Assembly (NCBI GenBank): GCA_022457155.1
Contig: JAJGOT010000122.1
Span: forward strand, 1,149,501-1,213,500
DNA from: Cladopsammia gracilis
Lineage: Eukaryota > Cnidaria > Anthozoa > Scleractinia > Dendrophylliidae
Reading direction: 5' to 3'
Length of the DNA: 64,000 bases
A program made the position numbers and the translations under genes. This document shows, piece by piece, positions 1 through 64,000 of the stretch (position 1 is the first letter of the stretch; every line of letters begins with the position of its first letter). Below the pieces are notes generated by a model. The model was not told the origin of the DNA, made no database searches, and saw only the letters and a list, made by a program, of their open reading frames with translations.

Positions 1-270
1 TTCATCAATTTCTACGCCAAGACATTTATTTGATTTTACTCGAGCAACTCTAGTGTTTTCTATAAAAACATTGTTTGATATATCCTCGATTTTATTGTTG
101 AGATTAAATGCAGATCCAATAATCATCAGCTTAGTTTTTGATGGATGAAGCTGTAGTTTATTTACAGCTAGCGAATCACACATGCTCAATATCTAAATTT
201 AAGTCAGTGGTAAGATCAACTTCATTAAGCGAAGATGTGAAGATTTGTGTATCATCTGCATACATACATA
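1..270 (-). pseudogene. LINE reverse transcriptase fragment
   Basis: Minus-strand translation gives the reverse transcriptase active-site motif YADDTQIF (YADD at 251-262). About 30 residues later comes a stretch of the form LQLHPSKTKLMIIGS and then KCLGVEID, which is the usual order after the catalytic box in CR1/L2/jockey-type non-LTR retrotransposons. The frame is broken by a 1-nt shift near 176-186. The fragment runs off the left edge, and the similarity stops at a (CATA)n-like tract near 262-275. It is a decayed fragment; the clade cannot be fixed from this length. Confidence 0.8.
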
Positions 271-447
271 CAAGGGGTGGTAGAGGGGTGGTAGAGGTAA
301 GCCTCCCCTTACCGGTATCTCATACAAAAAAGGAAAATCCTTGGGGATATCCCGGGGGATATACTTGCTAAAGAAAAACTCTAAAGGTCACGTTCCACGT
401 TGTCACAAGCTTATGAGTCGTGTCTGGCCTGTCAACACCTCTTCATG

Positions 448-612
448 CAAATCAATGACTAATCAATGACCAAAACTTTTGTGGGTCATTGATTAGTCAA
501 TGAGTACTCATTGAGTATTGGCAATACTCGATGAGTAATCAATTGATTACTCATTGATTACCAATTGATTACTCATTGGTTACATTGATGTCATTGATGC
601 CATTGATTAGTT
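448..612. repeat. ATCAATGA-rich imperfect palindromes
   Basis: The words ATCAATGA and TCATTGAT recur many times. One clear hairpin has arms at about 448-471 and 483-504, followed by several ATTGATTACTCATTG copies. It lies just left of the Harbinger element. No coding potential is seen; it could be a worn foldback element or an AT-rich minisatellite. Positions 271-447 hold no recognisable feature. Confidence 0.55.
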
Positions 613-668
613 AAGCCTGGCATTTATCCATAAGGATTTTCTTTAAATTGGACACCGCTGGTGATATT

Positions 669-700
669 GGGCGCGATCCATTTGACCAAAATTTCCGGAA
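669..700 (+). repeat. Harbinger left terminal inverted repeat
   Basis: Begins GGGCGCGATCCATTTGACC and is matched in inverted orientation at 5023-5054. Preceded by target-site ATT at 666-668. Confidence 0.9.
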
Positions 701-890
701 ATTCCGGTACGAAATCGAATGGAACAGAAATGTTCGAAAAATTTGTTTCGGAAATTTTGGTCAACCTCTGGAGGTTGTCCCTTTTTCCGGAAATTCGGAA
801 TTTCCGGAAATTTTCTGTTCCATTTGTCATTTCTACTCGGTGTGACACTCGTCCCCAGTTTTTTCAGCTGTGGTTGTTGACTCGTGGAAG

Positions 891-1869
891 ATGGCGACCT
901 CGGCGACACAAGGAGACTTTTTTCATTGTACTGTATGTTTCTTTTCCTGTGACGATTTGGAGTTCTTTCTTCAACATATATGCGTTGATGAGTCTGGAAA
1001 TATCGCTCCTGCTGTTGGTAAGTCGAAAACAAAACAAGTCATTAAAATGACTTGAGCAATACGCTTACAAAATGCACGAATTTCTTTGCTTTCCCGCCAT
1101 TTGTGAATATTCCTTGTTTGTGGAACTGAGTTCGTGTAATTCTTACTATAAAAATGAACTTACCGTTTCTATAGGTACTGTGGAAGAATTACAAGTAACA
1201 ACGGCATCACCTGCTGAAGACCATGGTAAGAGTGGTAAAGCCACACTGGGAAAGTGGGAAGACCGATTCGTTCTATTGCTAATCGAAAAGTATGGTCAGT
1301 GTAAGTACCCATTCAAGAAACCAAAGACCACCAAAAAAGAGGTCTTCGATAAAATAGCAAGCCAATTCAACGAAGCTGCAGATGTTGTCGTGACCGGTGA
1401 ACAATGCATGTGGAAATGGTCGAAGTTAGAAGGGAAATACAAAGAAATTGAAGATAACAACAAACGTACGGGAAGCGCCAAAAAGTCTTGGAAATTCCAT
1501 GACAAAATAGGGGAGTGCATTGGGGATAGCCCAAAAGTCAACCCAGCCTACACGTTTGATAGTGAAATTACTTCTAGCTCATCAAGTGCCTGCAATGATT
1601 CCGAGAAAAGTAGTGGCGAGGTAAACTCAGATGATGATGATGGTGATGAAGATGATGATTGTAGTAGGGGAAAGCAACCGAAGACCCTGAAAAATAGGCG
1701 TCGGAAGAGAAAAAGTTATTCTGCTGCTGCTGAAATGTTATCTTTTCTGCACTCTTATACTGAGAAAAGAGAGAAGGCAGAGGAGGAGAAAATTAAATTG
1801 CTAAGAGACATGCAACAAAAAAAAGATGACTTTTTCAGTCAGTTTCTGGATGTCCTGAAAAAAAAGTAA
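891..1869 (+). CDS. Harbinger Myb/SANT-like accessory protein
   Basis: Two exons, 891-1017 and 1175-1869, join in phase (donor GTAAGT at 1018, acceptor ATAG at 1171-1174) to give about 273 residues. The start ATG at 891 is inferred: exon 1 encodes a small Cys/His segment (CTVC...LQH) that may be a zinc-binding hook. Exon 2 opens with a Myb/SANT- or MADF-like trihelix (tryptophans in KWEDRFVLLLIEKY, MWKWSKLEGKY and SWKFHDK), then a Ser/Asp-rich acidic stretch, a basic nuclear-localisation-like run (RRRKRKS) and a charged C-terminal helix. In Harbinger elements the Myb-like partner brings the transposase into the nucleus and onto the termini (family knowledge). The reading frame is intact. An unspliced start at 1072 is possible but less likely. 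Confidence 0.82.
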
Positions 1870-2420
1870 AGAGTATTTGAATGAAACATTGTTATAAAAT
1901 CCTTTTCTTGATATTTGTTGGTGGTTTGCACGTCAGGCATGTTGGGGGTCAGAACAATGAAATTGTTATCCTTTGGGAATAAAGTTCTATTTTTATGGAA
2001 CAAATTTCTATTGTTTTTGACCCCCAATATGGCCAACATGCAAGCCACCAATTGAGAACTTTTTTGTCCATTTATTGTGTGCCCTTTGCCTTTTTGGTGT
2101 TGGGTCTGTTGTGTTAAACATGAACAGATTTATTGATACATATAAACAAAGATATTTATTGATATTTCTTAACCAAGATATATTTGATATTACTAAATCA
2201 AGGCCTGAGTTTTTTTTATTGCCATTGTTCAACACTGTTTTTGCATATTTTCTGAGCACATGCAGCTGCATGTTATAAATTGAGGTAATAAGCTTTTGTG
2301 ATAGTAATAGAAAATCAAATCAGATATATTAAAGTTATATTGAGAGGAAAATGGGTTTTGTGTTCATCTGCTTTTGAAGTTGGCATGTTTTCTGAGAAAT
2401 ATGTCACTTTACAGAAACAA

Positions 2421-4917
2421 TTAACCACAGACAATATTCATGAGGTGGGTTCTCTTTTGTTCCGGTCTTCCATCCGGGCATTGCTGTTCAGCATCATGAT
2501 CCTCGTCATCTTCCCCATCAAGGAAGTAGCCCTCATCAAAATCATCGTGAAGTATACAAAAGTTTTGAAGAACACATGCAGCAACTATGGTATCTACTTC
2601 CAATTTTAGATCTAGATGATCCAGAAAGAGAAGCTTTCTCCATCTTCCTTTTAGAAGTGCTATTGCCCTCTCTATTTTTTTGACGAAGTGAAGAAAGGGC
2701 TTTATTGAATCTTCGTTGCTGTGCTGTCAAATGGCCATTTTCTCTATAAGGTGTCATGAGCCAACTGAAAGAGAATAATAACACACAATAGTGTTGCATG
2801 TCAGCTCTATAAGTGTATGGCATAGGAGATCATTATCAGAACAACTGCAAAACAGCAGTTCACTACATCTCATTTGGAACTGTTGAAAAATGGGGTTTCT
2901 ACATTGACAAGTGCTTTGCTGAGACCCAAATACAACATGAGTCCTACTAAATAGCAAATAGTTGTTTTGTGGTTACCTTAATAATGGATGTCCTCCATCT
3001 CCCAGTAAATGAGTATCACCTGGGAATTTATTTGCAGCCATTTGCCACAGCACAGAATTTCGAAGAAGCCTTGAGTCGTGTACTGATCCAGGCCAACCAG
3101 CAAGAACATGGGTAAACACCATATTGTCATCACATACCAGCTGAGGAAAAAGTAACATTTGTGTTGACTTTGAAAATAAAATGGATGATGATCTCCAACA
3201 TTTTTTATTTGAGCTTCATGACTAAGTGAAATAAGAAATACAACAAGTCATTGTTTATATGGATATAGTTGATACATACATACATACATACATACACAAT
3301 ATTTATAAAAAGGCTGAAGTTTACTATTATTTAACACTGTCATGTGGCCGAGTAAAGTTCAGTTGGGGAGGTTTCATAATTTATGCAACGGGGGCTATGA
3401 TGATTTTGCGGGTGAGTCATGGTTTTTCATTATTTTTTTTTTTTTGGGGGGGGGGGGTGGGGGGGCTGTGGAACATTTTCCCAAAAGTACATGAAGATAA
3501 GGAATATATGATCCTCATCTTTATCAAGCCACAGCATTATCTTTATTCAACAACTGCATTATAACTGGCCATGCAGTTTAAGTAATAAAATTTCTATTAA
3601 GTATAGACCACATTCAAAAATGGCCACAATTGATTTTCATTCCCAGAAGAATTATTTTTTAAGAGAATCTAATAAATGTAACTTAAAGACATTATAAGGT
3701 TACAGTCAATTTCTATGATGTGGACATTTTTTCCAAAAAATGGTAGGGGGCTAGTTTCCAAAAATAGCACATTGTGTAAGTACTCTTCACATGAAATATT
3801 AGGAATGATTCCTTGGCAAACCAAACAGTCATTTTTGAATGAAGTTTATAAGACAAAACCACTGCATTCTCTAAAGTCATGCAGTGAATATCGGCCGTAT
3901 CCATTTATTGTTTTTAGTATAGGATTTTTGAAAATAAAATTTATTTTTTTATTATTGTATCAGCCATTTTAGAGGAGGTTTTAAAATTGAACAGAGTGGT
4001 GGGGGTTGGGGGTCATAGTATTTTGCCATGGTTTGTAGGATATCTCATGAGAGGGGGCCAGAAAAAGTTCACATTAGAACATCAGGGAAGCTTCCAAAAA
4101 ATGTGAGGGAAAAAATTAAAAAAAAGACATAGACCCCAATCTACATAAATTATGAACCCTAACTTACTCGCACGTTGTACTGTGTCGTCTATTTAGTTGT
4201 TTCACTGCACATTTATTGAGTGGAACTTCTTTCTGTTGATATAGGCCTCCGGCTTGTGTTCAGGTGCGCGGATCCGAATATGGGTGCCATCGACCAGACC
4301 AATAATGCCAGGGAACCCCCCTTCGTCATCAAATGATGATCTTATATGTTGGATTTGATTTCCTGTAAATTTTTGCGTTCAAAGAATGCTTTATATTGAC
4401 GCATTTCAAATAAAATAATTAAAGATATTTACTTATTAACGTGCCATGACTCACCGTTTGGCCATCTGATGTATTGCCTAGAAAGGGAAACGGTTGCCTG
4501 TACGACCCTGCGAAATACCCTGTTGACACTACTGACTGTGATGTCAAATCTATCTGCGACAGCCCGCGCCGGTTCTTGATTGGCTATCCTCCACAAAAAC
4601 GCTAGGATCTGCTTTTCAGGTGCAATGACTGGTCGCCCAGATGGGTTTCCTGTGGATATTTGCCCGGTTTGCATAATTTCTCGCAAGAGAAGATCGCAAG
4701 TTTCTCTCGTCATACGAAAATGATTTTTGAACTGATCAGGCAAATATCTCGGAAGAGTTTGCTCAAAATAATCGTGAATACGTGTTAAATTTCTCCGCAT
4801 AAAGCAGCGTATGGCACTTAACAGAACCACTTCATCATTCTCCTCCAGAACATCGTCGTGTAACTCGTAGTCGTCGAGCAATTCAAAACCAAGGAATAAG
4901 GACATAAAATCCGCCAT
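2421..4917 (-). CDS. Harbinger-type DDE transposase (HARBI1-like), four exons
   Basis: Exons on the minus strand: 4917-4455, 4362-4205, 3140-2977 and 2764-2421. Exon 1 encodes the helix-turn-helix region (SVNRVFRRVVQA). Exon 2 carries the first catalytic Asp in GLVDGTHIRI. Exon 3 carries the second acidic motif (GWPGSVHDSR) and LGDGG. Exon 4 carries the third acidic residue in a segment of the type RQKIERAIALLKG, then an acidic tail. Introns 1 and 3 have GT-AG ends and phases agree. Two defects are visible. The exon 2 donor, expected after the CAG at 4205, is followed by TG, not GT. A run of seven T (2675-2681) puts exon 4 out of frame just before the catalytic Glu. The enzyme would cut and rejoin the element ends in the nucleus. 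This copy is probably inactive unless the homopolymer is a sequencing error. Confidence 0.88.
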
Positions 4918-5022
4918 TTTGAATATTGGCAGGAAGTTTGGCCCGAGTGGGAATGGAACGAGATCGGTTCATTCAAGTGGAATATACCGTTCCATTCGAC
5001 ATACGAACATTTCGGAAATTCA

Positions 5023-5054
5023 AACCGGATTTTTTTGTCGAATGGATCGCGCCC
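5023..5054 (-). repeat. Harbinger right terminal inverted repeat
   Basis: On the minus strand this reads GGGCGCGATCCATTCGAC, matching the left end with few changes. Followed by target-site ATT at 5055-5057. Confidence 0.9.
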
Positions 5055-5057
5055 ATT

Positions 5058-6516
5058 GTGTGACAAAAGGTAGAATTTTCTTGTATCCTTTTTCCTTCTG
5101 TTGAAGGGCCGACTTTCTCTCTTCGAATTTCAATCACCCAGCCCCCCCCCCACCCCTCAAAAGTCAAATGGTCGGCCCTTACGAAAGACATCAGAGCTGT
5201 CAAAGCCAGGCAGACACTGAAAATTAATTCTCACTATCTTTTGCCATTTCTCGCGTTCTACTATACCTGTGGGAAAAGGAGGGACTACTTGCAGTCTACT
5301 AAGTCTCAAGCTGTTGCAGTGCTATATTTTTCTGACTTTTCTTGCTTTTTTGCGACAAAATTATCAAAAAAAACAAAGGATATTTATTTAACAAATAAAT
5401 GATTTTATGCACTGTAGCAGTGAATCTGTTCTGCGGCTTCCGGTCAGGTGGTCGTAAAGAGATACCCTTACTAGTCACACTATATCAAGGCGCGGATGGT
5501 TCATTTGGTCCTCTTTGGCCTAGACCATCCAACTGAGTACTGTGCTACAAGTCAAGGGAATCTCTCTATTCCCAGCAAACAGAGCGCAACCAAGGCAACG
5601 AACAATACTAGCAGTTTAATAAAATTAATTACTAAGGCAATGGGGCATTAAGAAACTTTAGATAACTTAGACGTTTGCGTGATCGCTAAGAGAAAATAAA
5701 AAAATCATCAAATGATAACATGACATGACAGTTCAAAGCCATCCATTTAATAAATTCCCTTCAAAAACCGCAACAAAACTATCAACAAAAACAAACAATC
5801 TTTATATAAACTACATACCTACATGTGTACATACGATTTTCTTAAAGTCTGAAATCTGTTTCTGCAGATCGGCTACGTCAGTACACTGTTTTTATCTCCT
5901 GTAAGTTAATGTTTAACTTACAGGAGTTTATGTGGGCTAACATGCATTCTTTATGCATTTTTGTTAGCCAAAAAATGCATTAGATACTATTAATAGACTT
6001 TTTAGTGAATTTGTGGGGACATTCTTGCCATTTCTTGTTAGCACATATTTGTTAGATATTATGATAAGAACCACAAGAGTCGAGTAGCATATTTTTTGAA
6101 AGCGCTATGAAATTAGGAGCGCTGTGCAGCACCTCAAAAGCACTTCAAAAATGCAGCTGATATGCAGCGTTTTAGAAGCCATGCAGCAGCTTAATTCAAG
6201 TTGAAGCGGGCTGCAAAAAAGCTGTGTAGCTCTTGGAAGCCCTTGGTAGCTGTTTGCTAGTTTGTAAAAAGCTGTCAAGTAGCTGCTAGAGGCTGCACGA
6301 CACTGCAGGTCTAAAATCCATAACTTTCTTCGCGGAGACGACTGAATCACCTCTGCATGACAATATCATAAAAGTCTGAAATTATTTGATACAAATATCG
6401 GATCATTATCAGCAACTGGGCACAGACCCTTACATAAAAACAGTTCTAAAATTTAAGATACAACACCCTATATAATACATCCCATGGATATGACCGTATG
6501 TAACTGGTGCTCATTA
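5058..6516. other. No gene recognised
   Basis: No convincing open frame, exon pair or RNA gene was found. There is a C-rich tract near 5140-5156. A GCAGC-rich stretch at 6105-6310 repeats words such as AGCTGCATGCAGC and may be a decayed minisatellite. Confidence 0.5.
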
Positions 6517-6955
6517 CATAAGTGACTTCAATACGCCGTTTGTAAGACTGCTTAAATACGCCGGTTGTAACTATATCGTTGCAAGCCGACTTCTTAAAAC
6601 ATCTGGCGTTAACGGGCTTTAAGAGACGTGGAAACGCCAGTTTTCGGAGTCCTTATAAACGCTGGTAAAGCGCCATTTGTAAGAGTCCTTATAAAACGCC
6701 GGGTGTTTGTTAAAATGCCGGGTGTAAGAGTCCTTAAAACACCGTTTTTAAGAGTCCTTAAAACGCCGTTTGTAAGAGTCCTTAAAATGCCTGTTGTAAG
6801 AGTCATTGTAAACGCCAGTTTTAAGACAGCTTAAAAAAGCTGTTTGTAAGACTGCTTAAAATGCCTTTTGTAAGACTCTTTGAAATCATTAGAAACGCCG
6901 CGCCGTTTCAAAGACTTTTTCAGAACGCCTAAATGGCCTTTTGACTCTTTAAAAT
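6517..6955 (+). repeat. Degenerate tandem repeat, GTAAGAGTCCTTAAAACGCCGTTT type
   Basis: About 15 irregular copies of a 22-30 bp unit built from GTAAGA(G/C)T, CCTTAAAA and CGCC(G/T)TTT. Related words (TTCTTAAAACGC) recur around 9480-9515 and 10285-10325, so the unit is dispersed over this 4-kb area. The frames that stay open through it (6609-6834) are by-products of the repeat and not genes. Confidence 0.75.
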
Positions 6956-7555
6956 CAAAGTTTGTAATTGGAGAAAGTGCTTCATAAGAACTGAATGGGT
7001 AACGCGCCTGATGAAAGCACTAAACATTGGTCTAAAATCAAACACGTAAACTATGGGAAATGAACTTAGTGCCTATTGAAATACTGAACCGCTAATTCGT
7101 TATGATTTGAGGAGGAAACGGTGGTTGGGGGGGAGGGGGGGTGGAGAAGGTAGGAATGAAGTGAAGTTCAGCGCCAAGCCTGTAACTAATATATCGCCTG
7201 CCCCAAATGTGTGTTTTTCTTAGAGCGACAATGTTAGGTTATCTGAGAATGCAGTTTTCCTACTCCAACGCCTATGAACTGGTTGTCTCCATTCGGGGAT
7301 CGCTTGTAACTTTATATCTTGAATACCATAATGATTATGGAATTTTCAGTTAGACTATCTTGGCCGATTCGCCAACAAGAATTCTGGAACCTTTGCTTCC
7401 ATTTACAACACTTGAACACTTGAACAATTTGAACACTTTAATTACTTTGTTTTACATGTATCCTTTCCACAGAGCTTTTGTTCCTAAGAAAAGATGATGA
7501 CCCAAAAAGGACAGGGCACTAATTTCAGGCAAAAGTTATCAGCAAAACCAAAATA

Positions 7556-7973
7556 CACTCTTTTTTTTATAAGAATGTATATTTTCATGCCCAGGTTGGA
7601 TATTCTTATTTTTTTTGCCGAATTTAGGCTGAAAATATTCTTGTGTAGTTAAATAACTTCCTTTAGAATATTATTAATACGACCAACTGTCATGGATATC
7701 TTTTGTACCTTTTATCCAAATTGCCGATATGTTGATCATATGTCTAGTACTAGTTTTCATCCTTTTGTTAGCTAGTTTTGTTAGAAAAAGGAAAGAATTT
7801 ACCATACTTTTTAATGGTATAATAAAGCTCATTTAAAATATTGTGTAATTTTATTGTATTTTTCATCAACACGCAAAAAATGTTCTTAACAAAATCTCAG
7901 CCTTGGGTATATTCTTCACTTATTCTTAAAATTTCGCCAAGTTCAGCCTCAATATTCTTATAAAAAAAGAGTG
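7556..7973. mobile_element. MITE with CACTCTTTTTTTATAAGAATA ends and TA duplication
   Basis: The left end reads CACTCTTTTTTTTATAAGAAT; the right end is its inverted complement ATTCTTATAAAAAAAGAGTG. Both ends are flanked by TA. An inner word near GGCTGAA...ATATTC is also shared in inverted orientation. At 418 bp with no open frame it is a non-autonomous element. The TA duplication suggests a Tc1/mariner-like mobiliser (inference). The sequence 6956-7555 to its left shows nothing recognisable. Confidence 0.75.
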
Positions 7974-8133
7974 TAGCGACATGTTTTTCACAGCATCAAG
8001 ATGTCCTCAAAGTCACCTGAAAAAATGTTACAAAAACAGAGATTTCAAATCAGTAAGTCACCTTTTTTTCACCTATTTACTGGGAGGCAGGCAAGTTACA
8101 AGAATTTGATTCAATGATAAATAAAATTCTTAC

Positions 8134-11100
8134 CGTTTCACTGTCGTCGTCTTTACTGTCATCGCCATCATGACGCGGGCGTTTAGAAGCCTCTGGGTCC
8201 CTCTGAATAGTGAAATGAAGCACAATGCATCAACTATTGGCTTAGATATTGTATAATTTTAAGGTTAATATTAAATTCATTAATTGTTTCTCATATTTGC
8301 AGTTTTAACATTCTTAACTCCTTTTCCAACCTTTCAAGTCGTCTTTTTCGCACCTAAAAGAAATAACAACAAAGTCAATAATTGCATCTGTATCATGTCT
8401 TTCAGACATGCACATGCGATGCATGCAGTGATCTACCACTCTCAAACGATTATAATTATTATTATTGTTCAAACGAACTGTCATCATTACCAACGATCAC
8501 GAAGAAAATTCTCCCAAAATTCCCTACTTGTTAGTGCACCGTGCGTCACAATAAACACTGTAATCACCATGGCATCAATTATGTTTACCCAAGTCAGACT
8601 CAAACTATCAAAAATTTCAATGTAAGCGATTAATAAAACGAAAGTAATAACTAAAATAGCTGATAATTTAACGGCCCTGTCAAAATGCGTTTAGATCATG
8701 CTGCAGATATCTTTGTTTTTATAAGTTTGCATTTATTTTCAAAAGCACTTTTACATATGAACAGACAAATAGCCCATGTTGACCGTACCTGACAACACGT
8801 TTTCCGATTGAAATCCAATGCAATCAGTTGGTTGCGATCTGCGGTTTAAACAGGCTTCAAAAGCATTACCTCTTCACTGTCTACCACCGTCTCGTCAAGA
8901 CTTTCAGCATCATCATTAGAACCGTCCTACAAAACAAAACGTCAACAAAACATGTTAATATGCAATGTGTATTGTCAGTTGTTTTAAAAATAACGTGCTA
9001 ACCCGAATGATTAAAATGCTCTTTCAGTCCAAGATATGAAACAGAGAGATGGCATAATTTTCTGTGACACCCGCTTAAAATGGATGTCTCATACTCATAC
9101 TCATACTCATACTCATACTCATTTTTCTTTGGACAAATCTGTCCAAGCGGGGAAAGCTGCAATGAGGTTAACCATATGTGAAGCACCAACCCGTGAAACA
9201 AGGCCAGACCACTACACCGGGAACTCCGTGCCCTGCTCTTTAACGTCCCCTGCTAACCATATAACACTGAAGATGCAGGAGACGGGGCCTATGATTTTTC
9301 GTCCTTATCCGAGAAGACTAGAACATCTAACCATTTTCGGATACCATTGCAAAGGCAGCATGTCGTAAAAAAAAGAAGTCTCGTAAAAAAAGAATTAATT
9401 TTGTATGCCCTGATAAAGATAACTTAAAACTACAGTACGTTCGGATCAAGGTTCTTATAATGCCTTCGAATGAAGTTTCTTAAAACGCTGTTAGATCGTT
9501 TCTTAAAACGCAGTTGGATGTAACCTGTGATCAGGCGCTCTTTTTTCCGGAGCTTTTTTTCGCCAAGTCACGGGAGGGCACAGGGAGGGAAAAAAGAACG
9601 CCTGATACAATCTTTCAACGAACCGTCTGCTGCCCCCAAATTAAAAAATCTGTCAACAACGATTTCATGTAATTGTTCCGTGCTTCCATAAACAATGTTG
9701 TAATTGCCTGCCTCGATTCCTTTATTGATTTAAACGGACTCTCCGATCGTGGCAGCACTGATTCCACAATCCGTGCTTTGCAGGTTAGCAAATCATTTCT
9801 TTCGAATGCATTCGAAGTGAGCGGACTGACAACAATAACCAAGGCTTTTGAAGCACTTGAAAGGCGATAAAAATTTTCCAACACTTTTGGAATCAACTGA
9901 TAGATTGTGCTCTTGCCAAATCCCGTCAAAAAAACGGCTAAACATCTTGACCCAAACAAATAATTCTTCTTATACACTCTTTTTGTTCTTCCTTCAAAGA
10001 TCTGTGATTAAAATCTCATGGGAATTCATTTGCTCTCGATGACCCACGCGACAGCCACCAAAACAAACTAGTGTCTGAGCTTGCTTCAGACTGGAAATTG
10101 GATATTTTTAAAAGCCAGGTAACCAATCAGTATGCGGCCCATTGTTTTTATGTCCAATCAGAAAAAAAGGGAGATTTTGCCATTTTGGCAGACGATTCGT
10201 TAAAAGATTGTATCAGGCGTTCTTTTTTCCCTCCCTGCGCCGTCCGACAAAAACAGCGCCTGATCGCAGGTTACCTTGGATCAAGTTTCTTAAAATGCCG
10301 TTGGATCAAGTTTCTTAAAACGCTAAAGGCTCTCTCCAAGCGTTATTTCGTATCATATCACGGATACTCGAAGGCCAGCATAACGAGATATAAGACGCAT
10401 GTATTGGGATCATCTCCCAGGGGATTGTATAAAAATGCCTTGTTTAGAGACACCAATCAGCCGATCAAGTTTCGATACCCTAATCTAGTAATTGGTTAAG
10501 GTAACTTTGTGATTTGTACGAGCGGGTCAGGCAAACTTGCTAGATTCGACCATTAGTAAAAGAATTAGTTTACCTCTTCCTTTTCATCTCCTTGCGTGTT
10601 TCTTTCCTCACCCTGCAGGTAGAATACACAATGAACAATTGAACAATTGTAGGCCTTAAACCACAACTCGTGAAAACTTTGGCTTCAATTTTAATAAGTT
10701 GTACTTTTGACAAGCTGGCATTTTCAATATACAGGGCAAGCTATAATTCGCTCGCAAAACTCTTCAACCAATTAAGGAACTCAAATTTGCCCTTCATAAT
10801 TATTGGCCCAAAAAAACGCTACATCCTTGTTAGTGGTTGTAAATTTTGGCAGGTGCGGTTTGAGAGGTTAACTGACACATATACTCCACTTACCTTTTCA
10901 TTTGCCCTTTTTTGTCTGTCTACGCATTCCTGAAATAAAGATAAAGTCATACGTTCTTATTTTCTCTCCAAATCTTTCTCTTTATTATTCATTAGAGTGG
11001 CGTCCGCCTGAATATTGAAGTCTGTGACATAAAAGCTCAGTTAATATGGTTCTTATATTATTATGGTTGTATCTGAGAGACTGGAACGGCTTACATGTGG

Positions 11101-14100
11101 TCGATATAAGAGAGTTTAGAAAAGTGAGAGCCAGCCTCTAGGCGATGCCACCAGGCTGCGTGTCATAAACAAATTCTATCCTTTTTTTAAATAAATGGGG
11201 TGCGTGGAATAAGGCCCTAAGTGGCTTTTGGTCTAACATCAAATTCTCCCTGTGTTTAACAAGGGAATACAAGGCAGTTTGGAAGGAGAGTCTGGCAGTT
11301 AATCAGAAGTCATTTAGGGCATTTTCCAGGCACCCAGTCAATTGATGCCCTTGTTAAAGACATGTGAACTTGTTATTTTGCCTTTAAGTTGCCTGTCACG
11401 ATGATTCTTGACAAAATTTATTCTCACACTGATGATAGTTACAAAAGTTCTCTCGCTTCGACTTTTTCTGCTTCGATTTGTGTCTCTCACAACACTCTCT
11501 CGACCTCGTGCCTTTTAGTCTGGTTGTTACCGGTCTAAACCGGTTTTACTGACGTCACACACTCTCATGTCACGCAACTTGATAGTAACATTACGGTCCG
11601 ACACTCTCCCCCTATTTGATACATGCAAATGAAGCAAATAAAATCACACTGCTTCACTCTCCTTTTAGAAACAGTCATAAAACAGTTCCGACAGTTCATG
11701 TTTTCACTAGTCACTGGATCAGTTTATTCGTCTTCTTGCTCTGCGATCTTCCTGATACGTTCAGCAGCAGCTATGGCTGCTCGCCTTGGAATGAACTCTC
11801 TGGCTCGAGGATTAAGCTGTACCAGTTGGCTCAACTGTGTTTCTCGCACATCGCAAGACAACTCCATTGGACATAGATGTTGGATCGCCCACTCTAAGTA
11901 CGACTTTCCTGCTCTCAGCCTCGCTGCTCGGACGACTCCATCTCGTCCCTTGATGAGTTTCACGATGATTCCAATGTTCCACTTTGCACGGTTACGCTCC
12001 TCACTCAGGATCAGCACCACATCTCCAACGTTCATATTCAACTCTTTAGACTTGTGTTTCAGATTATGTCTTTCCCTCAGACTCCTTATGTATTCTGTGG
12101 TCCACCGTGACCACAAAATGTCCTTGCAGCAATGGAGGTATCTAGCTCTCTTCCGTAGGTCCACATCTTCTACTGAATCTACATCTTCCTTTGGTAGAAG
12201 GTTGGACTGTCCATACAACATGGTGTTAGGAGTGAGCAGCGGAAACTCAATATCATCCTCCACATCAAGGATCACTTCTTCAAGCTCGCCGATTGTCAGG
12301 TTCGCCCGTTCTATAGCCTTGTAGAATGCCCGTTTCACAACTCCAACTAAGCGTTCAAATTGACCGCCCCACCACTGGGCCCTGGCGAGATTGAACTGCC
12401 AAAGAATGTTGTGATGCGCTAGATAGTCTTGTGTCTTCTCATCTTTCATAATCCTCTTGAGCCACTTGGATGCAGATACAAAACTTTTCCCATTATCAGA
12501 ATAGATCTTGTTAGGTCTTCCTCGTCTCGCAATAAACCGTTTCAAACACTTAATGAAACTCACGGTGGTTTGGTCAGTTAGTAACTCTAAATGGACTGCT
12601 CTTGTCAAACTGCACGCAAATAGTAGTATGTAGGCCTTGCCTTCTTTCTTCTTAGAACTCTTGTAGGCTAAAGGACCAGTGTAATCCACCCCGACTGCTT
12701 GGAAAGGAAATGATCCTTCTGTACGATCCAATGGCAAGTTACCAGGTGGTGGATTATGGAACTTTGTGACGTGGAACTTCTTACACCCGTAACAGTGGTT
12801 GATTACATTCTTCGTCAGTTGCCGGAGACGGGGAATCCAGTACTCTCGTCTGATGTGCGCCATCGTAAGGCCGACTCCCCCGTGCAGGGTCAAGATGTGG
12901 GCGTCTTGCACCATTTTTTCTGATAGAACTACCTTGAGTGGCAAATACAGAGGGTAATGGCCTTGATTCTTCCCCTGCACTCATAGATCTCTTCGCCATT
13001 CTTCTGAAGGTTGAGCCTTTGTTGATCTTCCATAAATTTCTTAGTCACGCTGTATCTCCCTTGCTCACGCTTTATCCACCATTTGACTTGTTTCTCCGTT
13101 TCTGCTGTCGTCAAAGGTCCACTAATTCGATTTGATTCCTTGCTCCTGCAGTTCTGAAGGAATCGCATGACCCATGCACTGATTCTAACCGTTCGCCAGA
13201 AGGTATGCTTTTCCAGCACTTCATCAAAGTCATCCCTTGTTTCCACTCCAGCTGCAAACAACTCGCTAGTAAGCTTGGCTTCCGCTTCCGTTTCTTTAGT
13301 AGGTTCAGTCACTATATCTCCTGGCCACTCTTCAGGATTGGACAGCCATTCTGGTCCCGGAAACCACACGCTGGACAGTTGGCCTGCCTTACAGCCTCTG
13401 CTCCCTATGTCGGCTGGATTGTGATCGGTGTCAACATGCCTCCACTCAATGAAGTCCTTGGCGTTGATCTTGCGGACTCTGTTGGCCACGAACTGTCTGT
13501 AGGTACCTCCCCCTTTAATCCAGTGAAGTGTAACTGTACTGTCAGTCCACCCATGAACTGACGTAATTGGGTATCCTTCAAGTGCAGCTCTCACGTTCTC
13601 CACAAGATTAGCGGCCATGTGGGCCGCCACAAGTTCCAACCTTGGTATTGTAAGGTTCTTCTTTGCCAATCTTGACTTTGCTGCAATCAATCCCTTGCTC
13701 ACCCCAGAGACTTGAGTAATCACTGCATAGACAACCGCTGATGTACCAGATCCACTTGTGTCACCGAATGCATGTAACTGGACTCCTTCGATTGGCTCTT
13801 TGAACCTTGGCAAGCTCCGCGGTACTTCCACTGTTGTCCAATTCGGTCTGACACCTTCTCATCCCATGGTAGATGGTTGTCACATACTTCGCGATACAGA
13901 AGCTTTCCCACGAGCATTGTGGGTGATGCTATACCGAGCGGGTCATACACTGCGGCTAAGAAACGTAGTATTCCTCTCTTTGTGATATCTACAGGCTCTC
14001 CAGGAAAGGCCACTGCAATCGTATCCTCCTTCTTGTTCCAAGGGAGTCCTAACATTTTGGATTCACCTTCCACAACTCCTAACTGTTGTTTCGCGTGGCT

Positions 14101-17100
14101 CTGCTGCTCATCCACAGGAGGAACATTCTCACACTCTAGCTGAGGTTCACTGGAGTTCCACTTGTGCATGGTAAACTTAGCCTCCCCAAACACTGATATG
14201 ATTGTCTTTTTCAGATCCTGAACTTCATCTCTCGTGTTGCCACCCGTGATGTCGTCAACATATAGACTTCTCAAAATCTCTTCCACCTCTACTGGGTACT
14301 TCTCCCGTAGGTTTTCTAAGTGCAACTTCAATGTTCCTGCCAGTAAGAAAGGGGACTGAACCAAACCGAATAGTGCTCGTGTAAATCTCAAGACTTCAAT
14401 AATAGATGGGCCTCTGTTCTTGATCCAATGAAAACGTAGCACATCTCTGTCTTCAGGTCTTGCGAACTTGTAAGGCTTGTTTGATGTCGGCTGTTAAAGC
14501 GATTGGCTTTAGGCGATTACGCACAAGTACATTCCACAGCAGGTTCTGCAATGGGGGTCCGGTCTCTAAACAATCATTCAGCGACGGACTATCTTCACTT
14601 GGCTTAGCTGAAGCGTCGAACACGATTCTGAGTTTGGTAGTCGCAGCTGTTTCCTTTTTTACAGGTTTATGTGGGATGTAAAAAGCTCTCTGACTTGGCT
14701 CGTCTACGACTCTTTCGACTATCCCTTCAGACAACTGCTCCTGGATGATCTCGTCATACTTCTCTATCATCCCAGGCTCTCTCTGTAACTTCTACACTAG
14801 ACTTTCTAGTCTCCTGATGCTTCCACGTTCGTTGGAGGGTAGGTGGCCATGACCCGGCTTCCACAGCAACCCTAATTCGTACCAACCTTCTTCGCTTTGG
14901 TGCAGCTGCTCGATGAATTCATTGAACATGTTCTGCTGATCTGCTTCAGGTCTATCTTCGAGTCCTAAGACATCTAAACTGCAAAGTTGTTCATAATCCA
15001 TGGCTGATGTTTTTGTCAAATACACATTGGAGAGAGTAGCTTCTCTACCTGAGGACATCAACGTCCACCCCGGCTTAGTGAGCTCGGCAATCAGCTCAGA
15101 TGGTTGACCAATTCTAGGTTTCGTCTCAGTTTTGATCCTCGAGTACTCGCTTGCACCAAGTATTACATGAATGGGTAACTCACTTTTCTTATCGTTGTCG
15201 TCTATGACTACCCCCTGCTGATACTTGTTGATCAGATCTTCATAGTTCGGATTTGGAACTGTAAGTAAGACACCCTTGTCGACCTTGGTAATCTTTGTTG
15301 TCATCTCAAACTTTCTGTCAACACTGGTAACCTTTACTGTGTAGCTTTGGACCTTCTGAATTGTCGAGAACAGCATCATCTCGATGTGTTTACACTCGAT
15401 ATGTGTTGGTCGCTTGTTAAGCCGTTCAATCAAGGCTGCCGATGCATAAGAACTACCAGCACCAGTGTCCAGTAATGCTCTGCATTTGATCCCGTCAACA
15501 ACCACCACCACCACTGGATAGATAACAGATCCCTCACCCGTTGCCAACATCATCATCTGATTGTTACCAGGCACCCTGTCACAAATAGACGTGTGATGTC
15601 TTCCGTCACAGTGTTGACAAGTATGCTTGCTCAGGCACTCTTGCGCTCGGTGTCTTGCTCCTGTGCAGTTAAAGCACAACTTCTTGTCACTCAAGAACTT
15701 CCTGCGTTGGTTCCATCCAGGGACTTTCTTACACTCTGTAGACTTGTGGTCCTCCTCATTGCAATAGACACAGGGACGCCACACCTTTGCACCCTCATCT
15801 CTGGTTTGGTAGGTGGGAATTTTCCTTGGCGGGAAGTGGGTTGGTGTAATGCGGTTTGGTGGGATGCGGTTAGTTGGGATGCGGTTTGGTGGGTCAGGCT
15901 TCTGGTCTTCACTAAGAATAGGGTTACGGTCACACCACTTCCTTAAAGATTCGCTTAATTCCGGAAATCCCCACCCTTGCCAGTTGTCATCTAGTCGAAC
16001 TAAATCTGCTCTAATGTCGGGTAGTTTATCAAATGTCGCACACACAAACCCACCAATTTCTTTAACCTTGCCCATAGTCTCTAGCACTTGTATGTGACTT
16101 GTTAGCTTCCCATAAAAGTCATGGACTTTAGCTGGGTGCGCACCACGAGTTGTTGGTAGACCAATAATGCATTGCATATGCGCGTTTGCTACCTCACTTG
16201 GCTTGCCATATTTGGTTTTTAATATAGTTTTGGCCCTCTCATAGCCTTCAGTCGTAAAAGGGAGTCTATCAATGGACGCGCGAACACTGGGTACCAGTAA
16301 TTCTTTCAGGTAAGAAAACTTGGCAACTTGAGTTAGTTTGGACTTATCAATTTCGATTTCAAATTGATTCCACAACCTTATCCAATCAAGAAAAGTTCCT
16401 TGAAACTTGGTTATCTCTAGTTTCGGTAATTTTGCTCCAACACTGCTCGAATTCTCTGATTCCTCCGGAGATGCCTTCGCTGCTTTCTCAAATTTCGCAC
16501 GCACCTCGCGTTTAGCTTTTTCTAGCTGAATTTTTTCATCCAAAATACGTTTTCGGTGTTCCTCCTCGAGTTTTTCATTTTCAGCTGATCTAATGTCAGT
16601 GGCTACTTGTTTCACTTCTTTGAAAATCTCTTCAAATTTACCGATTTGAGTTTCTAAAGTTGCAGTCCAAAGTCTGACCTCTTCAGGGTCGTCATTATTT
16701 TCAATACGCAGCTCTTGAACTTGCAATTTAAGCTGATGTGTTTTGTCAATAATGGACTCTAATGCGCTCTCATGTCTGTCAATAGCTTTCACGTCTTTGG
16801 CTTCGAATATTTTCGTCGTCTCTCCGATGGTAAAGTTAAGCATTTTCAGCTTACCTTCAATCTTATCTTGCAATGTTTTGATTTCGCTCATGATGATCTT
16901 GCTATGTTTGAATTCCTCTCGTCGCTTGCTTATCTTCGTTTCTCACAGTTCACTGCTTGTTTTCCTTGAAACACACGTGTCCTGGCAGGGTCGCCACTTT
17001 TGTCGCGATGATTCTTGACAAAATTTATTCTCACACTGATGATAGTTACAAAAGTTCTCTCGCTTCGACTTTTTCTGCTTCGATTCGTGTCTCTCACAAC

Positions 17101-20100
17101 ACTCTCTCGACCTCGTGCCTTTTAGTCTGGTTGTTACCGGTCTAAACCGGTTTTACTGACGTCACACACTCATGTCACGCAACTTGATAGTAACATTATG
17201 GTCCGACATGCCCACTGTTCGTAGAGGGTATAGTCGCAGTAAAACAAGATTATTACTTTTGCAATGGGCCTGAACCAACCAACCATGTCCACCTAACAGG
17301 GATACATGTAACCATTTTGCTAGAGTTGACTGTACATTGCTGTCGGACAGAGAAAACTTTTGTTTATTTGTGCTCACCGATTGCTTTAACTGGCGGTCTT
17401 GCTCTTCACGAATCTCCCTGTTGCGCTGGAGGAGCTCCCTGTCATGACAAAGAAATAATGGCACCTTTAGGTTGTAACTTTGCTGCATGTACTTATTTTG
17501 CAACATTATGCACTGATGACAACATGTAATGGACCATACAAAGGAACATGTTTTGCACAATATCAGAGGAGCCTAAGAGAGTGCAGGGGAATACAGTGGT
17601 TGATGGCAATTAATTTGCAGCTCTACTGTACTATTAATCCAGTCCCATGTAGCTGCTTTACCAAATTTTGGCATGCTTCACAAACATGTTAATTCTTTTC
17701 AGAGGTTGCAATGACTGGAATAATTTTATGTGACAGGATTTGTGACCTCTCGTAGGAAAACGATACTAACGGATAGCCGTTCGAACCGGTTATACCGTTC
17801 ACTTGCCGTTCACCTGCCGTTCACGAACAGTAGGAGGCCGTTTGAACGGCAAGGGTCGACCGTTCACTTAAAATATTCAGCCGTTCGAACGGCAAGGGTC
17901 GCCCGTTCACTTAAAATATTCAGCCGTTCGAACGGCAAGGGTCGCCCGTTCACTTAAAATATTCAGCCGTTCAAACGGCTTAAGTTAACTGTTCGGAAAA
18001 AAAAAATTCAGCCGTTCAAATAAATCTTCACCCGTTCGAAACATTGTTTAATATCCGCAAATTCTCTAACGGATAGCTTGATAGTTTCGAAAAGGAACAG
18101 CTTCCAAGAATAATTATTTTTCAGATTGTACCGACAGTCAATATTCAGAGCGCTAGAGCTTTGGAAACATTTTGCCGACTCAGGAAATAATTGCGCTGTA
18201 TGATCTTCCATAATACCGTACATGTAAAACAGCTAGTTTTTCTCTCCCAGAAATGTCATCAAGCATCTGTTTGGCCAGACACGAGCCAGACAACAGTCCC
18301 GCTCTTAAAAGGAACAAGAATCAAGCGGCGGATGGATCGATGGAACGCTCGCGAAACCAAATGCGGCTTATGTTTATCTCCAGCCCGAAGACACTCCAAA
18401 CTTTCTGTCATGTTTTAGCGCGGTGGAATACTTGGAAATGAAGAAAGAAAACAGAGAATTTCTTAGAAGTTTATATAAAAACTTGAGACTTTCGCTTGTG
18501 CCAGCATGTTTTCAGGTTTCAAATTACCGTTTTGACATATGCAAATTCTGTGCACTTTTACCACTTTTCCCAAGGGACCGACAACTACAACAAACTTTAT
18601 AGGGTTTAATTTTTATTTTCTGCCTACCAAACGTTCCCTACCGTCTTTAATTTCGATTATAATTTTTCGTTCCATTCAAGATTTATTTTAATAATAAGTA
18701 AACATGAAGTGCAGAAATAATTTTACACACATGAATTTTGCGTGACTACTGCATTTGGGACTCCGGGCCAAAATAACATAACCAATTAATGATTCACAAG
18801 CTGCAAATTGTAGAATTAGCTGTTCAGGTGTTCAATTTTTATGACGATGTCTCGCGTGAATACAATCGACGACAAAGACACCGTTGTCGTATGCATAAGG
18901 ATCAAATTCGAAGGAATTGGCGAATCGTGTCCTTCGTGGCCATCGTTTGACAATTTCAATGATAATTTCGAAAACAACTTGCAGCTACCAATTACCAAAG
19001 GTCACTAAACAGTCTAAATCAGCGATGCCACAATGTTTGCGAAGAAATGGAGTTAATTGGCTTGATTGGCATGGTGATCCGCCCCACGGCACAATAAGTT
19101 GACTTGAGTTTCAATGGTTTTGCAGAAGTCTTACTTGAATCCTTTCAATTTGCCGACTTTAATGATATGCTAAGTCAAGTGCGTTCACTTTTTACTTGCC
19201 CAGTGTAAAGAGGCCCAATTGTCGAAACAATCGCGCGATTGGCTGTCAAAAAGTGTGTAGCGTTTCCTGAAAAATGTTGTGCTTCGGTGAATATGAGTTG
19301 CATGCTTTAAACTTTCACTCGACGTTCGATGCCCGTCGACAAACATATGTTTTTATCGTCGATTAAATGTTCTTGTTTTAATTTTTTAAATGTAACAATT
19401 AGCGATCAATTTACTTGAAGAGTTTAGATTTTTAGATCATAAAACATTTACGTTTTGATTTTCGCTGTCGGCAACTGAGTGTTTTCTTTTAATCGTTCGG
19501 CCGTTCATTTCACTGCGAGTCGCTGGAAGTATTTCTTTTCTTTAGCCGTTCATCCGTTCACCGGCAGCTGTTCATAATGTTTATTCAGCCGTTCATCATC
19601 CGTTCACTAGCCGTGCGTGCATGCCGTGTGAACGGCATCCATTAGTATCGTTTTCCTGTGAGAGGTCACATTTAATTAATTGAAAATTCTTGGTTTAAAT
19701 CAGTGTGCCAGCATTAAAGAAATACATGTGTATGGTTGGTTTAATGTATCATCTTTGTGCATGCACAGCCTGTGCAGCCTGGCATGCTTCTTGAACTGCC
19801 CTTCCAAGATATTGTGAAATTTCATGTCCTGCGAAACATAAGTTGGCAAGAAAGTGTTGTATCGTGTTTAAGTTTAGTACAGCTATGAAACTGTTACAAC
19901 TGAATTCTATTAACTTCTTATTTGCACCCACCTTCCATAACATTGCTGACAATGAATCTGGCTGAGGACATTGTGGGCTGCAGGAGTCTAACCTCCAGGT
20001 CAGGCATGCCCAACATGTTTCTTTGTTTTCCACAAGCTATTAAGAGCAAAAATATAACATTTTACAATGGGGACTACTTTCATGTAATAAATTTTTCATT

Positions 20101-20619
20101 CATTTCTTCTTTGTTTTGTCTATACATCTATTTCTTCTTTCCAAAATCATCATCATTATTATTGCGGACACAAATAGTTCCAACACACCTCCTCAAATTG
20201 CAATAAATTTCAGCATCATGTACACTTTATACCTTGCTGGTCAAACTCTGACCCCATTAAAGCCACATGCACGTAGCAACTAAGCAATTTTTCCACAAGT
20301 TGTTTATTTGTCATCAGAGTTCTGCAGGTCAATAGGAAATGATGTCATAGTTACTTTTTTATTAAATACAAAACAGTTGTATTTTTTAACATCCAATGGT
20401 TACACATTCCTGTTATTCCTCCCCCTTCGAAGTTACAGTAACCTTTTTGTTCTGTCCATTTCTAACAATTACATTTGTATGAACTTTTACCCATTCACAA
20501 AATGTAAACATTACTTCTCTTAAAATTATCACTGACCTTAATTGCTCCGCAGACCTGTTTGTGAGTCGATATCTAATCAGGCATACTGGAACAGTGTCCC
20601 AGTGGCTCTGTAGACGCAT
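8134..20619 (-). CDS. Many-exon host gene, unrecognised (partial)
   Basis: Small exons with proper splice sites follow one another on the minus strand: 20619-20537 (contains HWDTVPVCLIRYRLTNR), 20020 or 20036 down to 19932 (DLEVRLLQPTMSSARFIVS), 19828-19753 (HEISQYLGRAVQEACQ), 17438-17378 (ELLQRNREIREEQDRQLKQS), 10929-10894, 10612-10574, 8926-8870, 8202-8134. An alternative last exon is 8353-8291 (a basic, coiled-coil-like RKRRLERLEKELR, then stop). The four exons from 10929 to 8134 all begin and end in phase 0, as does the donor at 17378, so they could be skipped without loss of frame. The C-terminal part is charged and Asp/Glu/Lys-rich. I do not recognise the protein. The exon at 19753 fits in phase with the one at 17438 only if its donor is AT and not GT; otherwise it ends in TGA at 19751-19749. 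Introns contain a BEL element and other repeats. The start is not identified. Confidence 0.55.
9087..9123 (+). repeat. (CATACT)n microsatellite
   Basis: Five to six perfect copies of the hexamer CATACT. It produces the artificial open frames seen on both strands here. Confidence 0.9.
9520..10274. mobile_element. 755-bp inverted-repeat element carrying a RecQ-like fragment
   Basis: The left block (9520-9620) and right block (about 10195-10274) are inverted copies: GTAACCTG(T/C)GATCAGGCGCT at the outer ends and GGGAGGGAAAAAAGAACGCC at the inner side. Each block is itself a small near-palindrome, since GATCAGGCGCT and AACGCCTGATAC face each other within it. The element sits inside the dispersed TTCTTAAAACGC repeat, with TTGGAT near both ends. 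It is probably a non-autonomous DNA transposon with captured or residual coding sequence; the superfamily is not determined. Confidence 0.7.
9615..9977 (-). pseudogene. RecQ-like DEAD-box helicase fragment
   Basis: A 120-codon minus-strand frame contains a Walker A-like motif (LTGFGKSTIYQLIP) followed about 25 residues later by motif Ia (VIVVSPL), in the order found in the N-terminal half of RecQ/BLM superfamily 2 helicases. The DEAH/DExx box and the whole second helicase domain are absent, so it cannot be a working helicase. The segment lies wholly inside a 755-bp inverted-repeat element and travels with it. It may be a remnant of a helicase encoded by the parent transposon or a captured host fragment. 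Confidence 0.7.
11394..11603 (-). repeat. BEL element 1, 3' LTR
   Basis: The 210-bp direct repeat partner of 17001-17208. It contains the palindrome ACCGGTCTAAACCGGT. Flanked on the left by target-site TGCC. Confidence 0.93.
11724..12980 (-). pseudogene. BEL element 1 integrase
   Basis: A 418-codon open stretch. It has an HHCC-type zinc-binding region (HILTLHGGVG...CYGCKK). The rve core follows with all three acidic residues: GVDYTGPL, YSDNGKSF and the Glu in WGGQFERLVGVVK. A DUF5641-type C-terminal domain (GDVVLILSE...WNIGIIVKLIKG) completes it. This part has no internal break. It has lost continuity with upstream pol because of the shift near 12960. It would insert the cDNA into the chromosome. 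Confidence 0.9.
12929..13831 (-). pseudogene. BEL element 1 RNase H region
   Basis: The frame opens after a shift near 13838 and holds the Pao-type RNase H: HAFGDTSGSGTSAVVY (first acidic residue), KNLTIPRLELVAA (Glu) and WTDSTVTLHWIKG (Asp). DHNPADIGSRGC then marks the domain's end. A further frameshift near 12960 separates it from the integrase. It would degrade the RNA strand of the RNA:DNA hybrid during reverse transcription. Confidence 0.88.
13720..14770 (-). pseudogene. BEL element 1 reverse transcriptase, frameshifted
   Basis: Two pieces. In 14770-14453 the fingers region is seen (RIVFDASAKPSEDSPSLNDCL, then TADIKQA). In 14442-13720 the palm carries the catalytic YVDD at 14262-14251, then AVYDPLGIASP. 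A 1-nt frameshift near 14455, inside or next to the codons for RK(P)ED, separates them. Both would belong to one polyprotein with Gag in an intact element. The first piece is in the same frame as gag-protease, divided only by the TAG at 14792. Confidence 0.9.
14792..16891 (-). CDS. BEL element 1 Gag and aspartic protease
   Basis: An intact 699-codon frame from ATG 16891. The N-terminal 140 residues are coiled-coil-like and charged. A DUF1759-type Gag region follows (KFQGTFLDWIRLWNQFE, then GYERAKTILKTKYG). Next come Cys/His zinc knuckles (CVYCNEEDH..C, CFNCTGARHRAQEC, CQHCDGRHHTSIC). A retropepsin-like DUF1758 domain has its active site in LLDTGAGSSYAS. The frame ends at a TAG (14794-14792), beyond which the same frame continues into reverse transcriptase. 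Gag would build the particle that packages element RNA, and the protease would cut the polyprotein. Confidence 0.92.
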   Translation of the reverse strand: MSEIKTLQDKIEGKLKMLNFTIGETTKIFEAKDVKAIDRHESALESIIDKTHQLKLQVQELRIENNDDPEEVRLWTATLETQIGKFEEIFKEVKQVATDIRSAENEKLEEEHRKRILDEKIQLEKAKREVRAKFEKAAKASPEESENSSSVGAKLPKLEITKFQGTFLDWIRLWNQFEIEIDKSKLTQVAKFSYLKELLVPSVRASIDRLPFTTEGYERAKTILKTKYGKPSEVANAHMQCIIGLPTTRGAHPAKVHDFYGKLTSHIQVLETMGKVKEIGGFVCATFDKLPDIRADLVRLDDNWQGWGFPELSESLRKWCDRNPILSEDQKPDPPNRIPTNRIPPNRITPTHFPPRKIPTYQTRDEGAKVWRPCVYCNEEDHKSTECKKVPGWNQRRKFLSDKKLCFNCTGARHRAQECLSKHTCQHCDGRHHTSICDRVPGNNQMMMLATGEGSVIYPVVVVVVDGIKCRALLDTGAGSSYASAALIERLNKRPTHIECKHIEMMLFSTIQKVQSYTVKVTSVDRKFEMTTKITKVDKGVLLTVPNPNYEDLINKYQQGVVIDDNDKKSELPIHVILGASEYSRIKTETKPRIGQPSELIAELTKPGWTLMSSGREATLSNVYLTKTSAMDYEQLCSLDVLGLEDRPEADQQNMFNEFIEQLHQSEEGWYELGLLWKPGHGHLPSNERGSIRRLESLV
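16980..16996 (-). promoter_or_regulatory. Primer binding site-like sequence
   Basis: On the minus strand, four bases after the 5' LTR comes TGGCGACCCTGCCAGGA. It starts with TGG, as expected for a match to the CCA end of a tRNA. The tRNA species was not identified. Confidence 0.7.
17001..17208 (-). repeat. BEL element 1, 5' LTR
   Basis: The 208-bp direct repeat partner of 11394-11603, followed on the right by target-site TGCC. Transcription of the element would start here and run leftwards. Confidence 0.93.
17742..19669. mobile_element. 1.9-kb inverted-repeat element rich in CCGTTCGAACGG
   Basis: The ends are inverted copies of about 40 bp: GTGACCTCTC..AGGAAAACGATACTAA(C/T)GGAT followed by GCCGTTC. 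ATTT flanks both sides (17738-17741 and 19670-19673), a 4-bp target duplication. Subterminal regions are packed with GCCGTTC/GAACGGC words: a 43-bp tandem repeat on the left and scattered copies at about 19495-19635 on the right. No transposase frame is present, so it is non-autonomous. It lies between exons of the unrecognised minus-strand gene. Confidence 0.82.
17838..18010 (+). repeat. 43-bp tandem repeat
   Basis: Three near-identical 43-bp units begin at 17838, 17881 and 17924, and a degenerate fourth begins at 17967. Each unit contains the palindrome CCGTTCGAACGG and a CCCGTTCACTTAAAATATTCAG segment. These are subterminal repeats of the surrounding element and plausible transposase binding sites (inference). 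Confidence 0.9.
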
Positions 20620-20642
20620 CTGTTAATCAATATAAATTTTTA

Positions 20643-21715
20643 TTAATATATATAGATAGCCCAAGCCTAACAGCGTCGCACTTTGAACAAGCTTAACTAA
20701 GGTGAAACTTAACTAAGGTGAAAGGTTGGAAGCACAAGAATTAAGATTGACGAAGAGGCTATTTTCAATTTTAGCAATTCTCAAAAACAGTATTACGCGA
20801 CCGTCTGCACAGTACATTTTTTATAGACCGTACAAAAGTTCACAAAAACAACTTTTCTCTGTCTAGAATAAATAGTACCACTAGTTTCCGAATAAAATAC
20901 AGTTTATGTTTGTCAAAAATTGCCCGAGAAACTGATTTGAAAATCAAAAATTGCAAAAATACACAAACATATTTGCATAAGGCGATGCGAGTGAAGATAG
21001 AACTGTACTATAAAATCAAGTCTTGTTTTGTTTACATAAAATCGCTTTTCAATCTATCTAATGAATGAACAAACACATAAAAATGGACAACACAATCTTC
21101 TTTCGAAAAAATTTATTCAAATCTCCATTAGTTTACGTTTAAAAGCAAAACGCGTACCATGTAATTATAGCTCATCGAGTTCAAGCTTTCTTCGATGAAA
21201 TTCAAGAGATAGGCATGTTTTAAAATCAATTCGCCAAAACTAACAATAACACTAATAACAAGTCACTCACAGATTGATATCAACATAAATTCTCATCGAA
21301 AACTGTAATCTGTTTTACCTTTTAAGTTCCTCGCTTGCTTGGAAATTCAAATCTCCGCTTCTGGTTCTGAAATCATCTCCCGCATTGATAAAAATGTAAT
21401 ACATGAAGTTCCTCGAAGCAAGATTTTATCCCTGAAAGCTCGTCTTTTTCCACTAAAGCGGCTTCTGAGTATACCTTCATTAGTATCCCTGTCTTGAGTA
21501 GCAAACCGCGAAAAAAAGCAGGAAAATAACGAGTTTAATTCTCCGCTAGGCACAAGATCCCGGATGTTGTTCCAACACGGCGGGCGGCCGGCGGGCGGAC
21601 GGACGGACACGCGCCCGCGAAACATTCCGCTAGCCATGACCATGAAAAATCACGGCGTAGGTTCTATGAGTATGGAGCTGCGCAGCCAGGCCTTCGGCCT
21701 GGCAAGTGCTACGCT
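20643..21715 (-). mobile_element. Internally deleted LINE copy
   Basis: Read on the minus strand, the 5' end (AGCGTAGCACTTGCC, then CTGCGCAGCTCCATACTCATAG) and the region coding MVMASGMFRGRV match the 5' end of the LINE at 46286-49960. The 3' end (GCAGACGGTCGCG, then a (TA)n tail) matches that LINE's 3' end at about 49690-49960. The endonuclease and reverse transcriptase parts are missing. It is a 1.07-kb derivative keeping both ends, presumably moved by the full-length element. Open frames inside (such as 21347-21643) are remnants of the 5' region. Confidence 0.82.
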
Positions 21716-22094
21716 AAAAACAATTCATTCATAAAGTGCTTTCATTCCTGTTGGATGTTGGCCCAATTTTTTGATCAAGGACTGCACTTTGTATATACAT
21801 GTTAACATTTATGTGTTTTTTAGCTTTAATTCAAGCATTACACTAAGCTTATGATATAGCCCATATAAATCTTGTATAACTATTTTATAGCTTTTTATAT
21901 AGCTTCTATAAAGAAGAAACCCCCGGACAAAAGTCAACAAAAATTTGTTAACAACTTTTGTCCCTTTCTTCGTACTGATTCCGAAATCTCGTTTAATGCG
22001 CATGCGCATTAACGAGATAAAAAGATTTAAAAACCATTTTTGATATTAATTGTTACAAAATCGACCGATGTTTTTGATCAGAAAAAAGTTTAGT

Positions 22095-22475
22095 TCAATC
22101 CGTAATGTTTTGTCTTGTATCACTCTCTCGTCTTTTGGGGTATGGATTCACCTTCAGACATCCTTGAAGTCGACGTGTCCTTAACTGTTCTCGTCGCTCT
22201 ATGGTGCTCTTTTGGTCTTCAATCTGGTTTTGAAGGTTCCTTCTAGTAGATTCATCTTTGAGGAGTTTTTTAAATTCTTCCATTGCATTGATGTAATTAG
22301 TTATCACTTTTTCTTTTGCCGTAATATCTATATCCACCAGTTGGCTTAACTCTTCGGAGCTGTTAAAGGTGAATGCTTCTTGACCGCCCATGAAAGCTTC
22401 GATCATACAAATTTTATCTTGTATTCTCTCGCAAGCAGATGCATAACGTTTAGTTAATTCTTCCATATGCGGCAT
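22095..22475 (-). CDS. Small helical protein, unrecognised
   Basis: An open frame of about 126 codons from an ATG at 22475 (MPHMEELTKRYASAC). It is predicted to be almost wholly helical and charged, with a segment of the type LLKDESTRRNLQNQIEDQ that looks like a coiled coil, and a basic end (QLRTRRLQGC). No domain was recognised. The frame also extends upstream to 22499 without an ATG. It sits between a LINE remnant and repeats shared with 59.2 kb, so it may be part of a mobile element or a single-exon gene. Real expression is unproven. Confidence 0.4.
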   Translation of the reverse strand: MPHMEELTKRYASACERIQDKICMIEAFMGGQEAFTFNSSEELSQLVDIDITAKEKVITNYINAMEEFKKLLKDESTRRNLQNQIEDQKSTIERREQLRTRRLQGCLKVNPYPKRRESDTRQNITD

Positions 22476-22608
22476 TTTTAAAGCAGATGTCTTATCCACT
22501 ATAGTTGGTCTTCGAAAAATAAATGTTTATGAGTGAAAACAAGTGCGAATCACGATTATATTAGCCGACGATTTTGGTTACGGGCCAATTTCTTATTGGT
22601 TGCTGAAA

Positions 22609-22668
22609 ATGGGAGTAGCTAAATCATGGGTCGTGGGTAAAAAGTCGTGGGTCGTGGGTGTAAGAAAG
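22609..22668 (+). repeat. GGGTCGTGGGT repeat, copy near 59.2 kb in inverse
   Basis: The stretch GGGAGTAGCTAA followed by TCGTGGGT repeats and GTGTAAGAAAG is present in inverted orientation at 59193-59248 with the same flanking order. It belongs to one dispersed repeat family. Confidence 0.7.
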
Positions 22669-23246
22669 CAAAAAATTAAATAAGAAAATTAAATCAGTGA
22701 AGAAATAAATACAAGCAATTTTAAACATTAAAGCACCTATAGAGAGACAAACAAATTATTGTATTCCGCGATGAGAGACGATCCGGATGCCAATTGAGCA
22801 CGACGATATTTTTAGATAGTAAAAAAAAAACAGGAAAGAAAAAAGTCAACGCAGTGGCCTTTGATTCTCGGCATTGGAATTTGAGACATGATGAGGCCTG
22901 TGAGTCTGTGACCAGTTTTAACACTCCGCATACCCCGCATTTTCAGATCAGCTGCACCTTCGGAAAGTGGCAGTCACTAAATGTCTTAACATAAATTATT
23001 AAACACGTAAGACCTTTAGGTCCAGCATTAATGGGGTTAAGGAAAAAAAATAAGATCACCATTTCCCACGGTTATGGTGCATCTGCGGTCAGCTCCTATA
23101 AACATTCCACCATGCAGCTTGTGAGTTCTGGCTTTTCATTTCACAGCTACGAATTTGCAACTCGGTTGCGATAAACTGTTGTTGTAAAGGTCGCTTCGAG
23201 AGCAGCAATATATTTGTTTCTATCGAAACAGGACTAAAAGAAAAAA

Positions 23247-23366
23247 TACGCAGATGTCATTCGGGGAATATCTGGTGGAGAAGAGCCAAGTCCCAAGTGG
23301 CTTCATGCCTTTCAAGAACAAGACGAGGATGAAGCCTTCAAAATGGCAAGGGTTCCTGGAAAATAG
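23247..23366 (+). pseudogene. Short coding fragment related to 59029-59138
   Basis: A 39-codon plus-strand frame, open to a TAG at 23364, encodes SGGEEPSPKWLHAFQEQDE. The stretch at 59044-59115 encodes SGDEASSSPDWLQRFQE and then, after a stop, DETDA, in the same strand orientation. The shared pattern (SP-x-WL-x2-FQE-x-DE) shows both derive from one repeated coding sequence of unknown function, probably a first exon or a short protein of a mobile element. It is followed by a GATC-rich tandem tract (23368-23445). Confidence 0.5.
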
Positions 23367-23489
23367 AGATCGAGATTAACGATCAAGGATCGGGGATCAA
23401 GGTCAATGATGAAGGATCTGGGATCCGGGACCAGGGATCAAGGAAAATTTTCACAATAAAAAATAAAATAAAAAGTAAAATAATGAATA

Positions 23490-23517
23490 CCCGTATTTAC
23501 TCGTGTATAAGTCGACC
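23490..23517 (+). repeat. CCGTATTTACTCGTGTATAAGTCGACC repeat end
   Basis: The same sequence occurs inverted, and partly duplicated, at 58401-58450. It resembles the terminus of a dispersed element; no partner end was found nearby. Confidence 0.6.
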
Positions 23518-23704
23518 TTTTATTACCAAAATTCAGCCCAAAAAAATCGCCCTCGACTTACACACAAGTCTTACACAAATACCTGACCAAGCAATCCAAG
23601 AATTTAGCATAACAATTGCCTGAAGTGCATTAGGAAAACCGAGTTTTCGAAACCAGTTCTAATTGTACTCGAATTTCGTCAGTTTTCGGCGGATTTTTTT
23701 TGCA

Positions 23705-24412
23705 CGGATCTTACAACCTTACAACATCCGTGTCGCCTTACAACCTTACAACATCCGTGTCGCTCACAAACCCATTACTACTTTATGACAGCTTCTCACA
23801 AACGTTAAAGACAAGGACGAACCTAACGACAGACAAGGAGCAGTATACAAGATCAAATGCTGCGACTGCCAGGCCTCTTACATCGGTGAGACTGGCAGGA
23901 ATCTGAACATACGACTGACTGAACACAAACGGGCGACAAAAAAATGGTGACATCAACAATCACATTGCTGAACACCATTTACGCATGAATCACAGAATTG
24001 ACTGGGACTCTGCCGAATGCGTTACCTACAGTACGGACTACTACAAACGGCTCACTCTAGAAAGTTGGTTTACTAACTTAGAACAGACACCACTGAAGAG
24101 ATGCCAACAGCTACCTGCGGCTTACAAACGACTTGTCAACAAAACAGACAAACAATAGACTGAACTCACTGACAAATTTGACTAACAATACAACTACAGA
24201 AATTACACTAACAATACACGGATCGAAACGCACCTATCACTGACTTGAGTCTCTACAGCCAATAACATCACGGCTAAACTGACCAATGACAGTTATAACC
24301 AGACGTATATAACATCAACTGACCATTCACAATTCACACGACTCTGAAGATGACTTACGCTCAGGTTGTGGAAACGTCAGTCATTGTCAACAACAACAGT
24401 TCTTTTCAGAAC
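23705..24412 (+). mobile_element. Penelope-like element, 3' part with GIY-YIG endonuclease
   Basis: The plus strand encodes the GIY-YIG endonuclease of Penelope-like retroelements: GAVYKIKCCDCQASYIGETG, then NIRLTEHK, and after a 1-nt shift in an A7 run (about 23938-23945) NHIAEHHLRMNHRIDW and so on to a TAG near 24159. Downstream comes the characteristic 3' sequence with CTCTGAAGATGAC and GGTTGTGGAAACGTCAGTC. The reverse transcriptase is missing, a usual 5' truncation. A 24-bp tandem duplication (ACATCCGTGTCGC-containing) lies at the start, near 23709-23763. The element stops abruptly at 24412; its expected continuation appears at 57715. Confidence 0.87.
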
Positions 24413-24460
24413 GGGACGTTCCATTTTTAAACCGACCCCCCCCCCCCCCCTATGGATGAG
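24413..24460 (+). repeat. Left terminal inverted repeat of the 33-kb element
   Basis: GGGACGTTCCATTTTT, a short spacer, CCGA, a C15 run and TATGGATGAG. Inverted partner at 57665-57714. Preceded by AAC. Confidence 0.75.
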
Positions 24461-24462
24461 CG

Positions 24463-24705
24463 GATTCCTACCAGTCGAGTTTGGACAAATGACTGATTCC
24501 TACCAGTCGGGTATGGACAAATAACGATTCCTACCAGTCGAGTATGGACAAATAACGATTCCTACCAGTCAAGTATGGACAAATAACGATTCCTCCGGAC
24601 AAATAACTGATTGCTACCAGTCGAGTGTGGAAAGGAACAGAGATTCCTACCAGTCGATTATTCATGGATGAGAGGAGCAGATTCCTACCAGTCGTTCATA
24701 TCAGC
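24463..24705 (+). repeat. GATTCCTACCAGTC satellite, left array
   Basis: About seven copies of GATTCCTACCAGTC separated by about 17 bp, typically CGAGTATGGACAAATAAC, giving a unit near 31 bp. The last copies are irregular, and one is preceded by CATGGATGAG, repeating the junction seen at the terminus. Confidence 0.9.
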
Positions 24706-24827
24706 TGCTGAGTTCCTTCTCCTGCTGGCTGAGTCAATCATAAATTCTTTTCTCAGAGGCTGCATTTTGGGTGCCAAGGAAAATTACACGCATGCGTCAT
24801 AGCTGTCAAAGTAAACCGCGCGCGCTG

Positions 24828-25529
24828 CAATCTCGTTCCCAGAGCTCGCGAACGTTTTTGGTCAGCGGGACGACACGCCTTTGTTGCTGACCGAAAGGAT
24901 CGCAGCCCCTGGAAATGAGATCGCGCGTTCCATGTGAATGTATACCTCTATTTACTTGAAATAATAATAAGAAAATGTTTGAAACAGATTTGAAAAAATT
25001 TCTTTTAATGGGATCTATCCTCTCTTTACAGAAAATTACCTGGTTAAATGGGTACAAGGGCGAGTTTTCATGCATTTGCGTCAATCTTTCCAAACAGTGC
25101 GTTTTTGTTACCCAGAACAAATAACTCAATTATTTTCAACTAGGGACACATTCATGTTTAATCCGCAGCAAGCCAAAAGACAAGGAATGAGATTGCTGTT
25201 CCAGGCGTTAAGATTGTGGTGCGTGCAAGAAAAATTGGGCGCAATGGAAAAAACGAGGGGAGACTGGGGAGAGAGAGGCGAACGCCTCTCTCCCAGTTTT
25301 TCCTCGCGCCGACCCTATAACGCCACGTGCCGCTTTTCGCCGCTCCCCACAATCTAAACGCCTGGAAGAGGCGGAGAATGAGATTATCACCAGTCTGCAC
25401 CAGTTCTTTCAAAGATGCATGATTTCTACCGGAAGCAGGATTCTTCCTTCCGGTTTTTGATTATCCCAGAGCGCAAGAGCGTGTCGTCCGCTGAATTATA
25501 ATACTCGCGTGCTCTGGAAACAAGATTGT
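24828..25529. mobile_element. Inverted-repeat element with nested MITE
   Basis: Arms at 24828-24882 and 25476-25529 are inverted copies of about 55 bp (CAATCT(C/T)GTT(C/T)CCAGAGC...CAGCGG.ACGACACGC). Inside, 25199-25367 is a separate hairpin element with ends TTCCAGGCGTTAAGATTGTGG and its complement. No coding frame of its own is present. Confidence 0.7.
25199..25367. mobile_element. 169-bp hairpin MITE
   Basis: Nearly a full palindrome: TTCCAGGCGTTAAGATTGTGG at the left, CCACAATCTAAACGCCTGGAA at the right, with a GAGAGAGGCG/CGCCTCTCTC centre. The frames open through it on both strands are not genes. Confidence 0.8.
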
Positions 25530-26620
25530 TACGGAGCACGATGATGATTGCGCAGACCGCTGACCAAGGGCTCGATGTCGATACCCGATCCGATATGAAA
25601 TTTCGTGTTTTCAGAAAAATATCGATGTTGTGACGCGATATGGGTGTTGTTTTGATATATTTCGATATTGCCTACTCGACCACTTGGATAAGAAGTTGGA
25701 TGTACATTTTTATACTGTATAATGTATTCCAAGCATATTTGTAAGCGACCATGCACCCTCAGGATCAAGACTGGTCGCTTATGGGAGACGATCGCTTTAA
25801 TCCCGGGCTTTAATACGAGGAAAAGTCACCCCTGCCAAACCAGGTCTCTTGGGACGATAAACTCAAAAGTTCGGGTTTATTCTGGTCATGGTCAGCGACA
25901 AAGTCCCTCCTAGATTTTTCCACGACGTGTCATGCACAGATATACAACTGTTTCGAAAAAGGTTGTCGGAAAAAAGGAGAAAAGTGCACGCGATAATCCA
26001 AAAATTAATTTGGGATATGATCACTGAATGTTAATAAGTCAAATTGAACATCAAATCCGCGATGCCTCGTCCGTACAGCGACGATCTCAGATGGTTGACC
26101 ATATGGATAAAGGAGTTTTTAGGATAAAGCGTTGATGACCACCCACAATATCTTTCGGGATTGTCGCGTGCACTTTTACGCTTTTTTTCCGACATTTCTC
26201 AAAACAGCTGTATGTAACAAGTCAGTCATCTTAAGAAAAACTTAAAACAAAAAACTTAACTTTATTTTGTTTAATGAGAATCTCAGCGTGTATTGAAAAT
26301 TAGGCCAGAACAGATAATAGAAAGTGCAAACGTAAGATACAGTAATATTCAGCTGATTATGAATTGAGGTTCCATATATATATTTTTCATTGTCATGGCG
26401 TGAAGCGACTGCGTGTGGCCTTCTGAGTTTTACTTTGTACTTTTAACCACTGTATAAATCACTGAATAACTTGAAAATGTGTAGGGAGTATTCGTAGAAA
26501 AATACTTAAGTATTTGATTACTCCAAGAACTTGAAGATGTCAACATATTTACAGTCTTCATTGTGTTTCATCAATGTTAGTCCGCTATCCTAGTCGTCTA
26601 GAGTCCTCATCCAGTTCGTA
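25530..26620. other. No gene recognised
   Basis: AT-rich sequence. I found no splice-bounded exons, RNA genes or clear inverted repeats here. Confidence 0.5.
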
Positions 26621-26623
26621 ATT

Positions 26624-27560
26624 TCATTTTGCAACGTCATTTTCGTCGTCACTGTCACCGCTAGAGGCGTCAGAAAAGTCCTCTTTGTGTTCATTTTCCA
26701 TTTTTCCAAGGTCATTTTCATCGTCGTCATTTTCCTCCGGCAAATCAGCACTCTCGGCATTGTCGTAGAAGTCATCCCCATAATCCAATTTAGTGCACTT
26801 AGCGCGTGGACTTTGTCCGGCATTCTCGTTGTCAGTGTCACTTCTTGAGGCGTCGGAAGAGTTCTCCCCATGTTCATCCTCCATTTTTCTTACGTCATTT
26901 TCGTCGTCGTTATCTTCCTCCAGGAAATCGGCCTTCTCATTTTCTGGAACAATGCCTGTAAACTGCTTTGCTCTAGTTGCGTTGTATTAACTTCCTCACT
27001 CATTCCACCCACCATTTCAACATTGTTGACCTCCTTTTCCTTTGCCATGGTTTCCAAACCTTTGCGGAGAGCCTCCTGACGCTTTTTTACCTCTGTGAGT
27101 GCAGCTTGCATGTCGTCTTCTAGGGCTTTATCTTTCTCTTTTTGTCCCTCGCGGTGTTTGACGCATTCTTTAAACTTCTAAGCTTTTCGTCAAGCCTCAG
27201 AAGACTATTATGGGTACTAAGCATGCTTATTGTGCCTTGGTGGACTGTGTCCACCTTTTGCTTTCTTTTGGACGTGTCAGATGCCGACTGCTGGCGCATC
27301 AAACGCTGAGCGTGACTGGAGAGTAGAGCGGTTTTCTTTAGGGTCCACTCGGTTGCGATAACGCCACCAATAGCCCCCTTCGACCATTTTTGGAAGCCTG
27401 ATTTTCCGCAAAGTTCTTCTGCCTTTCGGTTCCAAAACAACCTGTAGAGGCTTTCATAGTCCTTCACTCCGTTAATTTCAGCTCTTGTGTAGAGCTTGAT
27501 CCCTTTTTTCGCGGCATTGGGGTAGCTTTCCAATTCGGGCTTCCCAACAAATTGTCCCAT
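26624..27560 (-). CDS. Coiled-coil protein with acidic tail, unrecognised, frameshifted
   Basis: A coding exon starts just after an acceptor (TTCTAAACAG, then an ATG at 27560: MGQFVGKPELESYPN). The N-terminal 90 residues look folded (DYESLYRLFWNRKAEELCG). A helical region follows, and after a shift near 27178 the frame continues as EKDKALEDDMQAALTEVKK. A further shift near 26900 leads to Asp/Glu/Ser-rich repeats (EDEHGENSSDASRSDTDNEN and a second similar unit) up to a TAA at 26624. The two repeat units in the tail are about 60 residues apart. The function is unknown. It lies inside the putative 33-kb element and could be a cargo or DNA-binding partner protein. The two shifts may be decay or sequence error. 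Confidence 0.5.
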
Positions 27561-28137
27561 GATCAAACCGCCTGTTTAGAAGAAAAAAACAAATCCACGT
27601 CACACAAAACCTTTATTAGTGCGGTTCGCGTCACTGAGTGTTTTAATATTGGAAAAACAATGTCTATGTTACTGATGTAGGCCAAGTGCAAGCAAGTGCA
27701 AACGTCCAACTTTTCATACTTGGGTCGAACCGAATAATTCACTTCGGCAATTGATTCAAACATGAGTAAAAACAATCATCGGTTGAACAATAACTGATCA
27801 GGCCAGAAAAATAAGTCTAATAAGATAGTCAATTCTCTATCACCTCTGTAGCAACAGTCCTAACCAAATTTTGGATACAACTCACTGACAACTCAGTTCA
27901 TTTAGAACGATTTGACTTAATATATTATATTTTGATCAATTTTCTTTTAATCTGTGACCCGTTTTTATATTTATTACGTGATGGGCTCATTGCCAATCAG
28001 GGATGTTTATAATACGCCATTTATATAGTTCATGCATTGCATTCGGCACAAGAAAAGTTCGACGTTTGAACTGGGCCTTAGAGCTCGACTCCTAAATATA
28101 AATGGCGGGGTCCGGGGTCGGGATGAATGAACAAAGA
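27561..28137. other. Intergenic; one copy of TTCGGCAC...GTTCGACGTTTGAAC repeat
   Basis: At about 28041-28077 a repeat end of the form ATTCGGCACAAGAAAAGTTCGACGTTTGAAC is found; related copies lie at 39897-39945 and 40557-40606. Otherwise nothing is recognised. Confidence 0.5.
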
Positions 28138-28510
28138 ACGTGTACAGCAGACGTGATGTCGCATGATTATTCTTTATGATGTTCCAACACGTTCTTGGCT
28201 TCGACACAGGATTATTCAGAAATGTACTAAACCTGGAGAGGTTTTCAGAGGCTATGAAACGTACTATGAAAGAAAAATGTTCCATGGATTGGCCACATTC
28301 TATCTACTAACATCAATAAGTTGCCACGTATCCAGCGTGGTGACCCGATGGTGTAGTGGATATCACGCCCGACTAGTGTACGGGGAGACGTGCTTTTTCT
28401 TTCATTAATATAGTACGTCGAACGTGTACAGCAGACGTGATGTCGCATGATTATTCTTTATGATGTTCCAACACGTTCTTGGCTGCGACACAGGATTATT
28501 CATAAATAAA
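28138..28510 (+). repeat. Direct repeat of about 80 bp flanking a tRNA-like stretch
   Basis: The block AACGTGTACAGCAGACGTGATGTCGCATG...GACACAGGATTATTCA occurs at 28138-28219 and again at 28423-28504, 285 bp apart, with only a few differences. Between them, 28341-28395 resembles the 5' half of a tRNA (box A-like ATGGTGTAGTGGATATCAC, then a possible anticodon arm). It lacks the T arm and box B, so a tRNA-derived SINE head is likelier than a tRNA gene. Confidence 0.6.
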
Positions 28511-29410
28511 AATTGTACTAAACAAATCAAATGAAATAAATAGAAAAGTAAACAAAGAAAACTCAAATGAAATACCGTATGTTTCTTGTGAGGACGGTAA
28601 AACCATTTTGCTTGGCATTTATTTCTCTTGTGTTTTTCTACCCTTGTCACATCACTTTGCTTTTCAAGAGAAGGTTGTGTCAAAGGCTGTTTTCAATCAG
28701 TTTTACTTTGAAGCTCGTACAAGCGTTCTTTGTGAAACACTAATTGTGTATTTATTTCATTTGTTATTATTTGCTTAATTATTGTTTTAATAGTAATTTA
28801 TTCATTTATTTATTGTCGACGCTTCCTAATCTTGTCGGCTAGGCGAAACGAATCAAGAAAAGTGTCCGTACCAAATCTGCGCCATCTTGAAACGTCACAA
28901 TAGTATCCAGCATTCCCAGCTCGTGGAAATCAGGCATCATCCTGGGGAGCTGGGGTTGTGAATAATCTATTTGTCTTGATTTAGTTTCCGATATTTCCCC
29001 GATTTTGGAATCGTACGGCTCAATATTTCAATGCCTACTACTACTGGTATGTTGAATGTTCTATCTTGATTTTGCTGTGGTTCTCTGCCTGATTTGGGAA
29101 GCTTTCACCTAAATACCGACGTCGTTCTTCGGTACGGTGCAATTCGCTGTATGTGTTGTAGCAAGAATTCACTGACCGGCTGCGCCTGGCGAATGCAGAT
29201 TAACTTTACAGTGCTCGAAATTGCGCCTGCATTGGGCGAATTTGCGACTAAAGACTTCGCAGTTTTGTGACTTAATTTGTCTAGCTAATAAAGGAATTAT
29301 ATTCAACAGTCTTGTGTCTTACTTGCAACTGGTAGTTGTAATTTTATCCGAAAAATCCTACGAAATTCATGTTGAATTTGACGTGACTTAATCGTCCATT
29401 TCATGCTCCA
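28511..29410. other. No gene recognised
   Basis: AT-rich spacer. No open frame or splice-bounded exon stands out. Confidence 0.5.
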
Positions 29411-30172
29411 TTAACGCCCGGCATAGTTAATCGAACGAAATCGAACTCACCGAAAAGAAAAAAAATCAATCAAACTCAATCGAACGTTCCATTTTTGAAC
29501 TCGTGATTAGTGTAAAACAGGCGTTGAAAATTGGAAGCTCGAGTTACCTCCGCCCGGAGTGTAGCGCACGTGTTTTTCGTAAACGAAGAAATGCCGCAGA
29601 ATGGATTCAGTTGCGCTGTGGATTGTAAGCTTCAAATGCGTAGTAAAAGGCTACCAGAAATGCCGCTTTGACGTCAACGATGGCGAAGTTTTCAAAGTTT
29701 TAAAGAAAATAGGCGAGAAAGGCCGTGCATTCCAAATTGCAAATGAACTGGTTGCTTCCCTGTGGCCTGTAAATGCTTCGATAACTTGAATACTTCGGAA
29801 TACACCCGCGGGAATAATGATAGCTTTGCTCTGTTCTGTTCTCTTAACTGCTGTGGACAGTTTAAAAATGGGATTTCTGTTATTGAATAAATTGTAAAAA
29901 GGCACAAGAAAAACCTGCTTTGATGGGCTTGCTTTGGGCTTGCTTTGTATAGGTTTACCAGAGCCAATCGAACGCAATCCACACTAAATCCATTTAATTG
30001 TGTTCGATTGAGTTCGGTTTCCGAACTCAGTCGAACACAATCATATGGATTGAGTTCGAATGAGTTCGATTTGTTCGATTGAATTCGATTTGTTCGGAAA
30101 TCAAAGTCACTGAAAGTCCGGTGTTCGATTTCGTTCTATTTTCGAACGTTCGATTTACTATGCCGGGATTAA
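29411..30172. mobile_element. TTAA-flanked inverted-repeat element
   Basis: TTAA occurs at 29411-29414 and 30169-30172. Inside it, CCCGGCATAGT(T/A)AATCGAAC is found in inverted orientation at both ends, and subterminal GTTCGAT/ATCGAAC words are repeated many times on both sides. The TTAA duplication suggests piggyBac or Kolobok mobilisation (family knowledge). A 62-codon plus-strand frame (29601-29789; VVKGYQKCRFDVNDGEVF) lies in the middle. It looks protein-like but is too short to assign. Confidence 0.72.
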
Positions 30173-33100
30173 CGCGGTGTCCAAGAAGTTTATCACGGGA
30201 GCACTTTTTCAGGCTTTCTCAGAAATTTCTCATCTCCGGTTCCGGTATTAGTACATGTACTGAGGAGTATGATTTCGGAATCGGAGAAATAACCGAAATG
30301 AAATCAAGACAAATATACTATTTATATGTCGGAAAAATCTGAGACCTTTCGGAGTACACAGCATGGCAGGATTTTGCCCAATCCCACGGCGATAGCGTGA
30401 CTTTGTTTGATGTCGGCCCGATGTTTTTGCCTGCGTGACATATTTCGCGACATAGCCCTTTTAAACAGTGGCTGAATTAATTTATGAAACTAAGGTACTA
30501 GGTCGAGACGAGGTGCCACGGGATAAGGAGGTGCACTATAATATTTATTTAGTTTTTCAGCCCGCGCCCCGCATTTTCGGAATAGCCAAATAGCAACATG
30601 TCTTTCGTTCGGGCGTCACGAAAACTAAGATCCTAATAAGCCCCGGTCAAACGGTGCATGATAGTCATCGACTATCATCGGCTGTGATGCAACTTAATTG
30701 TTGTTGGTTTAACAAGAAGGCCATTTTTGGTATTCCTCGCAGAGAAGCAATTATGTGGGACTTATTGTGTTTTTCAAAAAAGACATAGAAAACCCCACCA
30801 ACGTTTTCTAGTTCTAAGGTCTTATTTTTTGAGACAATCTTTTTTGTTCTTTTATATTAACCAGTTTATGGCTTATCTTCTAACAACAATTCCTTACCTT
30901 TTACTGAAGCCATTTGCTATAAAGAGTGTTGTGATCTCTCATGGTGATATCTGAATCTAGCCTTGCTTCTAACTACCTCGTTGGGGAATGCAGCGTGTTT
31001 GAAAATGTAAATACGAATCAGAACTGAACTTCTGAAAATGATGGGATTGCAACCGACCAGGATCAAACGCCGTACTAAGTTGAATATACTTTAGATTGTT
31101 TTGATCTCAGCAAACGGATTTCTCTAACACAATGTCCACACACGCGGCACAAGAGAAATGAGAAGCGATATAATCCCATGAGAGACTATCTACCGCCTAT
31201 CTGTTAATGTATCTGTAGGCAGTAGATAGATTCGTGTGTTTCCTGTCAATTAGTGAACAATAGAAGCGTTTACTTTGCCCCTATTGCTTTTCTTTCAAAA
31301 ATCAAATTGGTAGATCAAGCATACATGTAATTGAGTGGATTGTTCTTGTAAAGAGTCCATTTCTCATGAATAAAAAGATAATGCGCCTCGTCAATCAATC
31401 AATCAATCAACAACTAGTTCAGTGTCAGTGGATCACTTGTAGCGTCCTTGGAGGGTTGTGTGCGTGCAAATCCCACTTACTTTGCAAAGGAAAGGAATCC
31501 ATCTGGAGTCTTTAGCAAATCCCATTACGGTAAGTCATATTTAAAATTTGTTGGTTAAATGGTTAGGTGATAGGTCTGGCAAAATTTTCGCACTTAACTC
31601 AGATTTAACTTTGTGAACGGAAAATTAACTCGATAATTTGGAAGACGACACCACACTGAGCTGACACTGACTTTTTTTGTGAAAGACCCTGATTACATGT
31701 GACCGGTACAAACTCAAACTGGTATGACTTCAGATTGGTCTCCAATATTACAAATGCTTGTTCTGTTTTAATAAAGCCGGTCTGAAAAATCATCTTATTG
31801 CTCATTGTCGTTTCGCTGCAAATCAGAGTCGTTTCGCAGTGGATTAAAAAACGAGAAATATTTGATATACTCACTAAAAATATTAGTTTAGCCCATTTTC
31901 TGTCGTGTTCATTCAAGATATTAGTATTTTGGCGAAACGATTTGAGGTAACTTAACATTTGTAGCAAATCTATTTGTAGCGAAACGATTTGTAGCAAAAC
32001 GCCCTGACATCGTTTCATTTAAGGGAACCATTTCAACTCGAACAGAATGAGCCAGACCTATCCGAGATTATTTTTTCAGACCGACTTATGTAAACAGAAC
32101 GGGTATAGAATGGTCTATCGAAAATGATGTGTCTCAGAAAATATCAGCCCAGACTCGAACTCTCGGCGTTTAAAATTTGAGTCTCGTAATCTAGTAGAAT
32201 TAATTGGACCATCTCAAAGTCTCGAATTTTATAAACCTCGTATTAAAATTGTACCCGATACTTGCCAATTAAATGAGCAAGAGCAAGGGAATGATTTATT
32301 TCTGTTAGCAGCAAAAAATAGTTATGAGATCATTTGAAAATCTTGTCAAGTGAGATATAAATTGATTCAGAAGTTTCGGGGTTTGCGCGGGAGCGGCGAA
32401 GCCGCAAAAGCGAGCAGGGTGGCGAGCTTTCATTTTTCTCTTTTAAAAAAAATTGTTCCCGGAAATATTATCGAAAGCATGAAGCGCCCAAAGCCTTCGA
32501 ATACCTCGTGTACTGGGTTTCTATGTTGTTAAAATGTCGTTGCGTTTATATGGATAAGCCGAGCTGAAAAAATATGTCAGAAACGAAACAGCCCGCTTAT
32601 TCTTTCAAATACGCATGCGTTTCCGATAAAGAAGGACGAGGATTACGTTATTCCGACCTTTTCTTGGATTTTCTAGATCAAGAATAACACATTGCAGTTG
32701 TAGTAGTATTAAAAAATACAAGACTATTTTAACAGTCACGGCAAAGAAAAACACGAGCTATATTTTAGAAGGCGATACGATTGTTCGGAAAATTTCACAC
32801 CTGAAAGATCGCATAAACAATTCGACATCCATATAAACGTCTACCGAGCTAGACGCTTACGTCGCTTACCAGGCTGGGCGGCTGTTAATATGGAAAATTT
32901 CAGCCCGGTCATAGCCTACATGGTAGGCTCCAAAAGGGGAGGGAAAGGGAAAGAGCGCGAAGCCGAAACGAGTGTGCAGCACGAGGGAGTTGGGTAGGGG
33001 AGAGCCCACAACCATGCTATTGTTTTGGCCATAAGACAACAGTTCGTTTTGTCTGTTTGTCTGTTTCGACCGAAAGAATCCGTGGCGCGAACTGAGCTCT

Positions 33101-33240
33101 CCGATTTCTCTACTGCAAAAATACTGCACGCGAAAAATATTTCATGGCCGTTGTAAAATTAAAAGGAGGTCGTCCTAAGAAACTTTAAGAAGAAGAACAA
33201 ATGCAACGAAGTGTTTGAACTCACAAATTTAGTTTCCAGC
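30173..33240. other. No gene recognised; scattered repeat fragments
   Basis: Contains a (CAAT)n tract near 31390-31410 and a stretch at 32655-32720 (TTTTCTTGGATTTTCTAGATCAAGAATAA) related to the inverted-repeat arms at 40909-40968 and 41654-41715. No convincing coding sequence is seen; the 137-codon minus frame at 31605-32018 has no recognised motif and is compositionally like the surrounding sequence. Confidence 0.45.
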
Positions 33241-33356
33241 TGATGCGCCGTTAGCGATCGAAACGGCAATAAGGGAAGACCAGCCCGGACTTTAACACTA
33301 GACTGTTTATTTGCACTATTGAAGAAGTAGTCAACTGAAAAATGGAAACGTTTACA
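33241..33356 (-). repeat. BEL element 2, LTR-like repeat (3')
   Basis: A 116-bp repeat, TGATGCGCCGTTAGCGATCG... to GTTTACA on the plus strand, one mismatch from 39302-39417. The sequence just upstream in element sense is not a clear polypurine tract. The 420 bp between it and the integrase (33357-33775) hold no recognised feature. Confidence 0.75.
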
Positions 33357-33775
33357 AATTACTATAAATTTCTCTATACATTTCGGTCACGCAGTGATTA
33401 AACACACTTACATTTTGTGTTTCTTTTTCCGTGTCTTTAGTCCGTTGAGTTGCGGGTCTTAACTTCTGTAACTTTCGTCGAAATGTACCTCGCGGCTTCG
33501 TTAAATTATAATTTTGCGTTACTTGAGTTGCATGTTTTATATATTTATGAATATATTAAATGACACCTTTTTTCCCGCTCCGCGGTAGTGAGGCGATAGT
33601 TTGAATACACATTCCGAAAGGCGCGTGAAATGCAGATCACTCCGCCCCAGTACGGAAATTAGATATGTTTAACTATTTCTAATTGAGTAACGACTATAAT
33701 AGATGTTACAGCATTCAGTTGTAAGAAATGTCAGAAAATAGCACAATGTCTATCACTTCTGTGTTCTAGCACGAT

Positions 33776-34441
33776 TTAGGAAAGTTCTGCATTCAGTTCC
33801 TGTTTTGTTGCAATAAGACACAATTTATGGATTGGTCTGTCGTATTCTCCATCTTGAGTCTTTATCCTTGCTTTCCTCACTAGTCCATCATTTCCTGGAT
33901 AGGTGACAATGACACGCGCCAGCTTCCACTTTGACCTTTTGTGACTCGGGTCTAACTCCAAAACTAGATCATCAACTTGAACATTTTCTCTTGTGCGGAA
34001 CCACTTGTTTCTGGGAAACAGATTTGGTGCAAAGTATCGCATCCAGCACTTCCAGAATTCATTGACTCGGTCTTGCGTGCTTCTCAGAAGATGCCTCGGG
34101 TTGATCCTTTCTTCAGGTTCAGGTTGAGGAGGTGGAAGATGATGACCAATGAGAATATCATTGGGTGAGATAGGCGGGCTTTCCCAGATGTTGTTGGAAC
34201 TTAGATAAAGCGGACGGCCGTTGATTACATAGGTTGTTTCCGCGAGAAATGTTCTCCATTGCTCTTCGGTGAAAGGTCGATCCTTGCACGTAGCATTGAG
34301 GCTCTGTCTAACAGACTTGATGAGGGTTTCCACGACTCCGTTCTGATGACTTGCGTGAGGGATGTTCCATTGCCATTTGAAGTCACATGAGAAGTCTTCA
34401 CAAAGAACACTTTGAATTTTGGGCATGTTCCAGTTCAGCAT
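33776..34441 (-). pseudogene. BEL element 2 integrase C-terminal part
   Basis: Contains the third catalytic residue of the rve core (HASHQNGVVETLIKSVRQSL) and a DUF5641-type tail (VDDLVLELDPSHKRSKWKLA, then a TYPGNDGLVRKARIKT motif). It is out of frame with the preceding piece because of the deletion at about 34470. Confidence 0.88.
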
Positions 34442-36323
34442 AATTTCGTTTAGGTAACTTTGCGCACCAACAAACGTTGGGGTGGCCGCGCAGGCTCGCG
34501 AAACGGCGAAAAGCCATCAAGAAGGCATCGGACGTTTTGTCGGTGACCAGCTCCAGGTGAACTGCCCTTGTCGTCATGCAGGTGAAAATAACTACTTGAG
34601 CTTCTTTCAGTGTCTTCCGATTGAGTTTAATATGCACGGGTCCAAACATGTCAATGGCGGTGTTGGAGAAAGGGGGGAAACCTGCTGCCACTCGTAGAGA
34701 CGGGATCTGCCCCATAAGCTGGTCAAGAGGTTTCTTGCGAAGTTTTCTGCAAGTGATACACTTTGCGGTGAGAGCTTTGGCCATGCTACGGACTCCTACC
34801 ATCCAATACTTTCTTCTGACCTCATGGATTAAGCTTTTGTATCCACAGTGACTACGCTTGTTGTGTAGGTGACGCAGTAGTAACTTGACAAGAGGATGAT
34901 CACGTGGCAGGATTACTGGGTTTCTCAATTCTTGTGGTAGTGTTGTGGCATCTTCCAGTCTTCCGTGAGCTCGGAGTAGACCGTTTTCGTCCATCTTTGG
35001 AATCAACTTCTTGTCGATAACGGAAGGATCTAAGTCACGTTGACACCACTTGAAGAGAAAATTCTCAGATTCTTTCAATTCTTCGACGGTGATAGGGCCT
35101 GTATTTCTATTCTTCTTTCTTGCGTTCTCAGGGAAACGGCGTACGTAAGCAAGAGTTCTCCTTAATTTTGGAAATGTTGAACAGGTCTTCAGCAACTGTT
35201 GAAGAATAGGGTTACATGTGTCTTCTTTCTTGATTTGTTCTGGGATGGCATTGACTGCTGATGTACATGTGGCTGCTGTGTGTTCCACGGACACATTAGC
35301 TTTCTCAGTTGTCTTCATTTCCTTTAAGACTTCACTTTGAATGCTTTGGTCATCGAGTTGAAAACTGGGCCATTTGGTTTCGGGCAATTGCAGGAACGTG
35401 GGTCCATCTAGCCAACCTGTAAGTTGCGATGGCTCGGTTCCTCTGGTAAGAGTGTCAGCTGGATTACTCTTTGATCTTATGTAGCGGAAGTCTTCCACGC
35501 CGACAGTTTCTTGTATTTCGGCTACTCTTGCTGAAACAAAGGGTTTAAATTTTCGTGGTGGGGTTCTTATCCAAGACAATACTGTTGAAGAATCCACCCA
35601 GAAGACTTTCTTGCACTCTTGGATGTTCACAAATTGCAATGATGTTTTGCAAGTATCGTACATTCTTGCGAGTGTTACACAACCCATGAGTTCCAATCTT
35701 GGGATCGTCTTCTTCTTTATTGGAGCAACGAAGGACTTGATAAGGATAGGCACGCACTTGAAACTACCATTCGTTAGCTCACATCGGAGGAAAATGACTG
35801 CACCATAGGCTTTTTCGCCTCCGTCACAGAATCCATGGACTTGTGGTACACCAACTGCATGACTTGGTTTCAGTTTTCGATCGAATTCAAATGCCAAGAG
35901 GTGATTCATGGTTAGTGCATTCTCCACCCACTGGTTCTGGATGCTCACTGGTAGGATCTCATCCCAGTTGTAGCCTGAAGTCCACAATTCTTGTAGATCA
36001 ATTCTGAACTTGATCGTTACGGGCAACACGAGACCGATAGGGTCCCATAATTGACCAACAAGACCTAGGCAACGTCTCTTTGTCAGGACACCAAGCTGAT
36101 CAAGGTCGTTCTTTTTCAGGGTAAACTTGTCTGTCTGTTTATCCCATCTTAGGCCAAGTAGATCTGTGAACTTGTGATCGCTAGATTGGTCGATTTCTGC
36201 TTCATTTGAATGCCAGGTTTTGATCTGGAAGTGTCCTTTTCCGAGAATAGTGTCAATGTCTTTGGTGAGTTGTTTTGCTGTTGTTGCACTTGCGCTAGAT
36301 CCGCCGACATCGTCCACATACAC
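34398..36323 (-). pseudogene. BEL element 2 RT palm, RNase H and integrase core, broken
   Basis: The catalytic YVDD box lies at 36320-36309. An in-frame TAA (36332-36330) stands just upstream of it. RNase H motifs follow: HGFCDGGEKAYGAVIF, KKTIPRLELMG and WVDSSTVLSWIR, then the NPADTLTRG hallmark. The integrase has its HHCC region (HLHNKRSHCGYKS...CITCRKL) and first catalytic Asp (NTAIDMFGPVHIKLN). After RGHPNV the sequence lacks the segment that should carry the second catalytic Asp and the frame changes (about 34469-34475). Confidence 0.88.
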
Positions 36324-36393
36324 ATGGTCTTAAAGTTCTTTCGCCGCTTCCGGGAACTCTGTTTGAGATAACTTTGCGAGCGTGTTGATGGCG

Positions 36394-39060
36394 TTAGTTG
36401 CAATGTCGGGCAGGTTTATCTCCAAAGTTCAGCCTAAGCCATTGGTACACAGTTGGTGGATCTCTTGGCTTACTCCTCCACAGGAACCTGTGATAGACTT
36501 TATCGTCTAGGTGCACCAATATTTGGTTAAACATTTTGCGCACGTCCCCAGTGTAAGCCACCTCGTCCCATCGCCATGCTGCCAATACATCAAGGAGACT
36601 ATTGATGAAGTTAGGTCCTTTCTCGAGACAGTCGTTGAGGGACAAACCATCGTGACTTTTTGATGACGAGTCAAAGACGAGTCGAACTTGCGTAGTTCTC
36701 TCTGGTGTAAACACGGCTTGCAAAGGAAGGTACCATTCAGGCTTTTCATGGTCAACTTGTTCAGGTGGAACTTTAGTCACAAAGTCCTGATCCAATAGCT
36801 TTTGGACTTCCTCGTCAACGACTTTGAAACAACCTTTTTTCACGAACAATTTTTCAGCAGACAGCAGCCGCTTCAGAGCTATGTCGTAATTGCTTTGTTT
36901 GGGAGGTCCACTTTCCTTCCAGGGCATCTTGACTTGGATTCTACCGTCAACTAACGCAGTCGAGGCTGCTAAAGACTTCACAAACTTGCTTTCACGGATC
37001 AAGTTATCGCTGCATGCACACAGTTCAGTTGGTTTGACACCAAGGAGGTCTTGCTGAAGGAGCTTCTTAATATCCTCCACAACGCTGACTGTTCCGACTT
37101 CTACTGACTGAATTTCTGATATGCTTGAGTTGTTTGACTCGAACTGTCCCAGGACATACCATCCAAAGCAGTTACGTTTTGCAATGGGTTCTCCTGGTTC
37201 TCCAGACATTGTGTGGATATCAATGAAGGCTTCTACGAGGTCTGTGCCAATGAGGAGATCAATGGCTCCGCCCGAAAGATGCAATTTATCAGAAATGTTT
37301 TTCAGATGAGTGTATTGTCCAACTGAACCTTTAGAAATCCTTTTTGCGTTGCTGCAAGGCTTTGCTACAGTGTACACTTGAATGGACTTCGTAATATCTT
37401 CATCTGTAGGCGAGGCAATCGTGATATCGATTATTTGGGAAGGTTCACTCTTCTTCCTTCCTCCAGCCAGATTCATAGTAAGTTGAGTTGCTGATCCATT
37501 TAAGCCAAGTCGTTTAGCTGCAGGTTTGGAGAGCAGACTGGTGTTAGACCCAGAGTCTAACATTGCAAGAATCCCAACAAAGTTCCCATGTCTGTCCATT
37601 GCTTTAACCTTTTGAACTGGGCACAGTCCAGTGACGGGTTTTAACTTCCTTTCTTGACTCACAGCGTTACCTTGGACGTTGCCACTAGCCGGAGCCATAG
37701 TTGAGGGGCCTTGGACTTGACTTTGGAATGGAGGTGCTTTAGGATTTAAGCTTGTGTTTGTTTCGCCAGTAGTCTTTTCATTGTGTAAAGACCGATGGTG
37801 ATTTTTTCTGCATTTGTCGCAGGTTGAACCGTCTGGCTTCTTGCAATCGCTTGTGTGATGCGTTCTAAGACACTTGCGACATCGCCAATGTTGCTTAACG
37901 ATCTCCCACCTTTGGTTGACGGATGCATTATGGTACGTTGGACAGGCAGCGAGATGATGTTTGGTTTTGCAGCCAAGTGGACATGTGTCATCATCAGCTT
38001 CTTCACCACTCGCGGCGTTATTGTCTGACTTTTTGGATCCCTTGTCTCGGCGACTTAGTTCATTCTGTCTTTCCTCAGGGTTGGTACTACTTTTGCCTCG
38101 AGAACGAATCCTGGCTTCCTGATGTAACCAGGTGATGAGGTTGCTAACGGTTTCTTCTTTTCCCTCGCGATTCATCTCTCTACCAAAGTCTGAGTTGTCG
38201 TTTGGATCAAGCTTAGACAGAAGCTGAGACATGAAGAATGGTGCTTCAGAGGACTCTAGCACAGGGCACCCATTCGCTTCCATATCGTTTACATAGCAAG
38301 ATATTGTTGTGGCAAATTGTGTGAAGGACTTGGAATCTCGTTTGACTGACTTGAGATTGTTTATGTCAGACAGCAATTGATCCATCAATTTTCGCCTGTC
38401 TGCGAACTCGGTGTCTAAGATGCTCCACGCACTGTCGATGGTTTTACAGGTTTTAACTTGGTCGGTCCACCACGAACCTTTGGGCATCGCGTTTCTGAAG
38501 CGTTGTAACTGCTCGTCTTTATCTTGTCCATACTTCTCCATCCAATGGTTGAATTCTTTTTTCCACGTAGAATAAGATCTGCGAGCTCCATCCCATGTTG
38601 GTACTGGTAATCTTTGTAGACCACTTGCGTTTGGTTTTGATCCTAAGGTGTCAGCCATTTTTGTTACTGCTGATGACATTGATGTCATTGATGATGATAA
38701 AGCTTCTAAGGTTTCAGAGTTCTTAAATGTTTCTGCTGAATTTTGATCCTTTTGATACGCGGCAAACTTGAGAGCAATTTGAAGAAAATCAGCTTTGGCT
38801 TTGTCTCCAAACTTCCTGGCCGTCAAACACGGTTCTTCGTCTGCGCCAATGGCTTCTTCGACCGATCTGTCGAAAATAGTTTCCTGCTGTTTTTTGATGA
38901 GCCTATATTTTGTCTCTACTTGGTTGAAGGCTGCTTCGAGTGTTTTCAGTTCAGGTTTCACCGAGAGAATTATTTCAAATTCTTCGATCAATTCGTAGAG
39001 AATGTTTACGGCATTTTCCATTTTCCCAACGAGAGTTTTGACATCTACTTTAGGCGGCAT
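36394..39060 (-). CDS. BEL element 2 Gag, protease and start of reverse transcriptase
   Basis: An 888-codon frame from ATG 39060. It has an N-terminal helical region and a DUF1759-type Gag core (PVPTWDGARRSYSTWKKEFN). Cys/His clusters follow (CPLGCKTKHHLAACP; CRKCLRTHHTSDC; CDKCRKNHH). The retropepsin-like site is AMLDSGSNTSLLS. The N-terminal half of reverse transcriptase follows (RLVFDSSSKSHDGLSLNDCL; YTGDVRKMFNQI). The frame runs off near 36396 at a frameshift in the codons after GDKPA. An intact element would continue in the next frame to the YVDD box. Confidence 0.9.
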   Translation of the reverse strand: MPPKVDVKTLVGKMENAVNILYELIEEFEIILSVKPELKTLEAAFNQVETKYRLIKKQQETIFDRSVEEAIGADEEPCLTARKFGDKAKADFLQIALKFAAYQKDQNSAETFKNSETLEALSSSMTSMSSAVTKMADTLGSKPNASGLQRLPVPTWDGARRSYSTWKKEFNHWMEKYGQDKDEQLQRFRNAMPKGSWWTDQVKTCKTIDSAWSILDTEFADRRKLMDQLLSDINNLKSVKRDSKSFTQFATTISCYVNDMEANGCPVLESSEAPFFMSQLLSKLDPNDNSDFGREMNREGKEETVSNLITWLHQEARIRSRGKSSTNPEERQNELSRRDKGSKKSDNNAASGEEADDDTCPLGCKTKHHLAACPTYHNASVNQRWEIVKQHWRCRKCLRTHHTSDCKKPDGSTCDKCRKNHHRSLHNEKTTGETNTSLNPKAPPFQSQVQGPSTMAPASGNVQGNAVSQERKLKPVTGLCPVQKVKAMDRHGNFVGILAMLDSGSNTSLLSKPAAKRLGLNGSATQLTMNLAGGRKKSEPSQIIDITIASPTDEDITKSIQVYTVAKPCSNAKRISKGSVGQYTHLKNISDKLHLSGGAIDLLIGTDLVEAFIDIHTMSGEPGEPIAKRNCFGWYVLGQFESNNSSISEIQSVEVGTVSVVEDIKKLLQQDLLGVKPTELCACSDNLIRESKFVKSLAASTALVDGRIQVKMPWKESGPPKQSNYDIALKRLLSAEKLFVKKGCFKVVDEEVQKLLDQDFVTKVPPEQVDHEKPEWYLPLQAVFTPERTTQVRLVFDSSSKSHDGLSLNDCLEKGPNFINSLLDVLAAWRWDEVAYTGDVRKMFNQILVHLDDKVYHRFLWRSKPRDPPTVYQWLRLNFGDKPARHCN

Positions 39061-39064
39061 TTTG

Positions 39065-39205
39065 AACGGAATTCAGTTCATCGCTTGACGTAATCCTGGT
39101 GAAGATTTCGGCGTAATCGTGATGAAGATTTCGGCGTAATCTTGATGTAGATTCGGTGTAATCGTGATGACGATTTCGGCGTAATCTTGATGTAGATTCG
39201 ACGTA
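39065..39205 (-). repeat. Tandem repeats in the BEL element 2 leader
   Basis: Five imperfect copies of a unit near 30 bp (GTAATC(G/T)TGATG(A/T)AGATTTCGGC on the plus strand) lie between the LTR and the Gag start. Confidence 0.8.
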
Positions 39206-39301
39206 TGTTGAAGGAACGACTCCACTTGCGATGCAAAGTTTGACGGTTGGACGGTTGTCAATACCACGCGACTCGGCCAATCTTCGATGACAAAATTTGA
39301 C

Positions 39302-39417
39302 TGATGCGCCGTTAGCGATCGAAACGGCAATAAGGGAAGACCAGCCCGGACTTTAACACTAGACTGTTTATTTGCACTATTGAAGAAGTAGTCAACTGAA
39401 AAATAGAAACGTTTACA
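39302..39417 (-). repeat. BEL element 2, LTR-like repeat (5')
   Basis: Partner of 33241-33356. On the minus strand it contains GCAAATAAACAGTC, a possible polyadenylation signal, as expected inside an LTR. Confidence 0.75.
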
Positions 39418-39545
39418 ATGACATACTGCAAATGAGTTGAGCTTCTGCAAATAATTTCAAACTGTCCCCCGAAGACCGTCCGGAAGAATCATTTGTTTGG
39501 CGTTGTAATACAGTAACAGATTCTCCTAATCGCTCTCATCTGGCC

Positions 39546-39686
39546 CCAGTTGTTCAAAAGGTGGATAGCGCTATCCATCGGATAAATCACTCTCCACTGG
39601 ATAACACAATTTGTTTTTGCTAATACCTTTAAACTGGATAGCGACTTATCCAATGGATAGCGCTATCCAGCTTTTGAACAACCTGG
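39546..39686. mobile_element. MITE, CCAGTTGTTCAAAAG...GGATAGCGCTATCC type
   Basis: A 141-bp element with inverted ends of about 50 bp: CCAGTTGTTCAAAAGGTGGATAGCGCTATCC at the left and its complement ending GAACAACCTGG at the right. GGATAGCGCTATCC is itself a palindrome. No coding capacity. Confidence 0.85.
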
Positions 39687-39894
39687 TGGTTTATAAAACA
39701 CACAACCGAAAGATAAAATGTTTCTGTGATCCGTCTTTGATTTTAAAAATTGCAAAACATTTTGGATCCGAGCAAGAAAAACATTGCAAGAGACATCTTT
39801 CAGTCCAAAGGAGAAGATGCTAAATTAAATTACAAGAACATTTTTTGCAAGCAATTCTTCTATTAAACGCAAAACAAGTCATGCAGTATTAATT

Positions 39895-40606
39895 TGCAGC
39901 CCGGTTCAAACGTCGAACTTCACATGTGCCGAATCTAATACCTATTTAGGTCGACCTAAACTATTAAGTTCGACTGTTGCTTCAGACGGTCGAAATGTGC
40001 CGAACCCAATTCGTGGCGAAAAGAAATATCATCCTTAAAATAGGGAAATAAACCGAAGGAAAATTCACTAAGCATGGAAATTCTTGTTTTGATTTTAGTG
40101 TGCTTTGTGTTCTGTTATGGCAAGGAGACCGTGATCGTGATATTCAGGATATTTGGACAAAATAAAGTAACGCCATAAATTTTAAAATACATTACGATTT
40201 CTTTATGCATATAAAGAAAAGCAACTTTTTAGAAGGCCGATTTAAGCTGTCCAGTTTCAGTCTAAAAATCTACAACGTGAATGCTGGAAACCGTCGTTAC
40301 GCTTCTGTGAGTTCTGTCTGCAAAGGCGCGAAAACCCACTAAATAACCAATCAGAAGTGCGGTTATATTGAAAAATACGTTAACATAATTTATGCATTAG
40401 GTTCGGCACATGTGAAGGGAATCGAAGTTGATCTCAGCTTTTGCTGTTCTATTCGACAAGCTCAGTCGAATAGAACGGCAGAGTCGACCCAAATACAAAA
40501 GTGCCGTTCTTAATTGATTCATACGTCGAACTTAACATGAACCGAACCTAATTAATATTAGGTTCGGCACATGTAAAGTTCGACGTTAGAACAGGGCCAA
40601 CTTTTG
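39895..40606. mobile_element. Inverted-repeat element, TTCGGCACATGTGAAGTTCGAC type
   Basis: The sequence GGTTCAAACGTCGAACTTCACATGTGCCGAATCTAATA at 39902-39940 is inverted at about 40555-40600 (ATTAGGTTCGGCACATGTAAAGTTCGACGTT). A further same-sense copy of the terminus is at about 40396-40418. GTCGAA/TTCGAC words are frequent between. No open frame. Positions 40607-40908 show nothing recognisable. Confidence 0.6.
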
Positions 40607-40908
40607 TATTTCGCTCCGCTCGCCTAAAAACGCCAAAAATTAGCGCCAGTCCCGCTGGCTAATTTCAGTTGATCAAGCTTCTCCGTAAGGTCACATGCGG
40701 ATAAATTCAATGATTTCATTTCCTCTATTTGATGATTTGACGCTTGTTAAGAGCGAGTTATCATTTCCGGTCAATTTGAAAAGCAATTCCACATGAGTGA
40801 AATCAATTTATTTAAACCAATCAGAACGACCGATCGCGCACTTGACTGACACATAATTATTTCTAGATTCTGGATATAAAAAAACAGTAGCGAACCTCAA
40901 AACTATTG

Positions 40909-41715
40909 TATCTTTACTTCTACTACTAAAAGAAATTATTCTGAACTCGAAAATCCAAGAAAAGAGCCAAAGTAATCAAATATGCCCGTTATATCATGAA
41001 ATGTACGGTTTCATTCTGAAGTGTTCATATGGGAAATTTCACCGCTTTCCTGTGTGATTATGAACGCATCGAAATTTTACAAAGGAAATAGGAGCCAGCT
41101 CGATCAAAGACTAGAGCGGCTACGGCTTTGAAATCTGGAAATGCTAACTTTCAGTTATTGAAAATACTACCCTCAGACCAGTGAGTGACAGAGCGGCAAA
41201 TCCAAAACCTGATTAACACTTTACCACACTTGGTTCTAGACCTGATATTTTGTTATATCTCAGAAGATGAGCGAATTCGTATCCCAACGCTCGTGTGTAA
41301 TAAATTGTATCACATGATTCACAGCAGCGCTGTGTGGAACAAGGTGGACTTTGACTGCCCGACATGGGTTAGCCTGTGAACAGGCTTTTTTGGGGGGAAT
41401 TGGGTTAGGTTAAAATCGGCCGGTTGACCGGGTGGCTCGGTTATTAGTACCAAGATCTCGCCCTACTCCTATTTCCTTTGTAGAAATTTCGATGTGATGG
41501 AGAAAGCGGGCCAGCCCGGTTGCCGAGATCTCAGTTTCTACAACCGGGCTGGAATTTTTCCATTTGAACACTTGAAATTCAGCCCATGCAGTTACCGGGA
41601 TAAAAAAAATTGATTAATCAGTGCATTTCCGTGACATATTTGATTATTTCAATCGGTTCTTTTCTTGGATTTTCTAGTTCAGAATAATTCCTTTTAGTAG
41701 TACAGGTAAAGATAA
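40909..41715. mobile_element. Foldback element enclosing an F-box fragment
   Basis: Arms of about 60 bp at 40909-40968 and 41654-41715 are inverted copies (TCTTTAC...TACTACTAAAAG(A/G)AATTATTCTGAACT(C/A)GAAAATCCAAGAAAAGA.CC). A related arm lies at 32655-32720. The enclosed sequence contains GGGCCAGCCCGGTT...CAACCGGGCTGG repeats at 41510-41555 and the F-box-like frame at 41185-41379. Confidence 0.65.
41185..41379 (+). pseudogene. F-box domain fragment
   Basis: A 64-codon plus-strand frame encodes LPHLVLDLIFCYISEDERIR, then TLVCNKLYHMIHSSAVWNKVDFD. This matches the F-box pattern (LP...VL..IF.Y......R...VCK.W......LW..). F-box domains bind Skp1 in SCF ubiquitin ligases (family knowledge). No substrate-binding domain follows: the frame ends at TGA 41377-41379. 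It lies between the inverted arms of a foldback element, so a captured exon or gene fragment is likelier than a complete gene. Confidence 0.6.
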
Positions 41716-42157
41716 AGGAGGTTTGTGGAAGCGATAAAAACGAAAAATTATCGCCAGGCTTGTTCGCTAAATTTCACGCCTGAATGAAATTTACCATATG
41801 ATTATGAACAGATTGCAAAATTCATCCCGCAAACCAAGCCAACCTGGTTACCAGGCTCATATGAAGAGGCCCTTAGAGTGGAGCGATGTTTGCCATATTA
41901 TTAGCCGATGCAGGAATCTTGAGGTTTTGGTTTTATTAAACCTACTCTGGAATGTTTCCCTTTAAAAATGCCTGCTTCTAATAATCTTAGTCTGCAAGAC
42001 TGTCCAGTAATTACTCATATCAGGAAAGTTATAAAATATCTGCATTGTATTTGCTGCGGCGGCACTTGAGATATAACCTGGTTAATTTTTTCAGTAACCC
42101 GGTTAAATTTTCAGATAAATATATCTCGGTAGAGAAAAAGGTAAAATGAATTACAGT

Positions 42158-43575
42158 GCGGCTACTGTTACCGGGATCACCCAGACAAAGTTAACCAATC
42201 ACAAAACAGAACGAGAACAATAGATTCCAACATTTTGTACTTTAGCCAATGAAATGTCGAGTACAGAACAATGAAATTTCAACTTGTTCCTTCGCCATGA
42301 AAACAGATCAATACAAGTTTTGGCTGAACAGCGTTGGATTTTCAGTTAACTTCGATTCCATCCCATTTGAACTTGACTTGTTTTAACAGCGCGATTTGGA
42401 AAGTTTATGTCAGCGATTCAAATGAAAGAGAAACTCCAAACTGTGTGAAAATATGGAATGCGACGGCTGTACAGTGTGTCTACACAAATAAAAGTGCTGG
42501 TGGTGGATTTTAAATAATTTGTTCGCTCGTAACAGATTCAAATTTTCTCTACGGTGTCAACGACGGGGTTGGAAAAGTAACACATTTGACGCCAGTGAAG
42601 AAAGAATTCTTAACTGCATAAGTATCAGTGAAAGCAACAGTCATATAGTTCAGGCAAATTAAAGAGCCTACGGATTTGAAAACAACAAAACCATTGCTTG
42701 TTCGCCTCCGTGGTTAATTGTAAAGTTTTATGTGCTTTGAGTTCATCATGTTGGGTTCCGGCAGTCGGATTAAGCTGAAATAAAATTAAGTAAAAGAGAA
42801 CTTCAAAACTGCATAAAAAGAGTGTCGGGATACAGAAATGGTGCGTTCTTCAACATATATTTCACTACCATAAAATCCATCGATATTACGGCGGTTCAAA
42901 AAAGTAAATCCAACTCCCTCGAGATGAATTCATGAGAAAAAATTCAACCGCCGGACTAGAATTTTTTTTCACAGAGTTCGAGGTTTGGTTAATAATTATT
43001 TCTATTCTTCGGCATATACAACTATAGACTTTTAATACTTTCAACCAAAATGATATTTTCAACATTGGGAGATTAAAGAAACCCATCTAGTGCTCAAACC
43101 GCAAAGAAAATTTGCAACTGAAAAAATTCTGAGGACAATTCAATAACAAGAATTGAAATAAAGGAGCCGCTCTTTTTCAAACGGTTAGAAAATAAATGCT
43201 TATACATGCTACCCTGGCAGTGTGCCTTGTAACATTTGCAAACAGCCAGTGGTTGTTGTTATTTTTTCCGAGAATTCAAATCCGCCACGCAATTTGCCCA
43301 AACATACGGCTGTCGCGTTCACTGCTGCTTTCATACAGTTTGAAATCAGTTCTCGCTCACTTGCATGACACTTGACATTCATTCATGTAGCATGTCAAAC
43401 TACTCAAAAGTCAACGCTAGCGAAATCTTTATTCAATAATAAGCTTCACGAGTGAACAAGTTGAAATTTCATTGTTCTGTACCCAACATTTTATTGGCTC
43501 AAGTTAAAAATGTTGGAATCTATTGTCCCTGTTCTGCTTTGTGATTGTCTGGGTTACCCGGTAACAGTAGCCACA
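42158..43575. mobile_element. 1.4-kb foldback element with 120-bp arms
   Basis: Arms at 42158-42290 and 43454-43575 are inverted copies: GGCTACTGTTACCGGG, then CAATCACAAA(A/G)CAGAAC, CAATAGATTCCAACATTTT, and GTACAGAACAATGAAATTTCAACTTGTTC. Additional GGTTAA-rich words near 42077-42110 and 44060-44125 may be its outer borders. No coding frame of note inside; the 66-codon minus frame at 42886-43086 shows no motif. Confidence 0.7.
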
Positions 43576-44487
43576 GAGTTTATTTTGTGAGCGGTCACAT
43601 TTAACATGAGGACATAAAGTTTATTTCATCGCCACAACTTGATAACCTGTTGCTGTTGGCTTGTTCCTCAGTATTCCTGGCAGAGATCAATGACAATTTA
43701 CATTTCCAACGACATTCAATGGTGCCATTCTTTTCTTTTTGCGACTAGCTTATGCTGTTCATCTCTATTCCAATGTTGTGAAATTATTAAAGTGTCCATC
43801 ATAACGAATTCGCGCTGAGGTGTTCTTACGATGCCACGTCTTGGGTTTGACAATCACGAATGATTCAACCCTGAGCTAATGCAAGCCCGGCGAATCCTTG
43901 AAAGTTCGGATTGTCTTGAATTATAAAATGTTCTTTTGATATTCTAATAGAGAATTCTACTAAAATAAACACCACGCTTACAAAATAGGTGGTTTAGAAT
44001 TAACCTAACTCTGTTAAAAAAACCATTGTTTTAAGAGCAATTAACATGGAAACCGCAAACCCGGTTAAATGTCGGCTAAATCCCAAAATATTTCGGCCGC
44101 ATTAAGAATTTTGATAACCCAGTTAATTGAAAATAAACCGTTTAACTCAGAACAGTTCAACAGAAAACGAAAAACATCCTCACAAACAAAGTTAATACAA
44201 AGCCAGATGTCCTCTTAATCGCGTTCGTATAAAAAGTGGATGGCAGGCTATTTTGAGACCTGAATTGTTACTAAAAAACTGAAATGGATTTGGTTAGGGT
44301 TGGATGAAAGAAATTTCGAAGTGCGAACTTGTCCAAACTTCCAGCATGTTTTAACTGAATGTAACGGTTCTAAAAAGGTGACTTTTACAGAACAGAGACC
44401 ACAAGCCCCTGTTTAAATAAAAAAGGCCATTTTTGCAATCTGGCAGGCATTTTGAAACGCAATACAGTGTGGACCGCGCCCAGGAGA
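43576..44487. other. No gene recognised; ends in (GA)n and poly-G
   Basis: AT-rich spacer in front of the OTU-containing gene. A (GA)n tract with G10 follows at 44488-44513. CTTCTCTGATACTCAG at 44603-44618 is a good splice acceptor just before the OTU start codon, so an upstream exon may exist but was not found. Confidence 0.5.
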
Positions 44488-44623
44488 GAGAGAGAGAGAG
44501 AGGGGGGGGGGCGGTGGTGGTAAAGTTCACATAGAGATAACATGGGATCGTGTTATATGCCGCTTTTATGTATCCTATAATTTTTTTATCGGTAAATTTC
44601 TTCTCTGATACTCAGGTTACAGT

Positions 44624-45640
44624 ATGTTAAACGAAGAGGAAATCATCATGCTCACCCGCCAGTCGGTTGCCAGCAAAGCTGCCGCAAAAAATGTATTGGA
44701 AAATTTTAGGCCCTTTGTGGCAAATCTCAGCGCGGACCAAACAAACGTTCTCTTAGGTAAAAGAGGAGAAGACAGTTTGGCCAGGTCAATGCTGCCAGAT
44801 GAATTCGAGCGATACATACCCCTAAGAAGTAGGGGTGACGGCAACTGCTTGTTTAACAGCACGTCCATCGTCTTACAAGGGGATGAAAAGCTTGCAAGTC
44901 TATTGAGGCTGTTAGTCGCATGTGAATTGCTGGTGCACAAAGAATTTTACGCCCATCATCCGCAACTGGAGGAAATGACAAGATCCGAACAAAGCTATTC
45001 CTTAAACAGTTTAATATGGGTACTTTTAAGTGACGGGACGACATCTGACGTGTACGACGGGAATCTAGAAAATGTACCTGTGGCCATCACCATTCTTGCC
45101 CAAAAAGTCTCTGCGCCTGGTTTTTATGCCACCCCATACCACGTGATGGCCTTGTCCTCTGTGATTGGGAGGCCAGTTTACTATGTGTATCCAGACATGA
45201 AATCCAATGTGCGTTTAAGAAACTGCATTCACAGAACATTCTACCCACGTGAGATGTTTCTTTTGAAGGACGACGTGTCACCAATGCCACCTGCCATTCA
45301 CATTATGTGGACGACAATTAGCCCGTGCAACAAAAACGTGTGGAAACCAGACCACTTTGTCCCACTTATTCCATTAGACAACAAATCATCTGGTGGAAGA
45401 AAGGGTAGAGTAAAAAAACAAACGGGTAATAGGTTTCAGTCAACAACGCAAAACAAAAGCTCCGAATCAATGGACAAGAAGAATGACAAAAAGGCTGTGA
45501 AGATTGATAAGGAGGCTGCGAAGACTGATAAGGGGGCTGAGAAGACTGACAAGGAGGCTGAGAAGATTGATAAGAAGGCTGAGAAGATTGATAAGGAGGC
45601 TGAGAAGACTGATAAGGAGGCTGAGAAGACTGATAAGTAG
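44624..45640 (+). CDS. OTU-type cysteine protease segment
   Basis: From ATG 44624 the first 250 residues form an OTU-like domain. The catalytic Asp-Gly-Asn-Cys is in RSRGDGNCLFNS (Cys about residue 75), and the likely catalytic His is in VWKPDHFVPLIP (about residue 244). Helical residues between (LRLLVACELLVHKEFY) fit the fold. OTU proteases remove ubiquitin from proteins (family knowledge); target unknown. A basic linker (KGRVKKQTGNR) and the seven-residue Ala-Glu-Lys repeat follow until a TAG at 45638-45640, which replaces an AAG of the repeat. If translated as is, it gives a 338-residue protein ending in the repeat. Confidence 0.8.
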   Translation: MLNEEEIIMLTRQSVASKAAAKNVLENFRPFVANLSADQTNVLLGKRGEDSLARSMLPDEFERYIPLRSRGDGNCLFNSTSIVLQGDEKLASLLRLLVACELLVHKEFYAHHPQLEEMTRSEQSYSLNSLIWVLLSDGTTSDVYDGNLENVPVAITILAQKVSAPGFYATPYHVMALSSVIGRPVYYVYPDMKSNVRLRNCIHRTFYPREMFLLKDDVSPMPPAIHIMWTTISPCNKNVWKPDHFVPLIPLDNKSSGGRKGRVKKQTGNRFQSTTQNKSSESMDKKNDKKAVKIDKEAAKTDKGAEKTDKEAEKIDKKAEKIDKEAEKTDKEAEKTDK

Positions 45641-46285
45641 GCTGAGAAGATTGATAACGAGGTTGAGAAGATTGATAAGAAGGCTGAGAAGACAGATAAG
45701 AAGGCTGAGAAGACTGACAAGGAGGCTGAGAAGATTGATAAGGAGGTTGAGAAGATTGATAAGAAGGCTGAGAAGACTGATAAGGAGGCTGAGAAGATTG
45801 ATAAGAAGGTTGAGAAGATTGATAAGGAGGCTGAGAAGACAGATAAGAAGGCTGAGAAGACTGACAAGGAGGCTGAGAAGATTGATAAGGAGGTTGAGAA
45901 GATTGATAAGAAGGCTGAGAAGACTGATAAGGAGGCTGAAAAGATTGATAAGGAGGCTGAGAAGATTGATAAGGAGGTTGAGAAGATTGATAAGAAGGTT
46001 GAGAAGATTGATAAGAAGGCTGAGAAGATTGATAAGAAGGCTGAGAAGACTGACAAGGAGGCTGAGAAGATTAACAAGGAGGCTGAGAAGATTGATAAGG
46101 ATGCTGAGAAGATTGATAAGGATGCTGAGAAGATTGATAAGGATGCTGAGAAGACTGATAAGACGGCTGAGAAGATTGATAAGGAGGTTGAGAAGATTGA
46201 TAAGAAGGCTGAGAAGATAGATAAGAAGGCTGAGAAGACTGACAAGGAGGCTGAGAAGATTGATAAGGAGGCTGAGAAGATTGAT
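45481..46285 (+). repeat. 21-bp tandem array encoding AEK(I/T)DK(K/E), first part
   Basis: About 38 units of GCTGAGAAGA(T/C)TGATAAG(A/G)AG and close variants, coding a charged, helix-forming seven-residue repeat in the OTU frame. Because the unit is 21 bp, other frames on both strands also remain open and give Arg/Leu- or Ser/Leu-rich artefacts. The array stops exactly at a GAT codon where a LINE begins. Confidence 0.95.
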
Positions 46286-48352
46286 AGCGGAGCACTCGCC
46301 GAGCCAAAGGCTCGGCTGCGCAGCCCCATACTCATAGAACCGTCCCGTCATTTTTCATGGTCATGGCTAGCGGAATGTTTCGCGGGCGCGTCGGTCCGTG
46401 TGCACGTCTGTCCACCCGTTACGTCATCATCGATGATGACGTACATGAAGAGAGAGAAACTGGGAACGAGGCTTTGTTTTTCGCGCGCTTCCCCGCGGCT
46501 ACAAACAGGGCAGTTCGCAAAAATCACGGAAAAAGACAAACAAGATACGCCAATTCCTGAAGCAAAGAAAACGAACCCTAAAACTCGCTAACGTTCTGAA
46601 TATGACAGCGAACAACCTTTGCCGAAGAGGAAAAACACTGGATATCGGACAAACAAACATAAACAGAAAAGCAAGTAACTGTCTAAATGTGATTTGCAAA
46701 AATTGCTAAATTAGTTAAGCCTATGTAAGCTTAAGCTTAATTTTACCAGAAGAATTTTCACCAAGTTTTTACATTCAGAGCTAAATTTTCATCTTTGAAT
46801 ATCCGTGGTTTTGGCAATGAAGCCAAACAACGCTCTGTTTTTGATTTTGCGAAAAATTCCCGTTCTGATTTTGTTTGTTTACAAGAAACTTTAGCGACAA
46901 GTCAAAATGCGATAAATTCTCTGACAGCTAAATGGCGCGGTCAAAGTTTCTGGTCGCCCACTCTTGGTAAACAAGGCGGCGTTGCCATTCTTGTAGCTGA
47001 AAATACTGATTTCAAATGTTTACAATGGAAAAAGAGATTCTTCTGGTAGAAATGTTAGTGTTTTAACTGAACTCGACATCACCAAAATTAATTTTGCACC
47101 CACGAATCCAAGTGAACGAAAATGCTTTTATGATACAATTCATGAATATTTTTTCAGAACTCTTTTAAAATTTTTGCTGGCGATTTTAACTGCATTGAAA
47201 ATGTTTCTGATAAGTTTGGAGGAAATCTTACAATTTCCACGGATTTGAAAGATCTGCACAAGTGTTCATCGTTTATTGATATCTGGCGCAAAAAAAAACA
47301 CGGCCGACTGAAAAATACAAAGCACATGGTGTAACGCGGATAAAACTATCGGTACACGTTTGGATAATTTTTTTATTGCTCAGGACTTGTATGATTCCTT
47401 TCTAAAATGTGAAATTTTGCCTTGTGTTTTTTCCGATCATGATTCTGTTGATTTATCCGCAATTTGCATAATGCATTTTCCCGTGGACCAGGACTTTGGA
47501 GGCTAAATTTAGAATTTAATATTTACGATATGATCTCAGAAATTATTAGGAAACATGTATTGTACCGGAAAGCATTTAATTCCATTCAAGCTTGGTGGGA
47601 TTTTCTTAAAGAATCTATAACATTAGTTGCTATAGATTTTGGTCGAAGTAAACAACGCATATTTAATCGCGGTAAGGCCACGCAACTATAATTTCTTTGA
47701 TCGAAGCGAAACGGGCTCTTATTAAAGGAGATAACTTAGCCAAAACCACCATAGAAACGCTCGAAAGAGAAGTTCGAGCCGTTAATTTATCCCAAATGAA
47801 AGGAAACCAAATTCGTAGCAGAGTCAAATGGCTTGAAGAAGGTGAAAAACCTAGCAAATTCTTTTTTTACGCTCGAAGCAACACGGCTCAGAAAAATACT
47901 GTTCATTGTATTTATAACTCCGCCGGTGTTAAAGTCTTTTAACAAGACTCCGGCTCATTTCGATTTTTACCGTAATTTGTGGTTGCAAGAACCTGTTAAT
48001 TTAACAGTCCAAACCGAATTTTTGAACAAACTTGAAAACAGATTAGAGGGAAATTTTATCCTGCGAAGAATGAGTTTTATCTTTGGCTAAAATTACCCAC
48101 GCAATGCGTGGACTTTCTTCAGGGAAACCCCCCGGTTCAGACGGATTACCTCAAGAATTTTACGCTAAATTCTGGGATCTTTTTGGCCTTATTTAGTTTG
48201 GAAAATAATTCTTTCAGTGATTCAATGCAAGGAGGCGTGACTAGGTTACTTTACAAGAAAGATGATAGGAAAACCTAAAAAAATTGGTCACCCCGCCATT
48301 TCGCTACTCGATGCTGATTACAAAATTTGTTCAAAAGCTCTTACAAACAGAT

Positions 48353-48447
48353 AAAATAACAATAAAAATAATAAAATAACAACTTTATTTCAGTGTCAAG
48401 AAGTGTAGCAGTCTCCCACTAAATAAGGACACTATCCTAATAATCCT
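48353..48447 (-). mobile_element. Short retro-insertion inside the LINE
   Basis: A 95-bp insertion between duplicated ACAGAT (48347-48352 and 48448-48453). In minus orientation it ends in an A/T-rich tail and carries GAAATAAAG, a polyadenylation-like signal. Removing it joins LINE reverse transcriptase codons (CSKALTNR with KVLPSIIQEDQT). Confidence 0.75.
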
Positions 48448-48874
48448 ACAGATTTTCAAAAGTGTTACCCTCGATTATTCAAGAAGATCAAACTTGTTCC
48501 GTCCCAGGTAGAACGATTTTCGAGAATTTATTTATTTCTCTTGCGTGACACTCACTGTCAAGCAAACATGAAAATTATAGCTAATCGTTTTTTGACCAAA
48601 GAAATTCCACTCAAGTCGGGGGTGAGGCAGGGAGATCCCCAGTCTCCACTTTTGTACGCTTTATGCGCAGATATTTTGGCTACCAGTGTAAGAAAGGATG
48701 ATACTATTGAAGGTTTTCTCCTTCCAGAAGCCTGAGGAAAGCGTTTTAAAATTCGCCAATATGCGGATGACTCCACATGTTTTGTGAAGTACATTTCTTT
48801 CTTTAGACAAATTGTTTACCTCACTTCACAAATACGAGACAGGTAAAGGGACTAAATTAAATGCCATGAGGTTA

Positions 48875-49114
48875 CATATATTAACTTTACAACTGTGGTG
48901 TAATTAATTTTTTTTAATAACTCTGCTGTGTTTTTTTTTTCCTTTTCCTTTGCTTGTATATATGTTTGTTATGAATAAAGATTAAAAAATTAAAAAAAAA
49001 AAAAAAAAATATGTGAAAGAAACATCTTACATTTATTTACTATTTTCATTGCCCTCGTATCTGTACAATATGTTCAACTGTAATAAAACATGAATTATTT
49101 AAAAAAAAAAAAAA
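48875..49114 (+). mobile_element. Retrocopy with two poly(A) tails inside the LINE
   Basis: A 240-bp insertion flanked by the 14-bp duplication ATGCCATGAGGTTA (48861-48874 and 49115-49128). It contains GAATAAAGATT then a poly(A) run (about 48984-49007), and a second unit with GTAATAAAACATG followed by another poly(A) run up to the duplication. Deleting it restores a continuous LINE frame (TKLNAMRLGAW). It has no coding frame: a truncated mRNA 3' end. Confidence 0.88.
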
Positions 49115-49960
49115 ATGCCATGAGGTTAGGAGCTTGGTGCTCACATCCGGACAAATCCTTATGGCCTGACGTTGGTGTCAAGAATGCGAATCTTGGGTGT
49201 CTGGTCTAGCAATGGTAATGCAAATTTGAAACCGGATAACTGGTTACCATGCCTTTCCAAGCTAGATTAAAATTTGAACCTGTGGAAGGGTTGTGGGGTG
49301 TTTTCACTCCCACCCTATCGGCACTACTCAATACTAGGTTTTTAGTTAATGTTAAGACTATTTTCTTTTACCTATGGACTTCTGCTTACGATGAGAATGA
49401 CATGCGAGCGCGCTTTTTCATTAAGACCATACTTATGGTATATGGGTTTTTCGAAATAAGGCAACTTTCCACAATGGCACCGAGAACTCTCGGGCCACTG
49501 TAAGGGACATAAGGAATGACATCACAACACAGTTGCAAATTGATTTCTCCCGAATGACCGAACAGAAATTTTCTGCTTTGTGGTGTCATCCGAATATTTG
49601 TGAAGCTTGTGACTCATAATTGAGCTACTGGCAACTCATCATTTCCAAATCAGTTTTTTCGGGTAATTTTCCAGACACAACAGATGTATTTTATTCGGAA
49701 ATTAGTCATGCTAGTTATTCTAGACCGAGAAAATGTTGTTTTGTGAGCTATTGTGTAATTTGTGCAGTCTAAATGTACTGTGCAGACGGTCGCGTTATAC
49801 ACTTACTGTTTTTGAGAATTGCTAAAATTGAAAAATAGTCTGGTCGTCAATCTTAATTCTAATTTTTCTTGTGCTTCTGACCTTTCACCTAAGTTAAGCT
49901 TGTCATCATCGTTTCTGTTCAGAGAGCTCCGCTGTTAGGCTAAGCCTATCTATATATATT

Positions 49961-50815
49961 AAGGATGCTGAGAAGACTGATAAGACGGCTGAGAAGATTG
50001 ATAAGGAGGTTGAGAAGATTGATAAGAAGGCTGAGAAGACTGACAAGGAGGCTGAGAAGATTAACAAGGAGGCTGAGAAGATTGATAAGAAGGCTGAGAA
50101 GACTAATAAGAAGGCTGAGAAGATTGATCAGGAGGTTGAGAAGATTGATAAGAAGGCTAAGAAGGCTGACAAGACTGATAAGAAGGCTGACAAGACTGAT
50201 AAGAAGGCTGACAAGACTGATACGAAGGCTGAGAAGATTGATAAAGAGGCTGAGACGATTGATAAGGAGGCTGCGAAGATTGATAAGGGGGCTGAGAAGA
50301 CTGATAAGAAGGCTGAGAAGACTGATGAGAAGGCTGAGAAGATTGATAAGAAGGCTGAGACGATTGATAAGGAGACTGCGAAGATTGATAAGGGGGCTGA
50401 GAAGACTGATAAAAAGGCCGAGAAGACTAAAAAGAAAGCTGAGAAGACTGATGAGAAGGCTGAGAAGATTGATAAGGAGGCTGAGAAGATTGATAAGAAG
50501 GCTGAGAAGATTGATAAGGAGGCTGGGAAGATTGATAAGAAGGCTGAGAAGATTGATAAGGAGGCTGGGAAGATTGATAAGAAGGCTGAGAAGTGATAAG
50601 GAGGCTGGGAAGATTGATAAGAAGGTTGAGAAGATTGATAAAAAGGCTGAGGAGACTGATAATAAGGCTGAGAAAATTGATACGAAGGCTGGAAAGACTG
50701 ATAAGGAGGCTGAGAAGATTGATAAGGAGGCTGAGAAGACTGATAAGAAGGCTGAGAAGAAGGCTGAGAAGACTGAGAAGAAGGCTAAGAAGATTGAAAA
50801 GAAGGCTGATTTACA
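49961..50815 (+). repeat. 21-bp tandem array, second part
   Basis: The array resumes with AAG GAT GCT GAG, in frame with the GAT at 46283-46285. About 40 units; some are shortened to AKKADKTDKK types. A 2-nt loss at about 50593 (AAGTGATAAG) shifts the coding frame. Near its end the units become AEKKAEKTEKKAKKIEKK. Confidence 0.95.
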
Positions 50816-51151
50816 ATGTCGCCCGACTTCGCTGGCAAGTGAACTTTGGCAACTGAAACTCAAAACTGGTCAGTGTTCCACACCAAAGAGTAATAATAAG
50901 AAAAGGAAAAAGCGTTTCTCATTCTTGGATACCACACATCACCGTGGAAAAAAAAATTAAGATCGCCGAGAAGGAGGTTGATGATGAGGCTACGAAGGCC
51001 GATGAGGCTATGGACAAGAACCAACCAAATGCGTCCAATCTAGGAACATTTTCTGCATTTTCTGAACATTTTCTGCACACATTCTCTGCACATTGTCTGC
51101 ACTCGTCTTCTAACACAAAACCCAATCGCAAGTATCTTTCTAAAAAAAAAA

Positions 51152-52543
51152 ATGTCAACCACTCTGGCGTTTGTTTTGCATGCGTATTTTGGTGATAATA
51201 AAAACCGATCCGAAAAGGACCTGACTGAAGGAAAAACTAAATCAAATAGAGTACCGTCAATCAGGGAATTTTTTTCTAAAGGAAAATCCAATGAACGTTC
51301 GTCCGAGAACCCTTCCCTAACTTTGGCAACATCGCAGAATTGGTACAAGAAACAAGGAGAACTTTCAAGGGCAAATACAGCAAGATCTATGAAAAGACAA
51401 AGTTGCGAAACTGGAGAAATGACAATCAACAACGAAGCGTTTTCGTTTGTCTTAGGCTCGAAAAGTAAGGAATCATTGTCTGATAGCATCGGTCACTTGA
51501 AGAAATTGATCCTTGGAGCTAACGGCAAAGAAAAAGCGCGCTTTTCTGGAGTGCTAGAAGTTGCTCACTCTTTACGAGACTCCTTTCCATTGATGAAAAC
51601 GCAGAAAGCTGGACAGTTGTACAAAATGAAAGAAGAGGAATCTGACGAAATCAACAAGGATAACGAAACCAAAACCGTACGCACTACGTCATCGGAAATT
51701 TACAACATTCTGTCCAAACATCTGAACATAATGCATCTGTATATCAACGGCACTGGTTTTATCATGGAAAGTAAAAACGAAGGACATTTTCGACAGTTTT
51801 TTGAACAGATGATCCACCTACTTCAAACTAAAGATTTTAACACGTCTCTAAACAGACATATTGAGGACGAAATTGGAAAGAATTATAAAACTCTGCTGAG
51901 TTACATGGACATGGAAAGAGACAAAAGTGCCATGAAGTATATATTGACAAAAATCACCAGTGTAGAGTTTGCAAGCAAACTACAAAACACCTCGAACAAG
52001 GATTCCACCAGGCGCAGTCGCGATATCATACCCAGTCACCTGCGAAGATTTTCGCAGTTGAGAGATGATATCCGGAAAGAACTGCAAAAAAGAAATTTAA
52101 CGAAAAGAAAGGAAAGATATTTAATGAAAAGAACTCTAGAGGCGGAAAAAATGAGGCAAATGCGGGTAAGGAACAGTGAAAGAACGGGACAAAAGCTAAA
52201 AGTGGATGAGTTTCCAGACCTCGCAGCAGTTATAGAGTACGAATTCAGGGAAGGTGACCACAGAGAGCGTGGAGGTGGTAGACTTGAAAGTCACTCCAAG
52301 TTAAGGAAGGAGCTTCTGTATAAGGCAGCCGATAACAAAACCAAAATGAAGGATGCCAGAGAGGCTATTCTTGTGTTGGCCCCAGAGGACTTTACAATCT
52401 CGCTATCGACATGCTTTAATTACACGCAAAACTTCAGAAAGGGCACACTTGAAGCAAGACGTCATCACGAAGGCCGAGGAGTGAATGCTTGCGTTTCCCT
52501 GCATAAGGCTCCGGATACAGCCCCAATCAGAGATAGTCATTAA
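51152..52543 (+). pseudogene. Middle region of the giant protein
   Basis: A 463-codon segment with no recognised domain. It opens with a possible start (MSTTLAFVLHAYFGD) but is more likely the continuation of the frame left at the A10 run just upstream. It is rich in Lys/Arg and helical (a QLRDDIRKELQKRNLTKRKE stretch). It ends with a conserved-looking block (DEFPDLAAVIEYEFREG, ALAPEDF-like VLAPEDFTISLSTC) that leads directly into the DDE-like region. The last residues after RD are out of frame. Confidence 0.6.
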
Positions 52544-54260
52544 TATTCACCAGACATCGGCAAATGTTAATTACGTCATGGACAAAGCTTCAAAAGAAGG
52601 AAACAACTACTGCGTGGAATCCCGGGATGCGAAACAGGTGATACGAGCAAATGTAGGACATGGAGGACGTACGTGGCATAACAGAGAATCCAGACCACAC
52701 TTTCGACACATCAAGAACCAACGCCGTGACCCGGATGACCCATCTGTTTGTCGAGTCAATAGAAACGAAAAGAACGGTCACATTAACCAAACAGCCTAAA
52801 CTTCAAGAGCTCTTTCTTTCACCGTCGCCGAGATCACACGTGGTGATACACGCGAAAAGAACTGGAAGAGCAGTTACGATGCTAAATCTATCGCACTACG
52901 AGCCGGAAACAGTTTTTTGTTCATTTAATGAATTACTGTATATAATGACACTCCCCGCACTCGATTCATGCTTCCGAAACCCAGAAACCGGAAACATTAA
53001 AGAAATACTTATACATCTATTGTGGACAACGGAGTAGAGAAACCTAGAAGTCCACTTGTAAAAATGCTTCTTGTTCGTTTGAGGCGGCTGATAGGCTTTA
53101 AGGCAGTGGTTCACATGTCTTTCGCTGAATATCATAGCAAGAGAAACCCTGTCGAGCGAGTTCACGCTGTACACACCAAGGAACTTGAGAAACACGGGCC
53201 ATTTAAGGTTCCTAGCCTTAACATAGACAGCGAACTGCATGTTAAGAAAATGGAGGAAATGCGCGAGGAGGTGGAAGATGTACTTAAGCAGGCAAAATTT
53301 GGTGGACAGTACACGATGGTCAAAAAAGGTGTTGGAGATGAAAGTAACTTTGTGTTCAATGATATGACAAACCTTCATGCTTTCTTGTCAATGAACGAAG
53401 ATCATAAGGCGAAATGTGACATGCAGTACGAACTGAATAAAGGTGCAAACATCTTGAAAGACTTGGCTCAAGTCTGGAATGTTGACACGACCATGACAGG
53501 AAGCTATTTGGATGACTATGAGATTTTAAACAACAGTTATTCCTCAAGTCATCGAACAGCCTGGACAGACAAATATACAACTGTCGTATTTGATGAAGAT
53601 TCAGAAACCGAATTCGAATGGAAGCAGCCTCTTCTGGACTATGTTCGCTGGTATCTTACAGGAGGTGAGCAACATAACATGACTTTTGAAGAACGAAGTC
53701 AGCTACCCAAAGGAACGTGGGATGACATTGTAGAGCTGTTCTTACCCTCCAAGGTTCTAGATTTAATCTACCTGGTTCATCCACACATCAGCGAGACATT
53801 GTACAAAGATTTGGCTCTGCTGACTTGGTGTTCCAAAGAAGTAAAGCACTATTTACACAACAAAAACGAGGCCTTAAAAGATTTGGAAAGTTCTTTGCAT
53901 TTAGCACGGTGGCGAAACCACGACCTTTTTGCCAAATCCAAATCTGCACTGGAAGAGATGTGTAGAAGGCATAATTTAGGAAACGAGGATTCCAAAAGTA
54001 GGCTAGTGGAAAAGTTATGCCACAAGCTAAATTTGGAAGAACCTGCCGAAATCCAGGACTTCGACGGAGACTTGAGAGCCATACCAACGGAACTCAAGGA
54101 GATTTCTAAACTGCTGGTGTTCAAGTTAAAACAATTTCTACACTTCTACAACCTTCGATGGTCGGGAAATAAAGACCAACTGGCACTTAGAGTTCTGGCG
54201 CTTCGAACTGGAACTACCCATGTCTTATTTCAAAGAGAGCGGGACGGTGTATGCAGATGA
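52485..54260 (+). pseudogene. DDE/RNase H-like region and SAP motifs
   Basis: Three overlapping open pieces (52485-52799, 52660-53037, 53022-54260). A possible catalytic layout, in order: INIHQTSANVNYV; PDHTFDTSRTNAVT; FIVDNG-like IVDNGVEKP (likely Asp); FAEYHSKRNPVERVHAVH (likely Glu). The last two resemble the D...E part of rve/DDE enzymes. Then come two SAP-like DNA-binding motifs: ALEEMCRRHNLGNEDSKSRL (about 53945-54015) and VFKLKQFLHFYNLRWSGNKD (about 54117-54180). The transposase reading is inference; the SAP motifs are fairly clear. Confidence 0.55.
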
Positions 54261-54999
54261 TTGAGGTGGCTGAACAATTAATTTCGGCACAAAATGAAAT
54301 CAAGATCTTAAACAACGAGTTTGTCATTAGACAGAGAGCTTTTTCCACCCCAGCAGGAAACAGTCTATCGTCTTCGAGGCCCAGAGAAGCAGCCGGTCAA
54401 CCTTCTAACAAGAAAAACGTCAAAGTGATGGTCCCAGAATGCGTAACTCTTTCCTGTTTGGAAGATATGTTTCAGGATATAAAACGTGAAATAACACTAC
54501 TGAACAAAGATTCAGCCAAGAAATATGACCTGTACAATCTCAGTACTCTCAGAAGCAAGAACAGCAAAGTCATGGTTAAATGGACCAAAGAAGATAACAT
54601 TAAAGGTTGGAAACCAGGATGGTATGCAGCCATCATCAGGAATTATAGAAAAGATTTGGATGTGATTGAGGTTGAGTATGTCAGCGAACCAGGAAAAGTG
54701 TACTTAGTCAAAGTCAAAGAGAGCGTGGAAAATGGAACTTTACGCGTCCATGCTACCACTTGTGATGTACCAGATCTGTATGATCAAGTGACCGAAATTG
54801 GGGCATTCCTCTCTATCAGATGGACCAAGGAAGAAGTTAAGGGAAGTGGCGGAAGGCGGCCTGGTACCAGGCAGAAGTCCAGGCCTTTGACCCTGACATA
54901 GACGAAATAACCATTATATACAATAGAGAGCCAACGGTTATTTATTCGGAATGTGTTACGCGATTAATATCCGAGGGAAAAGTAAGGAGAAGAAAGTAA
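54251..54999 (+). pseudogene. C-terminal Tudor-like tandem of the giant protein
   Basis: Two SH3-like/Tudor-like units. The first is VKWTKEDNIKGWKPGWYAAI, then DVIEVEYVSEPGKVY (about 54570-54710). The second is IRWTKEEVKGSG, then, after a shift near 54850, AAWYQAEV and DEITIIYNREP (to about 54950). The Trp-x-x-x-W/Y pattern with a following acidic Y-x-x-EP is alike in both. Such modules bind methylated tails or nucleic acids in other proteins (family knowledge). Ends KVRRRK and TAA. Confidence 0.6.
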
Positions 55000-55082
55000 T
55001 TATGTTGTTGATAGACAAATATTGAGAAAATTACTCTCCTGTTTGGATGTGAGAGGAAGCCAGCATTTCTATACTCTTCTTC

Positions 55083-55459
55083 AAAGGGGCTATGACACGC
55101 TTTTTAGCATCTTTTCGAAAAGCTGAAAATGTTGGAAGCAATTGAATCCCAAATATAATGGTCTAGTTTTATTATTAAATAGTATCTTACAGCACTGGAA
55201 CTGTTTCCCGTCGTCTGTTGCTACGGATGGCAAGGATGAAAATGGATTGAAACTTGAAAAAATTAGGCCAATTTTTGTTCAAATTCTGGTGCGATGTCGT
55301 GAAAATTCGCCAAAATATTTATTATGGTTTGCTCTCGCTGATAAAATTCATTCGATATCTTCCTTTTAGATTTGCAGGAGCATTTTGCGAATGGGTAAAG
55401 GCACTAGTTTAGCACTGAATTGACCAAACACAGCAAAATCCTCGTGACGTAGCCCCTTT
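55083..55459. mobile_element. MITE with AAAGGGGCTATGNCACG ends, copy 1
   Basis: The left end AAAGGGGCTATGACACG is inverted at the right (CGTGACGTAGCCCCTTT). A 377-bp element with no open frame; related to 63083-63410. Confidence 0.75.
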
Positions 55460-55659
55460 AAGAGGAAATGATTGCTCTCCTGTTTTGGCAGCGCACGCGG
55501 GCAAGATGAGGCGAATCCTGCGATCTGATTGGCTACCCGAGCGGGCAAGATGGGCCCATTTTGCTCGTTTGGGATTTTTGGGATTTTTGGGGATTTTTTT
55601 TCTTTGTCCCGCAAGAAAAAATTTTGTTTTGGCCATAAAATAAATTATTTATTGACCAA

Positions 55660-55802
55660 GCTTGTTCGGTCAAGATGGCCTAATATTGACCTCGTTTTTT
55701 TTTTTTTGGCGTTTTTATGGACCTTGAGTCCTCGACTTCGTTTTGGTCCATAAAAACGCAAAAAAAAAAAGAACTCGGCCCATATCCCACCATCTTGACC
55801 TC
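55660..55802. repeat. Long hairpin
   Basis: GGTCAAGATGG...CTCG-T12-GGCGTTTTTATGGACC faces GGTCCATAAAAACGC-A11-GAACTCG...CCATCTTGACC about a short loop (CTTGAGTCCTCGACTTCGTTTT). It is probably a foldback or MITE; the open frames through it are not genes. Confidence 0.8.
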
Positions 55803-56680
55803 ACGCTAACGCATATTGTACCAGTATGCCATGGACTTGAGCCGTTAGATCCTTGCAAATGCTCTGCCACTGAACAATGAAGACATTTAAATCTTGCCGG
55901 AGTGTGATCTTGATAGACAATAAACAAGTATGATTTGGATCTGTTAGGTTATTGTTGGCTGAGACTATTATCCAACCAATGTTAGCATATATTTTCATAC
56001 ATTTTTAGGAATTTGATTATCATAATATCCGCTAGCAAAATTAACCAGGTTGTCACTAAGCAACGAACATCTGCTGGAATGTACAATTACATTCTGGCAA
56101 GTTTTCGCATAACCATTCGATGAGAGGGCCTCTGTACACTGTATCCTGATCGTTCTGAATCTGCAAACTTTGTTGGAGTTAATCCAGAAAATCGAATGTT
56201 TTGAGTTTACTTTTGAAAGTGGCAACCAGGTTTTCCTTTGTTGCGTTTTTCAATACTGATGCGTCCGATATGATGATTGACGGCAGTGAAAAACGAAATC
56301 GTTGGTTGAATCTCAAATGTCTGACTCCGCATGTTATTGGAAAGCGCAGTAAGTTCACTTTTTATAAGTAATCTAGTTTAATTAATATGTTATCCGAATT
56401 ATCCTGGCTTATTGCTGGCACGAACTTATAATGGAGCCGTTTGGTTCCATTTGATTACGAACAATGTTCACTTAAATTAATTTACTAGTTATATTAAAAT
56501 ATTTACATGCTAACATCATTCATTTTTGTTTCATTGTTTTTAAGATATAAACAGAGGTCACGTCCACTCTATAGGTTACAACCCAATTTGTCCAGTCAAT
56601 GTTATGATTGGCATAAAAAAGTCATTTCAAGAAAGTTTGGAAGCAAACAAATTCAACGGCAGTAATAGCGTAAAAAAAAA
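55803..56680. other. No gene recognised
   Basis: AT-rich sequence. At its right border (56681-56700) stands AAAGCCTGATCACAGGTTA, the terminus of the element type seen at 9520-10274, here without its partner. Confidence 0.5.
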
Positions 56681-56716
56681 GAAAGCCTGATCACAGGTTA
56701 TTTTTTATGAATCAGA

Positions 56717-57655
56717 CTGACAGCCAAGGTAGATTACTACCAGTCAGAGGAATATTCAGTTCAAACCGAATTGAAGCAGAGGCAGATTCCTACGGGCCTG
56801 TAGAAAAAATCCGCGGAGATTCCCACCAGTCAAATAATCGGAACGCTGGATACTCTCATTCAAAGCAGATTCCTACGAGCATGTAGAAGTATCGGAGCAG
56901 ATTCCTACCAGTCAAATAATCGGAACATGCAAAACAGATTCCTACGGGCATGTAGAAATATCAGAGCAGATTCCTACCAGTAAAATAATCGGAACATGCG
57001 AAACTTTCGTTCAAAGCAGATTCCTACGGGCATGTAGAAATATCGGAGCAGATTCCTACCAGTCAAATAATCGGAACACGCCAAACTATCACTCAAAGCA
57101 GATTCCTACGGGCATGTAGAAATATCGGAGCAGATTCCTACCAGTAAAATAATCAGAACATGCGAAACTTTCACTCAAAGCAGATTCCTACGGGCATGTA
57201 GAAATATCGGAGCAGATTGGGCCATTCCATTTAATATCCGCACCCCCCCCCCCCCTATTGAGGGGTAATTATGAATTTTACCCCTTAGGAAAAAAAAGAT
57301 CAAAGTGCCGACACATTTCCCCCTTCAGAAAAGGAAAGATGTTGTTGATTGATTAAAGGTTCCGACAAAGTTACCCCTTCAGAAATGACTCTTGAACCCC
57401 TCCCCTCCCCCTAGGATTTCCCTACCCTTCAATAGGGGGGGTGCAGACATTAAATGGAATGGCCCATTCCTACCAGTCAAATAATCTGAACACGCCAAAC
57501 TATCACTCAAAGCAGATTCCTACGGGCATGTAGAAATATTGGAGCAGATTCCTACCAGTCAAATAATCTGAACACGCCAAACTAGCACTCAAAGCATATT
57601 CCTACGGGCATGTAGAAATATCGGAGCAGATTCCTACCAGTCAGGTGAACAGGTT
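56717..57655 (+). repeat. GATTCCTACCAGTC satellite, right array
   Basis: Alternating blocks GATTCCTACCAGTCAAATAATCGGAACATGC and GATTCCTACGGGCATGTAGAAATATCGGAGCA form a higher-order unit of about 100 bp, repeated some nine times. Same direction as the left array at 24463-24705. Interrupted by a MITE at 57219-57465. Confidence 0.93.
57219..57465. mobile_element. MITE with GGGCCATTCCATTTAATATCCGC ends, ATT duplication
   Basis: A 247-bp insertion in the satellite. Ends are GGGCCATTCCATTTAATATC...GCACCCCCC and the inverted GGGGGGTGCAGACATTAAATGGAATGGCCC. ATT is duplicated (57216-57218 and 57466-57468), so removal restores the satellite word CAGATTCCTACCAG exactly. The 3-bp duplication and GGGC ends match the Harbinger element at 669. 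Confidence 0.9.
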
Positions 57656-57664
57656 GCAAAAATA

Positions 57665-57714
57665 CTCATCCATGGGGGGGGGGGGGGGGGGTCGGAAGAA
57701 AAATGGAATGTCCC
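57665..57714 (-). repeat. Right terminal inverted repeat of the 33-kb element
   Basis: On the minus strand: GGGACATTCCATTTTTCTTC, CCGA, a long C run, ATGGATGAG. Partner of 24413-24460. Followed by AAC. Confidence 0.75.
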
Positions 57715-57790
57715 AACTACACTCACCCGGACGATCACAAACAACAGACAAAAAAAGTATGAAGAAATAAATGTTAAATGGTTTAAACTA
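57715..57790 (+). mobile_element. Penelope-like element, 3' tail
   Basis: AACTACACTCACCCGGACGATCAC is the sequence expected to follow the ...GTTCTTTTCAGAAC end at 24412 in Penelope-like elements. From about 57750 similarity is lost in an A-rich tail. The assignment as the same copy is inference. Confidence 0.6.
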
Positions 57791-59028
57791 AAACCTACTA
57801 CAGATGATTTCTATTGTGTCTTTTGATCTGTGGAGCAGCCATTTTTCTTAGAGCTTCGCTGCTGTTTACGGTGCTGAACCAGGCCTGGTGCTGAACTTTC
57901 GTTTTCATCGAACGATTACTGTAGCTTAGTGACCTGGCAAACTTCGGAAAGCACGTGGAGTTATGTTAGTTTCCAGTACTCCTGAAATGCGTAGTTTGGT
58001 TACCAAGTTTTCCAAGATGGCGGTGTTTTCATCGAGCGATCCTTCGAAGTTCTTTGGCGTTCCTTTGGTCTTATCTAAATCTCCTTTCAAACTCATCATT
58101 GAGATCAAGGTTAGTTAAATGCAATGCGATATACTCCCAAATATCATAAAATACTTCTCTAGTAAATCGAAGAGATCGTATATGCTTAAGTTGTGAAGAT
58201 ATATACAAGTCCTGATTAACTCAGTCTGTAAACTTCACAGCGTACGATTACCGGTACATTTTCCTCAGCTTTTTTTTAATTCACCGTGTTTTCAATACAT
58301 TCTTAGGAAGAAAAGATTGATGTTTTGAGAAATTTCCTTGGTCTAAATTTTACTTCTTTAACCAGAAATGGTGAAAAATCCGATTTTTTACCTTGAAAAG
58401 GGGGGGTCGACTTATACACGAGTTCGACTTATACACGAGTAAATACGGTAAATAAAATCTTTCATTTCTCTTTCTTTCATTACATTACGCTTTCTAACAT
58501 AGGCTTTTATTTATTCGTGATTCCTTTGCTCTAAAATTCGAAAACTGTTTTTTGTTAGGGTTTTGAGAATCGAACATACAGCTGTAGACCATGAAAGAGC
58601 GAAAACCGAAAACGTCAAGGATCGACTATTTCTGTATAAAATAAAAACGGGCAATATTGACTAACAAAAATCAAAGTTTGCTTCAAAAGCAGCGACGGAA
58701 TGCTCATTCTTAGGGAGAAACATTCTCATTTCATCTCGCTCTCGTTTTGGCTGTTTTCTGACAATGAATTAATCATGCAAACAGGCTTTATATTATCTGA
58801 CCCGTTAACAATTTCCACTGTGTTCTTGAAATGTATACAACTGCCGCTAAAAGATTTTGCGCTGGTTTAAGAATTTTTTAGAGGACACGCATGCGCAAGA
58901 CTCGTTGTTTGAAGAAAAGTATCATTACTTCACACATTTCATCTTTAAATATTACAGCGTCAGCTTGCATTTTGAAACGTTTGTCTGTATTTAAGTCGAA
59001 AGATTCTGCTTAATAAGTAAATCGAGTA
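57791..59028. other. Mostly unassigned; holds CCGTATTTACTCG repeat and a small frame
   Basis: At 58401-58450 the repeat GTCGACTTATACACGAGT is present twice, ending AAATACGG (inverse of 23490-23517). A 60-codon minus frame at 57926-58108 (MISMMSLKGDLDKTKGTPKN) has protein-like composition but no splice context or recognised motif. Confidence 0.45.
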
Positions 59029-59138
59029 ATGTCCAGGCGAACATATGCAAACGACGTTTCGGGAGATGAGGCAAGCAGCTCGCCAGACTGGCTGCAAAGG
59101 TTTCAGGAATAAGACGAAACTGATGCTTTAACGTTGAT
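59029..59138 (+). pseudogene. Short coding fragment related to 23247-23366
   Basis: MSRRTYANDVSGDEASSSPD and then WLQRFQE, a TAA, DETDA. It matches the fragment at 23247-23366 on the same strand, including flanking residues YA(D/N). The start ATG at 59029 is preserved here, the frame beyond the TAA is not. Confidence 0.5.
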
Positions 59139-59192
59139 TACTTTTATTCATTCCTTCATTTAATTTTCTTCTATTTTTTTTCTTTTTTACAC

Positions 59193-59248
59193 CCACGACC
59201 CACGACGTTTTACCCACGACCCACTACCCACGACCATTAGCTACTCCC
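59193..59248 (-). repeat. GGGTCGTGGGT repeat, inverse of 22609-22668
   Basis: ACACCCACGACCCACGACG...CGACCATTAGCTACTCCC, the reverse complement of the left copy. A small hairpin, TTATTACCTTTGT...ACAAAGGTAATAA, follows at 59266-59304. Confidence 0.7.
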
Positions 59249-59449
59249 GCTGAAAATCACCTGTTTATTACCTTTGTTCGCGGTGGTGTGTACAAAGGTA
59301 ATAAAAAACATCCACCAATCAGCGCCTTCACATGCGTGTCTCAGAGATTTTGAATATCACTCAACGGTATCTACAAATTAAATTTGTCGTAATAGCCTTT
59401 CCACTTAATCAGGGCTTTCTTTTTCTTGTAATCACAACGAATAACCTTT

Positions 59450-60320
59450 TCAATTGGAAACACGCTTTGTGTTGTCTTTTGAAGTTCCGGTTCGTAAAAT
59501 GATCCAATTATTTTTTTCTCCTAACAGATCAACTAATTTATACGTTACCGGATTTGTGTTCAATATTTCGTCAATAACAAATATCTCTTCTGTCCAGTTC
59601 GGTGTAAATCCTTTGTCGAATATCTGCCGTTTATATTTTGATATTCTAACTCTGTCGCCGACTTTAAATTTTGCTGGGGCATGTTTAGAATAAAGTAAAT
59701 CCTCATATAAATTAGCAAAAACCTTGGGCTCATTGCTAATTAAACTTGCCAGTGTGGGAGTCATGGCAATACTAGAATGGAAACTGTGATTATATTGATC
59801 CACCAAGTTGTCAAGTTTGTCAAAATAAATTGTGTTATTGTTCACCGAAAAAAGCTTCCAGAGTTTCTGTTTAATTGTCTTGTTCCAGCATTCGACAACC
59901 GATGATTTCTCTTCATTTTCCATGGCATACAAAGATATACCATTCGTCTTTAGCAAATCTTGAACAATGCGGTTCCAAAATTCACTTCCCTTATCCACCC
60001 AAAGCATTTTCGGTCTTAGCTTCATTTTAAATATATCTTTAAAAGCATCAGCCACTGACTGTCCTCGCTTGTCTTTCAGTGGTCATATCCAACCATATTT
60101 TGAGAAGACATCAATCACCATCAGGAGGTATTTTTAAAGCCTTTGTTCCACTTCGAAACCTTATTCATCTCGACTAAATCAGCTGCCCAGATGTTGTCAA
60201 TTCCATATGCAATTACTCGTCGCTTTGGAAAGCGCTGCCGGATTGGTTTATGAAATTCATCGCTTAGGCTTCGGGTCCAATCCATACTCGAAACCTTCTG
60301 CCGTTTTTTGGCGCTCCTAA
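59450..60320 (-). pseudogene. Polinton/Maverick-like integrase
   Basis: The open part 60055-59450 has the second Asp (LWVDKGSEFWN) and catalytic Glu (KSSVVECWN) of a retroviral-type integrase core, then a C-terminal SH3/chromo-like segment (KFKVGDRVRISKYKRQIF). The first Asp (IWAADLVEMNK) lies upstream in about 60165-60200, out of frame with it after a shift near 60140. Such integrases are carried by Polintons/Mavericks and related adinto-like viruses (family knowledge). It is an old, broken genomic copy. Confidence 0.75.
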
Positions 60321-61093
60321 TCCAAGCTTCTGTTTTGTGTTAATAATATTTCTAGTGAAAGAGTGCCCCCACTGTCTTTCATTCCACAGAATCGCATCCA
60401 ACGCAGCAACCATTTTCTGTCGGCTTTGTTTTTACACTCGCGTGGTTGAGCTGTCTTTGTGCAAATTGAATAATCAACATCATGCTGCATAGCAACTGCA
60501 TCTGTTTTTCCTGTGGGCTGTTCGTAAATCTCTAAAATTTGCCCAGTGTTTGTATCGAATTTAACTTGCTTTTCGAGTGGGTTATAAGGTCCAGTATAAA
60601 GATGCCCTGGAAGAGTAAAACCTTTTTTAGGCCTTGGAAGCTTGCCAATTAAGGCACGAGCGTCAATGCCACAGCCAGCGGTCCCACGACTGGATAAGGG
60701 ATCTAATTTCTTTGAAAGGTCTTTAGTGAATGCATCCAAACCTTGATTGAGATATTTACTCACAGTATTTTTAATCTTTTGTTTGGTAAAATCTGATTTA
60801 ACCGCTTTACTTAATCCAATACGGCCAAGATTATATGATCCTTTAACACTTCCTTTCAAAGCCATTTCGCCGAGTGAATGGCTATCGGCTATATCGAAAA
60901 AACCACCCCCGTTGTAGCCCGCCCCTTCGACGGGAATTCTAAGATATTTTATCCACTTCAACAGATCAATATTACTCAGCAGTTTGTTCGCAAATTGGGG
61001 CCTCATAATATTGCCCCCACTAGTGGAATGCTGTTGAATGGACTGTTTGGCCCTAACAAGCCAGATTGATTGGAAAAACGTCATCTTTTCCAA
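60317..61093 (-). pseudogene. Phospholipase A2-like virion protein fragment
   Basis: A 258-codon frame with a phospholipase A2-like core: Gly-rich loop in LPGHLYTGPYNPLEKQ and catalytic His-Asp in MQHDVDYSIC, about 40 residues apart. This is as in PLA2-like domains of small virus capsid proteins (family knowledge). The N-terminal part is Gly-rich (EGAGYNGGGFFDIADS). The C-terminal 20 residues are probably off-frame. It precedes the integrase on the same strand and may have been fused with it. Frameshifts separate it from both neighbours. Confidence 0.6.
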
Positions 61094-61406
61094 CTTCTTT
61101 TATCACTGTTGCTTTTTCAATAAAATCGTTCATCTCTTCATGTGTCCAAACCCCAGCAGGGAAGGTGATATCAGAAAATGTTATCCCACCGTCAGAGCTG
61201 AACCTGATCAAGTGACCAAGATTTTCACTGTGAGGCTTGGGGGTAAATCTTTTGTTTTTATACAAAATGGCGGGGCGCAATAAAGGCCCAATGTAATTGA
61301 AGGGCTCCAGGCAAGATGGTCCTACAGTGAGTCCATTTTGGCAACTTTTCACCGGCATTATTCTAGTGGCTTTTAAACTTTGCCAGCCATCATCACTCAT
61401 AAACAA
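61053..61406 (-). pseudogene. Unrecognised upstream part of the Polinton-like remains
   Basis: A 117-codon frame from ATG 61406 (MFMSDDGWQSLKATRIMPVK; FNYIGPLLRPAILYKNKRFT). It overlaps the start of the PLA2-like frame by 41 bases in another frame, and the junction residues (about 61055-61060) suggest one original frame. Function unknown; position and composition suit a structural protein of a virus-like element. Positions 61407-61775 hold no recognised feature. Confidence 0.45.
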
Positions 61407-61775
61407 CCTTTAATTTCTGAAGAAAATCTTACAAATATATCACGTTTTTTTTGGTGTCGGAAATAAAAGATGTATATATATATTGACCTGGTTGAAATCC
61501 TTTCTGTCATACAAGTTCACATGATCCAGTTATAATTTTGGCAAGCAAGTCCATTTTAGCCAAAAAAGCAAGATTTCATTGAAAAATTTCCCCATAGTCA
61601 CTAGGGACGTTCTTTGCCAGAGCTCTTCAAATGTTACTCCTATTTTGCCAATAATTTGTTTACTGAATAAAAATCAATTGAACATGCCAGATTCTCATCC
61701 CGAGACCTAAACATTCAACATTGACATTATCTTACATTATCAGAATCATGCTGCAATAGAGTGAACTCGGAATAC

Positions 61776-64000
61776 CTTCAGCGCATTTCTGCAGAATGAC
61801 ATCTGCCGCTTGATTAACATCCCCCATGGCTGCCTCTAGTGCGCCTTCTAACTCAATTGTGAGCACATTCGGAAACATCTGTTTCAGTTTTTCGATGCAC
61901 TCTGTAAACAATATTTACAAATAGGATTACGCTGTGATTGATGTCGTTATTGTACCAAGGGCCTTATTCTTAGCTTTTTTCAAAAAATCGCCTGTGGGTA
62001 GGGGATGACAATGTTTTCTTGAAATACATGCATGCTTAACCATCATAACTTGAAAGGAAAAGCAACCAATTAAGAACAAATTCTAGAGAATATCATTATA
62101 ATTCACTGACATACCTCTATTTTTTGTGATGGAGCCTGGCTGCTGATTTCTATTAAAGCTGTTAAAATAAACAATTAAAGTAATTCACTTCGGTTTCAAG
62201 ACATTCAAACTCATCTCTAAAGGCAGTTTCAAAATATATGAAATGTATAAATCTGACTCATATAAATTTGCACTGCAACAATTAAAAAAAAGGTGTATGG
62301 TTCAAACACAAACTTTCAAAACTTAGAGATATGCACCTCTGATATGCATGAAAGTATTCATTAGATTCATTTATTACCTTTCTTTTGGTTCTTTTTGGCT
62401 GCATCCACCGGCGCAAACAGATTGATGGTCTTTTATGTTTGTCATGCAAATAAGTTCATTGCAATTTATGCAATGAACTTTGGGGCATGTTTCCAGACTG
62501 CTTTCTGGTACCACATCCTAATAAAAAAAGTGAAAGACAATGATATACATTTGTTGTTTATTGTAAAGCTGTACTTCAAATGCAAGAACAGACTTTTTTC
62601 ATAAACATTTATTACCAAGGGTGGATTAACCAGGATTTCTGAGATTCCTTATACATGATTAGACAGAGAATTTTTATAAGATTTTTGATAAGATTTGATA
62701 AGGTAGCAAAGAGGATGAATCATCTTTATCCCTTTCCTTCTGCTCTATTCAACCATTTTACATTCATGAGCAATAATGAGAACAATTTAAAGGAAGAGTA
62801 ACAACCATGTGATCTTAAACCGTAATATTACTATAAAGTCAAGTTTGACACCTGAAACCAATTGGCATGATCTGTGTTTGGATAGCTATTAAAGTATCAA
62901 ATAATTTTTTTGAATTGCTTCAGGATAAAGGATACACATATAAATAAAATATATCTTAAAAATGACGAGGGTGCACTTCATATCTTTTAGGGGTCATAAA
63001 ATTGGTAGCACACTTGTCTTGTTTAAGTATTGGTAAAAATCCATTTGACCCACGCCCATCAAACAAGCACCCCTGTCATTTTAAAGGGGCATTGTCACGC
63101 ATATTCACCAAATAGTTGACAATGTACCTTTGCTCAAACAGAAAATTGCTTTTGGAACTCTTGGAAGAAGATAATATCAAGGGAATTTTTCAGGGAAGAC
63201 CAAACCATAATCACTTTTTCTGTGATTTTTACACGACAGTTAGGAGCAACTTGAAAAAACTGGCCAACAGCAGCCAAAGATACTAGTTTCTACCATGCAC
63301 TGGTGGGGTATTTGTTAATAAAACTGGGCCATTATTTGTCGATTTTCACTGAAACAAATGTTTTTTTATCTTTTCAAAGTGATGCTAAAAATAGGTGACA
63401 TAGCCCCTTCAATTTGGGAGTCTCCCCCCCACCCCCCTGGTTTTGGTTAGCATTCTATTTCATGCCGCGTGTAGTGGTTGTATCGAAAAACTCTCACCTT
63501 TGAATTGTCTTCCATTTGTGTGTTATGACCTGACATCGCAATATCCCTCTGTAAGGGCCGCAGATAGGCTTTTGCCTGGCCCAAAACACTTTTTAAAAAG
63601 GCCACTGAAAATCCAGTAGATGGCATAGGAATTAGTATGAATTCCTTCGAGGGGCCATCGCCGGTTCGAAGGATTTCATATCCACCGCCTTCTTGTAATG
63701 CAGGGAAGGCATCCAATACAGCTTTGTGGACTTGGGCTGCATTGTCCTCTTGCGGAAAACTGATTTTTTTTCACCGAGCCCGTTTAAAGTTAGCTCAATC
63801 CTCTCCTCGGTAGAGGGTGGATGCTGTTGTCCTGCATTCACGAGGCATACGAATGCTCGCGACCAAGTTAATTGCTTTCCCTTTCCTTTGATACTACGAG
63901 GAACTTGTCTCCGTCGGCTACTAGGGAGAGTCGCATGATTTCTACTTGCTGGAGGTGGCTGGTAACCAAAAATGCGGTTGTGCTCTTCCCTGGCAGTATT
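61776..64000 (-). CDS. Host gene with UBZ4-like zinc finger and CUE-like domain (partial)
   Basis: Four exons join in phase on the minus strand: from the window edge to 63498, then 62517-62378, 62158-62115 and 61901-61776. All have GT-AG borders. Exon A (ATREEHNRIFGYQPPP-like start to GHNTQMEDNSK) includes LQEGGGYEILRTGDGPSKEF. Exon B encodes a Cys2-His-Cys finger, CINC-x11-HQSVC, the spacing of UBZ4 ubiquitin-binding fingers. Exon D encodes CIEKLKQMFPNV...AADVILQKC, a CUE-like ubiquitin-binding helix bundle. The protein is thus likely to bind ubiquitin. Its 5' end is beyond the window and the downstream exons to the left are not identified. An A8 run at 63764-63771 breaks the frame of exon A by one base, perhaps a sequence error. 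Confidence 0.72.
63083..63410. mobile_element. MITE with AAAGGGGCATTGTCACG ends, copy 2
   Basis: The left AAAGGGGCATTGTCACG is inverted at the right (GGTGACATAGCCCCTT). It lies in the intron between exons A and B of the UBZ/CUE gene. Same family as 55083-55459. Confidence 0.75.

Follow-up and report, generated by a model that had tools for sequence, protein, structure and literature searches.

A relic of a GGGAC-ended DNA transposon with satellite ends and a predicted DDE transposase gene, probably within one older Penelope-like locus of Cladopsammia gracilis

Introduction

CACTA/EnSpm elements combine a 3-bp target site duplication and CACTA/G termini with repeated subterminal motifs and a second protein, and PIF/Harbinger elements also make a 3-bp duplication, preferring TWA. 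A DDE core and an OTU domain occur in one protein in Ginger1, which is described with a C-terminal OTU, 4-bp CCGG/CCGT duplications and TGT termini (PMC2836005). The Kolobok transposons of animals are reported as DDD/E elements with TTAA 4-bp duplications and, in some lineages, an extra nuclease gene, and KolobokP as having 3-5 bp duplications and LTDR-internal-LTDR units (PMC9587614). Zator is presented as related to ISAzo13, both making 3-bp duplications (PMC10045372), and has been placed with the IS630-Tc1-mariner group (PMC7386202).

Here we analyze a 64,000-nucleotide stretch of the genome of the scleractinian Cladopsammia gracilis (hereafter the window), in which an initial annotation had seen a Penelope-like copy split by one 33.3-kb inverted-repeat element. 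What looks like one older locus is indeed interrupted by a single DNA element that has inverted repeats and satellites at its ends and is flanked by a 3-bp duplication. We consider it likely that this is one copy of a cut-and-paste transposon that entered an old Penelope-like fragment with a 3-bp duplication, descends from an ancestor of ~13 kb, was enlarged by later insertions and is now a relic.

Results

Ends, duplication and satellites of the element

The DNA up to position 24412 ends TTTTCAGAAC and resumes at 57715 as AACTACACTCACCC; the right terminus stops directly before AACTACACTC. The features of the locus are, in order along the window:

23837..24155, + strand: target of the insertion, the frame-broken end of a Penelope-like coding region (Pfam GIY-YIG)
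24410..24412, no strand: left copy of the 3-bp duplication AAC
24413..24460, + strand: left terminal inverted repeat, GGGACGTTCCATTTTT..., also at 34 other loci of the same genome
24463..24693, + strand: left subterminal satellite, seven GATTCCTACCAGTC-like units at ~31-bp spacing
26938..27560, - strand: gene B, with a broken frame and 10 homologues, oriented head to head to gene A
33240..39418, - strand: nested BEL/Pao LTR retrotransposon, LTRs of 118 bp, 117/118 identical
44624..46286, + strand: gene A, 5' part, OTU-like domain and then the start of a linker of 21-bp-unit repeats (collinear with P0008)
46287..49962, no strand: nested 3.7-kb repeat splitting the gene A linker, also present in short copy L009 and inverted at 20643-21716
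49963..54996, + strand: gene A, 3' part, DDE core, SAP and two Tudor-like repeats, with several frame breaks
56731..57643, + strand: right subterminal satellite of ~82-bp units, in the same direction as the left array and broken by a nested MITE
57219..57465, no strand: MITE of 247 bp inserted here, its ends related to those of the element (GGGCCATTCCATTT...) and flanked by a separate 3-bp duplication, ATT
57665..57714, - strand: right terminal inverted repeat, reading GGGACATTCCATTTTT... on the - strand
57715..57717, no strand: right copy of the duplication AAC

The ends bear out what had been proposed for them, namely an inverted match over about 48 bp, a duplicated AAC and a satellite inside both ends. 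The terminal inverted repeats (24413-24460 versus 57665-57714) are identical at 43 of 48 aligned bases with exact boundaries at 24413 and 57714, and AAC stands at both junctions. Seven GATTCCTACCAGTC-like units (at most two mismatches) lie in the left end and nine in the right; every one reads on the + strand, which makes the arrays direct rather than mirror images, and their unit lengths are unlike (~31 bp versus ~82 bp). One further such match, on the - strand, lies outside the element at 23890.

The flanking locus

In the left flank a 36-aa piece (23837-23944) matches Pfam GIY-YIG with an E value of 3.4e-4, just below the cut-off, and a second piece had no match in Pfam. An uninterrupted Penelope-like junction, or empty site, would read TTTTCAGAACTACNCTCACC. 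Two further inverted pairs enclose the element symmetrically, one at 23491-23518/58421-58448 (27/28, with TA on both outer sides) and another at 22627-22735/59124-59223 (89/100). Because these pairs nest symmetrically outside the element, both flanks probably derive from one original locus. The outer pairs look like the ends of older elements, entered by the Penelope-like piece and then by the GGGAC element. The proposal of one interrupted Penelope-like copy thus gains support as to a single older locus with a Penelope-like left flank; for the right flank as the 3' tail of the same copy, pattern searches of viral_contigs and genome_contigs gave 0 matches.

A family of short copies in the same genome

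A search for the left terminus in the window's own assembly (877.8 Mb) returned 39 matches. Two of these were the window's own and three were the second ends of pairs; the remaining 34 other loci were all taken with 1.2 to 9.9 kb of DNA each. An inverted partner end within 6 kb, picked by its match to the terminus and not by its flank, was present at 30 of the 34, and identical 3-bp flanks at 26 of these 30; in 25 of the 26 the identity spans exactly three bases. Identical flanks at L020 and L022 make it probable that a single insertion is represented on two contigs, which brings the number of distinct insertions to 25. L021 sits in a microsatellite. The paired loci without a duplication (L006, L010, L019 and L027) measure 329 to 1,079 bp. 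The four other loci (L012, L014, L023 and L033) showed no inverted partner in their 9.9 kb of DNA; since the partner search reached 6 kb, longer copies would fall among them.

The 26 duplicated copies measure 79 to 722 bp, except for one that has grown to 4,469 bp by taking in the repeat found at 46287-49962 in the window; with that exception, all 30 paired copies span 79 to 1,079 bp. Many short copies hold 5 to 16 satellite units and others none. The GGGAC-end family with 3-bp duplications is therefore real and is known here mainly from short non-autonomous copies. Other paired termini, for which a search at spacings of 10 to 50 kb had been proposed, do exist in the genome, and within the 6-kb reach they bound short copies. 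Short copies as the only form had been named as fatal to a long element; 30 of the 34 loci are indeed short, but the long form carries a transposase gene, so the long-element reading survives them.

Gene A, a predicted DDE transposase

The gene A protein family (~1,500 to 2,100 aa) has an OTU-like domain in front, an RNase H-fold DDE core, and SAP and Tudor-like parts behind; the two Tudor-like repeats following SAP are our own reading. Pfam detects the family mainly through SAP and weakly through OTU, the OTU-like domain of gene A scoring E 0.0032, below the cut-off. The DDE core has conserved acidic columns in the alignment (codons at ~52626, 53025 and 53154), and its predicted model and fold matches agree on an RNase H fold, the best matches including Mos1 and Metnase. 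By this model the core qualifies as a DDE catalytic core, a fold in itself showing no activity. In the Foldseek comparison, rows without a DDE protein were set aside, and nothing can be concluded from transposase families that the VIA list lacks. Sequence-profile searches of solved structures gave just weak SAP-type and unrelated matches.

Gene A has over 100 relatives, and the named ones are cnidarian or molluscan. In the coral's own genome it matches at no fewer than 76 places (47 of 118 candidates scored), five of which lie in open frames of more than 1,500 aa. Apart from the window's own matches and a fragment at C141:967715-968248 (70-71%), these are 26-58% identical to the query. Among the 34 left-end loci and the scored gene A loci, no second copy was seen with both GGGAC ends and gene A. 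Pattern searches for relatives gave 27 matches in viral_contigs and 54 in genome_contigs, 0 of them confirmed by tblastn, and the terminus pattern had 0 matches in viral_contigs. The present copy of gene A is frame-broken and hence a relic.

Gene B and the head-to-head gene pair

The gene B frame (27560-26938) is 68% identical to P0074 over 146 aa. It matches nothing convincingly in Pfam, and its predicted structure (pLDDT 59) is too poor for use. At L041, one of the five places with a long open gene A frame, that frame runs for 2,087 aa from 1345, and the opposite strand carries a gene B relative at 465-235 (35%, E 2.9e-13). The single further locus examined (1/1) thus repeats the head-to-head pair, in highly diverged form. 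The 9.9 kb of L041, which stops short of its ends, holds no GGGAC terminus or satellite.

Nested repeats and probable original size

The BEL/Pao element has coding parts for peptidase A17, integrase zinc binding and DUF5641. The repeat at 46287-49962 divides the array of 21-bp units inside gene A, and the MITE, flanked by ATT at 57216-57218 and 57466-57468, sits in the right satellite. Together these nested elements make up at least 10.1 of the 33.3 kb and leave 23.2 kb. Parts of 28.8-30.5 kb occur again in L033 and in the DNA around the L009 element, though not within it. Further repeats at 39.5-43.6 kb are suggested by inverted pairs there. The starts of gene B (27560) and gene A (44624) lie 17.1 kb apart here versus under 1 kb at L041, and for this reason the ancestral core was probably near 13 kb, as judged from that one relative.

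The initial annotation had pictured an unusually large element with cargo genes. We do not adopt a giant cargo transposon as the main reading: at least 10.1 kb of the interior is nested repeats, later insertion would account for ~20 of the 33.3 kb, and what is conserved is a DDE transposase gene together with a partner gene rather than cargo.

Alternative histories of the locus

In the composite alternative, two short elements flanked host DNA with a gene A relic, and another transposase moved their outer ends together once. The 30 paired copies elsewhere are short and closely resemble the left end, and GGGAC ends turned up beside none of the other gene A loci, both of which would suit such a move. 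However, the terminus pattern (at most two mismatches) occurs in the window at 24413, at 57699 and in + orientation at 29481 and nowhere else, a looser pattern adding just the two ends of the nested MITE, so that a properly oriented inner end near the left end is missing. The right end, moreover, has its own 82-bp satellite, and gene B and gene A are also paired at L041. We judge a composite origin unlikely. A transposition of the whole 33.3 kb, nested elements included, as one giant unit strikes us as more doubtful still. The BEL/Pao LTRs match at 117/118 versus 43/48 for the element ends, which suggests but does not prove that BEL/Pao came later; gene A is frame-broken, and the relative at L041 is compact. 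These points weigh against a giant unit, although one insertion of everything between the flanks would account for both flanks and for the duplication.

A chance pairing or assembly artefact would mean that the ends come from two unrelated copies whose flanks share three bases by accident. The 64-kb window has 334 inverted pairs of at least 15/16, three of them with a 3-bp flank repeat, and 20 Markov shuffles yielded 13 such pairs with a 3-bp repeat in total, or ~0.65 per shuffled window. A pair of this kind is no rarity in 64 kb and by itself is weak evidence. The element is real on the strength of its long match (43/48), of the gene that it contains and of the 3-bp duplications at 26 of 30 paired genomic copies; with the two symmetrical outer pairs, these leave an accident very improbable.

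Proposed mechanism

The mechanism that we propose for the single cut-and-paste copy builds on the ends, the duplication, the short-copy family, the predicted DDE fold, the conserved acidic residues and the gene pair at two loci. The ancestor would have run from the left inverted repeat through the 31-bp satellite, gene B (-), gene A (+) and the 82-bp satellite to the right inverted repeat, and later repeat insertions would have swelled it to 33.3 kb. The DDE core of gene A would bind the GGGAC ends, cut there and integrate with cuts staggered by 3 bp, and the gene A protein may also mobilize the short copies in trans. By analogy with CACTA elements, which rely on subterminal repeats, the ends or the satellite arrays would be recognized by SAP, perhaps along with gene B, the satellites or inverted repeats being putative binding sites of the gene A protein or gene B. 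The OTU domain could trim ubiquitin and so shield the complex from ubiquitin-driven turnover.

Kinship with known transposons

The locus has what DDE cut-and-paste elements have in general, namely inverted repeats, a duplication of fixed length and a DDE gene inside, with ends and gene together in one copy. Set beside CACTA/EnSpm by description, it shares the 3-bp duplication, subterminal repeats and a second protein, but its termini are GGGAC, not CACTA/G. None of 26 duplications is TTA or TAA, which speaks against PIF/Harbinger. Compared with Ginger1, the OTU is N-terminal, the duplications are 3 bp and the ends GGGAC; compared with Kolobok, the duplications are 3 bp and not TTAA, and KolobokP differs in its LTDR-internal-LTDR build. 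The CMITE elements of Acropora, described with TTAA duplications (PMC2872659), are likewise not the GGGAC family.

The DDE core was compared by profile with ISAzo13 and one BEL integrase. Pfam DDE_Tnp_ISAZ013 appears below the cut-off (E 0.0031) in 1 of 47 gene A members and in 0 of 26 of another set. An ISAzo13 profile was built from a small set of five rows, transposases of named plasmids of which two are partial. It scored 27.4 in hhalign (E 0.008 as a single comparison, probability 4.9%), while global mode found nothing (score 1.0). None of 100 column shuffles reached 27.4 (best 24.3, mean 15.9), and the reversed profile and the BEL integrase gave 15.3 and 14.3. The local alignment extends over 41 columns at the first acidic motif and places ISAzo13 VDTK on VDS at D210, not on the invariant D213. 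Greedy extension sets ISAzo13 ADCGGSNG and SKWNRIEHRLF on gene A VDNG and SKRNPVERVH (D/D, E/E), bringing three acidic residues into register. The 3-bp duplication (AAC here, and at 26 of 30 paired copies) is common to ISAzo13/Zator and the GGGAC family. ISAzo13 proteins read whole have 415 to 697 aa, whereas gene A relatives reach ~2,000 aa, and the gene A element adds OTU-like, SAP and Tudor-like parts, a second gene and subterminal satellites. On this weak resemblance to bacterial ISAzo13 sequences, the line that ISAzo13 forms with eukaryotic Zator is the most likely, though not proven, kin of the gene A DDE core.

We tentatively raise the possibility of an unnamed eukaryotic DDE superfamily, present in at least cnidarians and molluscs, that arose from or is sister to ISAzo13-Zator. 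Its marks would be a giant OTU-DDE-SAP-Tudor transposase, a head-to-head second gene, 3-bp duplications and direct satellites at both ends, and it would also occur as short mobile satellite elements. No title or abstract in the literature search described the gene A protein or the element; Repbase lay outside that search and may already file it. A transposase with its own putative deubiquitinase and chromatin-reader parts would bear on how transposons deal with host chromatin and protein turnover, and the short copies show that a DNA transposon can carry dispersed satellite blocks. In cnidarian and molluscan gene sets some gene A copies are labelled 'hypothetical protein' or given unrelated names, and because they are filed in this way they may be counted as host genes.

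Repeats within and around gene A

The linker of gene A, the large transposase-like gene of the element, contains a long array of 21-bp units (45477-46286 and 49960-50792) that encodes EKIDKEA-like repeats. The gene A frame at L041, another locus in the same genome, carries an array of 51-bp units. At the gap between this frame and the L041 relative of gene B, the element's second gene, lies a 40-bp inverted repeat with 90% identity (870-909 versus 1103-1142 in locus coordinates), which may be a promoter or binding site common to both genes. A Paramuricea homologue of gene A, P0073 (1617 aa), is annotated as zinc finger MYM-type 1-like; other domains occupy the middle of the protein, so that it is either the product of a fused gene model or a copy with another element nested in it.

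One repeat occurs twice in the window in opposite orientations, outside the element at 20643-21716 and inside it at 46287-49962, with a GC-rich hairpin at one end. It is also present within L009, a short copy of the element elsewhere in the genome.

Other possible mobile elements

Immediately beyond the right flank of the element, minus-strand integrase-core and phospholipase A2-like frames (59450-61409) perhaps derive from a Polinton-like element. To the left, the segment 11394-17208, with direct repeats of 210 bp (97.6% identity) and minus-strand frames for gag, protease and integrase, is probably a second BEL/Pao-like element in the window. A minus-strand frame at 4429-4968, with a weak, below-cut-off match to HTH_Tnp_4, is perhaps a Harbinger-like transposase fragment.
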